Positions 1 to 53,459 of a DNA stretch of 53,459 nucleotides are shown here, piece after piece. Positions within the stretch are counted from its first letter, which is position 1. Each line of letters starts with the position of its first letter. Under the pieces are notes generated by a model. The model was not told the origin of the DNA and did not search any database. It saw only the letters and a program-made list of their open reading frames with translations. Source of the stretch: Ectothiorhodospiraceae bacterium. GTDB lineage: Bacteria; Pseudomonadota; Gammaproteobacteria; Nitrococcales; Aquisalimonadaceae. Both the position numbers and the translations under genes were made by a program. The stretch is taken from contig SKGQ01000022.1 in the NCBI GenBank assembly GCA_007117515.1, forward strand, positions 1 to 53,459, written 5' to 3'.

Positions 1-1140
1 AGCTCTCGCGATATCCCGTTAAAGGACTTGGCAGGGCAACCCTTCTCCTACTGTATGCCCGATCCGTTGCTCGAACAGATTCATTCGATTGACAGTCGAG
101 CCAAAGGCCGCGTCGCAACAAGCGAGCAAGTCATTAACGAAGAGTCCAGAGATCGGTTCCTCATAAGCTCGCTGATTGAAGAAGCGATCACCTCGAGCCA
201 ACTGGAAGGAGCATCGACAAGCAGGCAGGTCGCCGCGCAGATGCTGCGCGAGAGCAGAAAGCCTCGTGACAAGAGCGAACAAATGATTCTGAACAACTTT
301 CAGGCGATGCAGGAAATCGTAAAACTCAAGCATGAGCCTATGAGCATTGATCTCCTGCTTCACCTTCACTCTTCGCTGACCCAGGATACGCTCGACGATA
401 CGTCGGCCGCAGGCCGGTTCCAGAGGCCGAACGAAGAGCGGGTCCGAATCGTGGATCACGGCACGGGGACGACGTTGCATGCCCCCCCTCCGGCAGAGCA
501 GATACCGGAGAGAATGAAACAACTTGTGACATTTGCGAACGCTACGAATAAGGCGAATGGGTTTCTCCATCCCATTGTAAAGGCCATAGTCCTTCACTTC
601 TGGCTCGCGTATGTTCATCCGTTCTTCGATGGCAACGGACGCGTCGCGCGCGCGCTCTTCTACTGGTCCGCAGCCAGATCGGAATACTGGCTCCTCGAGT
701 ACATCTCGATTTCCCGAATCCTGAAGAGGGCGCCCGCGCGTTATGCAAGGTCCTTCCTGTACACCGAGACGGACGAAAACGACCTCACGTACTTTCTCCT
801 TGACCAGGCGATAGTGATAAACCGCGCCATCGACAGTCTGGAGCGGCATCTGAAGCTTAAAGGTGAGCAAGTCAAAAAGGTTGCCGAAGTGATCCGAGGC
901 CAACGTGCGTTGAACCACCGTCAGGTCGCGCTGCTGAGTCACGCCATTCGTCACCCCGCCCACCGGTACACGATTCGGTCACACCAAACCAGTCACCGGG
1001 TTGCCTATGCGACCGCTCGCAAGGACTTGCTTGAGCTCGCAGATTTGCAACTGCTTGTTGAACGGCCCGTTGACAAGAAAACCCTTGGGTTTGTGGTTCC
1101 TCGTGACATTGAGGAACGCGTTAAAGGGCTTGCCGCCTGA
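1..1140 (+). CDS. Fic/DOC family protein (5' end outside window)
   Basis: Fic core HPFFDGNGRVAR at about 615-650; upstream SSQLEG fits the [S/T]xxxE[G/N] inhibitory helix; frame is open back to base 1, so the N-terminus is probably cut by the window edge. Confidence 0.88.
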   Translation, partial: SSRDIPLKDLAGQPFSYCMPDPLLEQIHSIDSRAKGRVATSEQVINEESRDRFLISSLIEEAITSSQLEGASTSRQVAAQMLRESRKPRDKSEQMILNNFQAMQEIVKLKHEPMSIDLLLHLHSSLTQDTLDDTSAAGRFQRPNEERVRIVDHGTGTTLHAPPPAEQIPERMKQLVTFANATNKANGFLHPIVKAIVLHFWLAYVHPFFDGNGRVARALFYWSAARSEYWLLEYISISRILKRAPARYARSFLYTETDENDLTYFLLDQAIVINRAIDSLERHLKLKGEQVKKVAEVIRGQRALNHRQVALLSHAIRHPAHRYTIRSHQTSHRVAYATARKDLLELADLQLLVERPVDKKTLGFVVPRDIEERVKGLAA

Positions 1141-1245
1141 TTTCCCCTCATGGTGCAGTACCGCGACCGGTCGTGGCTATTCGAGATGTGACCAACCAAA
1201 GATGCTGGACGTCGACGTGTCGCTTCTTGCTTGTCGCGGATGTGA

Positions 1246-1274
1246 TTGTTCGCCGTCCGGCGCCTCGGTATACT
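1246..1274 (+). promoter_or_regulatory. sigma70-like promoter of tRNA-Thr copy 1
   Basis: TTGTTC - 17 bp - TATACT followed by a GC-rich discriminator, 19 nt before the tRNA. Confidence 0.6.
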
Positions 1275-1293
1275 CCGCGCCTGAAGGAAATTT

Positions 1294-1369
<76 letters not shown>

Positions 1370-1378
1370 GATAAATAA

Positions 1379-1411
1379 ACGGCTTACGTCGGATAGACGT
1401 AAGCCGTCTTT
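1379..1411 (+). terminator. hairpin downstream of tRNA-Thr copy 1
   Basis: ACGGCTTACGTC-ggata-GACGTAAGCCGT followed by CTTTCT. Confidence 0.7.
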
Positions 1412-1510
1412 CTGTGGCCGAAATGTCGTGTGGCGTTCGATTCTTCGCGTATTAAAACAACCACAAGCTTCGGTAGCGAACATCCGGATCCTTGAAATCA
1501 CGCTACCGAA

Positions 1511-2395
1511 CTATGTGCACAAGTTTGGGGCCGAAATACCCGGTAATGCGACGTGCCAAAGTACATGGGTGTCCCCAACTCGCCATTTCAGGAATATCAT
1601 CAGGAGGATGATGCCGAGCACCACGCGATAGGCGACGAAGGGCTGCATGCCGATGCGCTTGATGAAGGCCAGGAAGTAGTGAATGCACAGGTACGCGCTG
1701 ATGCCGGAGAGGATGATGCCGATGCCCATGGCATCCCACGCCACGCCGCTGCTGTCTCGGATGAGATCGATGACCTGCAGGCCACTGGCCAGCACAATCA
1801 CCGGAATGGATAGCAGAAACGAGAACCGGGCCGCGGCCTCGCGGCTCATGCCGACAAACAGCGCCGCCGTCATCGTAATGCCCGAGCGGGAGGTGCCGGG
1901 TATCAGGGCGACGGCCTGGGCACAGCCGATGAACAGCACGTCTTTCCAGCTCATCTCGTATTCCGAGCGCTGCCCCCGGAATTTCCAGTCGGCAAGCCCC
2001 AGCAGCAGGCCGAAGCCGATCAGCGAGCAGGCAATCACGATCGCGCCCACCTCCGGCGTCCGCAGCGTGACCTCCACCAGGTCCTTCAGCAACAGGCCGA
2101 AGATGCCCACCGGCACCGTCCCCCAGAGCACCGCCCAGCCAAGCCGGGAGTTGTCCGTCTGCCGCCGGGTGACCACGGACTGGCACCAGTCGTAGGTCAC
2201 CAGATGCAGTTCACGCCGAAAGTACATCAACACCGCGGCTAGGCTGCCCACATGCACCGCCAGATCGAAGGCGAGCCCCTGGTCTTCCCAGCCGGTCAGC
2301 AGCGGCACCAGAATCAGGTGCCCGGCGCTGGAGATGGGCAGGAACTCGGTCAGCCCCTGGACGATGGAGAGGACGAAGATTTCGAGAAAAGACAT
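1511..2395 (-). CDS. uppP: undecaprenyl-diphosphatase (BacA/UppP family)
   Basis: QGLTEFLPISSAGHL and PGTSRSGITMTAAL motifs, multi-TM protein. Confidence 0.95.
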   Translation of the reverse strand: MSFLEIFVLSIVQGLTEFLPISSAGHLILVPLLTGWEDQGLAFDLAVHVGSLAAVLMYFRRELHLVTYDWCQSVVTRRQTDNSRLGWAVLWGTVPVGIFGLLLKDLVEVTLRTPEVGAIVIACSLIGFGLLLGLADWKFRGQRSEYEMSWKDVLFIGCAQAVALIPGTSRSGITMTAALFVGMSREAAARFSFLLSIPVIVLASGLQVIDLIRDSSGVAWDAMGIGIILSGISAYLCIHYFLAFIKRIGMQPFVAYRVVLGIILLMIFLKWRVGDTHVLWHVALPGISAPNLCT

Positions 2396-2506
2396 GGGCG
2401 CCGCGCCACCAACGAGATATATTGCCGGACGCCCTCGCTGTGCTATCCGGTAAAGCGTCGGAGGGTACCACGATCAACCTTCGTCATTGGGCACGAAACT
2501 TATGTC

Positions 2507-3085
2507 CTACTTGCCGCAGTCGCTGGCTGGTGCGGGCTCTGTCGTGCGCAGCCTTCCGACGTTCGATAGCACGAGTTGTCGACGGGCAATTCCGTCTCTG
2601 TCACAGACGGTGAAGGTGCCGTTGCTGAAACGACTGGCTCCGAGCGCGTCGAAGCGGATGCGCCGAAGGATGTTCTGATTTGCGAGAACCCGCGCCCTGT
2701 TGCCGGGGAACAATTCGATCCGGTCGACGACGCCACCGTGATGGCAGCGTCCATCCGGCTGAACATTGCAGTCAGTTGCACCGCTCGGGCTGCGGAATAT
2801 GATCCAGCCATCGCTCCATGCCTGTGCTTCGCAGCTGGCTCCGGTGCGCGTCCCGCAGATGACCGCGACGTTGCCAGTGCTGACGGCAGTCTGTCGTGCC
2901 AGCTGAATGCCGGTCGTCAGATCATGTTGGACGACCCAGACGGCGTGCTGGTTAATCAGGGAGCGGAAAGACGGAATGCCTGCGGTAACGAGCACGGCCA
3001 GGATGGCCATTACCGTGAGCAGAGAGACCAGAGTCGTTCCCCCGGCCCTGCGGGTCCAGGCCGCGGTTTCGTGATGCGTCGGCAT
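2507..3085 (-). CDS. GspH/FimT-like pseudopilin, atypical N-terminus
   Basis: RRAGGTTLVSLLTVMAILAVLVTAGIPSF prepilin-like helix and FimT-like LARQTAVSTGNVAVICG; start chosen at MPTHHETAAW. Confidence 0.7.
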   Translation of the reverse strand: MPTHHETAAWTRRAGGTTLVSLLTVMAILAVLVTAGIPSFRSLINQHAVWVVQHDLTTGIQLARQTAVSTGNVAVICGTRTGASCEAQAWSDGWIIFRSPSGATDCNVQPDGRCHHGGVVDRIELFPGNRARVLANQNILRRIRFDALGASRFSNGTFTVCDRDGIARRQLVLSNVGRLRTTEPAPASDCGK

Positions 3086-3258
3086 GGTCGATTCCTCATC
3101 CTTGAGAACCGGTTTCCGCCATCCGTGGCGGTTGCGGCGCCAAGCTGAGCGCCTCTTGCAGTGTGGCAGCTTGTCGCTAACTTGCCACTGGTCCGGCTGG
3201 TCGTGCCGCCCATCGGCCGCCTTCGACAATTCGAATTTGATCGTTATAGATTCGGTTT

Positions 3259-3753
3259 ATGGGACGCAGTACGGGTTTTACGTTGATCGAATTAATGGTC
3301 GCGATTGCGGTATTCGCGATCGTTACCCTGATTGCAGTACCGGGCTTCGGACGGTTCTTCGAGGTCAACCGGGTGCACACGCAGACCAATGAAGTTGTGA
3401 CGGCGCTCAATGCGGCTCGTTCCGAGGCGATTCGTCGAGCGGAGGCCGTGTCCGTGATTACCTCCACGTCGGACGAAGGCCCAATCCTATGTCTGAGCCT
3501 GGATGGCGATGACTGCGACACGGATCCTAACCAAAATGGTGGTGACGGCATGCCGGTTTTTCTGCTCAACCCGTCGGTAACCGTGGCGCCGGTCTCTTGG
3601 GAGCTTGGATTTGATCGTGGCGGGTTCCGTCTGGATGGCGCGAACGCAGACGAGTTTTGTCTGCAGATCAGTGCCGGGCCGGATGGCCGGGAAATGCGGA
3701 CCGTCCGGGTATCCGCGACGGGGCGAATCGAGGCAGGTCGAGATGGCTGCTGA
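3259..3753 (+). CDS. fimT: GspH/FimT-type minor pseudopilin
   Basis: TGFTLIELMVAIAVFAIVTLIAVPGF prepilin site; ALNAARSEAIRRAEAVSV typical of FimT/FimU. Confidence 0.85.
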   Translation: MGRSTGFTLIELMVAIAVFAIVTLIAVPGFGRFFEVNRVHTQTNEVVTALNAARSEAIRRAEAVSVITSTSDEGPILCLSLDGDDCDTDPNQNGGDGMPVFLLNPSVTVAPVSWELGFDRGGFRLDGANADEFCLQISAGPDGREMRTVRVSATGRIEAGRDGC

Positions 3754-3766
3754 GGCACGGTGAGCA

Positions 3767-4258
3767 ATGAAGGACGTAGCTGATTTTAAGCTTCTGAAAA
3801 AATCGCAGGCCGGCGTGACGCTGCTTGAGGTGCTCATTGCGGCGCTTGTGCTGGGTATCGGTCTGCTGGGCGTTGCCGGTCTGCAGGTAACGGCCCTGCA
3901 AACCAATCAGGATGCAAGCTTCCAGAGTCAGGCGGTGAACCTGGCCTACGATCTGTCCGACCGGATGCGGGCGCACTGCCCGGAGCGCGCGGCCTGCGGC
4001 GTGGCCAACGTGCAGGGCACGGCCTGGTTCGAAGACTGGCAGGAGCGGGTGGAAGGCAGCCTGCCCGCCGGTCAGGGAGGCGTGCGAGCCGGCCAGAACA
4101 ATGCCGTGCGGGTCGAAGTCAGTTGGGCGCGGCGAGACCGCGCAATCGGCACGATTCCCGTCGAAATCGGCAATGACGGGGATGACGGAGGGGGCGTTGA
4201 CGGCGAGCTCGAACCGAACCAGGTGTTTATCGAGGTCGTACCGAGGGCACCGCTATGA
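3767..4258 (+). CDS. pilV: type IV pilus minor pilin PilV
   Basis: AGVTLLEVLIAALVLGIGLLGVAGLQ and AYDLSDRMRAH; position before pilW. Confidence 0.88.
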   Translation: MKDVADFKLLKKSQAGVTLLEVLIAALVLGIGLLGVAGLQVTALQTNQDASFQSQAVNLAYDLSDRMRAHCPERAACGVANVQGTAWFEDWQERVEGSLPAGQGGVRAGQNNAVRVEVSWARRDRAIGTIPVEIGNDGDDGGGVDGELEPNQVFIEVVPRAPL

Positions 4259-5343
4259 AGTGCCGGATCAGAAATGTCGGTGGACCTGCGGCACCGGCCT
4301 GGGTGCAATCCGGCCTCACCCTGGTCGAGATCATGGTGGCCATTACGCTCGGCCTGATCCTGATCGCCGGTGCGATCAATATCTTCCTCAGTAGTCAGCA
4401 GGGGTACCGGCTCAATGAGGAAATCTCGCGCTTGCAGGAAAATGCCCGCTTTGTCGGCGAGACACTGAGCCGTGATCTGCGCATGACGGGGTTCAAGGGC
4501 TGCTGGAGTGCCCGGGACGGCCGCGAGGGCGTCGAGATCGATGGTCAGGCGATTGGTAACGATTTTCCCGTGGACGACGAGCTGCGTGATCGCCTGATGC
4601 GCGGAAGGGTCGGAGTTGGCCCTGACGCGTTGGCTGATGCCAGCCCGGTTTTAGGCAATTTCGATCTCATCGATGGCTCGGACGTCATTCTGTTACCGGA
4701 ACTCTGGAACTTCAGCACGGTGTTGGTCGAGGATTATGCCGACGGCGCCAACGATATTCTCACGGCCCGTGGGCGACGAGGTGACTGGGCTGATGCGACC
4801 GATGACGACGTGCAGAGCGATATCGGTTTCGTCGTCAGTCGCGCCTGTACTCTGATGTATCTCTTCCCGGTTGTTCAGGGGCGCGAAGTCTCCTCCGACA
4901 ATGGCGCAGTGGCGGTCGAGATCGTCATGGATCTGTCTGCGCATCCGGACGAGGCCCTGCTGTCCGAGCCGCGTGAAGGCGATTCCGTTGGTCGTTTACC
5001 CAATGTGCAGTCCGACCGATGGCCGGTTTACTTCGTCGCGACCGCCGACGGCGCGGATCGTGCGGGCCTCTGGCGCTTTCCCGGCGGCAATCGGCCGGCA
5101 GAGGAAATCGTTAGGGGCGTCGAAGCCATGCAGGTCAGAGTCATTCTAGATGGCAACGACACTCCACAGCCGGCCGCAAATATCGGACGCGACGATTGGG
5201 GTCGGATCAATGCGCTTGAGATTGAGCTGGATCTGGTTGGTGCCGAGGGACGGTTCAATGGGGCGAACGGTGACGGGCGGCTTCGGACCACGGTGACCCG
5301 CACGATCCAGGTCCGCAATGCGCCGCCCAGGAGGATTCGTTGA
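4255..5343 (+). CDS. pilW: type IV pilus minor pilin PilW
   Basis: SGLTLVEIMVAITLGLILIAG; LQENARFVGETLSRDLRMTGFKGCW typical of PilW; ATGA overlap with pilV. Confidence 0.9.
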   Translation: MKCRIRNVGGPAAPAWVQSGLTLVEIMVAITLGLILIAGAINIFLSSQQGYRLNEEISRLQENARFVGETLSRDLRMTGFKGCWSARDGREGVEIDGQAIGNDFPVDDELRDRLMRGRVGVGPDALADASPVLGNFDLIDGSDVILLPELWNFSTVLVEDYADGANDILTARGRRGDWADATDDDVQSDIGFVVSRACTLMYLFPVVQGREVSSDNGAVAVEIVMDLSAHPDEALLSEPREGDSVGRLPNVQSDRWPVYFVATADGADRAGLWRFPGGNRPAEEIVRGVEAMQVRVILDGNDTPQPAANIGRDDWGRINALEIELDLVGAEGRFNGANGDGRLRTTVTRTIQVRNAPPRRIR

Positions 5344-5819
5344 TGCGTGGCAGAACACAACGCGGAGCGGCATTGGTCATTGCCTTGCTGATGTTGGTGT
5401 TAATGACCATCGTCGGCGTGTCGGTAATGTCGACGACCAACCTTCAGCAACGCATGTCGGCCAACCTCTACGATTCGAATATTGCGTTCCAGGCAGCAGA
5501 GAATCAGTTACGTGAGGCGGAGCGCCAACTTCTGACGGCTGCCAATCCAAACGGGTTGGTCGACGAGCCCGAGACCAATATTGGTGACTTCATTGCCGCT
5601 GAAGAGTGGGGGCGTGATGAAGCTTCCGGTGACAGGGGAAGCGCAGATTTCGTGATCGGCCCGCCGCGTGTTCGCACCCTCAGTGCCGCGCTCGGCAGCG
5701 AACAGGAATCCCTTTGTTTCTTCCCTGTTGCGGCATGGGGGCGGGGTGGCACGGACGAGGCGGTCGCCGTGATCCGGGAGTGGATTCACGTTGGTGATTG
5801 CAACATGGCGGGTGAGTAA
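5343..5819 (+). CDS. pilX: type IV pilus assembly protein PilX
   Basis: QRGAALVIALLMLVLMTIVGVSVMSTTNLQQRMSANLYDSNIAFQAAE typical of PilX; TGATG overlap with pilW. Confidence 0.9.
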   Translation: MRGRTQRGAALVIALLMLVLMTIVGVSVMSTTNLQQRMSANLYDSNIAFQAAENQLREAERQLLTAANPNGLVDEPETNIGDFIAAEEWGRDEASGDRGSADFVIGPPRVRTLSAALGSEQESLCFFPVAAWGRGGTDEAVAVIREWIHVGDCNMAGE

Positions 5820-5868
5820 CGGCGAGCCAAGGCCACGATCGGTGGCTGCAAGACGGAGCACTCAAAAA

Positions 5869-8800
5869 ATGACGCTTTTTCGGTGGGATTCCAGTTTCGG
5901 TCGCTGCGCCTTGCGCTGGCTGTGCGTCAGCCTGCTCGGCCTGATTTCCGTGCCATTGCTTGCTGACGATTCCTGTGACATCGAAGTCAGCCAGCGAGTT
6001 GGCAGTCTATTTTCCGCATCAAGCTATACGTTCGCCGAGATCACGCAGATCACCGGCGTCACCGAGAGTCTTGTCAGTGGCTCACGCTTGCTTTGCCTCC
6101 TGCCGAGCCGCCGGCCGCGCGGCTTCTCGGTCATTCCTCCCAATCGTATCGACACGAGGCGAAGGTGCGTTTTCGACTTCACGGTAAGCGGTCCGGATGT
6201 GGATTGCGATGCTGAGCCGGAGTCTGCTGGCGTATCGATTGCCACAAGCCCGCTCAACGTGACCGTCGCGAAACCACCGAACATTTTGATGATTCTGGAT
6301 AATTCCAACAGCATGGCGGAGGGTCTGGACGGCGGTGTGGCGGCGACCTGTCAGCCCGGACCGGCTGCCGACTGCGTGGCAGGTGCCGCCAGCCCGGTGA
6401 GCAAATCGGAATATATTCGGGGCGTCGGCCGTGGGCTAATCGAGACTTATATGGGCCGGGTGAACATGGGGCTCATGGCATACCAGCAGAATCCGATCCG
6501 GTCATCGGGTTGGTCCGCAGACATCTTTTCGAATAATGTCGTTCGGGGCGATATCTTCGACCGCATCTACGATGTCAGTTACGACCCGGCGAATTACGAC
6601 CCCGAGTTTTCAGGCTCGCCATGGGACGACTCCCGCAAGCAATTCCGTATCCAGAATCCGGAAGATCCAAGTAACCACATTCATTTCAACGTGCGGGTAC
6701 CGGGATATGGTGCAGTTGGATCTGGGCAAACCGGTTTCTACCATTTCCGCGCGGGAACGGATTGGACGCAGGAACCCTTCCAGTTTGATTGTTTCCGACG
6801 GAAAACCGGGCCTTCTGACGCGAGAACCAGTAGTTATTTCAACCGCTGCGGTAGGACGTCCGGTTTCCTGAATGACAGCGCCAGGGCCCGAGGCGTCACC
6901 AACTGGGGTCAGCGGATGGTTAGGTTTCCTTACAACGCAACGGAATGGATTTCCAGCCAGTCACCCGGGCTCGGCTATCTGCATACGCCGATGCGGCCGC
7001 TGGACGAGGAGCAACGTGATCGCCTGGCGAAGAAGCTGGCGCCGCAGCACCAGGACTACAGCGCTTCCCTGCTGACGGATCCGGAGGAACCTATCATTGC
7101 GGCTGGACTGACACCGCTCGAGGGAACGCTTCTCACCGCGCGCGATTATTTCGTCAATGGCAGCCAGTACTTCGGAGACGATCAGGGGCGCGGTAACGCG
7201 GAGTATCCGCTGCCGAATTCCTGTGAAGTCAACGCCGCAGTCTGGTTGACTGACGGCATGCCATCTGTGGATCGGTTCGGCAACGCATTGGGCGAGGATG
7301 TGGAGCAGGCGCTTTCTGACGCCGTTGCTGCGACAACGCAACTGCATCAGGATGCCAATGCCGACGTTTACGTTGTCGGTTTCGCCATGCCGCCGACCGT
7401 CAGCGAGGATCAATTGGAACAACTGGCTTTCGCCGGTGGAACAAGCCGGGCCTATCTGGCCAATCGGCCGGAGGAACTCGACGACGCTCTCAATCGTATT
7501 TTCGACAACATCATATCCTCCGCGCGCGAGGTTGGCACCGCGGCTGCGGTGAGCACGGCCTTCGTGCAGGAGGATTCCAAGGCGTTTCTGGCCGGCTATC
7601 GAAGCCTCGACTGGTCCGGCGAGTTGGTGGCCTACACCCTGGACGATGACGCCCAGTACGCCGAGTTGGTCTGGGATGCGGAGCAGCAATTCCGCAGCCG
7701 TAACCTGAATACCCGTCGGATCTTCACGACGAAGAGAGATGCCGGTGGCACGCTCGGTAACGTGATCCGCTTGAACCCGACGAATGCCGACAACCTCCAT
7801 GCCGACCAGCGAGACGCGTTGAACCGCAACTTCTCCGGCAACACGGACGGCCTGCTGTTGCCACGGCTGGCTTGGCTCTTCGGCCTGGAAAACGGCGCGC
7901 TGCGCAGCCGTGATGATCCGCAGGACGGGCTTCGTGTCCTCGGTGACGTCGTTCATTCCACGCCCCAGTTCGTCGGGACGCGCGGACCGATCTACCGCCA
8001 GTTGCCGGGTGAAGAAGGGTCACGACACGTGGAGTTTCGGACCGATGAAAATTCCATCATCCGAAACCGTCCGGACATGCTCTATCTCGGCTCCAATTCC
8101 GGCAAGCTGCATGCCTTCGATGCGGACACAGGGAATGAGTTGTTCGCATACATTCCGTCGGAGCTGCTCGCACCCGGTCTCAATGACCGGGCGCCCATTA
8201 CCGAGTTGATGGAGCAGGACTACAGCCATCGTTATTTCGTCGATGGTGAGCCGACCGTGGGCGATGCCTACTGGAATGGCTCGTGGAAAAACGTGCTGGT
8301 CGGAACGATGGGTGCGGGCGGGCGAACCGTGTTTGCGCTCGATGTCAGTGATCCGACCAGCTTCAGCGAGGACAATGTCCTTTGGGAGTTCACCCACGAG
8401 GAGCTGGGATACGGGGTGAGCCAGCCGCAGATCGTCCGCCTTGCCAGTGGCGACTGGGCAGCGGTATTCGGTAACGGGTATAACGGGGCGAGTCATCGCG
8501 CGACGCTGTTCGTGGTGCGCATCTCCGATGGGCAGTTGCTGGCCCGTATCGACACCAGCGAAGGCGGCGGCGCCTCACCCAACGGCCTGGCTGCTCCGGC
8601 CCTGACCGCCTGGCCGTCGCAGAGCGGCGTTGCGAGCCGGGCCTACGCGGGCGATCTTCACGGCAATTTGTGGCGCTTCGATTTGAGCGATAGCGTACCC
8701 GGAAATTGGTCGGCGGATGCCGCATTGTTCCAGGCGACGGATCCCTCGGGAAGCGCTCAGCCCATTACCAGCAGACCGGCGCTGGCGCCACACCCCCGCA

Positions 8801-9486
8801 ACGAAAGCAAGGTTATCGTGCTGTTCGGCGCAGGGAGCTACTTCCGCGACGAGGATGGGGATCTGACGGACCCGCAGACACAAAGTCTCTACGGTGTTTT
8901 CGATTCCATCGACGGTGATAGCGGGATCACCCGAAGTAACCTGTTGCGCCAGGAAATTACCTGGGAAGGCTCCGTGACAGTCCCGCTGGATGGCGGTGGC
9001 ACGGAGACATACCGCGGGCGCGAGGTCTCGAATAATCCGATCGGTCCGTCACATGCCGGCTGGCGACTGGATCTCGACAGCGGAGGGGCCACGGGCGAGC
9101 GGGTTGTGGCAAGTCCGAATATTACCGGCCAACGAACCTTGCGTGTCCGGTTCAGTACCATGGTTCCCAGCGACGATCCCTGTAATCCGGGGCGCACCGG
9201 TCGGATCGCGAACCTGGACGTGTACAGTGGGGCCAGCGGCTCGGATGCCGTTTTTGATCTGAACCGTGACCGTAATCTCGATTCGGGAGACAAGCCCTCA
9301 GGGCGGAATCTTGTCATGATTGAAGTCGGCGACGGAATGCGCACCGCGACAATCGGTTCCGGCGACGGGCTGTTTAACCAGTTCCTTCTCAACTGCAACC
9401 CGAGCGTCGAGAATTGTGATATTGCAGCCGCTGAAGATCGCGACGCGGTGCCAGTCGGAAGGCAATCATGGGAGCAGCCACGATGA
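5869..9486 (+). CDS. pilY1: PilY1-type pilus tip adhesin/assembly protein
   Basis: Signal-like N-terminus, vWA MIDAS-like LDNSNSM, beta-propeller region (MLYLGSNSGKLHAFDADTGNELFAYIPSELL), DLNRDRNLDSGD calcium-loop-like segment; start chosen downstream of the longest ORF to follow pilX. Confidence 0.9.
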   Translation: MTLFRWDSSFGRCALRWLCVSLLGLISVPLLADDSCDIEVSQRVGSLFSASSYTFAEITQITGVTESLVSGSRLLCLLPSRRPRGFSVIPPNRIDTRRRCVFDFTVSGPDVDCDAEPESAGVSIATSPLNVTVAKPPNILMILDNSNSMAEGLDGGVAATCQPGPAADCVAGAASPVSKSEYIRGVGRGLIETYMGRVNMGLMAYQQNPIRSSGWSADIFSNNVVRGDIFDRIYDVSYDPANYDPEFSGSPWDDSRKQFRIQNPEDPSNHIHFNVRVPGYGAVGSGQTGFYHFRAGTDWTQEPFQFDCFRRKTGPSDARTSSYFNRCGRTSGFLNDSARARGVTNWGQRMVRFPYNATEWISSQSPGLGYLHTPMRPLDEEQRDRLAKKLAPQHQDYSASLLTDPEEPIIAAGLTPLEGTLLTARDYFVNGSQYFGDDQGRGNAEYPLPNSCEVNAAVWLTDGMPSVDRFGNALGEDVEQALSDAVAATTQLHQDANADVYVVGFAMPPTVSEDQLEQLAFAGGTSRAYLANRPEELDDALNRIFDNIISSAREVGTAAAVSTAFVQEDSKAFLAGYRSLDWSGELVAYTLDDDAQYAELVWDAEQQFRSRNLNTRRIFTTKRDAGGTLGNVIRLNPTNADNLHADQRDALNRNFSGNTDGLLLPRLAWLFGLENGALRSRDDPQDGLRVLGDVVHSTPQFVGTRGPIYRQLPGEEGSRHVEFRTDENSIIRNRPDMLYLGSNSGKLHAFDADTGNELFAYIPSELLAPGLNDRAPITELMEQDYSHRYFVDGEPTVGDAYWNGSWKNVLVGTMGAGGRTVFALDVSDPTSFSEDNVLWEFTHEELGYGVSQPQIVRLASGDWAAVFGNGYNGASHRATLFVVRISDGQLLARIDTSEGGGASPNGLAAPALTAWPSQSGVASRAYAGDLHGNLWRFDLSDSVPGNWSADAALFQATDPSGSAQPITSRPALAPHPRNESKVIVLFGAGSYFRDEDGDLTDPQTQSLYGVFDSIDGDSGITRSNLLRQEITWEGSVTVPLDGGGTETYRGREVSNNPIGPSHAGWRLDLDSGGATGERVVASPNITGQRTLRVRFSTMVPSDDPCNPGRTGRIANLDVYSGASGSDAVFDLNRDRNLDSGDKPSGRNLVMIEVGDGMRTATIGSGDGLFNQFLLNCNPSVENCDIAAAEDRDAVPVGRQSWEQPR

Positions 9487-9833
9487 GAATGGGCAGGATT
9501 TTGTTTGCGTCAACGGCTCTGGGCGGCCTGATTCTTTTCGGTTCCGCGGTGTTAGCTGTCGACTCGCACCCCGTGTCTGGGCCCGTGAAGGGAGCGACGG
9601 CGCTCGCCGCGAGCGTCGAGGCATTGGCAGTTGGGGAAGTGGAGCATTACTCCCATCGCAACTCGACCATTCGCATTGAGGGGCAGACATTTCGCCTCGC
9701 CATGGAGTTTTCGATCCGCCAGGACGGGGACTCGCTGTCTCTGCAGCAACCGCTTGAGGGACGCCTCGTGAGCCTTGAAAGCAACGACAGGGGGGAAGTC
9801 ATCGCGATTCATATCCTGAATTCGCGAGGATGA
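9483..9833 (+). CDS. small secreted protein of unknown function between pilY1 and pilE
   Basis: Hydrophobic N-terminus; ATGA overlap with the pilY1 stop and with the pilE start. Confidence 0.7.
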
Positions 9834-10219
9834 ACACCATGCCTGCACGCCTTGAGCAATGGCGGGGATTCTCGCTCATTGAATTGATGATCGTCGTCGC
9901 CATTGTCGGGATACTCGCCGCCATCGCCTATCCGTCCTACACCGCGTACGTGGAACGCACGCAGACTTCGGACGGCCGAGCCGCTTTGCTGGATGCAGCA
10001 CAGCGGATGGAGCGATGCTATGCCAACGAATTCAGCTATGAAGGCTGCGATCTACCAGCGACGTCGCCGGAAGGGTTCTACTCCATCGACTCCACGGCCG
10101 ACGATACGACGTTCCAGCTCACTGCGACGGGGATTGCCGGTCGAGTCCAGACAGGAAACTGCTCCGAGTTGACCATCAATCATCGGGGGCAGCGAACGCC
10201 GGGCGACGATTGCTGGTGA
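9830..10219 (+). CDS. pilE: type IV minor pilin PilE
   Basis: [52 protein letters not shown]. Confidence 0.92.
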
Positions 10220-10278
10220 CCGTTAAAAGCCCGGCACATCAGCTTGTTTAATCGGCAGTCGCAAGCGGTGTCGCAGGT

Positions 10279-10307
10279 TTGTGGCTGGCGAACCTTTTCC
10301 TTATATT
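10279..10307 (+). promoter_or_regulatory. sigma70-like promoter of tRNA-Thr copy 2
   Basis: TTGTGG - 17 bp - TATATT, 14 nt before the tRNA start. Confidence 0.55.
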
Positions 10308-10320
10308 TCGCGCCTTCAAT

Positions 10321-10396
<76 letters not shown>

Positions 10397-10405
10397 GATA
10401 AATCA

Positions 10406-10439
10406 ACGGCTTACGTAAACGTTACGTAAGCCGTTTTTC
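10406..10439 (+). terminator. rho-independent terminator downstream of tRNA-Thr copy 2
   Basis: ACGGCTTACGTAA-acg-TTACGTAAGCCGT followed by a T run. Confidence 0.85.
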
Positions 10440-10543
10440 ATTTGCGTAGCCCCGGGTAGAAGCGCGTTCTCTACAATGGACTTTCCTCGGTGCAGCGGAC
10501 ACCCCGGCGCCGTGATTCGAGCATAGGCAGAATTCCATTCCCA

Positions 10544-11404
10544 TCAGGTGAAGCGCATTGACAGGTCCACGGCCCGTAGGTGCTTGGTGATACTCCCCAG
10601 GGAAATGTAGGTGACACCCGTCTCGGCAACGCTTCGAATCGTATCGAGGCTGACGCTGCCTGAAGCTTCCAGCGCATAGCCCGGCCCGGCAATCTGCCGG
10701 GCTTTTTTCATGTCTGCCAGGCTGTATTCGTCGAGCATGATGCTGTCGGCACCCGCCGCCAGGGCCTCGCGGAGTTCTTCCAGGTTTTCCGTTTCGACCT
10801 CGACGTGCACCGTTGGGTGCAGGCGCCGTGCCGTGGCGACGGCCTTGGTGATCGAGCCCGCCGCGGCGATGTGGTTTTCCTTGATCAGGATGGCGTCGAA
10901 CAGGCCGATGCGGTGGTTGCGGCAGCCGCCGCAGGCGGCTGCGTATTTTTGCGCCAGGCGCAGGCCGGGGAGGGTCTTGCGGGTGTCCAGGATCTCGACG
11001 CCGGTGCCGACGACGGCATCCACATACTGACGTGCATTGGTTGCCGTGCCGGAAAGTGTCTGCAGGAAATTCAGGGCGGTGCGTTCGCCGGTGAGTATGG
11101 CGCGGGCGGGACCCTTCAACGTGCAGAGCAGTTGATCGGTGCCGACGTTGGCACTGTCACTGACCTGCCATTCGATTGTTACTGCAGGGTCGACCTGACG
11201 GAAGACGGCATCAAACCAGGCGGTGCCGCAGATGACGGCAGTCTCGCGGCTGATGACCGTGGCCTGCATTTCCGTGTCTGATGGGATCAGATCGGCGGTG
11301 AGATCGCCGGTACCAATGTCTTCAGCCAGCGCGCGGCGGACGTCCTCGTCAATGACTGCCTGATCCGGCAGGGCGGGCTTAGCTGCGATCGTCCCGGTCG
11401 ACAT
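10544..11404 (-). CDS. nadC: nicotinate-nucleotide pyrophosphorylase (carboxylating)
   Basis: [61 protein letters not shown] motifs. Confidence 0.96.
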
Positions 11405-11768
11405 CGTCCGGCCGCTCCATTCCGCTATAGAGCTTCTTGCCCTTGGTGTCGAGCTTGTCGCGAAGTTCGTCCTTCAGGGTCTTTTCCCAGAACGGCACGC
11501 CGGTGAAATAGCCGGCACGGCCGATGGCATGTGCGGCCACCGGAGCAGTGAGCAGAACGAACACCAGAATGGCGATGGCGCGGACGACGTAGCTCGCCTC
11601 ACCGAAATGCAGACCGACACCAATGGAAATCAGGCCCACGCCCAGGGCGCCCGCCTTGGTGGTGGCATGCATGCGCAACATCATGTCGGGCATGCGCAGC
11701 GCGCCGAGGCCGGCGATGAAGATAAAGCCGGCGCCGATTAACGCGAAAAGGGAGACGACCACCGTCAT
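11379..11768 (-). CDS. mrpG: Na+/H+ antiporter subunit G
   Basis: [26 protein letters not shown]; order within mrp operon. Confidence 0.92.
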
Positions 11769-12034
11769 TTGCCGCTACCTCCCTGTTCAAGGAAGTGCGC
11801 GAAGGCAATTGCCGCAAGAAAACCGACCAGCGCCAATACCAGGGCGACATCAATGAAGGCCGGCACACCCACGGCGATGGCATAGATCAGAATGAATGCC
11901 ACGGTGATCAGGGCCAGTAGTTCCAGCGCCAGAACGCGGTCCGGCAGGCTGGGGCCGCGGACCAGGCGTACAAAGGTCATGATCAGGCCGGCCACCAGCA
12001 ACAGGAATACCACGGAGATTACCCACTCAGGCAT
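11765..12034 (-). CDS. mrpF: Na+/H+ antiporter subunit F
   Basis: RLVRGPSLPDRVLALELL and AFIDVALVLALVGFLAAIAFAHFLE. Confidence 0.9.
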   Translation of the reverse strand: MPEWVISVVFLLLVAGLIMTFVRLVRGPSLPDRVLALELLALITVAFILIYAIAVGVPAFIDVALVLALVGFLAAIAFAHFLEQGGSGK

Positions 12035-12521
12035 CTTGCTCTCCCGTTTCGTCCAGCAGATCCATGACGCGCCGTTCCAGATGCTTGAGATCGGCCCGCA
12101 GCTGGTCTTCGTCGTCGATATGCATGGCGTGTATGAACAGCATGCGTCGATCGCTGGAGACGTCCAGACTCAGCGTGCCTGGCGTCATGGTGATGAGGTT
12201 TGCGAGCATCGTGATGGCCGCGTCACTGCCGCAGCTCAGTTGCAGGCCGATGACGCCGGGCCGCATGTTGTGCGTCGGTGTAAGCACCTCATAGGCCACG
12301 CGCAGGTTCGACTGGATGATCTCCCAGATATAGAACAGCATGAAATTGATCGTCTGCGGCACCTTGCGCAGATAGGTCGGCCGCTTGCCGGAAGCTCGGC
12401 TGATCAGCAACAACACGAAATAACCGAAGAAGAAACCGGCGATCAGCCCGCTGCCGGTAAAGTTGCCGGTCAGCGCGATCCAGGCGAACGCCAGCAGGAT
12501 ATTCCAGACCAGCAGCGTCAT
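12027..12521 (-). CDS. mrpE: Na+/H+ antiporter subunit E
   Basis: NFMLFYIWEIIQSNLRVAYEVLTP and MLANLITMTPGTLSLDVSSD. Confidence 0.93.
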   Translation of the reverse strand: MTLLVWNILLAFAWIALTGNFTGSGLIAGFFFGYFVLLLISRASGKRPTYLRKVPQTINFMLFYIWEIIQSNLRVAYEVLTPTHNMRPGVIGLQLSCGSDAAITMLANLITMTPGTLSLDVSSDRRMLFIHAMHIDDEDQLRADLKHLERRVMDLLDETGEQDA

Positions 12522-14032
12522 GGCGTCACCCCCAGAACCGCTTCGATGTAGTCAGTCGAGTCCAGTAGCTGATGCCCCGCCACCAGGGCCATCTCGTAGA
12601 CCGGCTGGGCGGCCAGGCCGATCACGGCGGCCAGCACACCCAGCGCTATGATCGGCAACAGCATGATGGCCATGGACTTCTGGCTCAGTGCCTGCTCGAA
12701 CCGTTCGGCGCGCGCGGCATGTTCCTCGGGTTGGGCCTTCCAGAACGCCTCGGCCCAGATCTTGACCATGGAATAGAGCGTCAGCAGCCCGACGCCCAGT
12801 GAAACCGCGACAATGCCCCAGCTTTCCACCTCGACGCCGGCGCGGATGATGACGTACTTGCCGAGGAAGCCGGACAGCGGCGGGATACCCGCCAGGGCCA
12901 TGGCCGGCAGCAGGAACAATACGCCGAGCAGGGGCCGCGTCTTCCACAGCCCGCCGATCTGCTTCAGGTCATAGCTGCCGCGCATCATGTAGATAACGCC
13001 GCCAACCAGGAACAGATTGGTCTTGGCGACGATGTTGTGAACGATGTAAATCACGCCGCCAGCCAGCGCCATCGGCGTGAACAGCGCAAGGCCCACGATC
13101 ATGTAACCGATCTGGCTGACGATGTGGAACGCCAGGATGCGGCGGATCTCGTAATAGGCCGCGGCACCCAGCACGCCGGTCACCATCGTGAAGCCGCCGA
13201 TCCACAGCAACAGCTCGTGCGTATAGCCCACGTCATTGCCGAACATCAGCGTGAAGAAGCGGTACAGCGCGTAGACGCCCACCTTGGTCAGCAGTGCGGC
13301 GAACAGCGCGGTAACGGCAACCGGTGGCGTGTGGTAGGAGGCCGGCAGCCAGAAGAACAGCGGGAACGCCGCCGCCTTGATGCTGAACGACACCAGGAAC
13401 AGCATGCCCACCACCGTGACCAGACCCTGCTGTTCGACTTCCGGCAGCTTCACTGCCAGATCGGCCATGTTCAGCGTGCCGGTCAGGCCGTAGGTCAGAC
13501 CCACGCCCACCAGCAGCATGATCGATGAGAACAGGTTCAGGGTGACGTACTTGATCGCGCCTTCCATCTGGCCGCGTTCGCCGCCGAGGATCAGCAAGGC
13601 GAATGAGGCCACCAGCAGCACTTCCACCCAGACGTAGAGGTTGAAGATGTCGCCGGTCAGGAAGGCGCCGCTGACGCCGGCCAGCAGCAGGTGCATCAGC
13701 GGGTAATAGCCGAAGGCCTCATGGTCGCGGCTGATGCTGGGCAGGGAGTACACCGCCAGGGCAAAGCCCATCATGCCGGCCATCAGCGTCATTATGGCGC
13801 TGGTCATGTCCGCCACCAGCACGATGCCGAATGGCGCCGGCCAGCTGCCCATGGCCATCACCTGAATGCCGTCGGTCCAGGTCTTGTGCAGCAGCACGAT
13901 GGTGGCCAGGAACAGAAGACCGGTGCCGATCACGCCGAGCCAGCGCTGTACCGCGTGGGAATTGAAGAAAACCAGCGACAGCGAGCCGAAGATGAACGGA
14001 ATCAGTACGGGGAGGGCGACGGCAACACTCAC
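12518..14032 (-). CDS. mrpD: Na+/H+ antiporter subunit D (NuoN/NuoM-like)
   Basis: Proton_antipo_M-like core ([42 protein letters not shown]). Confidence 0.93.
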
Positions 14033-14376
14033 GTATCCGTACTCCGCATCTGGTCCATGTCGTCCTCGCCAACCACTTCATAGGCGCGGTGGATCAGCAC
14101 CACGGCAAAGGCCAGCACGCCGAAGCCGATCACGATCGCGGTCAGGATCAGGGCCTGCGGCAGTGGGTCCGCCCAGGCATCCGGCGGCACCTCCAGGCCT
14201 TCGGGGATCAGCGGCGGCGCGCCGCGGGTCAGGCCCGAGACCGTGAAGATCAGCAGATTGGCTGCATTGCTGAGCAGGATCAGGCCGATCACCAGTTTGA
14301 CGATCGAGCGTCTCAGCATCATGTAGACGGAGGCGGCGAACAGCGCGCCCACGACTACGGCCATTACCGGTTCCAT
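14029..14376 (-). CDS. mrpC: Na+/H+ antiporter subunit C (NuoK-like)
   Basis: [35 protein letters not shown]. Confidence 0.93.
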
Positions 14377-14377
14377 G

Positions 14378-14797
14378 TCATTCCTCCGCTTCGGCCAGCG
14401 CCAGCACGATGGTCATGACGGCGCCCAGGACGACAAGATAAACGCCGATATCGAACACCAACGGCGTGGAGAGTTTGATTTCGCCCAGCCCGGGTACCTC
14501 GATGGGCCACCACAGGCCGGTAAAGAAGGCTTCACCGAGGAAGATCTGCGGCACGCCACTGAGCGTTGCGATCAGCAGCCCCAGCCCCAGCAGCAGGCGC
14601 GGATCGGCGCCCATCAGATGCCGCGTGCGCGCCACATCGAAGGCAAACAGGTACAGCGCGAACGCCGTGGAGACGATCAGCCCGGCAATGAAACCGCCGC
14701 CCGGCTCGTCATGCCCGCGCAGCAGGATGAACACCGAGAACAGCAGCAGCAGGGGCAGCAGCAGCCGCGTTGTCGTGCGAAGTATCAGGGAACCCAT
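14378..14797 (-). CDS. mrpB: Na+/H+ antiporter subunit B
   Basis: [17 protein letters not shown] and [18 protein letters not shown]. Confidence 0.93.
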
Positions 14798-14801
14798 CGG
14801 C

Positions 14802-17105
14802 TTATTGCCTCCTGTCTTCCGCCCGGAAGCGGATCATCGCGTAGACGCCGATGGCGGCGAGGCCAACCACGAACAGTTCGCCCAGCGTATCCAGCGCCCG
14901 GAAGTCCACCAGAATGACGTTGACGATGTTGCGGCCCTGGGCCTCGGTGTAGCTCCACGCGGTGAGCTGATCGGAGATCGGGTCGGTGACGGTCACGCCG
15001 TTTACTGCCAGGATCAGAATGGTCATCAGCGCGCCCAGGGAGCAGGCGGTGGCGGCATCCTTGATCCGGTCCGTGGGGCTGGAGAGCTTGAGGAAGCCGG
15101 GCAGGCGGAACAGCACCAGCACCAGCAGGATGACGGTCAGTGTCTCGATCATGATCTGGGTGATGCCCAGGTCAGGCGCACTGAACATGACGTAGATCAG
15201 CGCCACGCCGAAGCCGACCATGCCCAGGGTTGCCGCCGCACCGATGCGCGAGCTGGTGACCGAGGCAACGATGGCACCCGCTACCACAAGGGCGGCCACT
15301 GCGAATTCATAGAAGGTGAAGCCCACCTCACCCAGTGGCACCGAACTGCCGGTATGACCAAAGAAGGTCCAGCCGGTCAGTACCACGGTGGAGAGTACGG
15401 TAATGGTCAGGTAGCGGCGCAGATAACCGCTTTGCAGCACGCGGGTCTGCCATTCGGCGATCCAGACCAGCCCCTCCATGGCCTTCTCGTAACCGCGCTC
15501 CGCACCGAAACGGTCGATGAAGCCAAGCCGTTCACGGTAGAAGGCCAAGACGCGTTCCCAGCGCAGGAACAGCACCACACCGCCGGCAATGGCCAGGATG
15601 CTGAGCATCAGCGGCAGGTTGATGCCGTGCCAGAGGTAGAGCTGAACCTCGACCGGAGCGCCATGCACTGCGGCCACGGCGCTCTGAACGATGGCGGCCG
15701 CCGGGATGAACCCCATCAGGCCGAAGAGCAGCCCCAGGCCTGCCAGTACCACCGGGCCGGCCAGCATGGAGGGCGGCGCCTCATGCGGCTTTTTCGGCGT
15801 CTCTTTCAGCGTGCCGGTGAACGGCCGGATCGCAAACACCGCAGCCATGCCGGCGATCATCATGGCCGATGCCACGGCCAGCACGGTGGTGAAAAAGGCC
15901 AGACCGGGGGCGCCCGCCGTGGCCGCGAACATCAGCTCCTTGCCGATGAAGCCGAACAGCGGCGGCAGCCCGGCCAGCGACAGGGCGGCCACGCAGCTCG
16001 CAAGAAAGGTGATCGGCATGAGTTGCCTCAGGCCGCCCATCTTCAGCATGTCCTTGGTGCCGGTTTCATGGTCCAGCGCACCGGCAAGCATGAACAACGC
16101 GGCCTTGTACAGGGCATGGGCCAACAGGAAGGCCATGGCCGCGATGATCGCGCCCTCGGTGCCGATGCCGATCAGCATTACCAGCGTGCCCAGGGCCATG
16201 ATCGTGGTGTAGGCCAGCACCGCTTTCACCCCGGTGCTGCGCAGCGCCATGAACGAGCCGGTGAACATGGTCAGGGCACCGACTATTCCCAGTGCGTAAA
16301 GCCACAGATCGGTGCCGCCCAGACCCGGGTTCAGGCGGGCCAGCAGATACACGCCGGCCTTGACCATGGTGGCCGAGTGGAGGAAAGCGGAGACCGGCGT
16401 CGGCGCGACCATGGCGTTCGGCAGCCAGAAATGCGTGGGCACCTGGGCCGATTTGGTGAAGCAGCCGGCCAGCACCAGCAGCACGATGCCGATATACCAT
16501 GGGTGATCCCGCAGTACGTCACCGTCGGTGAGGATTTCATTTAGCTCGAAGCTGCCGGCGGCGACACCGATCATTATCAGGCCTGCCATCAGCGCGAGGC
16601 CGCCGGCAACGGTTACCAGCAGCCCCTGCAACGCGCACCAGCGGGCGTTCTTGTCCTCGTGATTGAACCCCATCAGCAGATAGGAGGTGATGCTGGTGAG
16701 TTCCCAGAACACGAAAAGAGTGATCAGGTTGTTTGACAGCACCAGACCCAGCATCGAGGCCATGAAGGCGAACATGATCGCGTAGAAGCGCGGCAGATGC
16801 GGGTGGCCATGCAGGTAGCCGCCGGCATAGATGATGATGAAGGTGCCAATACCGCTGATCAGCAGGGCAAACAGCAGACTGAGGCCGTCGACCAGGAAGC
16901 TCAGGTTGACGTCGAGTGCAGGTATCCACGGGTAGTGGATGACCTGCGCACCGGATTCGTTGACCGTCGGCACGAAGCCGAGGAAGTAGACGAACAGCGC
17001 CGCCGGCAGCAGGGCCAGCAGCCAGCCGGCCTTGTCACCAACGCTGCGCGCCAGCCACGGCGAAGCGGCGGCCAGGATGAATCCGGATAAGACAGCTATG
17101 AGCAT
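14802..17105 (-). CDS. mrpA: Na+/H+ antiporter subunit A (NuoL-like)
   Basis: 767 aa; [50 protein letters not shown]-terminal [12 protein letters not shown] typical of MrpA. Confidence 0.94.
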
Positions 17106-17180
17106 GGTCGGATAAGCGCCCTGTTGTTTATGGCAACACTGACTGCATCACATGACGGCGCATGTGAAACCGGCCGGATG

Positions 17181-17541
17181 TTAAGGAAACACGGACGTAT
17201 TCCCACGCCTGCGCCCGAGACCGGTTTTGGTCATCTGGCAAGGCGCGGTGCCGGTTCGGTAGCCTCACTAAACACGGCAACCTGCTGCTGATCAGATGCG
17301 TAGGGCGGGTCAAGCGTAGCGGACCCGCGCGGTGTGATCCGTTATCGAATTGACCTGGCCAGCCGGTCTGCCCGGGTTTCCCGTTGCCTTAATTCTCTCG
17401 GGAGGCCCTGCTGCACCGGGATGCCTGACACCGCGTGCATTCGCTGCGCTTAATGCACCCTACACCTCGTGTTCAGCGCGCCTTGCCTGGGAAAAATTCG
17501 GACTCCAACGCAGGCGTGCAAATATATCTGTGTTTCCTTAA
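17181..17541. repeat. Element A copy 1 (TIR-bounded intergenic element, interrupted by element B)
   Basis: TTAAGGAAACACGGACGTATTCCCACGCCTGCG at left; reverse complement of right end is TTAAGGAAACACAGATATATTTGCACGCCTGCG; interior shared with 27877-28153 and 34409-34682. Confidence 0.75.
17299..17463. repeat. Element B copy 1, nested in element A copy 1
   Basis: CGTAGGGCGGGTCAAGCG..CGCGCGGTGTGATCCGT ... ACACCGCGTGCATTCGCTGCGCTTAATGCACCCTAC, same end motifs in opposite order to 31676-31802. Confidence 0.75.
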
Positions 17542-17582
17542 GTGATGGCCCCCTCCCCGGAGGAGGCCATCAGTCTGCCATG

Positions 17583-18632
17583 TTACGCCACGGTGATGGA
17601 CGTATCGGCGTAGACATCCTGAATGGCATTCAGCAGTTCGACGCCTTCGCGCATCGGGCGCTGGAACGCCTTGCGGCCGGAGATCAAACCAATGCCGCCG
17701 GCGCGCTTGTTGATTACCGCGGTGCGCACGGCCTGCTGCAGATCGTTTTCACCGGAACCACCGCCGGAGTTGATCAATCCAGCGCGACCCATCAGGCAAT
17801 TGGCCACCTGATAGCGCACCAGGTCAACCGGGTGGTCGGTGGTGAGGTCGGAGTAGACCTTCTTGTGGGTCTTGCCGAAGCCGATGGCATTATAGCCGCC
17901 ATTGTTCTCGGCCATTTTCTGCTTGACGATATCGGCATTCAGCGTCGCCGCAATGTGGTTCGCCTGGCCGGTAAGGTCAGCCGATACATGGTAATCGACG
18001 CCGTCCTTCTTGAACGCATTGTTCCGCAGATAGGCCCACAATACCGTCACCATCCCCAGTTCGTGGGCATGGGCGAAGGCTTCGCTGACTTCCTGAATCT
18101 GCCGGCGGGAGTCCTCGGAGCCGAAGTAGATCGTGGCGCCCACGGCGACCGCACCCATGTCGAAGGCCTGATCCACCGAAGCGAACATGGTCTGGTCGTA
18201 CATTTCCGGGTAGGTCAGCAACTCGTTGTGGTTGAGCTTGAGCAGGAACGGGATGCGATGGGCGTAAGTCCGGGACACGGAATGCAGCACGCCCAGCGTG
18301 GACGCGACCATGTTGCAGCCACCCTCGATCGCCAGCTTGCAGATGTTGGCCGGATCGAAGTAGGCCGGATTCGGGCCGAACGAGGCGGCGCCGGAATGCT
18401 CGATGCCCTGGTCCACCGGTAGTATCGACATGTAGCCGGTGCCACCCAGGCGGCCGGTGTTGAAGATCGTCTGCAGGTTGCGCAGCACGGCCGGCTTCAG
18501 ATCCTTCTGCGCGACCACGCGCTCGATGTAATCCGGACCCGGCAGTTGAATCTGATCACTGGTAATGCCCGTGCAGCGATGGCCAAGCAGGGTGTCTGCC
18601 TCTGCCCCCAGCAGCTTCTGAATGTCGGTCAT
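17583..18632 (-). CDS. class I fructose-bisphosphate aldolase (FbaB/DhnA-like)
   Basis: [62 protein letters not shown]; start chosen at MTDIQKLLG. Confidence 0.9.
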
Positions 18633-18997
18633 TCTGGTTAACTCCCCCGAAACGTTGCGTAAACCTCGGCCATGACGGCGCCGTCGTTTCTTGTCATGTT
18701 CGTGACCCGCGCAATCATGAAGTGTTGTTTCAGTGCGGCTGTCAGGCATGCGGCCCGCTTCAGTTTTTCCGCAAAGGGCCGAATTATAGGGAAGCCGGAC
18801 CGGAAGCGCACGGGTTGACGGTCGACAACTGTCGAAAAAGTCGCATTCCCGGCACTGAAATCAGGAATATCCGATACTTTGGTTATAGTTTCCGGTAGAT
18901 TTGAAGGCATCTGGTCGCGGTGAACTGACCACGGCAACCGACTGACGACACTGCCTGGCTGGATGTCTGCGGAAGCGACCGCGCTGTGGAACGATGG

Positions 18998-21190
18998 ATG
19001 AGCAATAGTCCCGACAACCAGACGAGCGGTTCGCGTGGCCGGCTCGACGGAGCGAAGGTTCTGGGACGTTCCCAGCGCACGGCGGAGCGTCGTCTGCTGG
19101 AATTGCTGCGCTCCGTGCTGGATTCCGCCGACACGCAATTGATGGCGCGGGTTGAATCCAGCGAGGACTTCGAGCTCTATACCGCACATCATCACCTTGC
19201 CACCGAACTGCGCCGCAAGCGCTTCACCATCGAGCAGCGGGTGATCGGTGCCTTGCACGATGCCATCCAGCAGCTGCGTGACAACGGTGCCGGCGCTACA
19301 CCGCACTCACCAGATCTGGCCTCCCTGAGTCTCGTGGCCAGCGATACGCTGGAGCGCGATCTTGCCCTAGAGGCCATCGTAGGCCGTGCCCGTCAGGCCA
19401 ACAAGCAGTCCCTTGGTTTCCTTTGTCAGCGTCTGGGCCATGTGGCCGCAGTCGACACGGTCGATGGCGGCAGTAATCCGGTGGATCCACGGCAACTGAC
19501 GGAGATGCTCAAGCGGGCGCTGGAGGATATCGAAGCTGAAATGCCGGCCTGGCTGGCGTTCTTCAGCCTGTTCGAGGAACGCCTCAGTCCGCAGCTCCCG
19601 GATTTCTATCGGGAACTGAATCGGCTGCTGGCTGATGCCGGCGCGAGCCTGCCGGAACCCGGTCGCTCCACGCCCAGACCGGCACCATCGGCATCGTCAC
19701 CCGAGGGCGGTTCGTCGACTTCCGCCGTCGCAGACTCGGCCGGCGAGGCCGGACAGCGCCTGGTCCAGGCGCTGGATGCCCTGATTCGCTCCGTGAGCGG
19801 CGAGAGCACGGTCACGGCGGCGCCCGGGACCGGCGGCGGTCCGCTGCCACGGGACCTGCTAGCGCAATTTGATGACGAGCAGGGCGATGAGCCCGGGCTT
19901 CCCGCCAGCATGCAGGATGTTGTTGCAGTGTTGTCCACGCTGCAGAACGCGCCCCGCGAGGCGGATAACGATGCTTCGGTTTACCTCCCGCCGGCGGTCA
20001 TCCGGCGGCAGGTCCGTGAAGGGCTGGTAGCCGGTTCCGGCGGCGAACGCATGGATCCGGCCCATTCCTGTGCCATCGAGATTGTCAGTCTGGTGTTCGA
20101 ATCCGTGCTCGAGCATCCGGACCTGCCCGACCGCATGAAGTCATCCATCGCCAGGCTGCAGATTCCCGTAGTGAAGGTCGCGCTGCTGGACCCCGCGTTG
20201 TTCAGCGAGCGATCACACCCGGCGCGGCGGCTGATCAACGAAATGACCCATGCAGCCGTGAGCTGGTCGCCGGCAGCCGCACCGGAGCAGGAATCCGACC
20301 CCTTGCTGCAGTGCATTGATGATGTGGTTGCGCAGATCCGGCGCGATTTCCGCAACGAGCTGGACGCCTTTCGTGACGCGCTGAAAACCTTCGAGGAGTT
20401 CCGCGCCAACGAGTTGCAGCGCGTGCGGCAGGTGGAGGCGCGGACCCGGGCGGTGGCCGAGGGCAAGGCACGGCTCAGCGAGGCGCAGGATCGTGCCGCC
20501 CGCGAGATTCGCGAGCGTTGCGCCGGCCTGCATGTGCCGCCTGCGGTGCAGGCGATACTCGAAGGACCATGGATGCGGGTCCTGTCCATGACCCTGCTGC
20601 GCGAGGGTGGCGAGAGTGATACCTGGCGGCGCTACCTGAGAACTGTCGAACGGCTGCTGGATACCGTGCAGTTCAGCAGCGATCACGAAGAGCGGCGCGA
20701 TCTGGTGTTGAAGATTCCGGGCGTCCTGAAGGAGCTCCGCGCCGGAGCCAATGGCATCATGTTCGATAGTTCGCGCATGACCGAATTGCTGGAGGCTCTC
20801 GAAGCAGCCCACATCGACGCCCTGACGCGGCCGCTGAGTGATGCACCCCCGTCGGAGGAGCAACCGGGGCCGTGCGCGGCGGAACCAGAGCCACCGAGCG
20901 CGGAGCTGGAAGCGTATCTCGTTGCAGTCGACGCCTTGCCGGTGGACTGTTGGCTGGAGTGGCGGCCGGAAGGTCATGACCCGGTGCGTTGCCGGCTGGC
21001 CGCCCGATTCTCCGGCGGGGCCTGGCTGGTCCTGGTGAACCGCGCCGGCTTCCGACTGGCGGAGTTGCCACGTCGGGCGATGGCCGAGGAACTGGCCGGC
21101 GGTCGCCTGCGTCAACTCGATGATGGAGCGCTGTTCGACAAGGCCCTAGGCCAGGTCGTAACGGAACTGCGGAAGCGGGCGAGCGCCTAG
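18998..21190 (+). CDS. DUF1631 family protein
   Basis: About 730 aa helical protein; N-terminal LELLRSVLDSADTQL and C-terminal PVDCWLEW..GHDPVRCRLAARFSGGAWLVLVNRAGFRLAEL resembling DUF1631 proteins. Confidence 0.7.
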   Translation: MSNSPDNQTSGSRGRLDGAKVLGRSQRTAERRLLELLRSVLDSADTQLMARVESSEDFELYTAHHHLATELRRKRFTIEQRVIGALHDAIQQLRDNGAGATPHSPDLASLSLVASDTLERDLALEAIVGRARQANKQSLGFLCQRLGHVAAVDTVDGGSNPVDPRQLTEMLKRALEDIEAEMPAWLAFFSLFEERLSPQLPDFYRELNRLLADAGASLPEPGRSTPRPAPSASSPEGGSSTSAVADSAGEAGQRLVQALDALIRSVSGESTVTAAPGTGGGPLPRDLLAQFDDEQGDEPGLPASMQDVVAVLSTLQNAPREADNDASVYLPPAVIRRQVREGLVAGSGGERMDPAHSCAIEIVSLVFESVLEHPDLPDRMKSSIARLQIPVVKVALLDPALFSERSHPARRLINEMTHAAVSWSPAAAPEQESDPLLQCIDDVVAQIRRDFRNELDAFRDALKTFEEFRANELQRVRQVEARTRAVAEGKARLSEAQDRAAREIRERCAGLHVPPAVQAILEGPWMRVLSMTLLREGGESDTWRRYLRTVERLLDTVQFSSDHEERRDLVLKIPGVLKELRAGANGIMFDSSRMTELLEALEAAHIDALTRPLSDAPPSEEQPGPCAAEPEPPSAELEAYLVAVDALPVDCWLEWRPEGHDPVRCRLAARFSGGAWLVLVNRAGFRLAELPRRAMAEELAGGRLRQLDDGALFDKALGQVVTELRKRASA

Positions 21191-21214
21191 GGAAACACTA
21201 AAGGAGTCGCTGCG

Positions 21215-22000
21215 TTGCTGGCCAACCTCCGGCGTCTGGTTCGGATTCCCATTCTGTTTCTGCATGTCATCCTCGGGGTTGTCGTGATCCCCGGCTGTGT
21301 TGCCATTGATCGTCTGCTGCGACGGCCGCTGCACGGCGGACTGGGCCGTCGGGCCCAGGCCTTCTGGTGTCGCAGCATCTGCTGGTTGCTTGGCATACGC
21401 ATCCGTCACGCCGGAGAGAAAATAGCCGATCCACCGGTGCTGCTGGCCGCGAATCATGTCTCCTGGCTCGACATCCTGGTGATTCTGGCGGACTACCCGG
21501 TGAGCTTTCTCAGCAAGGAAGAGGTGCGCCGCTGGCCCGGTATCGGCTTTGTCGCGACCTGCCTGGGTACGCTGTATGTACAGCGCGGCAATCCCCGGGC
21601 GGCGCCGAAAGTGGTGGCCGATATGGGCGAGCGACTGCGCCTTCCCGATCGCGTGGCCTTCTTTCCCGAGGGCACCACGACCCGGGGCACGGACCTGCTG
21701 CCGCTGAAGCATCGACTGTTTCAGGCCGCGATTGATGCCGAAGTACCGGTGCAGCCCCTTCTGCTGCGCTATCTGAACCCGGACGGCAGCGTCAACGGCC
21801 GGGCGCCCTTCGTTGATAACCAGCACCTCATTGCCCAGGTCATCCGGCTCGCCGGTGAACCGCTGGTGGAGGTGCGACTGATCGCGGGGGCGCCACTGAC
21901 CAGCGCCGGGCATGATCGCGCCAGCCTGCGCGACGCGGTGGAACGTCACCTGCGTGACATGTTGTTGTCACAAAACGGTCACAAGGTTTCTATTCAATGA
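21215..22000 (+). CDS. 1-acyl-sn-glycerol-3-phosphate acyltransferase-like (PlsC family)
   Basis: NHVSWLD (NHxxxxD), FPEGTTTRG; TTG start with AAGGAG 8 nt upstream. Confidence 0.9.
   Translation: MLANLRRLVRIPILFLHVILGVVVIPGCVAIDRLLRRPLHGGLGRRAQAFWCRSICWLLGIRIRHAGEKIADPPVLLAANHVSWLDILVILADYPVSFLSKEEVRRWPGIGFVATCLGTLYVQRGNPRAAPKVVADMGERLRLPDRVAFFPEGTTTRGTDLLPLKHRLFQAAIDAEVPVQPLLLRYLNPDGSVNGRAPFVDNQHLIAQVIRLAGEPLVEVRLIAGAPLTSAGHDRASLRDAVERHLRDMLLSQNGHKVSIQ
21965..21982 (+). promoter_or_regulatory. Pho box upstream of phoB
   Basis: TTGTCAC-AAAA-CGGTCAC, two half-sites 11 bp apart, inside the 3' end of the acyltransferase gene. Confidence 0.65.
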
Positions 22001-22032
22001 CGCCGAACCAGTGAGCAGGGAGCTGTATCGGC

Positions 22033-22719
22033 ATGACCGTCAAGATCCTGATCGTCGAAGACGAGGCCCCCATCCGCGAAATGGTGGTCATGGCGCTGAG
22101 CGCCGCCGGCTATGAAGTGCACGAGGCGGAGTCCGGCGAAGAGGGGTTTGCCCTGCTGAACGAGCACGTGCCGGATCTGATCCTGCTCGACTGGATGTTG
22201 CCCGGCATGAGCGGCATCGACTTTTCGCGGCGGATCAAGAAGGACCCGCTGTGCAGCGAGATTCCCATCATCATGCTCACCGCCCGCGGCGAGGAAGAGG
22301 ACAAGGTGCGCGGGCTCGAGTCCGGCGCCGATGACTTCGTGACCAAGCCGTTCTCGCCGCGGGAACTGACCGCGCGGATCAAGGCGGTGCTGCGCCGGGC
22401 CTCGCCGATGAGTGCCGAGGAAGTGGTGGAGGTGGACGGTCTGCGGCTCGACCCGGTGAGTCACCGGGTCAGCGTCGACGAGTCTGCGGTGGATATGGGC
22501 CCCACTGAATTCCGCCTGCTGCATTTCTTCATGACTCATCCGGAACGCGTCTATACCCGCGGTCAGTTACTGGATAACGTGTGGGGCATGAACGTGTATG
22601 TGGAGGAACGGACCGTTGACGTACATATTCGCCGCCTGCGCAAGTCCATCGCCCGAACCGGACATGATCGTCTGGTGCAGACGGTGCGCGGTGCCGGCTA
22701 CCGTTTTTCCGTCAAGTAA
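22033..22719 (+). CDS. phoB: phosphate regulon response regulator PhoB
   Basis: [58 protein letters not shown]; winged-helix C-terminus [30 protein letters not shown]. Confidence 0.96.
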
Positions 22720-22744
22720 TGAACGGCCACTGCCCGGCTGAGTC

Positions 22745-24190
22745 ATGCGCCTGCTCCCGCGACGCGCCGCCCCAGGCGTGAAACCTCCTTTCGCAGGCCG
22801 GTCTCCCTGGCCTGCCGTTTTCCTGCGGCTGCTACTGGTTACGACAGTCTCTGCGGGCTTCGGCTTTCTGCTTGGTCACGTGGTGCTGGGCCTGTTCCTG
22901 GGTACCGCCGCCTACCTGGCCTGGAATATCCACAATCAGGTGCAGCTGGAGCGCTGGCTGCGACAGGGGCGCACGCTGGAGCCACCGGATTCCAGGGGTC
23001 TCTGGGGAGATATCTTCAACGGCATTCATCGTCTGCAGCGACGCCAGCGTGGCCGTCGGCGCAAGCTGGCGAAGCTCCTGCAGGGCATCCGTGAAAGCAT
23101 CAATGCCATGCCCGATGCCGCTGTCATCCTGCGCGAGAACGGCGAAATCCAGTGGTGGAACGAGCCGGCCCGGGACATGCTGGGCCTGCGCTGGCCGCAG
23201 GATGAGGGCCAGCGCATTGCCAATCTGTTCCGGCACCCGGAGTTTGCTGTCTTCGTGCGTCGCGAGGCAGCGGAAGCGGCGTCTCTTACCGTGCCGTCTC
23301 CGGTGGACGAGGACATGATCCTCGAAATCCGCCTGATCCCCTATGCCGAGAACCAGCGCTTGATGCTGGCCCGGGATATCACGCGCCTGCATCGGCTGGA
23401 GCGCATGCGACGGGATTTCGTGGCCAATATCTCCCACGAGCTGCGCACACCGCTGACGGTGATCCAGGGTGTCTCCGAAAGCCTGGGCGATCGACTTGGT
23501 GACAGTGACGCGCAGGCCCAGCGCGCCCTGGAATTGATTCATCAGCAATCGCTGCGCATGGATCGGCTGGTCGAGGACCTGCTGATGCTGTCCCGACTGG
23601 AAACCGAGGAGAAACCGGTGGAAATGACGCCGGTGAACATGCCGCAGCTGCTGCGGCTGCTCGGCGAAGAGGCGCGCACCCTGAGCGGCGATCGCGAGCA
23701 CCAGATCATGCTGGACGTGGATCCAGGGCTGTGGATCCGCGGAGAGGAATCGGAGCTGCGCAGCGCGCTGTCGAATCTGGTGTTCAATGCGGTCAAGTAC
23801 ACGCAGCCGGGTGGCAGCATTCATGTGCTCTGGCAACGGCGCGGCAACCGGGCTTATTTCCGGGTCAAGGACAATGGCCCCGGGATTCCGGCACAGCACC
23901 TGTCACGTCTGACCGAACGTTTCTACCGGGTCGACGCCGGTCGCTCCTCCCGCACCGGCGGTACCGGCCTGGGGCTCGCCATCGTCAAGCATGTGCTCGG
24001 TCGTTACGGCACCCGACTCCAGATCCGTTCGGAAGCAGGGCAGGGAAGCCGCTTCAGCATCACGTTTCCGGAAAGAATTACACTACCGGAAGTGTTCAGT
24101 GATTCAGGTTTCAGTGATGAAGGTAGAAGTGATTCAGGTTTCAGTGTTCAGTTTTCAGACAAGGAAAAAGATCAAACAAACGCTGGTTGA
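22745..24190 (+). CDS. phoR: phosphate regulon sensor kinase PhoR
   Basis: FVANISHELRTPLTVIQGVSESL, NLVFNAVKYTQPGG, VKDNGPGI, GGTGLGLAIVKHVL; adjacent to phoB. Confidence 0.95.
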   Translation: MRLLPRRAAPGVKPPFAGRSPWPAVFLRLLLVTTVSAGFGFLLGHVVLGLFLGTAAYLAWNIHNQVQLERWLRQGRTLEPPDSRGLWGDIFNGIHRLQRRQRGRRRKLAKLLQGIRESINAMPDAAVILRENGEIQWWNEPARDMLGLRWPQDEGQRIANLFRHPEFAVFVRREAAEAASLTVPSPVDEDMILEIRLIPYAENQRLMLARDITRLHRLERMRRDFVANISHELRTPLTVIQGVSESLGDRLGDSDAQAQRALELIHQQSLRMDRLVEDLLMLSRLETEEKPVEMTPVNMPQLLRLLGEEARTLSGDREHQIMLDVDPGLWIRGEESELRSALSNLVFNAVKYTQPGGSIHVLWQRRGNRAYFRVKDNGPGIPAQHLSRLTERFYRVDAGRSSRTGGTGLGLAIVKHVLGRYGTRLQIRSEAGQGSRFSITFPERITLPEVFSDSGFSDEGRSDSGFSVQFSDKEKDQTNAG

Positions 24191-24275
24191 TACCGCTGAA
24201 TTTGGCGCGACTTCCGTGTCTCGGTGACCACCGAGGCCGCCCTGTCTGAACACTGAAAACTGCTTGTCTGAAACC
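24092..24275. repeat. TTTCAGTG-type simple intergenic repeat, dyad-arranged
   Basis: gtgttcagtgattcaggtttcagtg..gattcaggtttcagtgttcagttttcagacaagg opposite cctgtctgaacactgaaaactgcttgtctgaaac. Confidence 0.6.
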
Positions 24276-24278
24276 TCT

Positions 24279-24307
24279 TCATGAAGCCGCTTGAAGCGGC
24301 TTCATGA
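24279..24307. repeat. perfect 29-nt palindrome between phoR and pstS
   Basis: TCATGAAGCCGCTTGAAGCGGCTTCATGA. Confidence 0.8.
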
Positions 24308-24309
24308 GG

Positions 24310-24338
24310 TCGTCACTCCCCCTTCACAGTCCTGTCAC
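24310..24338 (+). promoter_or_regulatory. Pho-box array upstream of pstS
   Basis: TCGTCAC-tccc-CCTTCAC-agtc-CTGTCAC, three half-sites at exact 11-bp spacing. Confidence 0.7.
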
Positions 24339-24426
24339 ACTTGCTCCCCATACTCCGAATCGTTCTCGGGCTCTCACCGGGAAAGCGCAGCTCAACGATT
24401 GCGAACGCGTAAAACGGAGTATTCCA

Positions 24427-25410
24427 ATGATCAAGCATTCCCTGGCCGGCCTGATTACGGCCGCGACGATGTCCGCCTTCAGCTTGACCGCCATGGCCGA
24501 ACAGCAGACGCAGGTCGACCCTGATCTGCCGACCTACGAAGGTACCTCGGGCGTGTCCGGCAACCTGACCTCCATCGGGTCCGATACGCTGAACAACCTG
24601 ATGACCCTCTGGGCCGAGGAATTCAACAGCTTCTACCCGAACGTCAACGTCCAGATACAGGGTGCCGGCACCGGCACCGCGCCGCCGGCCCTGGCTGAGG
24701 GTACCTCCCAGTTCGGCCCGATGAGCCGCACCATGCGCAGCAGCGAAGAAGCGGAGTTCGAAGGTGCCCACGGCTATCCGGCCACCCCGGTGCGTGTGGC
24801 CATCGATACCATCGCCGTGTTCGTGAACCGCGATAACCCGATCGAAGGCATGACCATCCCCCAGGTGGATGCGGTGTTCTCCTCCACTCGTCGCTGTGGT
24901 GCCGCCGAAGACATCACCCGCTGGGGGCAACTCGGTCTGGATGGCAGCTGGGCCAATCGTGACATCACGATCTACTCGCGTAACGCCGTGTCCGGTACCT
25001 ACGGCTTCTTCCGCCAGAACGCGCTCTGCGACGGCGATTTCAAGGACTCCATCAACGAGCAGCCGGGTTCCGCCTCGGTGGTCCAGGGCGTGACCGAGTC
25101 GCTGAACGGCATCGGCTACTCCGGTATCGGTTATGAAACCTCGGGTGTCCGTGCGATCCCGCTGGCCCACGACGAGGACAGCGTGATGGCCGAAGCCAAT
25201 GCGGAAAACGCTGCCTCGGGTGATTATCCGCTGGCCCGTTTCCTGTACGTCTACGTCAACAAGAACCCGGAGCGTCACCTCGAGCCGCGCGTTGGCGAGT
25301 TCCTGAAGCTGGTGCTCTCCAGGCAGGGTCAGGAAGTGACCGTGCGTGACGGCTTCATCCCGCTGCCGGCCGCCGTTGCGGCGCAGGAGCGCGAGAACCT
25401 GGGACTCTGA
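24427..25410 (+). CDS. pstS: phosphate ABC transporter substrate-binding protein PstS
   Basis: Signal peptide, IGSDTLNNLMTLWAEEFNSFYPNVNVQIQGAGTGTAPPAL, GPMSRTM; first gene of pst cluster. Confidence 0.94.
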   Translation: MIKHSLAGLITAATMSAFSLTAMAEQQTQVDPDLPTYEGTSGVSGNLTSIGSDTLNNLMTLWAEEFNSFYPNVNVQIQGAGTGTAPPALAEGTSQFGPMSRTMRSSEEAEFEGAHGYPATPVRVAIDTIAVFVNRDNPIEGMTIPQVDAVFSSTRRCGAAEDITRWGQLGLDGSWANRDITIYSRNAVSGTYGFFRQNALCDGDFKDSINEQPGSASVVQGVTESLNGIGYSGIGYETSGVRAIPLAHDEDSVMAEANAENAASGDYPLARFLYVYVNKNPERHLEPRVGEFLKLVLSRQGQEVTVRDGFIPLPAAVAAQERENLGL

Positions 25411-25433
25411 ACCGGTCCCTGGAAAGCTCTCAA

Positions 25434-25459
25434 GGCCCCGCCCCGGCGGGGCCTTTTTG
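25434..25459 (+). terminator. rho-independent terminator after pstS
   Basis: GGCCCCGCCCCGGCGGGGCC followed by TTTTTGT. Confidence 0.85.
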
Positions 25460-25470
25460 TCTCCGGAGTG

Positions 25471-25510
25471 CCGTCATCGTTTTGTCATATTCCGGTCACG
25501 GGACTGTCAT
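25471..25510 (+). promoter_or_regulatory. double Pho box upstream of pstC
   Basis: CCGTCAT-cgtt-TTGTCAT-attc-CGGTCAC-ggga-CTGTCAT, four half-sites at exact 11-bp spacing. Confidence 0.8.
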
Positions 25511-25564
25511 TCAGCGTCCGTAGCATCCGCCGTAATTGCCATTCACTGATCGTGAGATTGCCGC

Positions 25565-27880
25565 ATGAGTGAGTCATCCAGTCAGGCCGGTACCGCAAGC
25601 GGCTCCGTCCGCAGCCTGTTGCCGAGCGGTGCCGCCCGTGCCCGTCTGCGGCGCTGGCGCGGTGCCAAGGATTTCATGGCGAAGGTTCTGGTCGCCACCT
25701 TCGGCGTTGCCGTGGTCGGCGCGCTGGCACTGATCTTCATCTATCTGTTCAGCGAGGTCATGCCGCTGCTGCAGTCCGCGGACAGTGATGCACGGGCCAG
25801 CTATGCCGCCCCTGGTGGCGACGATGTCGGCACAGTGCACGTTGCGTCCAACCGGCATCGGTCTCTGGCGGTGCGTTTCACCGACGATCGTCGTGCGGTG
25901 TTCTTCGTGCCGCTGACCGGTGAGGTGACCAAGTCCGTGGATCTACCTCTGCCGGAGGACAGTGAAGTCACTGCGCGGGCGCAGGCAGAGCCTCGGACGC
26001 GGATTTCCGCGTATGGGCTCGACAGCGGTGAAGTGCTGATCGTCGAGCAGGTTTTCGATGAGCGTTTCGAGGGTGGTGAGCGGCACGTTGACGGGGATAT
26101 CCGCTTTCCGAGGGAAACCGAGGACGGGCCCCTGCTGGATATTGCCGGCGATGGCACGGCTGTCAGTCAGCTCGCGATCCAGCGGGGTTCTGGTGGTACC
26201 CAGCTTGCCGTGGCGCTGGCGGATGGTCGCCTGGAACTGATCAACTTCGAGGAAACCACTTCGTTCATGACCGGCGAGTCCACCGTCGAGGTCAAGCGCT
26301 TCAGCCTGGATAAGCCGCAGGACGTCACCATTACCCGCATGTTGCTGGACATTACCGGTCGCGTAATGCTGGTCGGCGACGATTCGGGCCAGGTGCACTA
26401 TTACAACATCGCGCGGCCGGAGAACGCGCGGCTGGTCAACACCCGGCATGTGCTGGAAGCGGATGATGCAGAGGTCTCCGCGATGGAGTTACTGCTCGGC
26501 TCACAGTCGTTGATCGTCGGTGGCACCGACGGCAGCGTGAGCCAGTGGTTCCTGGTGCGTGATGACGACAACGTGCGCCGGCTGACCCGGGTGCGTGGTT
26601 TCGATGGCCATGGCGCGCCGATTCGCACCATTGCGCCGGAATACGGCCGCAAGGGTTTCGCGACGGCGGATGAGCAGGGTGAGGTCAAACTGCATTACTC
26701 GACCTCGGAACGCACCCTGATGCAACGCCAGGTTGCCGACGGCAAGTCGGTTCACACCCTGTCGTTCGCGCCGCGGGCGAACGCCCTGTACGCCGTCGAT
26801 GCCGACGAGCAACTGCACGTACTCGATGTGCGCAATGAGCACCCGGAGGTGTCGGTGGGGGCGCTCTGGAGCAAGGTCTGGTACGAGGGTCGCTCCGAAT
26901 CCGATTATGTCTGGCAGTCGTCCTCGGCCACCGATGAATTCGAACCCAAGTTTTCGCTGGTGCCGCTCACCGTGGGCACGCTGAAGGCAGCCTTCTACGC
27001 CATGCTGTTCGCAACGCCGCTGGCGATCATGGGCGCCATCTACACCGCCTACTTCATGTCGCCGCGCATGCGCACGACGGTGAAACCCACCATCGAGATC
27101 ATGGAGGCCCTGCCCACGGTCATCCTCGGTTTCCTGGCCGGCCTCTGGCTGGCGCCGTACGTCGAGGCCAATCTGCCGTCGGTGTTCTCCATCCTGTTGC
27201 TGGTACCGCTCAGCATGCTGGTGTTCGCCTTCCTCTGGACTCGCGTGCTGGGCAGTGCCGTCAGACGCGTGATTCCGGACGGCTGGGAAGCGGCGTTATT
27301 GATTCCGGTGGTGCTGCTGGTCGGTTGGTTCTGCGTTTCCATGAGCCCGGTCATCGAGAATCTGTTTTTCTCCGGAGACATGCGGCAGTGGTTGACCGAT
27401 GTCGGTATCACCTATGACCAGCGCAACGCCCTGGTGGTGGGTATTGCCATGGGCTTTGCCGTGATCCCGACCATCTATTCCATCTCCGAGGATGCCGTTT
27501 TCAACGTGCCGAAGCATCTGACCCAGGGCTCCCTTGCGCTGGGCGCGACGCCCTGGCAGACCATGGCCAAGGTGGTGCTGCTGACAGCCAGCCCCGGGAT
27601 CTTCTCGGCGGTGATGATCGGCTTCGGTCGCGCCGTCGGCGAGACCATGATCGTGCTCATGGCCACCGGCAACAGTCCGGTCGTCAACTTCAATATCTTC
27701 GAGGGCATGCGCACGCTCTCCGCCAACATTGCGGTGGAAATGGGCGAGACCGCAGTCGGTGGCACCCACTACCGGATCCTGTTCCTGGCGGCCCTGGTGC
27801 TGTTCATTCTGACTTTCGTCCTGAACACCGCGGCGGAACTGGTGCGCCAGCGCCTGCGCCGCAAGTACAGCTCACTTTAA
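25565..27880 (+). CDS. pstC: phosphate ABC transporter permease PstC with large N-terminal domain
   Basis: 771 aa; C-terminal permease EALPTVILGFLAGLWLAP, SLALGATPWQTMAKVVL, GRAVGETMIVLMATGNS; N-terminal repeat-rich domain between TM segments. Confidence 0.93.
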   Translation: MSESSSQAGTASGSVRSLLPSGAARARLRRWRGAKDFMAKVLVATFGVAVVGALALIFIYLFSEVMPLLQSADSDARASYAAPGGDDVGTVHVASNRHRSLAVRFTDDRRAVFFVPLTGEVTKSVDLPLPEDSEVTARAQAEPRTRISAYGLDSGEVLIVEQVFDERFEGGERHVDGDIRFPRETEDGPLLDIAGDGTAVSQLAIQRGSGGTQLAVALADGRLELINFEETTSFMTGESTVEVKRFSLDKPQDVTITRMLLDITGRVMLVGDDSGQVHYYNIARPENARLVNTRHVLEADDAEVSAMELLLGSQSLIVGGTDGSVSQWFLVRDDDNVRRLTRVRGFDGHGAPIRTIAPEYGRKGFATADEQGEVKLHYSTSERTLMQRQVADGKSVHTLSFAPRANALYAVDADEQLHVLDVRNEHPEVSVGALWSKVWYEGRSESDYVWQSSSATDEFEPKFSLVPLTVGTLKAAFYAMLFATPLAIMGAIYTAYFMSPRMRTTVKPTIEIMEALPTVILGFLAGLWLAPYVEANLPSVFSILLLVPLSMLVFAFLWTRVLGSAVRRVIPDGWEAALLIPVVLLVGWFCVSMSPVIENLFFSGDMRQWLTDVGITYDQRNALVVGIAMGFAVIPTIYSISEDAVFNVPKHLTQGSLALGATPWQTMAKVVLLTASPGIFSAVMIGFGRAVGETMIVLMATGNSPVVNFNIFEGMRTLSANIAVEMGETAVGGTHYRILFLAALVLFILTFVLNTAAELVRQRLRRKYSSL

Positions 27881-28153
27881 GGAAGCGCTGAAGTATGCAC
27901 GCGCCTGCGTTGGAGTCCGCATTTTTCACGAGGCAAGGCGCGCTGCGCAGCGCCGCAGTCATTCTGCGGTCAAGCAGCGCAACGCGGCATTCGGGAAAAA
28001 TGCGGCCCAACCCGAAGGGCCCGGCCGGTTTTGGCCCCTGGCGGCGTTGCGCCACCGGCCCGGTAGACCCACTACCGGACCGTCACCGCGCCTTGCCAGA
28101 TGACCAAAACCGGTCTCGGGCGCAGACGCGGGAATACTTCAGCGCTTCCTTAA
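27877..28153. repeat. Element A copy 2 (277 bp) between pstC and pstA
   Basis: TTAAGGAAGCGCTGAAGTAT ... ATACTTCAGCGCTTCCTTAA perfect 20-bp TIR; interior matches the other copies. Confidence 0.85.
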
Positions 28154-28187
28154 TCGGTCGACACGGACTCCGAGGCAAGGAAAGGCA

Positions 28188-29855
28188 ATGAATAACTGGT
28201 TCAAGAGCGGAACGCCCTGGGTCTGGCTGAACGCCGGTGCCGTCAGTGTGAGCCTGATCATGGTGGTCGGTCTGTTGCTGATGATTGCGGTCAACGGACT
28301 GGGTCACTTCTGGCCGCAGGCGGTGGTCGAGTTCGACTATGGCGAGGGTGAGGACGCCGGGACTCAAAGGGTTCTGGGGGAAATCAGTCGTTCCGAAACC
28401 ATGACCGCTGCCGCCATGCGTGATGCCGGTTACACGGTGCCCGAGGACCAGACGGTCGTGACACGGCATCTGGTCAAGCGTGGCAACCGCGATGCCACGG
28501 GCCGGGATTTCGTCTGGTACATCGGCGAGAACGCCAGCGAGTTTCGTTATCCGGATAACGCCATGGTGCTGGAGCGGCTGACCTGGGGGGATCTGATCGG
28601 TTACCTCAAGGACTACCGCGAGGGCGGCGAAGTGGTTGCCGAAGGCGAAGCGGCCCGGGACGTCTTTGCCGAACGCCTCGAGCAGACGCGTTCCAGCGTT
28701 CAGGAGATCGAGCGCATCGAGCGCTTCGAGATCGGTGCGGTGAATTACGAGATCGAGCAGATCCGCCTGCAGCAGCGCGCGCTGGAGATCAATCCGCAAC
28801 TGTCTGATACGGAGCGTGCAGAGCAGAGTGCGGTACTGGACGAGCTGCGGGCCGGCTTCGAGGAGCAGTATGCCGAGCTGGAAGAGCGCCGCAACGCCCT
28901 GCGACAGGATGTTCGCCGCTACAGCATCACCGCGGAACTGATGGATGGTCGTGAACAGGAAGTGGTGCTCGCCGATATTGTCCGCGCCACCTGGCCCAAC
29001 GCCATGGGGTTCGGTGCAAAGATCAGTCACTACGGCAGCACGTTCTGGGATTTCGTCAGCGGTTTCCCGCGTGAAGCCAATACGGAAGGCGGCATCCTGC
29101 CTGCGATTTTCGGCACGGTGCTGATGGTGATCATCATGTCCATTGTGGTGACGCCGTTCGGTGTTCTGGCGGCGATCTATCTGCGTGAATACGCCAGGCA
29201 GGGGCCGCTGGTGCGCACCATTCGTATTTCCGTGAATAACCTGGCGGGGGTGCCGTCCATCGTCTTCGGCGTGTTCGGTCTGGGCTTCTTTGTCTACTTC
29301 CTGGGCGGCAGTATCGACCGCACCTTCTATCCAGAGGCGCTGCCCGCGCCAACCTATGGCAGTCCGGCGATCATCTGGGCTTCGCTGACCCTGGCCCTGC
29401 TGACGCTGCCGGTGGTGATTGTCTCCACCGAGGAAGGCCTGTCGCGCATTCCCAGCACCATCCGTCAGGGCAGTCTGGCCCTGGGTGCAACCAAGGCCGA
29501 GACCCTGTGGCGCATCGTCGTGCCGCTGGCCGCGCCGGCGATGATGACCGGGCTGATCTTGGCTGTGGCCCGCGCCGCCGGTGAGGTGGCTCCGCTGATG
29601 CTGGTGGGTGTGGTCAAGCTGGCGCCGAACCTGCCCCTCGACGGCAACTTCCCGTTCCTGCACCTGGACCGGGCCTTCATGCATCTCGGCTTCCATATCT
29701 ACGACGTCGGCTTCCAGAGCCCCAACGTCGAGGCCGGTCGGCCGCTGGTCTACGCCACGGCGCTGATCCTCGTGCTGCTGATCATGATCCTGAACGTGAC
29801 GGCAATCTCGATCCGCAACTATCTGCGCGAGAAGTACAAGAGCGACAGCGATTAG
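28188..29855 (+). CDS. pstA: phosphate ABC transporter permease PstA
   Basis: GVPSIVFGVFGLGFFVYFLGGS, GSLALGATKAETLWRIVVP, ARAAGEVAPLMLVG; long N-terminal extension. Confidence 0.94.
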   Translation: MNNWFKSGTPWVWLNAGAVSVSLIMVVGLLLMIAVNGLGHFWPQAVVEFDYGEGEDAGTQRVLGEISRSETMTAAAMRDAGYTVPEDQTVVTRHLVKRGNRDATGRDFVWYIGENASEFRYPDNAMVLERLTWGDLIGYLKDYREGGEVVAEGEAARDVFAERLEQTRSSVQEIERIERFEIGAVNYEIEQIRLQQRALEINPQLSDTERAEQSAVLDELRAGFEEQYAELEERRNALRQDVRRYSITAELMDGREQEVVLADIVRATWPNAMGFGAKISHYGSTFWDFVSGFPREANTEGGILPAIFGTVLMVIIMSIVVTPFGVLAAIYLREYARQGPLVRTIRISVNNLAGVPSIVFGVFGLGFFVYFLGGSIDRTFYPEALPAPTYGSPAIIWASLTLALLTLPVVIVSTEEGLSRIPSTIRQGSLALGATKAETLWRIVVPLAAPAMMTGLILAVARAAGEVAPLMLVGVVKLAPNLPLDGNFPFLHLDRAFMHLGFHIYDVGFQSPNVEAGRPLVYATALILVLLIMILNVTAISIRNYLREKYKSDSD

Positions 29856-29908
29856 ATCCGACTTCGGCAGGCGGGCCAGGCTCGCCCCACACTGATTGAG
29901 AGAGAACC

Positions 29909-30763
29909 ATGGTGCCAACGATGAAAGATGAGAACCGCGTGCTGACCCACGGCATGGATCCGGCAGCGATGCGTGGCAAAGGCAGCGAGAAGCTGTTGAT
30001 AAGCCGCGAAACTCCGGCCATGGAAATCAAGGATCTGAAGCTCTACTACGGCAAGGAAATGGCGCTGAAGGGCGTGGACCTGACCATCCCCAAGGGTCGC
30101 ATCACCGCTTTCATTGGTCCCAGCGGCTGCGGCAAATCAACCCTGCTGCGCTGCATGAACCGCATGAATGACCTGATCGATATCGCCAGGATCGAGGGTG
30201 AAGTCCTGCTGCATGGCGACAATATCTATGATGCCGGCGTGGACGTCGCGGAGCTTCGACGCCGCGTGGGCATGGTGTTCCAGAAGCCGAACCCCTTTCC
30301 GAAATCGATCTACGAAAACGTGGCCTATGGACTGCGCCTGCAGGGCGTCAAGAATCGTCGGATACTGGACGAGGTGGTGGAGCAGTCACTGCGTCGCGCG
30401 GCCTTGTGGGATGAGGTCAAGGACCGCCTGAACGAGAACGCCTTCGGCCTCTCCGGCGGTCAGCAGCAGCGCCTGGTCATCGCCCGGGCCGTGGCCATCG
30501 AGCCGGAAGTCCTGCTGCTCGACGAACCGGCCTCGGCCCTTGACCCACTGGCGACGCTGAAGATCGAAGAGCTGATGTTCGAACTGAAAGACGAGTACAC
30601 CATCGCCATCGTCACCCACAACATGCAGCAGGCCGCCCGCGTCTCGGATTACACGGCCTTCATGTACATGGGCGAAATGGTCGAGTTCGCCGACACCGAC
30701 ACGCTGTTCACGTCGCCGGCGAAGAAGCAGACGGAGGATTACATTACGGGCCGCTATGGCTAG
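29909..30763 (+). CDS. pstB: phosphate ABC transporter ATP-binding protein PstB
   Basis: Walker [10 protein letters not shown], signature LSGGQQQR, Walker [30 protein letters not shown]. Confidence 0.97.
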
Positions 30764-30784
30764 CGGCCCGTGCGTTTTAAGTGT

Positions 30785-30832
30785 GAGGTTTTAGGTTTTA
30801 CGTAAAACATTAAACGTCAAACCTAAAACGTT
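30785..30832. repeat. AAACGTAAAAC-type simple dyad repeat between pstB and phoU
   Basis: gaggttttaggttttacgtaaaacattaaacgtcaaacctaaaacg. Confidence 0.6.
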
Positions 30833-30840
30833 CCCGGAAA

Positions 30841-30858
30841 CTGTCTGGAAATCGTCAG
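30841..30858 (+). promoter_or_regulatory. weak candidate Pho box upstream of phoU
   Basis: CTGTCTG-gaaa-TCGTCAG, degenerate half-sites at 11-bp spacing. Confidence 0.3.
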
Positions 30859-30894
30859 CGATTCAATTCGGTCCAGCCGACCATCGAGGCCACC

Positions 30895-31617
30895 ATGGAT
30901 AAATCCTTTTTTGCCCAACACATCTCCCAGCAGTTCAACGAGGAGCTGGAGGAAATCGTCAACCGGGCCATGGCAATGGGTGGCCTGGTGGAGCAGCAGC
31001 TTGGTGATGCCATGCTCGGCCTGGCCGAGGGTGATATCGGGAGCGCCGAGTTGGTGGTGACCCGGGATTACCAGGTCAACGCCATGGAGGTGGCCCTGGA
31101 CGAGGAGTGCACGCACATCCTCGCACGACGTCAGCCCACGGCCAGCGATCTGCGGTTGGTTATGGCGGTGATCAAGACCATCACCGATCTGGAGCGCATC
31201 GGTGACGAGGCGGAGCGCATCGGCAAGATGGCCCTGCACCTGCTGGAGAAAGATCGCGAACAGAATCCGATGGCCGAGATTGCGGCCCTCGGCGAGTACG
31301 TGCGCCGAATGCTGCATAACGCCCTGGATGCCTTCGCCCGCATGGACACGGATCAGGCGGTACGCACCGCGCAGATGGACTTCAGTGCTGACAGTCAGTA
31401 CGAGGAGGTCATGCGCCAGTTGCTGAAGCGTATGCGCGACGACCCGGAGTCCATACCGCGGATCATGGACATGGTCTGGGCGGTACGGTCGCTGGAACGG
31501 ATCGGAGATCGCTCGCGGAACATCTGTGAGTACGTAATCTACTTCGTGCTTGGCAAGGACGTGCGCCACATCAGTTTCGAGCAGATGGCGGAAGAGGCCA
31601 CCGGCGACAGGCGCTAG
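30895..31617 (+). CDS. phoU: phosphate signalling regulator PhoU
   Basis: Helical repeats with ARRQPTASDLRLVMAVIKTITDLERIGDEAERI and VRSLERIGDRSRNICEYVIY. Confidence 0.95.
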   Translation: MDKSFFAQHISQQFNEELEEIVNRAMAMGGLVEQQLGDAMLGLAEGDIGSAELVVTRDYQVNAMEVALDEECTHILARRQPTASDLRLVMAVIKTITDLERIGDEAERIGKMALHLLEKDREQNPMAEIAALGEYVRRMLHNALDAFARMDTDQAVRTAQMDFSADSQYEEVMRQLLKRMRDDPESIPRIMDMVWAVRSLERIGDRSRNICEYVIYFVLGKDVRHISFEQMAEEATGDRR

Positions 31618-31675
31618 TTCGCACGCCCGCGCTTGACCCGGCCTGCACCAAGCCGAGCATCCGCGGCTCGTAGCT

Positions 31676-31802
31676 CGTAGGGTGCATTAAGCGCAGCGAA
31701 TGCACGCGGTGTGATCCGCCACGATTATGGCAACAGGCTTTCGGCCGAAACGCCGCCAACGGATCACACCGCGCGGGTCCGCTGCGCTTGACCCGCCCTA
31801 CG
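31676..31802. repeat. Element B copy 2
   Basis: CGTAGGGTGCATTAAGCGCAGCGAATGCACGCGGTGTGATCCG ... CGGATCACACCGCGCGGGTCCGCTGCGCTTGACCCGCCCTACG. Confidence 0.75.
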
Positions 31803-31861
31803 CCTCTGAATATCCGCCGGGGTTTTGTGGGGCGCGGACGCGGGAATTGCCCGGCGTTTTA

Positions 31862-32821
31862 TTATTCCCGGTCCAGGGAGATGTCGCGGTAGGAGCGCGG
31901 ATCCTCCACCGGCTCCAGGTGCGTGATGACGCTGGCGCCGTTGAAGCGATCCTGGATGGCGGTTTCTATGGCGTCGGCGACATCGTGGCCGCGTTGCACG
32001 GTCCAGTCTCCCGGCATCAGCACATGCATGGAAATAAACCGCCGGGCCCCGGACTGCCGCGTCCGCAGGGCGTGGAAATCCACGTCATGGCGTCGACCGT
32101 AGTGGTCAAGAATGCGCTGGATTTCGGCAATCTCGTGCTCATCAAGCGCACTATCCATCAGGCCGTTCACCGAGCGGATAAACACCTTCCAGCCGGTGTA
32201 ACTGATGTTGGCTGCCACCAGCAGCGCGATCAGCGGGTCAACGATATACCAGCCGGTGACCGCCACCACGGCCACGCCGCCGATGACGCCCACCGAGGTC
32301 CAGACATCGCTCATCAGGTGATGGCCGTCCGCCTCCAGCGTGATCGATTCCTCGCGTCGTCCGGCTCCAAGCAGGACCCGCGCGGCGATCAGATTGATCA
32401 GGGTGGCGACCACTGACAACGCCAGGCCGACGACCGGCATTTCAATGGGTTGCGGGTCCAGCAGGCGGTTCACGGCAATCACGGTGATGCCGACGGAGGC
32501 TATCAGGATGAGCGCGCCTTCAAGGCCGCTGGAGAAATACTCCGCCTTGTCGTGTCCATACTGATGATCGTGATCCGCGGGTCGCGCGGCGATACCCAGC
32601 ATTACCAGTGCCATGATGCCGCCGGCAAGATTGACCACCGATTCGGCGGCGTCGGACAACAGGCCTACCGATCCGGTCAGCCACCAGGCGAGGGTTTTCA
32701 GCGCGATCACCAGCAGCGAGGCCGCGATTGACAGCCAGGCGAAGCGCACCAGCGCCCGACGTCGTTTCAGACGGGCTGAGTCCTGCGAGTCATTGACGCC
32801 GGAACGGCTTTGTTGCTGCAT
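31862..32821 (-). CDS. cation diffusion facilitator (FieF-like)
   Basis: SVGLLSDAAESVVNLAGG, DHDHQYGHDKAEYFSSGLEG, EADGHHLMSDVWTSVGV, DPLIALLVA. Confidence 0.93.
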   Translation of the reverse strand: MQQQSRSGVNDSQDSARLKRRRALVRFAWLSIAASLLVIALKTLAWWLTGSVGLLSDAAESVVNLAGGIMALVMLGIAARPADHDHQYGHDKAEYFSSGLEGALILIASVGITVIAVNRLLDPQPIEMPVVGLALSVVATLINLIAARVLLGAGRREESITLEADGHHLMSDVWTSVGVIGGVAVVAVTGWYIVDPLIALLVAANISYTGWKVFIRSVNGLMDSALDEHEIAEIQRILDHYGRRHDVDFHALRTRQSGARRFISMHVLMPGDWTVQRGHDVADAIETAIQDRFNGASVITHLEPVEDPRSYRDISLDRE

Positions 32822-32963
32822 GGTCTTCTAGTGGACTGAATGCGTTACGGCACAATACCAAGGATGTATCGTGCGGAGTCGTTTTTGCCGAGGTTTCAGA
32901 AAAGTGTACCAGTTCAGTCCTATTTGGAATATCAACAGGGATTCAGTACGGGGGCAGTATTCA

Positions 32964-33536
32964 ATGAAAAGCATCTCAATGCGTCTTGCGCTGGCCGCTT
33001 CGCTGGCCATCTTCGGTCTGGCGCCGGCTGTTCACGCGCAACAGGATTTTTCGTCCGACGTCGGCCAGACGGAGGGCACCATTCCGGACCGCGAGCGGGA
33101 TCAGGGGGAACTCGAACGGTTCGAAGACTGGAACGTCTATTGCGAGGATTTCGAGGAGGACGGCGAAACCATCCGTGCCTGCGAGATGCTGCAGCGGGTA
33201 ACGGTGGAGGAAACCGGCGAAATCATCATGGAGGTCGTGGTCGGTTACATGCCGGATCGGGGCATGCCGATGGCCCTGTTCTCGGTGCCGCTGGGTATCC
33301 GTCTGCAGCCGGGCCTGGAGTTGCAGGTCGATGATAATGAGCCGGTGCGTATCGGCGTCGACATCTGCGGCGCCGATGGTTGCATGGCCTCGATGCTGTT
33401 CGATGATGACATGTTGCAACAATTTCGCCAGGGTGCCGCTGGCACCGTGACCATCCGTGATGCCCGCAACCAGACCTTCGATCTGCCGATCTCGATGATG
33501 GGTTTCACCGCCGCCCTTGACCGGATCATGGAGTGA
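32964..33536 (+). CDS. invasion-associated locus B (IalB) family-like secreted protein
   Basis: Signal peptide; FEDWNVYCEDFEEDGETIRACEMLQRV, PLGIRLQPGLELQVD, VDICGADGCMASMLFDDDML resemble IalB. Confidence 0.72.
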   Translation: MKSISMRLALAASLAIFGLAPAVHAQQDFSSDVGQTEGTIPDRERDQGELERFEDWNVYCEDFEEDGETIRACEMLQRVTVEETGEIIMEVVVGYMPDRGMPMALFSVPLGIRLQPGLELQVDDNEPVRIGVDICGADGCMASMLFDDDMLQQFRQGAAGTVTIRDARNQTFDLPISMMGFTAALDRIME

Positions 33537-33544
33537 TTGTACCG

Positions 33545-34033
33545 ATGAGTGTGTTGCTACGTGTTGCTGGACTCTGTTCTGCCCTGGCCTTGCTGACCGT
33601 GGCGTTTGCCCCGGCAGCGGTGGCGGAGGAAATCAGGATCCATGATCCCTGGGTGCGTTGGGTGCCGGAGGTGTCCGAGCGCACCGCCGCGTACATGCGC
33701 ATTGAGGCGCCGGAAGGGGAGCGAAAGATCTTGATCGGCGTCGACAGCCCGCAGTTCGACCGCGCCGAGATCCACGAATCAGTGGATGAGGACGGGCGAG
33801 CTCGCATGGTGCATTGGTCGACCTTGCGAATCCCGGCCGGTGGCGAACGGGTGCTGGAGCCAGGCGGCTACCACATCATGCTGATCGGCCGGCTCGGTGA
33901 CGCCCTGGAGGAAGGCGATGTGGTCGAACTGCAGATGCGTTTCCAGAGCGGCGAGATTCTGATGGTGGACATGCCCGTGTCACGCGATGGCGTGAACGGT
34001 GATGACGATCACGAGCACCATCACCACCACTGA
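33545..34033 (+). CDS. PCu(A)C-like copper chaperone with His-rich C-terminus
   Basis: Signal peptide; IRIHDPWVRWVPEVSERTAAYMRIEAP, AEIHESVDEDGRARM, LEPGGYHIMLIG; terminal DDDHEHHHHH. Confidence 0.8.
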   Translation: MSVLLRVAGLCSALALLTVAFAPAAVAEEIRIHDPWVRWVPEVSERTAAYMRIEAPEGERKILIGVDSPQFDRAEIHESVDEDGRARMVHWSTLRIPAGGERVLEPGGYHIMLIGRLGDALEEGDVVELQMRFQSGEILMVDMPVSRDGVNGDDDHEHHHHH

Positions 34034-34091
34034 TGGTTGATGGCGTGAACCTGTCCGGCCACACCCCTGAAGCAGGAATGAAGTTTGAATG

Positions 34092-34218
34092 CTGGTAAGG
34101 ACAGTGGAAGTTTTCGGCTGGCCCTGTTGAACCGGAGGTTCGTCAGGCCAGACGGAAGCTTGCGCTGGCCAAAACGTTATCGGAAAAGCTCCCAGCCCCG
34201 TGCCGTGTGAGGACAAGC
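34092..34218. repeat. Element C copy 1 (apparently uninterrupted)
   Basis: ctggtaaggacagtggaagttttcggctggccctgttgaaccggagg / ttcgtcaggccagacggaagcttgcgctggcc..tcggaaaagctcccagccccgtgccgtgtgaggacaag. Confidence 0.65.
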
Positions 34219-34272
34219 TTTTTCCGTCCTCGCGTCGCTTTGCTCCGAAGGGGCCGGAAAAAGCTTCTCCTC
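34209..34272. repeat. 18-nt near-perfect inverted repeat
   Basis: GAGGACAAGCTTTTTCCG ... CGGAAAAAGCTTCTCCTC. Confidence 0.7.
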
Positions 34273-34366
34273 CCCCGGCACTCAGCGCCAACCGGTATGT
34301 CAGTGCGGGCCCGGATCGCGTCGGATGTCGGGGATTCCGTCCGGACGAAGCAACACGACCCTCGGA

Positions 34367-34766
34367 CTGGTAGGGCAGTGGAAGTTTTTTCTTGGCCCTG
34401 TTGGACCAGAGGAAACACTGAGCTATTCCCACGTTCGCGCTCGAGTCCGATTTCGGCAGCCTGGCAAGGCGCGGTGCCGGTTCGGTAGCCCGAGCTACCG
34501 GGCCGGTAGCGCAACACCGCCAGGGGCCGAAATCGGCCGAGCCCTTCGGGTTGGGCTGGCATTTTCCCCGACTGCTGCGTTGCGCTGCTTGGCCGCAGAG
34601 CGACTGCGGCACGGCACACCGCGCCTTGCCTCGTGAAAAATGTCAGCTCAACGCGAGCGCGGGAATAGCTCAGTGTTTCCTCCAGCGACGTCGCGCCAGA
34701 CGAAAGCTTGCACTGGCCCCGATCCTGTCGGAAAAGCACAGAGCCCCCGTGCCGTGTGATGACAGG
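34367..34766. repeat. Element C copy 2, interrupted by element A copy 3
   Basis: ctggtagggcagtggaagttttttcttggccctgttggaccagagg then element A then cgccagacgaaagcttgcactggcc..tcggaaaagcacagagcccccgtgccgtgtgatgacagg. Confidence 0.65.
34409..34682. repeat. Element A copy 3
   Basis: GAGGAAACACTGAGCTATTCCC ... GGGAATAGCTCAGTGTTTCCTC TIR; interior matches the other copies. Confidence 0.85.
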
Positions 34767-34776
34767 ATTCAGCCCC

Positions 34777-35172
34777 TCATTCGTCGGCTTCGGCCAGGAT
34801 TTCCTCGACTGTCATGCCGTGCATTGACCGATAGACACGCTCTCGCTGGTGTTCGTATTCAGCCTCGCTGAGGTCGCCATTCTCGTAGGCCTGGCGGATG
34901 CCTTTCTCCCGTTCCCGGCTTTCCACCACGGTGTTGAACGCGTTGCGGAAGGCGAGTCGCTCGCGGCTGTCCCGGAACTGGCGGGTCATCTGCATCATGG
35001 ACATGGAGAATGCGCCCTGGCCTCGATCACCGCGGACCCGGATTGTGCGATCCTCGTCTGCCTCACCCGCCGCATCGGCGCTGGCCTCTTCACTCGTTGT
35101 GGTGGCCGCTGCAGCGAGAGCGGGCGCTGCCATGAGCGCGGCGGCAAGTAGCAAGGCAATTGTCCTGGGCAT
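34777..35172 (-). CDS. small secreted protein of unknown function
   Basis: Signal peptide MPRTIALLLAAALMAAPALAAA; helical charged C-terminal region; start chosen at internal ATG. Confidence 0.6.
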   Translation of the reverse strand: MPRTIALLLAAALMAAPALAAAATTTSEEASADAAGEADEDRTIRVRGDRGQGAFSMSMMQMTRQFRDSRERLAFRNAFNTVVESREREKGIRQAYENGDLSEAEYEHQRERVYRSMHGMTVEEILAEADE

Positions 35173-35324
35173 CGTTTGAACTCCTCCGTTGTATGTGGAA
35201 AGGATCCGCAAAGCGGCCTTTTGTTCCTGCCTCGTGCTTAAAGATGAGGTCATGGCGACCCATTGGAGGCCACTGATGTCTTATGCTGTGTCGCGGCCCT
35301 GTCTTGCATAAACCGGATGAACGC

Positions 35325-35960
35325 ATGTTACGCATTCTGCTTGTAGATGATCACGCCGTTGTCCGTGCTGGTTACCGTCGGCTGCTGGAGCAGGCCGACA
35401 GCAACTGGGTGGTTGAGGAGGCCGCCACTGGCGAGGGGGCCTATCGACTCGGCGGTGAGAAACAGTTCGATGTGGTGGTCATGGATCTGTCCTTGCCGGG
35501 TATCAGCGGCATCGAGGCGCTGCGGCGCATGAAAAAGCGCGAGCCGGGGCTGCGGATTCTGGTTTTCAGCATGCATGACCAGGCGGTATTCGCCGAGCAG
35601 GCGCTGGAGGCGGGCGCCGATGGTTATATCACCAAGTCCAGCGCCCCCGAGGTGCTGGTGGAGGCAGTGGCGCGGGTTGCCGAGGGTGGGCGGTTCCTTG
35701 GCTCCGACGTCAATGATGCGATGGCCGCGCATCGCGGTGAGGGCAATCCGGAGGATGCGCTTCGCAGTCTGTCGCCACGGGAATTCGAAATCTTTCGTCT
35801 GCTGGCCGAGGGACGCGGTGTCGCCGAAATCGCCGACACCCTCAACCTCGGCTACAAGACCGTGGCCAACTACAGCAGCATCGTCCGCGACAAGCTGGGC
35901 ATGGCGAATACAGCGGACCTGACCCGGCTCGCGATCCGCGAGGGCGTGGTGCGGCCTTGA
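35325..35960 (+). CDS. LuxR/NarL-family response regulator
   Basis: RILLVDDHAVVRAGYRRLLEQ; VMDLSLPGISGIEALRRM; HTH LSPREFEIFRLLAEGRGVAEIADTLNLGYKTVANYSSIVRDKLG. Confidence 0.93.
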   Translation: MLRILLVDDHAVVRAGYRRLLEQADSNWVVEEAATGEGAYRLGGEKQFDVVVMDLSLPGISGIEALRRMKKREPGLRILVFSMHDQAVFAEQALEAGADGYITKSSAPEVLVEAVARVAEGGRFLGSDVNDAMAAHRGEGNPEDALRSLSPREFEIFRLLAEGRGVAEIADTLNLGYKTVANYSSIVRDKLGMANTADLTRLAIREGVVRP

Positions 35961-35976
35961 TAAGATTTATACGTCA

Positions 35977-37317
35977 ATGACGCTGCGAACCCGTCTCAGT
36001 CTGCTGCTTGCGCTACTGACGGTTGTGTCACTGCTGATCGGCCTGTTGTTCGTGGTGCACAACTCCCGTGTCGCGGTAGAGGCCGAACTGCGCTCGGCCT
36101 CGGATCTGACCGTGCAACTGGTCGAGGCATCGATGGAGAGCCTGACAGAGCTGGAAGGCCTGGAGATCAGCGCAGAGGAGTTGTTGGCGCAGGTCGAGGG
36201 CCTGGGCGCGCATCGTCATATCCGGCTGGATGTGTATGAAGGCACGGAGCCACCGCCTCCGGCAGACGCGCCTGCACCACGAAGCCCCGATGCGCCGGCA
36301 TGGTTTACCTATTTCGTGAAACCACCGGTTGCCAGTTTTCACCGCACCGTATCCGTAGCCACCGCAGATAACGCGTGGTTCGTCGTGCATGCCGAACCCG
36401 CGGATGAAATCACCGAGGCCTGGCAGGCGGCCCGGGGTCTCCTCGCCGTGTTGCTCGGCTTCGCGATGGGCGCAAACCTGATTATCTACTTTGTCGTCAA
36501 TCGCGCGTTGCGTCCGCTCAACGTGATCCTCCAGGGGCTGGATGAGCTGGAGCACGGCAATTACACCAGCGGCCTGCCTGAATTCTCGGTGCCCGAATTC
36601 AATAGCGTATCGCGGCAGTTCAACCGGCTCTCGGCGGCGCTGGATCAGAGTCGGGCCCGTGTCCGGCGTCTGAATCGCCAGATTCTCGAAGTCCAGGAAG
36701 ACGAGCGACGACATGTCGCGCGGGAGCTGCACGACGAACTGGGCCAGTGCATGTCGGCGATTCGCGCTGAGGCCGCAGCCATCCGGCAGGCCACGGCGCC
36801 GGAGAACGTTGCCATGCATGAGGGTGCTACCGCCATTGCCCAGACCGCCGGCCAGGTCTACGACATCGCCCGCAACATGATCTACCGTTTGCATCCTGCG
36901 GCACTTGAGGAGCTCGGCCTGGAGGCCGGCATTCGGCAAATGGTCTCCGATTGGGGGCGTCGTAATCGGGACGTTCAGATGGATCTGCAGTTATCCGATG
37001 GATTGGATCGGGTGCCGTCGGCATTGGCGATTCACGTCTATCGTGTGGTGCAGGAATGCCTGACCAATGTCAGTCGCCACGCTGGCGCGACACGTGTCCG
37101 CGTGTCTGTCACCCGGCAGGGCCAGACGATCGAGGCGGAGGTCAGCGATAATGGCCGGGGGTTTGATACAGAACTGGGCGGCAGCGGCTTCGGTCTGCTC
37201 GGCATACGCGAGCGCCTTGCCGGTCTGGGCGGTTCTGTCACCATCGACAGCCGGCCGGGGCACGGGGCGCGGGTTCGATTGACAGCGCCAGAGCAGGAAG
37301 AGGTAACCGAAACATAG
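35977..37317 (+). CDS. NarX/DegS-like sensor histidine kinase (HisKA_3)
   Basis: TM segments, HAMP region, QEDERRHVARELHDELGQCMSAIRAE, VQECLTNVSRHAGATRVRV, GFGLLGIRERLAGLGG. Confidence 0.93.
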   Translation: MTLRTRLSLLLALLTVVSLLIGLLFVVHNSRVAVEAELRSASDLTVQLVEASMESLTELEGLEISAEELLAQVEGLGAHRHIRLDVYEGTEPPPPADAPAPRSPDAPAWFTYFVKPPVASFHRTVSVATADNAWFVVHAEPADEITEAWQAARGLLAVLLGFAMGANLIIYFVVNRALRPLNVILQGLDELEHGNYTSGLPEFSVPEFNSVSRQFNRLSAALDQSRARVRRLNRQILEVQEDERRHVARELHDELGQCMSAIRAEAAAIRQATAPENVAMHEGATAIAQTAGQVYDIARNMIYRLHPAALEELGLEAGIRQMVSDWGRRNRDVQMDLQLSDGLDRVPSALAIHVYRVVQECLTNVSRHAGATRVRVSVTRQGQTIEAEVSDNGRGFDTELGGSGFGLLGIRERLAGLGGSVTIDSRPGHGARVRLTAPEQEEVTET

Positions 37318-37384
37318 GGCCAATAAAAAAATGGGCCCGTCCCTGGGCCCAAGATGCTTCCTGCTGCTCTTTGGAGGAGGAGAG

Positions 37385-37469
37385 CGTGGCTACCTTGCGC
37401 AAACCACGCTCTCAAGGAGGCGCGGGAATGGATCAGCGTCTCCTTGGTCGGGAAAGTCCTGCCGGCTGA
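37385..37469 (+). other. structured intergenic region with a possible 27-codon micro-ORF
   Basis: GAGAGCGTGG...CCACGCTCTC hairpin; GTG at 37386 after GGAGGAGGA encodes VATLRKPRSQGGAGMDQRLLGRESPAG*, with internal ATG at 37428 after AAGGAGG. Confidence 0.3.
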
Positions 37470-37547
37470 GCAAATCCCTTAGGAACCGGCATTCCCGTTC
37501 CTGCCGCCACCCCATGCGACGGTGGCGACAGGGGTTCTGGCCCGATG

Positions 37548-39689
37548 TTAGAACCGGGAGGTAAAGCCGGCCAGGAAGGTCCGCTCGGCGCCCGGGCGGA
37601 TACCGTCCTGCACGTCGCTGACATACAGCTTGTCGGTCAGGTTGCGACCCTGCACCCAGAAGGTCGTCGGCGTGCCGCCAACATCGGTATGCCAGCTGGC
37701 CCGGGCCGACAGCAGCGTCCGACTCGGCACCTTGCCGCTCCGACCGTCGTCGGTTATGCGGCGGGTGTTCTCGATATCCGAGTAGAAATCGCCGAAATAG
37801 CTGACCGTGGCGCTCAGCTCGATCCCGGAAATGTGATCCATGCCCAGCGTGAAGCTACCCGCTTGCTCGGGAATTTCCGGAACGCGGTTGCCATCGAGCG
37901 CACTGGTTCGGAATTCTGCTTTCGTGTAATTCCAGGCCAGCATGCCGAAGAAGTTGTAATCGGAGTCGGTAAACGGCGCCGAATCCATGCGTAACTCCAG
38001 GTCCACGCCGTAGATGTCCGAATCCGCGGAGTTGATGAACAGCCCGTCACCGAACTGGTCGACGCGGTCCCGGATTAGCGTGTCCTTGATGCGGTTATGG
38101 AACACGGCGACGTCGAAGGAAACGCCCCGCAGATCCTTGCTGCGCACGCCGATCTGGGAGTTGATGCCTTTTTCAGGGTCCAATGGGAAACCGCCCTCTG
38201 TCGTGCGAGCAGGGGCGGGCGAGAAGCCCCGGTGCACTCCGGCATAGGCGTCCACATGCTCGAAACCCCGGTACAGGAAGCTGATGCCTGGCAGGTACAG
38301 GGTGTTCCATTCGCTCTCGACACCAGTATCCCGTCCCGGGCGGAAGCGGGTGTTTTCCTCCTGGCGCCAGGTTTCCACCCGGACGCCAGGGGTCACGACG
38401 AAATCACCGAATTCCATCTTGTTCTGGACATAACCGGAATAGGCTTCAGCCTTATACGTGATGCGGCGGCCGTCGTTTTCGTAGCCATCAACACCGTCGA
38501 CCGCATCTTGTCGTCCCGTACGGTTTCGGTTGAGCCGTTCCCCGGGGCGACCTACCGGACGCCGGTCATTGAAGAAATCCCGCTGGAATCGCAGACCACC
38601 TTCAAGTGTGTGGTCCACCGGACCGGTCTGGATGCCGGTGTAGGTGGCCCGGGTCTCGCCACCGTAGTTCCGGTAATGACGGTCACGACCCTGCATATTC
38701 CGCTCGGCCTGTGGATCCTCCGGGTTGTCGGTGCGGAACCGGGGCCGGTCCAGGTCGGTGTAGAAGACCTTGCTGGAAATGGTCAGGTTGTTCGTGGCGA
38801 TCCAGTCGTGGTTCACGTCGAGCTTGATGTAATCGACCGAGATGTTGTCCTGTTCCACGCCTTCACCGCGCTGACGGCGCTTGCCACGTGGATCCCGGTC
38901 GAATTCCGCCTTGTCCAGGTTGTTCTCGTTGTAGCCGTCTGACCGTTCCCGGAAATAGAGGGCTGAGACGCCGAGGTTATGGCGGTCATTCACATCCCAG
39001 TCGGCGCTGGCATAGAAGTCGTCGTACTGATGCTCTTCCACATCGAACACGCCGTCGGAATTCATGCCGGTGTAGGCGAACACCAGCCCTACGTCACCCT
39101 CGGTGCGTCGGTGCATCAGGTGCCGATGAAACTGGCTCTGGTTGCCGGCGCCGAGTTCAAAGGTGGTTTCCGGCGTCAGCGTCGCGCGCTTGTTGCGGAA
39201 GTTGACCACCCCGTGGTTGTTGTTCGGGCCATGCACGATCTGCCCGGCCCCCTTCAGTACCTCGACGCGCTCCAGGCGCTGGATCGGCGGCGTGTAATGG
39301 GCGCTGGGGTCGAGATAGTTGCTGGCGGTAATCGGCGTGCCGTCCTCCAGCAGCAGTACCTTGCGGGAACGCCGCGGCGGCGCACCGCGAACCCCGATGC
39401 CGGCGCGGCGACCAAGGGCATCGTCATCGATGGTGCGGACGCCGGAGGTGAAGTCCAGGGCGTCGTGCAGGGTCAGCGGACGGTAGGTCTCGATATCGGT
39501 GTCAGTAATGATTGATGCGGCGCCTGGCGTATCGGCAACGTCGTCGGCAATCAGCGCGCGGATCTGCAGGGGCTGCAGGGTCTGCGATGCCACCTGCGAT
39601 TCCTGTTCCTGTGAATAGGCTTGCCCACCCAGGCTTGCGGCCAGCATCAGGCTGGACCAGAGGCAGATCTGTTTTTTTGGGACTGACAT
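37548..39689 (-). CDS. TonB-dependent outer-membrane receptor (FecA-like)
   Basis: 713 aa; plug TPGAASIITDTDIETYRPLTLHDALDFTSGVRT, RLERVEVLKGAGQIVHGPNNNHGVVN; C-terminal beta signal PGAERTFLAGFTSRF. Confidence 0.92.
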   Translation of the reverse strand: MSVPKKQICLWSSLMLAASLGGQAYSQEQESQVASQTLQPLQIRALIADDVADTPGAASIITDTDIETYRPLTLHDALDFTSGVRTIDDDALGRRAGIGVRGAPPRRSRKVLLLEDGTPITASNYLDPSAHYTPPIQRLERVEVLKGAGQIVHGPNNNHGVVNFRNKRATLTPETTFELGAGNQSQFHRHLMHRRTEGDVGLVFAYTGMNSDGVFDVEEHQYDDFYASADWDVNDRHNLGVSALYFRERSDGYNENNLDKAEFDRDPRGKRRQRGEGVEQDNISVDYIKLDVNHDWIATNNLTISSKVFYTDLDRPRFRTDNPEDPQAERNMQGRDRHYRNYGGETRATYTGIQTGPVDHTLEGGLRFQRDFFNDRRPVGRPGERLNRNRTGRQDAVDGVDGYENDGRRITYKAEAYSGYVQNKMEFGDFVVTPGVRVETWRQEENTRFRPGRDTGVESEWNTLYLPGISFLYRGFEHVDAYAGVHRGFSPAPARTTEGGFPLDPEKGINSQIGVRSKDLRGVSFDVAVFHNRIKDTLIRDRVDQFGDGLFINSADSDIYGVDLELRMDSAPFTDSDYNFFGMLAWNYTKAEFRTSALDGNRVPEIPEQAGSFTLGMDHISGIELSATVSYFGDFYSDIENTRRITDDGRSGKVPSRTLLSARASWHTDVGGTPTTFWVQGRNLTDKLYVSDVQDGIRPGAERTFLAGFTSRF

Positions 39690-39785
39690 GAAAGCACTCT
39701 CCTCGGCGTATCGCGGCGGCTCTTGGGCCGCATCGCTTGGTTATTGACTGCTGGACGAGCATTACGAAATAAGTGCGAATACGGC

Positions 39786-39837
39786 ATAGGAAGATTTCCC
39801 GTAACGCGCCTGTCACGCCGTTTTAGGAAGATTTCCC
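39786..39837. repeat. two direct copies of TAGGAAGATTTCCCG
   Basis: Copies at 39786-39800 and 39823-39837; core GGAAgatTTCC is palindromic. Confidence 0.75.
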
Positions 39838-39857
39838 GAGCGTGGCGGTGGGGGAAT

Positions 39858-40475
39858 TCAGGAGTGGTTCAGTGTTTCCGGGACGGTGATGCCCTGGGCG
39901 CCGGTAAAGTCGATCAGGGCATCGTGCTGTGCGCTGGGGATCGCAACCTCGACTGTTACCCGTTCCTGATAACGGATGTCGATGAGTGTCCCATCATGTT
40001 GGTCCAGCCAGTGCCGGAGCGGTTGTTCGTCGCCGAAATCCAGCACCAGTCGGCAGCGGATCTGGGGTGTCTCGTGGCGAAGCGGTAGGTCGCCCAGGAC
40101 CGCCTCGGTTGCGCCGGCATAGGCTCGAACCAGACCGCCGGCACCGAGTTTCACGCCACCAAAATAGCGGACCACGATCACCAGTACGTCACCAATGCCC
40201 TTGTGTTCGATAACATTCAGAATGGGCTTGCCGGCAGTCCCGGACGGTTCGCCATCGTCGTTCGTTGCGGAGCTGGTGGCCGCGCCGGGCCGGCCCAGTA
40301 CGTAAGCCCAGCAATGGTGGCTTGCGCCAGGGTGGTCTTGCCGCGCCTGCGCCAGTCGGTCCATCGCCTGCTGCCGGTCCCGAACCGCATGCACCCGGGC
40401 GATGAAGCGGCTCTTGCGAACCTCGGTTTCACGTTCCCGGTCCTCGGCCGGTATGGGGTAGCCTGATTCCGTCAT
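39858..40475 (-). CDS. IMPACT/YigZ family protein
   Basis: KSRFIARVHAVRDRQQAMDRL, HPGASHHCWAYVLG, DDGEPSGTAGKPILNVIEHKGIGDVLVIVVRYFGGVKLGAGGLVRAYAGA. Confidence 0.95.
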   Translation of the reverse strand: MTESGYPIPAEDRERETEVRKSRFIARVHAVRDRQQAMDRLAQARQDHPGASHHCWAYVLGRPGAATSSATNDDGEPSGTAGKPILNVIEHKGIGDVLVIVVRYFGGVKLGAGGLVRAYAGATEAVLGDLPLRHETPQIRCRLVLDFGDEQPLRHWLDQHDGTLIDIRYQERVTVEVAIPSAQHDALIDFTGAQGITVPETLNHS

Positions 40476-40523
40476 CTCATTTCAGCATTTCTTTGAATTG
40501 TCTCGGCAGGGAGTATCGCGATC

Positions 40524-41528
40524 ATGCGTCTCATCACCGCAGTATCCGTGTTCGTCGTTGCCTGTTTCAGCGGCGCTGGCGTGGCCGATGCGCCGGATTA
40601 TGGTGCCGATCTGCAGCATTTCACCTATCCGCATCCGGTCTCCGAGTTCGAGTTCACGAGCCAGCGGGAACCGGTCTCGATGGCCTTCATGGACGTAGGG
40701 CCTGAGGAAGACGCGATCGGTACCGTCGTCTTGTTGCACGGCAAGAACTTCTGCGGTGCGTACTGGCACCAGACCATCGATCATCTGGTCGAGCAGGGCT
40801 ACCGGGTCGTGGTGCCGGATCAGATCGGCTTCTGCAAGAGCAGCAAACCGGAATCCTACCAGTACACCTTTGCCCAGCTTGCCGATAACACGCGGAAACT
40901 GCTCGATGCCCTGGGTATCGAATCGGTCAGTGTTCTGGGCCATTCCATGGGCGGCATGCTGGCAACCCGCTTCGCGCTGCAGTACCCGGAACGCGTCGAG
41001 CATCTGGCAATGCTGAACCCGATTGGACTGGAGGACTGGCGTGCCCTTGGTGTGCCATACCGTAGTGTCGATCAGATCTTCGAGGCGGAAATGCAGAAGG
41101 ATTACGAAAGCATTCGCGACTATCAGCAGACCTACTATTACGACGGCAACTGGAACAGCAACTACGACCGCTGGGCCCGGATGCTGGCCGCCACCTATGA
41201 GTCGGATGAGCGCGAACGCGTGGCCTGGGCCCAGGCGCGAACCGCGGACATGGTGATGACGCAGCCCGTGCTCTACGAGTTCGACCAGCTGGCAATGCCG
41301 GTGACCCTCTTGATTGGCGATCGTGACCGCACCGCCATCGGTCGGCCATTGGTGGATGACGAACTCGCCGAGCAGATGGGCGATTACACCACGCTGGGTG
41401 ACCGCACCCTGGAACGCCTTCAGCACGGCGAACTGATCCTGTTCGAGGGCATCGGCCACATGCCGCACATCGAGGCCCCGGATCGGTACCTGGAGGCCCT
41501 GGATCAGGTGTTTCCCGACGCAGATTGA
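40524..41528 (+). CDS. secreted alpha/beta hydrolase
   Basis: Signal peptide; VVLLHGKNFCGAYWHQTIDHL, VSVLGHSMGGMLATRFAL, C-terminal GIGHMPHIEAP. Confidence 0.92.
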   Translation: MRLITAVSVFVVACFSGAGVADAPDYGADLQHFTYPHPVSEFEFTSQREPVSMAFMDVGPEEDAIGTVVLLHGKNFCGAYWHQTIDHLVEQGYRVVVPDQIGFCKSSKPESYQYTFAQLADNTRKLLDALGIESVSVLGHSMGGMLATRFALQYPERVEHLAMLNPIGLEDWRALGVPYRSVDQIFEAEMQKDYESIRDYQQTYYYDGNWNSNYDRWARMLAATYESDERERVAWAQARTADMVMTQPVLYEFDQLAMPVTLLIGDRDRTAIGRPLVDDELAEQMGDYTTLGDRTLERLQHGELILFEGIGHMPHIEAPDRYLEALDQVFPDAD

Positions 41529-41900
41529 TCAGCGTTGATCGTCGTTGTCGAAGTCCTGTGGCGGGTCGATTTCTGGCGGGCCGGCTTTTTTCTGGGCGAT
41601 CAGTTGCCACGCCAGATGGCCGATGGCGATGCAGAACGTGATCAGGAAGAGCGGCAGCAGTACCGGCAGGTTGCCTGCCATGAACAGGAAGCCCAGCGGC
41701 GAGTTCTGCAGGAAAAGCAGCACGATGGCGAGCACGAACCAGCGTGCGGCGAAACGATTGCAATGATCCCGGCACCAGACCGCACGGCGCAGCAGATCAG
41801 TCTCGGTGGCGGATGGCATCCTCGCCAGGTGCCAGTGGGCGAACCAGTAGGCCAGCAGCCATTGCACCGCGGTCAGGTCATCGTGCTGTCTGTGCGGCAT
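41529..41900 (-). CDS. small membrane protein of unknown function
   Basis: 123 aa with two hydrophobic segments. Confidence 0.55.
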   Translation of the reverse strand: MPHRQHDDLTAVQWLLAYWFAHWHLARMPSATETDLLRRAVWCRDHCNRFAARWFVLAIVLLFLQNSPLGFLFMAGNLPVLLPLFLITFCIAIGHLAWQLIAQKKAGPPEIDPPQDFDNDDQR

Positions 41901-41903
41901 CCC

Positions 41904-42152
41904 CTAGGGAGACTCCTGCTCTTCACGTTTGCGGCGGAGCATCACCAGCACCAGCCGGATGTTGTAGGCCATGCCAATGCCGAAGGCGATCAATGCAGTG
42001 ACGAAAAACACCGTCAGCAGCGCCCGATTGGCAAGAAAGTAGGCGAGCCAGAGGCAGATCAGGCTGACCGCACCGATGGGCAGGCCGATCTTCATGAGCA
42101 TGCGCAGAATCGGATCGGGGGGGATGACCTGGCGTTTCCGCTCGTCGCTCAT
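41904..42152 (-). CDS. small membrane protein of unknown function
   Basis: 82 aa with two hydrophobic segments, adjacent to the preceding gene. Confidence 0.55.
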   Translation of the reverse strand: MSDERKRQVIPPDPILRMLMKIGLPIGAVSLICLWLAYFLANRALLTVFFVTALIAFGIGMAYNIRLVLVMLRRKREEQESP

Positions 42153-42398
42153 GTGCTTCCTGTCTCCGGCAATTCGAGGAGAGTCAGGCTAGGCTGTCGC
42201 GTCTGACGGATCAAGCGGACGCTGATGGCGGGCCTCGGGTTGTGCTAGGTTCGTTGAAAAGGCATGGACGCCTCGAACAAATATAAGTCGCCCGCTGAGG
42301 CGTCAGGAGGAGGCCATGACACTCACTGGTGCAGTGCACCCTGAAGGGCATGACGACGAATGTGTCGGGCCTAGGGCCGTCCGGAACGGGCCGTCCTG

Positions 42399-44534
42399 AT
42401 GCGGGCACGCAACCTGGCCATTATCCTGTGCGCGCTGCAAACCCTGTTCGCGGTCGCTGTCCTGGTGATCTCCGTGCGCTATGTGATCAGCAACGACGTT
42501 GGCGATGGCGCCGGCCCCGGACTTGTTCTCACGCTTGCCACACTGCTGCTGGCGACCTGCGGGTTTCTCTGTTGGCTGACTCTCGAGCGTCTGGTCATGC
42601 GACCGGGGCGCAAGCTCGCGCGCGGTATCAATGCGCTGCTTGAATCCCGCAACGTCGAGCAGGAACTGGTGCTGCCCGGGCGCCATGCCCTGGCAGAGCT
42701 TGCGCCGGCGGTGACCGCGCTGGCTGATGCGCTGCGCTTGTCCCGCCGCGAAACCCACAAGGCGATGCAGTCGGCCACTGCCGATCTTTCCGAGCAGAAG
42801 GCCTGGCTGGAAGTGATTCTGCAGGGACTCACCGAGGGTGTGCTGGTCTGCAACAAGCAACATCAAATCATGCTCTACAACCGGTCGGCCGTGTCGATCC
42901 TCGGTCAGCCCGAGGCCATCGGCCTCGGTCGACCGCTGCATGGCGTGCTTTCCAGGGCGCCGTTGCAGCACACCATGGAGCGTCTGGAGTGGCGCCACCA
43001 GCGGCAGGACGACCAGCCCATCGAGTTCTCGGCACCTTTCGTCTGCACCAGCGTCGATTCGCAGCGCATGTTCCACGGCCGTATGGCGTTGATGCAGGAA
43101 CATGATGGCTCGATCAACGGTTATCTGGTCACGTTGGTGGATATCTCCGCTGACCTTGGTCGTATGGCGCAGATCGATAATGTCCGCCGCGTCCTGACCC
43201 GGGATCTGCGCGGCATGGTCGGTAACCTCCGCGCGGCGGCAGAAACCAGCATGGCCTATCCGGACATGTCAGCCGAAGAGCGGGCCTCGTTTGATCAGGT
43301 CATCAACAAGGAAAGCGAGCGCCTCAGCGACGCCATCGACGATCTGGCAAAACAGATTCATGGTTACAACATGAGTCGCTGGCCGATGGCCGACGTGTTT
43401 GTCGGCGACCTGGTCAACTGCCTGGAGCGTCGCCTGTCGGATCTGCCCACCGTGCACGTGCAACTCGCCGGCACCCCGCTCTGGGTGCATGGCGATAGCC
43501 TGTCATTGATGCTGGCGCTGGATTGTCTGCTCCGGCAACTGCACGAACACACCGGCGCTGAGCTGTTCGAGATGGAATCGCTGCTCGGCGATCGCCGCGT
43601 CTACCTGGACATCAGCTGGGCCGGCAAGCCGTTATCCAGCGATATCCTGAACCGATGGTTCGAACTGCCCTGCGGCTACGGCGAACCGGGTGGTCAGAGT
43701 CTGGGCGATACCCTGGAGCGGCATGGTTGCGAACCCTGGAGTCAGGCTTCGGACCGGGAAGGCCATGCCTCGCTGCGTCTCCCGTTGATGGATTCGCGCC
43801 GACCCCAGTTCATGGATGAGGAGAGGCTTCCCGCGCGGCCGGAGTTCTATGACTTCGGCCTGATGCAGGATTTCCGCGCGCGGGATGCGCTTTCCGACAA
43901 ACGGCTGTCGGATCTCAGCTTCGTGGTATTCGATTGCGAGATGACCGGACTCAACCCGGAGCAGGGTGATGAGATCATTGCCATTGCCGGCGTTCGCGTG
44001 GTCAACGGTCGTGTGCTCACCGGCGAGACCTTCGATCGGCTGATCAATCCCGGGCGGCCAATCCCGGCTGGATCGATTCGCTTTCACGGCATTACCGATC
44101 AGGACGTGGCCGATAAGCCGGCAATTGCTGAGGTGCTGCCGGAGTTCCACACCTTCGCCGGTGACGCGGTGCTGGTGGCGCACAATGCCGCCTTCGACAT
44201 GAAGTTCATCACGCTCAAGCAGCGTCAGGCGGGCGTCAGCTTCGACAATCCGGTGCTGGACACCCTGCTGTTGTCGGCCCTGCTCGAGGGTGAGGAAGAG
44301 AGTCATTCGCTGGATGCCTTGTGTGATCGCTACGGCATCACGATCAGTGGCAGACATACAGCCCTCGGCGACGCGATGGCTACCGCTCGCCTGCTGGTGC
44401 GTTTCATCGAACGCCTGCAGATGCAGGGCAAGACCACGTTGGGCCAGGTGATGCGGGATTCGCACATGGAGGCGGAGCTGCGGCATAGATCAGCGGTGTT
44501 CGGCGCCGGAGATGTCGGTCGAGCGGGTGGCTGA
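42399..44534 (+). CDS. membrane-anchored PAS/degenerate-kinase sensor fused to DnaQ-like 3'-5' exonuclease
   Basis: Two N-terminal TM helices, PAS-like region (LTEGVLVCNKQHQIMLYNRSAVSILGQPEAIG), kinase-like region without a recognisable H-box His, C-terminal ExoI DCEMTGLNP, ExoII HNAAFDMKF, ExoIII HTALGDAMATARL. Confidence 0.85.
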   Translation: MRARNLAIILCALQTLFAVAVLVISVRYVISNDVGDGAGPGLVLTLATLLLATCGFLCWLTLERLVMRPGRKLARGINALLESRNVEQELVLPGRHALAELAPAVTALADALRLSRRETHKAMQSATADLSEQKAWLEVILQGLTEGVLVCNKQHQIMLYNRSAVSILGQPEAIGLGRPLHGVLSRAPLQHTMERLEWRHQRQDDQPIEFSAPFVCTSVDSQRMFHGRMALMQEHDGSINGYLVTLVDISADLGRMAQIDNVRRVLTRDLRGMVGNLRAAAETSMAYPDMSAEERASFDQVINKESERLSDAIDDLAKQIHGYNMSRWPMADVFVGDLVNCLERRLSDLPTVHVQLAGTPLWVHGDSLSLMLALDCLLRQLHEHTGAELFEMESLLGDRRVYLDISWAGKPLSSDILNRWFELPCGYGEPGGQSLGDTLERHGCEPWSQASDREGHASLRLPLMDSRRPQFMDEERLPARPEFYDFGLMQDFRARDALSDKRLSDLSFVVFDCEMTGLNPEQGDEIIAIAGVRVVNGRVLTGETFDRLINPGRPIPAGSIRFHGITDQDVADKPAIAEVLPEFHTFAGDAVLVAHNAAFDMKFITLKQRQAGVSFDNPVLDTLLLSALLEGEEESHSLDALCDRYGITISGRHTALGDAMATARLLVRFIERLQMQGKTTLGQVMRDSHMEAELRHRSAVFGAGDVGRAGG

Positions 44535-44556
44535 GTGGAGTCGATCCCCTTTGAAA

Positions 44557-44593
44557 GGTTACGTTTGGTTACGTTTTGCTACCTTTGGTAGCA
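44557..44593. promoter_or_regulatory. tandem decamer plus hairpin upstream of the CBS/DUF294 gene
   Basis: GGTTACGTTTGGTTACGTTT followed by GCTACCtttGGTAGC. Confidence 0.45.
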
Positions 44594-44697
44594 GGGTGGT
44601 AGCGTCGAAGTGACATAATTGACTGATTCACGGGGCGCGGGGGTTGGCACGCCAACTGCAACCCTTGCTTGTATTCGGGGGAGAGCACAGCTCGATC

Positions 44698-46629
44698 ATG
44701 AGCGACGATAACGATAACCGGAAACCCCGGGCGGACGCGGAAGACGACACGGTTCAGGCGTTCTTGCGCCAGTACGCACCGTTCGACGAGATGAGCGAAG
44801 AGCACCTCGCGTATCTGACGGAGCGGTTGCAAGAGCGGCGATACGGGGTCGGCGACCAGGTCGGTCCGCAGGATGGCAAGCCGGCACAGAGTCTGTGCAT
44901 CATCCGCAGTGGGCGCGTTACCGGCGCCCGCGTTGAAGAAGGGCGGCGTCTGGTCGCGGATTCAGAGATGTTTGCCGGGGAGTGCTTTCCGGTAGGCGAG
45001 TTGCTCAGCGGCAGAAGTCTGCGGCGGGCTTTTGAGGCGGTGGAGCAGACCGTCTGTCTGGAACTTCCGCGGAAAGATTTTCAGCATTTGCTGCGGGATT
45101 CAGATCCGTTTCATGCGTTTTGCACGCGGCGCCTTTCGCATACGCTGGACCGTCTGCTGGAGGAGGCGGACAAGGCCGGGCTGAAAGGTCTGGGTGGTGG
45201 CGATACCTCGCTGGATATCCAACTCGGCGAGCGCTTGCGGCGAGAGCCTGTGAGCTGCGCGCCAGACAGCAGCATTCGTGACGCGCTGCAGGCCATGGCC
45301 GACGCGCATGTCGGCAGTATGGTGGTTGTCGATCAGGCAGGATCGCCGGTCGGGGTTTTCACGCTGAATGATTTGCTGCGACGTGTGGCGCTGCCGGAGA
45401 CCAGGCTGGATCAGGCAATCCGCACGGTGATGTCGACGAAGCCGGTCACGCTGCGGTCGACGGCCTTCGCTTTCGAGGCGGCAATGGTGATGGCGCAGAA
45501 CCGGATCCACCATGTCTGCGTGGTGGACGAGGGGCGGCTCAGGGGCGTGATCTCCGAACGGGATCTGTTTTCCTTGCAGCGGGTCGGTCTGGTCACGCTT
45601 ACCCGCACCATCAAGCGGGCGGGAACCGTCGACGCGCTGGTGCCGTTGCAGGCGGATATCCATGCCCTGGTCGGGCAGATGATTGACCAGGGCATCAAGG
45701 TCAGCCAGATCATGCAGATGATCACGCTCCTGAACGACCATATCTGCGAGCGTGTCATTGAGCTCTGTCTGCAGGACAACGACGATGATCTGGCGGATGT
45801 GAACTTTTGCTGGTTGGCGTTTGGCAGCGAAGGTCGGCGCGAGCAGACGCTGAAGACGGACCAGGACAACGGCATCCTGTTCGATGTGCCGGAAGGTGGC
45901 AGCGCCGATCAGATCCGGCATCGGCTGCTGCCGATGGCTGATCGGATCAACCAGGCGCTGGACCGTTGCGGTTATCCGCTGTGTACGGGCAACATCATGG
46001 CGGGCAACCCGGAATGCTGCCTGTCACGCGAGGAGTGGGAGCAGCGATTCCGGCGCTGGATTGAGCAGGGTACGCCGGAACATCTGCTCAAAGCGGCTAT
46101 TTTCTTCGACTTCCGGGTGATTTATGGCCCGGACGAGGATGCCGAGGCGATGCGCCGGACGCTATTCGAATACACGCGGCGCAACAGCAGATTCAGACAA
46201 CAGATGGCGGCGAACGCGCTGAAAAACCGACCGCCACTCGGCATCATCCGTGACTTCGTCACACGGAGCCACGGTGAGCAGCGCAACGTCATTGATCTGA
46301 AAATCAACGGGGTGACTCCATTTGTCGACGCAGCGCGGATTTTCTCGCTGGCCCACGGTCTGCCCGCGACCAATACTGTGGACAGGCTGCGACAGGGCGC
46401 CGAAGCGGGCGCGCTCTCGGACGGCGACGTGGAGGCCTGGGTGATTGCTTATCATTACATTCAGGTCCTGCGCACGCGGCAGCATCAGAAACAGGGTTTG
46501 GCCGGTGAGGAGTTGACCAATCATGTGGCACCGAACCAACTGAATGAGCTTGATAGGAAAATTCTCAAGGAGGCATTTCGGGAGGCAAGAAAACTGCAAT
46601 CAAAACTGACATCGGACTATCAATTGTAG
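44698..46629 (+). CDS. cNMP-binding-like/CBS-domain/DUF294 putative nucleotidyltransferase
   Basis: N-terminal cyclic-nucleotide-binding-like region, two CBS-like repeats (DAHVGSMVVVDQAGSPVGVFTLNDLLR; NRIHHVCVVDEGRLRGVISERDLF), AFGSEGRREQTLKTDQDNGILF nucleotidyltransferase motif. Confidence 0.9.
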   Translation: MSDDNDNRKPRADAEDDTVQAFLRQYAPFDEMSEEHLAYLTERLQERRYGVGDQVGPQDGKPAQSLCIIRSGRVTGARVEEGRRLVADSEMFAGECFPVGELLSGRSLRRAFEAVEQTVCLELPRKDFQHLLRDSDPFHAFCTRRLSHTLDRLLEEADKAGLKGLGGGDTSLDIQLGERLRREPVSCAPDSSIRDALQAMADAHVGSMVVVDQAGSPVGVFTLNDLLRRVALPETRLDQAIRTVMSTKPVTLRSTAFAFEAAMVMAQNRIHHVCVVDEGRLRGVISERDLFSLQRVGLVTLTRTIKRAGTVDALVPLQADIHALVGQMIDQGIKVSQIMQMITLLNDHICERVIELCLQDNDDDLADVNFCWLAFGSEGRREQTLKTDQDNGILFDVPEGGSADQIRHRLLPMADRINQALDRCGYPLCTGNIMAGNPECCLSREEWEQRFRRWIEQGTPEHLLKAAIFFDFRVIYGPDEDAEAMRRTLFEYTRRNSRFRQQMAANALKNRPPLGIIRDFVTRSHGEQRNVIDLKINGVTPFVDAARIFSLAHGLPATNTVDRLRQGAEAGALSDGDVEAWVIAYHYIQVLRTRQHQKQGLAGEELTNHVAPNQLNELDRKILKEAFREARKLQSKLTSDYQL

Positions 46630-46704
46630 TGGTTGGACTGATGATAATTACAGCAAACGGACTTGCAATAATCCTTTCGTCCTAGGAAAGAGGAGTGTCA
46701 ATAA

Positions 46705-46980
46705 ATGTCTGATTCCGGAAATCAGCCGACAAAGGACAGAGGCGAATACTGGCAGAAGAACTTGAAGATCATTGCCGGTTGCCTTTTTGTTTGGGCCTTC
46801 GTAGGTCTTGGTCTGGGTATCGTCTTCGCCGATTTTCTGAATAACTTCAGTATCGGCGGTTATCCCCTTGGATTCTGGTTCGCGCAACAAGGCTCGATCT
46901 ATACCTTTCTGGTGATCATTTTTTATTACGCCTGGCGCATGAACAAGCTGGACCAGGAATACGACGTCTACGAACACTGA
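46705..46980 (+). CDS. DUF4212 small membrane subunit
   Basis: YWQKNLKIIAGCLFVWAFVGLGLGIVFADFLNNFSIGGYPLGFWFAQQGSIYTFLVIIFYYAWRMNKLDQEYDV; directly before symporter. Confidence 0.92.
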   Translation: MSDSGNQPTKDRGEYWQKNLKIIAGCLFVWAFVGLGLGIVFADFLNNFSIGGYPLGFWFAQQGSIYTFLVIIFYYAWRMNKLDQEYDVYEH

Positions 46981-46991
46981 GGTGAGCGACA

Positions 46992-48773
46992 ATGGAAGGT
47001 TCTCAACAAATAATTAACCTGCTTGTTGTCGGGGTCACGTTTGCGCTCTACATCGGTATCGCAATCTGGGCCCGCACCAGCAGCACCAGCGAGTTCTACG
47101 TTGCCGGCAAGGGGATCAACCCGGTCGCCAACGGTATGGCCACGGCGGCCGACTGGATGTCAGCGGCAAGCTTCATCTCCATGGCCGGTCTTATCGCGTT
47201 CCTCGGCTTCACCGGGGGTGCGTATCTGATGGGGTGGACCGGCGGTTACGTGCTGATGGCACTGCTGCTTGCTCCGTATCTGCGCAAGTTCGGCAAGTTC
47301 ACGGTGCCCGAGTTCATCGGCGACCGGTTCTACTCGACAACCGCGCGCGTGGTGGCGGTCATCTGTCTGCTGGTCATTTCCATCACCTACGTTATCGGGC
47401 AGATGCGTGGTGTCGGTATCGCCTTCGCCAATATCCTCGAAGTGCCCCTGACCGTGGGTCTGATCTCCGGCATGTTCGTGGTGTTCCTGTACGCGGTGTT
47501 TGGCGGCATGAAGGGTATTACCTACACCCAGATCGCCCAGTACTGCGTCATGATCTTCGCGTATACGGTGCCGGCGGTGTTCATCAGCCTGATCATCACC
47601 GGTGTACCGATCCCGCAGATCGGCCTGGGCAGCACCATGACGGGTTCCGAAACCCATCTGCTGACGGCGCTGGACCAGACGCTGGTGGATCTCGGCTTCA
47701 CCCAGTACACCGCCACGGAGGGCGGCATGAGCATGCTCAACATGTTCCTGCTGACCGTTTCGCTGATGATCGGTACGGCGGGTCTTCCGCACGTTATCGT
47801 GCGTTTCTTCACCGTGCCGAGAATCCGTGATGCGCGGAAATCCGCCGGCTGGGCCTTGTTCTTCATCGCCATTCTCTACACCACTGCTCCGGCCGTGGGT
47901 GCGATGGCGACCTGGAACCTGCTTGACACCATGATCCTGGACCGCCAGGCGATCGGTGAAGAGGAGTCCCACCTGCGCTACGCCGATCAGCCTGCCTGGA
48001 TGGAGCGCTGGGGCGAGACCGGTCTGCTGGCTTTCGAGGACAAGAACGAGGACGGCCGGATCCAGTACTACAACGCGGCCAACGAAGAGTTTGCCGCGAT
48101 GGCTGAGGAGGAATACGGCTGGGAAGGCTCCGAGTTGACCCGGCTGGACCGCGACATCATCGTTCTGGCCAACCCGGAAATTGCCGGGCTACCCACCTGG
48201 ATCATCGCCCTGGTGGCGGCCGGCGGCATTGCAGCGGCACTGTCTACAGCGGCAGGTCTGCTGCTGGCGATATCGTCGTCGATTTCCCATGACTTGCTGA
48301 AAGGGGTGTTCAAGCCGGACATCACCGAGAAGGGGGAAATGCTGGCGGCGCGTCTCAGTATGGCGGGTGCCATTCTGCTGGCCGGTTACCTGGGCTTGAA
48401 TCCACCAGGGTTCGCGGCCGAGGTGGTGGCGTTGGCCTTTGGTCTGGCGGCAGCCAGTCTGTTCCCGACCCTGATGATGGGTATCTTCTACAAGAAGATG
48501 AACCGGGAAGGTGCCATCGCCGGCATGCTGGCCGGTCTGGTGGTGACACTGGCCTATATCTTCACCTACAAGGGCTTCCTGTTCTTCCCGCAGCTCGCGC
48601 TGCTGCCGGATAATGCCGATTACTGGTTGTTCGGCATCAACCCGGGCAGCTTCGGGGTGATCGGGGCAATTGCGAACGTGGTCGTGTCCTTCGTGGTGGC
48701 CAAGGTGACGGCACCGCCGCCGGCACACATCCAGGCGCTGGTGGAAAGCGTCCGCGTGCCGCGGGCCGACTGA
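46992..48773 (+). CDS. sodium:solute symporter (acetate permease-like)
   Basis: SSTSEFYVAGKGINPVANGMATAADWMSAASFISMAGLIAFLGFTGGAYLMGWTGGYVLMALLLAPYLRKFGKFTVPEFIGDRF; AALSTAAGLLLAISSSISHDLLK. Confidence 0.95.
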   Translation: MEGSQQIINLLVVGVTFALYIGIAIWARTSSTSEFYVAGKGINPVANGMATAADWMSAASFISMAGLIAFLGFTGGAYLMGWTGGYVLMALLLAPYLRKFGKFTVPEFIGDRFYSTTARVVAVICLLVISITYVIGQMRGVGIAFANILEVPLTVGLISGMFVVFLYAVFGGMKGITYTQIAQYCVMIFAYTVPAVFISLIITGVPIPQIGLGSTMTGSETHLLTALDQTLVDLGFTQYTATEGGMSMLNMFLLTVSLMIGTAGLPHVIVRFFTVPRIRDARKSAGWALFFIAILYTTAPAVGAMATWNLLDTMILDRQAIGEEESHLRYADQPAWMERWGETGLLAFEDKNEDGRIQYYNAANEEFAAMAEEEYGWEGSELTRLDRDIIVLANPEIAGLPTWIIALVAAGGIAAALSTAAGLLLAISSSISHDLLKGVFKPDITEKGEMLAARLSMAGAILLAGYLGLNPPGFAAEVVALAFGLAAASLFPTLMMGIFYKKMNREGAIAGMLAGLVVTLAYIFTYKGFLFFPQLALLPDNADYWLFGINPGSFGVIGAIANVVVSFVVAKVTAPPPAHIQALVESVRVPRAD

Positions 48774-48829
48774 CCGCCTTGCCCGCTCGGTAGCCGCGAT
48801 CCGGCGGCTACCGGTCTGGAGTGAATCAG

Positions 48830-48855
48830 AAGCCCGCCATCCGGCGGGCTTTTTT
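48830..48855 (+). terminator. rho-independent terminator after symporter gene
   Basis: AAGCCCGCC-atcc-GGCGGGCTT followed by a T run. Confidence 0.85.
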
Positions 48856-48925
48856 GTGTCCGCGTTTGCCAGTTGAGGCGAGTCCTGCGATACCGTGAAG
48901 AGAGCCTGGAGCGGAGCGTGCAGCG

Positions 48926-49987
48926 ATGACAGCGGACTGGAAGCAACAGCGGGCGGGACTGCGGCAGCGCTTGCAGGATGCCAGCGGCATACCCGCGCTG
49001 GCCGCGGTTGCCGGAGAGTTCCCGGCGTTTCAGGCGAGCATGCAGTTGCAGGCCGTCGATGCGGTGGAACAGGCACGGCAGACGACGGGGCTGATGGACC
49101 GGCTCACCCGGAGGATCATTCACCATGTGGTGGCTGGCCGCGACCGCCCTGCACCTGGCGCCTGGGCGTGGCTGGCCTGTGGCTCCCAGGGGCGTGGCGA
49201 GCAGACGGTCCACACTGATCAGGACAACGCACTGGTTTACGCTGACGGCTTGGCGGCTGCGGCCGATGAATGGTTTGCCGAAACTGCCAGGCAGATCAGC
49301 AAAGGCCTCGACGCTTGCGGCCTGGCGTATTGTCCCGGAGGGGTAGGGCCTGCCAACCAGGAGTGGCGGCGGCCGGTCAGTAGCTGGCGGCGCGCGATGC
49401 TGAATGTGATCCGCTATCCGGAAAACCGTGCCGTCATGCTGGCCACCCATTATCTGGACTTGCGGGTAATCGATGGCCCAGCCGAGTTATTCGATCCCCT
49501 TCGCAACGAAACGCTGACTGTTGCCAGCGACAACAGACGGTTCATGGCTCGTCTGCGGCACGGGGCAACTCGACCTGCACCGCCGCTCAACGTGTTCGGG
49601 CGACTGCGGACGGCCTGGTTCGGCAAGAATGCCGGACGGCTGGATCTGAAGCAGGGCGGTATTCTGCCGTTGGTGCAACTGGCGCGTTGTTATGCGGTCC
49701 GGGGCGGTTTGCCGGCGCTGCATACGCTGGATCGCCTGCAGCAGGCGCGGGCCGCCGGATTGCTGAGTGAAGCAGGGGCGGACGGGTTGCGCCAGGCTTA
49801 TACCAGCCTGACGAGAATCCGCGCGCGCCTGCATGCCGAGTCCATTCAGGACGGGAAGTCCCTGCACAATCAACTGCCAATCAGCCGCATGACGTCGGCG
49901 GAGCAGTCCGATTTGCGTTGTGCCTTTCGCAGCATTGCCACGATGCAGCAGGCACTGCGCCAGGCCGTGCTTGGCGAAGGACTGTGA
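48926..49987 (+). CDS. second DUF294-type putative nucleotidyltransferase, without CBS domains
   Basis: ACGSQGRGEQTVHTDQDNALVY matches the AFGSEGRREQTLKTDQDNGILF motif of 44698-46629; C-terminal helical region PLVQLARCYAVRGGLPALHTLDRL. Confidence 0.85.
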   Translation: MTADWKQQRAGLRQRLQDASGIPALAAVAGEFPAFQASMQLQAVDAVEQARQTTGLMDRLTRRIIHHVVAGRDRPAPGAWAWLACGSQGRGEQTVHTDQDNALVYADGLAAAADEWFAETARQISKGLDACGLAYCPGGVGPANQEWRRPVSSWRRAMLNVIRYPENRAVMLATHYLDLRVIDGPAELFDPLRNETLTVASDNRRFMARLRHGATRPAPPLNVFGRLRTAWFGKNAGRLDLKQGGILPLVQLARCYAVRGGLPALHTLDRLQQARAAGLLSEAGADGLRQAYTSLTRIRARLHAESIQDGKSLHNQLPISRMTSAEQSDLRCAFRSIATMQQALRQAVLGEGL

Positions 49988-49991
49988 TGGC

Positions 49992-51428
49992 TCAGCTTTC
50001 CTTGCGCACCGTCAGCGTGACCTCTCCGGAACGCAGATGCCGGCCGTCCATCGGGATGCGAATGACGTCATCGGTGTAGCGTTGCCCCTGTCGCGGCGCA
50101 TCGCTCTCCAGGCTGCCCCAGCCCGCGCGAATCAACCGACCTTCGCCGCCATCCTGGTCTCGAATGCCGATGGTCAATGAATCCGAGAACAGGTGTTCGC
50201 CCGAGAAATGGCGATCGCGCACCACGCGCCGTTCCCGCACGAACACCGGCAGGATGCGCAGCCGCACCTGGAAGAACGAATATTTCTCGCGAGCCTGCGG
50301 CCGGAATCCGCGCATCAGGAACACGCGGAACAGGGTCTCGCGGCCGTTCTCCAGCGCGCTCGGCGTGGACCGGATCGCCGAACCATCCTCCTCGCGTTGA
50401 TCGGTCATGGTCACCTCTTCACCGCGGATTACCACCTGGGTCTCGATCAGCAGGTGACGCAGCTCCCCGTTGTCCCGGAGTGCATCGTCCAGTAACAGGT
50501 TCTCGACCGCGATCTCGACGCTGGTATCGCCGAACAGGAAGCGTTGCAGATTCTGATAGGCCTCGTCGGAATTGACCATGCCCAGCGGGCCGCTGTGCGC
50601 GCGGAAGACGAAGGCGCGGCTGCTGTTGCGGACGTAGGCATGCTCCATCTTCACCAGACCATCGCTGCGCGGGCCAACCGCGAGCCGTGCCATGTTGTAG
50701 TCCTGGTGATTGGTGCCGATAAGCGAGAACACCTTCGCAGGCGGGAAATGGCTGATCTCATGCAGCCTGTCGTCTCCCCAGTCGTCGGGCAGGCGCAGGT
50801 ACTCCCGCATCCGGCGGGGGCCGAAAGTGTCGGCATCGTTGATGCCGAACAGGTCGCGCAGTGTGGTGGCGAAACCCAGGCCGGTCCGGAAATGAATGCC
50901 ACCATGCGGCGTGCCATACGTGAACAGGCGATCGACCCGTTCTTCTGCCCGATTCCTGAGGGTGCGCTGGATCAGGCTGCGACAGACCAGGCCGCCCATG
51001 GAGTGGGCGACCAGGTGCACGCGCGGTGCGCCGCTGCGCCGTATCACGTATTCGATCAAACGGCCCAGGTCGACGGCCAGTTCCTCGATGGGATCGCGGC
51101 GGCCATCGCCGATCTCGCGGGAGGTCTGGTCGTAATAGCGGTAGATCCAGATCGACCTGCGTGGCACATCATCGTCCGGCTCTCCGCGCAGGATATCCAC
51201 TTCACCGTCACGTACACGGGCAAAATAGTCGGTATAGCCATGGTCACGGATCAGGCGGACCAGCGGGCTCTCGAAGATCCGGAACTCCGGGTCGCCATCG
51301 GCGCCGGTCCGGATCTTGGTACTGCCCAGGTTGAAGCCGTAGTAGGGCAGATCGACGGTGGACTCCACCAGCCCCTGGTTACCGGCATAGCCCCGCACAT
51401 AGATAATCGGCAGGTAACGGTCTTCCAT
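49992..51428 (-). CDS. alpha/beta-hydrolase/lipase-like protein
   Basis: LPIIYVRGYAG and VHLVAHSMGGLVCRSLIQR, FTYGTPHGGIHF. Confidence 0.82.
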   Translation of the reverse strand: MEDRYLPIIYVRGYAGNQGLVESTVDLPYYGFNLGSTKIRTGADGDPEFRIFESPLVRLIRDHGYTDYFARVRDGEVDILRGEPDDDVPRRSIWIYRYYDQTSREIGDGRRDPIEELAVDLGRLIEYVIRRSGAPRVHLVAHSMGGLVCRSLIQRTLRNRAEERVDRLFTYGTPHGGIHFRTGLGFATTLRDLFGINDADTFGPRRMREYLRLPDDWGDDRLHEISHFPPAKVFSLIGTNHQDYNMARLAVGPRSDGLVKMEHAYVRNSSRAFVFRAHSGPLGMVNSDEAYQNLQRFLFGDTSVEIAVENLLLDDALRDNGELRHLLIETQVVIRGEEVTMTDQREEDGSAIRSTPSALENGRETLFRVFLMRGFRPQAREKYSFFQVRLRILPVFVRERRVVRDRHFSGEHLFSDSLTIGIRDQDGGEGRLIRAGWGSLESDAPRQGQRYTDDVIRIPMDGRHLRSGEVTLTVRKES

Positions 51429-51456
51429 CTCCGAGGTCCCCCAGTGCCATCGCGTT

Positions 51457-52092
51457 TCAGGAAAATAACTGCTCGACCGGCGTGTTGCCGTCGAGCAGGT
51501 CGAATTCTGCCTGGTTCAGTTCCGGACGCAGCAGCACTTCCCGCAGCGCCAGCGCCACATTGGCCCGCGAGACGGTAATGTGGGAAACCGAGGTGGGATC
51601 CGTGGTCAGACGGCCGCTGGCAGCCTCATTCGTCAGTTTGCCGGGTTTCAGGATCAGATGGGGCGTGCGCGCCAGGCGCAGGAGCCGATCCGCGGCATAT
51701 TTCGCAGCGGCGTAAGGTCGCAGTGCCTCGGGCGCCTGCATCGGTTCCTCGGCGCGCAGTGCGCTGACCATGATGAAGCGGCGCATGGCCATGGCGTCTG
51801 CCAGGTCCATGGCGCGGATGGCGCCCAGCAGATCGATCAGCAAGGTCTTGTCGGCACCTGTGCCCGGGCCGGAGCCGGCGGTGAACAGGATCTCGGTGCA
51901 GCCTTCCGCCGCCTGCCGGAAATCACCCTCCAGGTCGGCAATCACCGACTCGATGCCCCGGTCGCTGAACCATGGTGCCTGCTCCGCCCGGCGCAGCATG
52001 GCACGAATCGGCAGCCCGTCCTCGGCTGCCAGGGCGCAGAGCTGTTGGCCAATCTGGCCATTGGCGCCGATGACCAGTGTTTTCATCGTCAT
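51457..52092 (-). CDS. NAD(P)-binding atypical SDR family protein
   Basis: TLVIGANGQIGQQLCALAAEDGLPIRAMLRR, PYAAAKYAADRLL; start chosen at MTMKTLVIG. Confidence 0.88.
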   Translation of the reverse strand: MTMKTLVIGANGQIGQQLCALAAEDGLPIRAMLRRAEQAPWFSDRGIESVIADLEGDFRQAAEGCTEILFTAGSGPGTGADKTLLIDLLGAIRAMDLADAMAMRRFIMVSALRAEEPMQAPEALRPYAAAKYAADRLLRLARTPHLILKPGKLTNEAASGRLTTDPTSVSHITVSRANVALALREVLLRPELNQAEFDLLDGNTPVEQLFS

Positions 52093-52140
52093 GGTTCCCA
52101 TGTTTTGCGTGATGTGACCGAGTAGGCAAGAATCCAGAGC

Positions 52141-52872
52141 ATGAAAAAGCAAGCCGGTAAACGCAAGCTGCTGCCGCGTATCCTGCGGCGGATGGCCTTG
52201 TTGGTGGGTGGAGTGCTGCTTGCGTTGGTGGCGATCAGCGTGCTGCTGGTGTTGCTGTTTCGCGTCGTCAACCCGCCGACCACCGCCTTCATGCTGCAGC
52301 ACTCCTGGCATGCCTGGGGGAACGAGGAACTGGGGCCACCCCGCCGGGAGTGGGTCGCCTGGGACAATATCTCTCCGCAGATGCGCCTTGCCGTCGTTGC
52401 AGCCGAGGATCAACTTTTTCCCCGTCACCGTGGCTTCGATTTCGACTCGATATCGGCCGCGATTGCCGATTACCGCGACGGCAAGCGGCTGCGCGGGGCC
52501 AGTACCATCAGTCAGCAGGTGGCGAAGAACGTGTTCCTGTCACCGCGCCGGAGCCTGATGCGGAAGGGTGTCGAGGCCTGGTTCACGGTTCTGATCGAGC
52601 AGTTCTGGGGCAAGCAGCGGATTCTCGAGGTGTACCTCAACGTGGCGCGATTCGGTCCCGAGGTCTACGGTGTCGAGGCCGCGAGCCAGCGGTATTTCAG
52701 CAAGCCGGCAGCCCAGTTACAGCCCGCGGAAGCCGCCCTGCTGGCGGCGGTCCTGCCAAACCCGACCCGATTTCGCGTCGACGCGCCCTCGGATCACGTG
52801 CGTTCGCGCCAGATCTGGATCCAGCGCCAGATGCAATCCCTCGGTGGGCCGGCGTACCTAAGGGAACTCTGA
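52141..52872 (+). CDS. mtgA: monofunctional biosynthetic peptidoglycan transglycosylase
   Basis: AVVAAEDQLFPRHRGFDFDSI, RGASTISQQVAKNVFLSPRRSL, ILEVYLNVARFGPEVYGVEAASQRYF. Confidence 0.96.
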   Translation: MKKQAGKRKLLPRILRRMALLVGGVLLALVAISVLLVLLFRVVNPPTTAFMLQHSWHAWGNEELGPPRREWVAWDNISPQMRLAVVAAEDQLFPRHRGFDFDSISAAIADYRDGKRLRGASTISQQVAKNVFLSPRRSLMRKGVEAWFTVLIEQFWGKQRILEVYLNVARFGPEVYGVEAASQRYFSKPAAQLQPAEAALLAAVLPNPTRFRVDAPSDHVRSRQIWIQRQMQSLGGPAYLREL

Positions 52873-52897
52873 CCCATTCACGCGCTCTAGGAGCGCA

Positions 52898-52971
52898 CGT
52901 TTTAAGTTTAACGTTTTACGTTTTATGTCAATGACTTAAAACCTTAAACGTAACACTTAAAACTTGAAACG
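52898..52971. repeat. AAACGT/TTTTACG-type simple dyad repeat after mtgA
   Basis: cgttttaagtttaacgttttacgttttatgtcaatgacttaaaaccttaaacgtaacacttaaaacttgaaac. Confidence 0.6.
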
Positions 52972-52976
52972 GGATG

Positions 52977-53459
52977 TCAATCCCATTCCTGCGGGACCAT
53001 CTGGATCTCCGAGGTGTCGTAACCCTGCTCATCCAGGAAGGCGATGATCTCCTGCAGATCCTCGTCCGCCATCTCCGGCTCCCGCGCCATGATCCAGACA
53101 TAGTCGCGTTTGCTGCGGCCGATTACGGTCTGCGTGTAGTCCTCGTCCAGCCAGATCACCAGGAATTCGGCCTTGATCGGCCAGATGAACTGCATGCCCC
53201 ATTCGGCGTTGTTCTCGCTGCGGACAAAGCCGGTGGGGTTGTAGCGTTTCTCGTCGCCGTCGAAACTTCCCTTGCGGAAAGTGAACACGGTATCGATGGT
53301 GCCGTCGTTGTTCAGGCTGTAACGCTCCACGGCGTTGTGCGCATCGCGTTCCAGGAAGGTGGGGATGTTGGCGATCACGTACCAGTCACCCATGTAACGC
53401 TCGAGGTCGACGTGATCCACGGTCTGGATTGGCGGTGTGGACTGACAGCCGGCAAGCAG
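52977..53459 (-). CDS. lipocalin family lipoprotein (Blc-like; N-terminus outside window)
   Basis: VDLERYMGDWYVIANIPTFLERDAHNAVERY lipocalin signature; frame open to the window edge encoding LLAGCQSTPPIQTV, a lipobox upstream of the listed ORF start. Confidence 0.9.
   Translation of the reverse strand: MLAGCQSTPPIQTVDHVDLERYMGDWYVIANIPTFLERDAHNAVERYSLNNDGTIDTVFTFRKGSFDGDEKRYNPTGFVRSENNAEWGMQFIWPIKAEFLVIWLDEDYTQTVIGRSKRDYVWIMAREPEMADEDLQEIIAFLDEQGYDTSEIQMVPQEWD

What the first reader, a model, noticed from the sequence alone, without database searches (positions are those of the whole stretch)
17181..34682. Element A: TIRs covary within a copy but differ between copies
Three intergenic elements (17181-17541, 27877-28153, 34409-34682) share interior sequence around GGCAAGGCGCG. 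The two ends are distinguishable: one carries CCCGAGACCGGTTTTGGTCATCTGG, the other GTTGGAGTCCG(C)ATTTTTCACGAGG. The outermost bases differ between copies yet match within a copy: copy 2 has GGAAGCGCTGAAGTAT at both ends, copy 3 has GGAAACACTGAGCTAT at both ends. This suggests selection for terminal pairing as an RNA or DNA hairpin, or end-to-end homogenisation during mobilisation. No transposase is encoded, so a non-autonomous MITE/REP-like family is plausible.
Basis: partly seen in the sequence, partly recalled or inferred. Interest (0 to 1): 0.72.

Follow-up and report, generated by a model that had tools for sequence, protein, structure and literature searches.

The report
IS5-type MITE with self-matching ends
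The three repeats belong to a family of about a hundred short, gene-less jumping DNA elements that fold into a Y and resemble elements moved by a known type of transposase (IS5); oddly, the two ends of each copy change together even though the stretch between them does not follow, which suggests that the ends are copied onto each other around the time the element moves.

Summary
Confirmed, and extended from three copies to about 130. The element (269-353 bp) is one of roughly 80-100 in a 2.4-Mb draft genome (168 TIR hits, 0 in control). It is shared with Methylonatrum kenyense and an Ectothiorhodospiraceae MAG, and at 72-77% identity with other genera of the family. It is an IS5-group MITE: TIR GGAARCRCTGANNTATTC, 4-bp TTAA/CTAG target duplication, empty sites in sister genomes, no transposase gene, and an IS5-family IS with like TIR and duplication in family mates. 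The outermost TTAA/CTAG symmetry is only a palindromic target duplication. The inner TIR covariation is real: the two ends of a copy agree more than any shuffle (z 5-12 in four genomes), and at variable positions at 0.90, against 0.73 for the same end of the nearest relative by core. Two-sided v one-sided changes are 157:164 in the terminal stem but 31:160 and 29:210 in the two inner hairpins. G.U mismatches show no strand bias (63 v 55), so RNA selection is unlikely. The matched end type does not follow the core tree. Best reading: a new IS5 MITE family whose ends are homogenised at or around transposition; that last step is inferred.

The parts
17181..17541 (-). Copy 1 with its TTAA target duplications; element proper 17185-17537. 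A-type end at the high-coordinate side, B-type end at the low side. Interior carries an extra GTAG-type palindromic repeat (about 17299-17463).
   Evidence: empty site in G002
27877..28153 (+). Copy 2 with its TTAA target duplications; element proper 27881-28149. Lies between pstC (25565-27880) and pstA (28188-29855); the left TTAA contains the pstC stop codon.
   Evidence: empty sites in G001 and G002
34411..34680 (-). Copy 3, diverged subfamily, inside a larger composite intergenic repeat shared with L086, L062, L034 and G002 L262.
27881..27898 (+). Copy 2 terminal inverted repeat, A end (GGAAGCGCTGAAGTATGC)
28132..28149 (-). Copy 2 terminal inverted repeat, B end (GGAAGCGCTGAAGTATTC)
34411..34428 (+). 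Copy 3 terminal inverted repeat, B end (GGAAACACTGAGCTATTC)
34663..34680 (-). Copy 3 terminal inverted repeat, A end (GGAAACACTGAGCTATTC)

Best explanation
A non-autonomous IS5-group transposable element (MITE). It carries no transposase. An IS5-family DDE transposase supplied in trans would recognise the terminal GGAARCRCTGANNTATTC and insert the element at a YTAR site (TTAA or CTAG), duplicating 4 bp. Positions 4, 5, 7 and 12-14 of the terminal repeat are tolerated by the transposase and vary. In each copy these positions agree at both ends because the two ends, held together as the base of the Y-shaped hairpin or abutted as a junction or tandem palindrome around transposition, are homogenised by copying one end from the other; afterwards each end decays on its own. 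SHOWN: the family, copy number, TIR, target duplication, empty sites, an IS5 relative with like ends and duplication, within-copy covariation, its near-restriction to the terminal stem, absence of G.U strand bias, independence of the matched end type from the core tree. INFERRED: the transposase acting in trans, and the homogenisation step and its timing.
For: MITE: 168 terminal-pattern hits v 0 control in the own genome; 50 of 127 copies with exact 4-bp duplication, 24 TTAA and 18 CTAG; empty sites; IS5-family IS of 1.2 kb in G004 and G011 with GGAARCGCTGATYTA ends and YTAR duplications. Covariation: within-copy match beats all 10,000 shuffles in four genomes. Not inheritance with the core: own other end 0.905, nearest relative's same end 0.73; matched end type changes 29 times on the core tree v 30-32 shuffled. 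End-specific: two-sided v one-sided 157:164 in the terminal stem, 31:160 in arm A, 29:210 in arm B (sums). Not strand-specific: 63 v 55. Two-sided changes are present in copies without arm mismatches, so they predate decay. Abutted ends occur in tandem copies (L157), and L269 is a 64-bp element with the A-type end on both arms. The autonomous IS varies at overlapping positions without matched ends.
Against: No active transposase was found in the own genome. The one clear orthologous insertion (L333/L346) shows one-sided terminal differences only, and copies with no arm mismatches already have about 6% terminal mismatches, so homogenisation is incomplete. In the composite family of copy 3, two-sided differences (position 14 T/T v A/A) seem to have arisen after insertion. 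Linkage of ends to core columns is absent only in the middle of the element, as core exchange between copies would also give. Only one A-A palindrome was found in four genomes.
Confidence: 0.55

Rival explanations
1. Same MITE, but no copying of ends: matched end types are inherited from several master elements, each adapted at both ends to a different IS5 transposase variant, and ectopic gene conversion between copies has since exchanged the cores, so that end type and core no longer go together.
For: Linkage of the ends to core columns is present near both ends and vanishes in the middle. End types differ between lineages: AGT prevails in G001 and G011, TTT in G000 and G002. The autonomous IS of G004 and G011 differ at positions 4, 5 and 7 of their ends.
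Against: Needs at least 12 matched types at positions 12-14 among 58 copies, each with its own two-sided change. The IS5 relatives have unmatched ends, so the transposase does not demand equal ends. Some two-sided states are seen in single copies only, such as T or C at position 7.
Confidence: 0.27
2. Ordinary quasi-palindrome correction: replication template switching keeps the arms of any inverted repeat alike in resident copies, independent of transposition.
For: The mechanism is established (PMC7202029, PMC8794818). Terminal mismatch rises little with the age proxy (Spearman 0.19, p 0.06). The composite family of copy 3 shows two-sided differences in copies with shared flanks.
Against: The two inner hairpins, with far shorter loops, should be corrected at least as well, yet two-sided change there is rare. 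One-sided mismatches are not rarer in the terminal stem than in the arms. The one orthologous pair shows no two-sided change.
Confidence: 0.12
3. The element acts as a structured RNA, and selection on pairing in the transcript keeps the ends complementary.
For: Very stable predicted folds. The strand with the B end 5' is the more stable in 81 of 90 copies, mean 11 kcal/mol, against 4.4 +/- 5.8 for shuffles. Frequent A/B differences at positions 21 and 24 would be G.U on that strand.
Against: Among varying terminal pairs G.U on one strand and on the other are equally common, 63 v 55. Two-sided change is nearly confined to the terminal stem. No Rfam family matches. The strand bias in stability is shared by descent and not independent.
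Confidence: 0.06

Closest known systems
MITEPsy1 / ISPsy2 (IS5 family), Pseudomonas syringae (PMC3189936)
   Same: Short element without transposase, IS5-type 18-nt TIR beginning GGAA, 4-bp target duplication CTAG or YTAA; transposition of MITEPsy1 was observed.
   Different: 100 bp and 6 copies with identical ends; no Y fold or within-copy covariation in the passages read; TIR sequence otherwise different.
REPINs (REP doublets, moved by RAYT) (PMC3116915)
   Same: Many small intergenic mobile hairpins; compensatory changes on the two sides of the hairpin are reported as common.
   Different: No target duplication; Y1 tyrosine transposase. Here DDE-type duplication and TIRs, no Y1 transposase in the own genome, and covariation sits in the terminal repeats, not in the spacer hairpin.
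MITEAba12 and QMITE2 (PMC6382973, PMC10969869)
   Same: Multi-copy bacterial MITEs related to an IS through their TIRs only; QMITE2 has a stable predicted fold.
   Different: Target duplications of 9 and 7-9 bp, so other parent IS; no end covariation in the passages read.
Quasi-palindrome template-switch mutation (PMC7202029, PMC8794818)
   Same: Makes the two arms of an inverted repeat alike in one step.
   Different: Expected for all hairpins; here nearly restricted to the terminal stem.

Membership tests
IS5-group MITE | Short, non-coding, no transposase, many copies | tested here: met
   269-353 bp; 168 terminal hits in the own genome; no transposase inside (ORF list and sequence)
IS5-group MITE | TIR shared with an IS of the group | tested here: met
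   GGAARCGCTGATYTA ends of the PF01609/PF05598 IS in G004 and G011
IS5-group MITE | 4-bp YTAR target duplication | tested here: met
   TTAA 24, CTAG 18 of 50 exact duplications; empty sites
IS5-group MITE | Parent transposase in the same genome | tested here: not met
   None in G000; not strictly defining, the genome is a 97% draft and the transposase may be lost
IS5-group MITE | Mobilised in trans by an IS5 transposase | not testable with these tools
   Needs a transposition assay
REP / REPIN | Y1 (RAYT) transposase in the genome | tested here: not met
   None in G000 or G001; one each in G002 and G003
REP / REPIN | No target duplication | tested here: not met
   4-bp duplications present
Structured RNA | Match to a known RNA family | tested here: not met
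   Only two tRNAs in the window
Structured RNA | One-strand G.U tolerance in varying pairs | tested here: not met
   63 v 55 in the terminal stem; 56 v 56 on a second alignment

The most novel reading that the evidence does not exclude
Transposition of this MITE goes through an intermediate in which its two ends are base-paired or abutted and one end is rewritten from the other, so that each new insertion carries a freshly matched pair of ends that is not tied to its core: end homogenisation as a by-product of IS5 transposition.
Probability: 0.3. Interest if true: 0.7.

Novelty: new variant of a known kind. Interest (0 to 1): 0.45.

Why it matters
Covariation of paired bases is usually read as proof of a functional RNA stem. 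Here about 130 copies show it without strand bias and almost without covariation in the inner stems, so the family is a natural warning case for such tests. The intermediate of IS5 transposition is, to my knowledge, not settled; a family whose ends record end-to-end contact at each move would give it a sequence read-out and a simple experimental test.

Tried and rejected
(1) Plasmid and phage collections: no match. (2) Autonomous partner in the own genome by PF01609, PF05598 and the G004 transposase: none. (3) RNA reading by strand stability: a bias exists but the copies are related and shuffles are biased the same way; the G.U count was preferred. (4) RNAalifold on the mixed alignment gave a poor structure; replaced by Watson-Crick-only folds per genome. 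(5) Orthologous insertions as a direct test: one clear case, L333/L346; L046/L239 proved to be separate insertions in the same neighbourhood. (6) A-A or B-B palindromes as traces of end copying: one A-A case in four genomes. (7) Papers on a three-way-junction MITE: none; on concerted ends of bacterial MITEs: none relevant. (8) Private symmetric states: 6 v 0.4 expected, but at least two are mis-assigned ends, so not relied on.

Full report
WHAT IS THERE. The three elements exist at the stated places. Without their flanking duplications they measure 353, 269 and 270 bp. Each folds as a single strand into a Y or long hairpin: a terminal stem built by the two ends and, in copies 2 and 3, two inner hairpins, arm A and arm B (z -10.0, -9.5 and -11.9 for copies 1, 2 and 3). 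Copy 2 has 17 of 18 and copy 3 has 18 of 18 terminal positions matching between its ends; copy 1 only 14 of 18; between copies 11-15 of 18 match.

THE FAMILY. In the window's own genome (2.4 Mb, 210 contigs, 97% complete) copy 2 found 40 places, itself included, with only 40 of 233 candidates scored. The pattern TGGCAAGGCGCG occurs 77 times against 2 in the control, and the terminal pattern TARGGAARCRCTGANNTATTC 168 times against 0. Many copies lie at contig ends, so they probably broke the assembly. The family at up to 92-94% identity fills two genomes of the genus: Methylonatrum kenyense AMT 1 (G002) and the MAG Ectothiorhodospiraceae T3Sed10_218 (G001) (identified by equal contig lengths). 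At 72-77% identity over the full length it occurs in G003 of the genus and in G005, G006 and G011 of the family. It was not found in plasmids or phages.

WHAT MOVES IT. Among 127 copies with both flanks, 50 have an exact 4-bp direct repeat (TTAA 24, CTAG 18; shuffled partners give 20 on average), and inverted similarity of the flanks stops sharply after the fourth base. The outermost symmetry is thus a palindromic target duplication. Sister genomes have empty sites: G002 lacks copy 1, and G001 and G002 lack copy 2. Copy 2 landed at the TTAA at the end of pstC, keeping its stop codon, inside the pst operon. A 1.2-kb IS5-family IS (PF01609 and PF05598) in family mates G004 and G011 has ends GGAARCGCTGATYTA and YTAR duplications (CTAA/CTAA or TTAG/TTAG in three of the four G004 copies). 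No relative of its transposase was found in the own genome; G002 keeps a degenerate fragment. The family is therefore an IS5-group MITE, close in kind to MITEPsy1, a 100-bp element with CTAG or YTAA duplication that was seen to transpose (PMC3189936).

THE COVARIATION. Variable terminal positions are 4, 5, 7 and 12-14. Within each well-sampled genome the two ends of a copy agree more than in any of 10,000 shuffles (z 7.0, 7.6, 11.8 and 4.7 for G000, G001, G002 and G011). This is not simple subfamily inheritance: for the nearest relative by core (mean 95% identity) the same end agrees at 0.73 and the opposite end at 0.71, while the copy's own other end agrees at 0.905. On a tree of cores the matched end type changes 29 times, against 30-32 for shuffled labels, although the tree carries signal (genome label 23 v 40). 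The two ends are thus tied to each other but scarcely to what lies between them.

WHERE IT IS AND IS NOT. Counting changes per pair with Watson-Crick-only folds per genome, two-sided and one-sided changes are about equal in the terminal stem: 157 v 164 over four genomes. In arm A they are 31 v 160 and in arm B 29 v 210 (sums). A general tendency of hairpins to be corrected, or selection on the whole fold, should have affected the arms as well. Mismatches in terminal pairs that would be G.U on one strand or on the other are balanced (63 v 55), which speaks against selection on a transcript. The autonomous IS varies at overlapping positions but its ends are not matched to each other.

MECHANISM. 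The reading I rank first is that the ends are homogenised at or around transposition, when they are paired or abutted. Tandem copies that share one duplication (G001 L157) show that abutted ends occur. A 64-bp element with the A-type end on both arms (L269) looks like one end copied onto the other. Against it: the one orthologous insertion found shows one-sided differences only, young copies already have some mismatches, the composite family around copy 3 seems to show two-sided change after insertion, and linkage of ends to the core that is lost only in the middle would also follow from exchange of cores between copies. I hold this combined reading at 0.55; the MITE part alone at about 0.9.

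COMPARISON. As a thing it is a new member of a known kind. REPINs already offer compensatory change in mobile hairpins (PMC3116915), and template switching is a known route to it (PMC8794818, PMC7202029). What I did not find reported in the held library is covariation nearly confined to the terminal repeats of an IS5 MITE and uncoupled from the core; that is why I file it as a variant. The library is not the whole literature.

LIMITS. The own genome and G001 are draft MAGs; G002, an isolate, gives the strongest signal. Copies are related by descent, so shuffles are not strict tests. A few ends were mis-assigned in degenerate copies. The sampling of copies favoured those similar to copy 2.

Noticed in passing
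1293-1389 and 10320-10416: Two identical tRNA-Thr(CGT) genes with 99% identical 97-bp surroundings flank a type IV minor-pilin and PilY1 cluster; possibly a pilin cassette exchanged at a tRNA.
   Followed up: partly
31676-31820, and nested in copy 1 at about 17299-17463: A GTAGGG-type palindromic repeat resembling GTAG-tagged REPs (PMC3733652). It forms the extra interior of copy 1, and copy-1-like elements of about 360 bp recur in G002. No Y1 transposase in the own genome.
   Followed up: partly
34096-34290 and 34372-34770: A composite intergenic repeat, once without and once with a MITE (copy 3) inside; same flanks around L086, L062, L034 and G002 L262.
   Followed up: partly
30773-30830: An AT-rich palindrome (GTTTTAGGTTTTACGTAAAAC...) in the pst region; similar AT-rich stretches lie beside MITE copies L088, L028, L029 and L087.
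   Followed up: no
27877-28153: The MITE lies inside the pst operon between pstC and pstA; a fold this stable could lower expression of the downstream genes (inference). Copy 2 is closest to G001 copies in core (94%) and end type, so it may have come from that lineage.
   Followed up: no
L267, L268, L269, L270-L273 (G001, G002): Deletion derivatives: 50-64-bp hairpins made of the ends alone, and copies with only arm A or only arm B, in several cases still with matched ends.
   Followed up: partly
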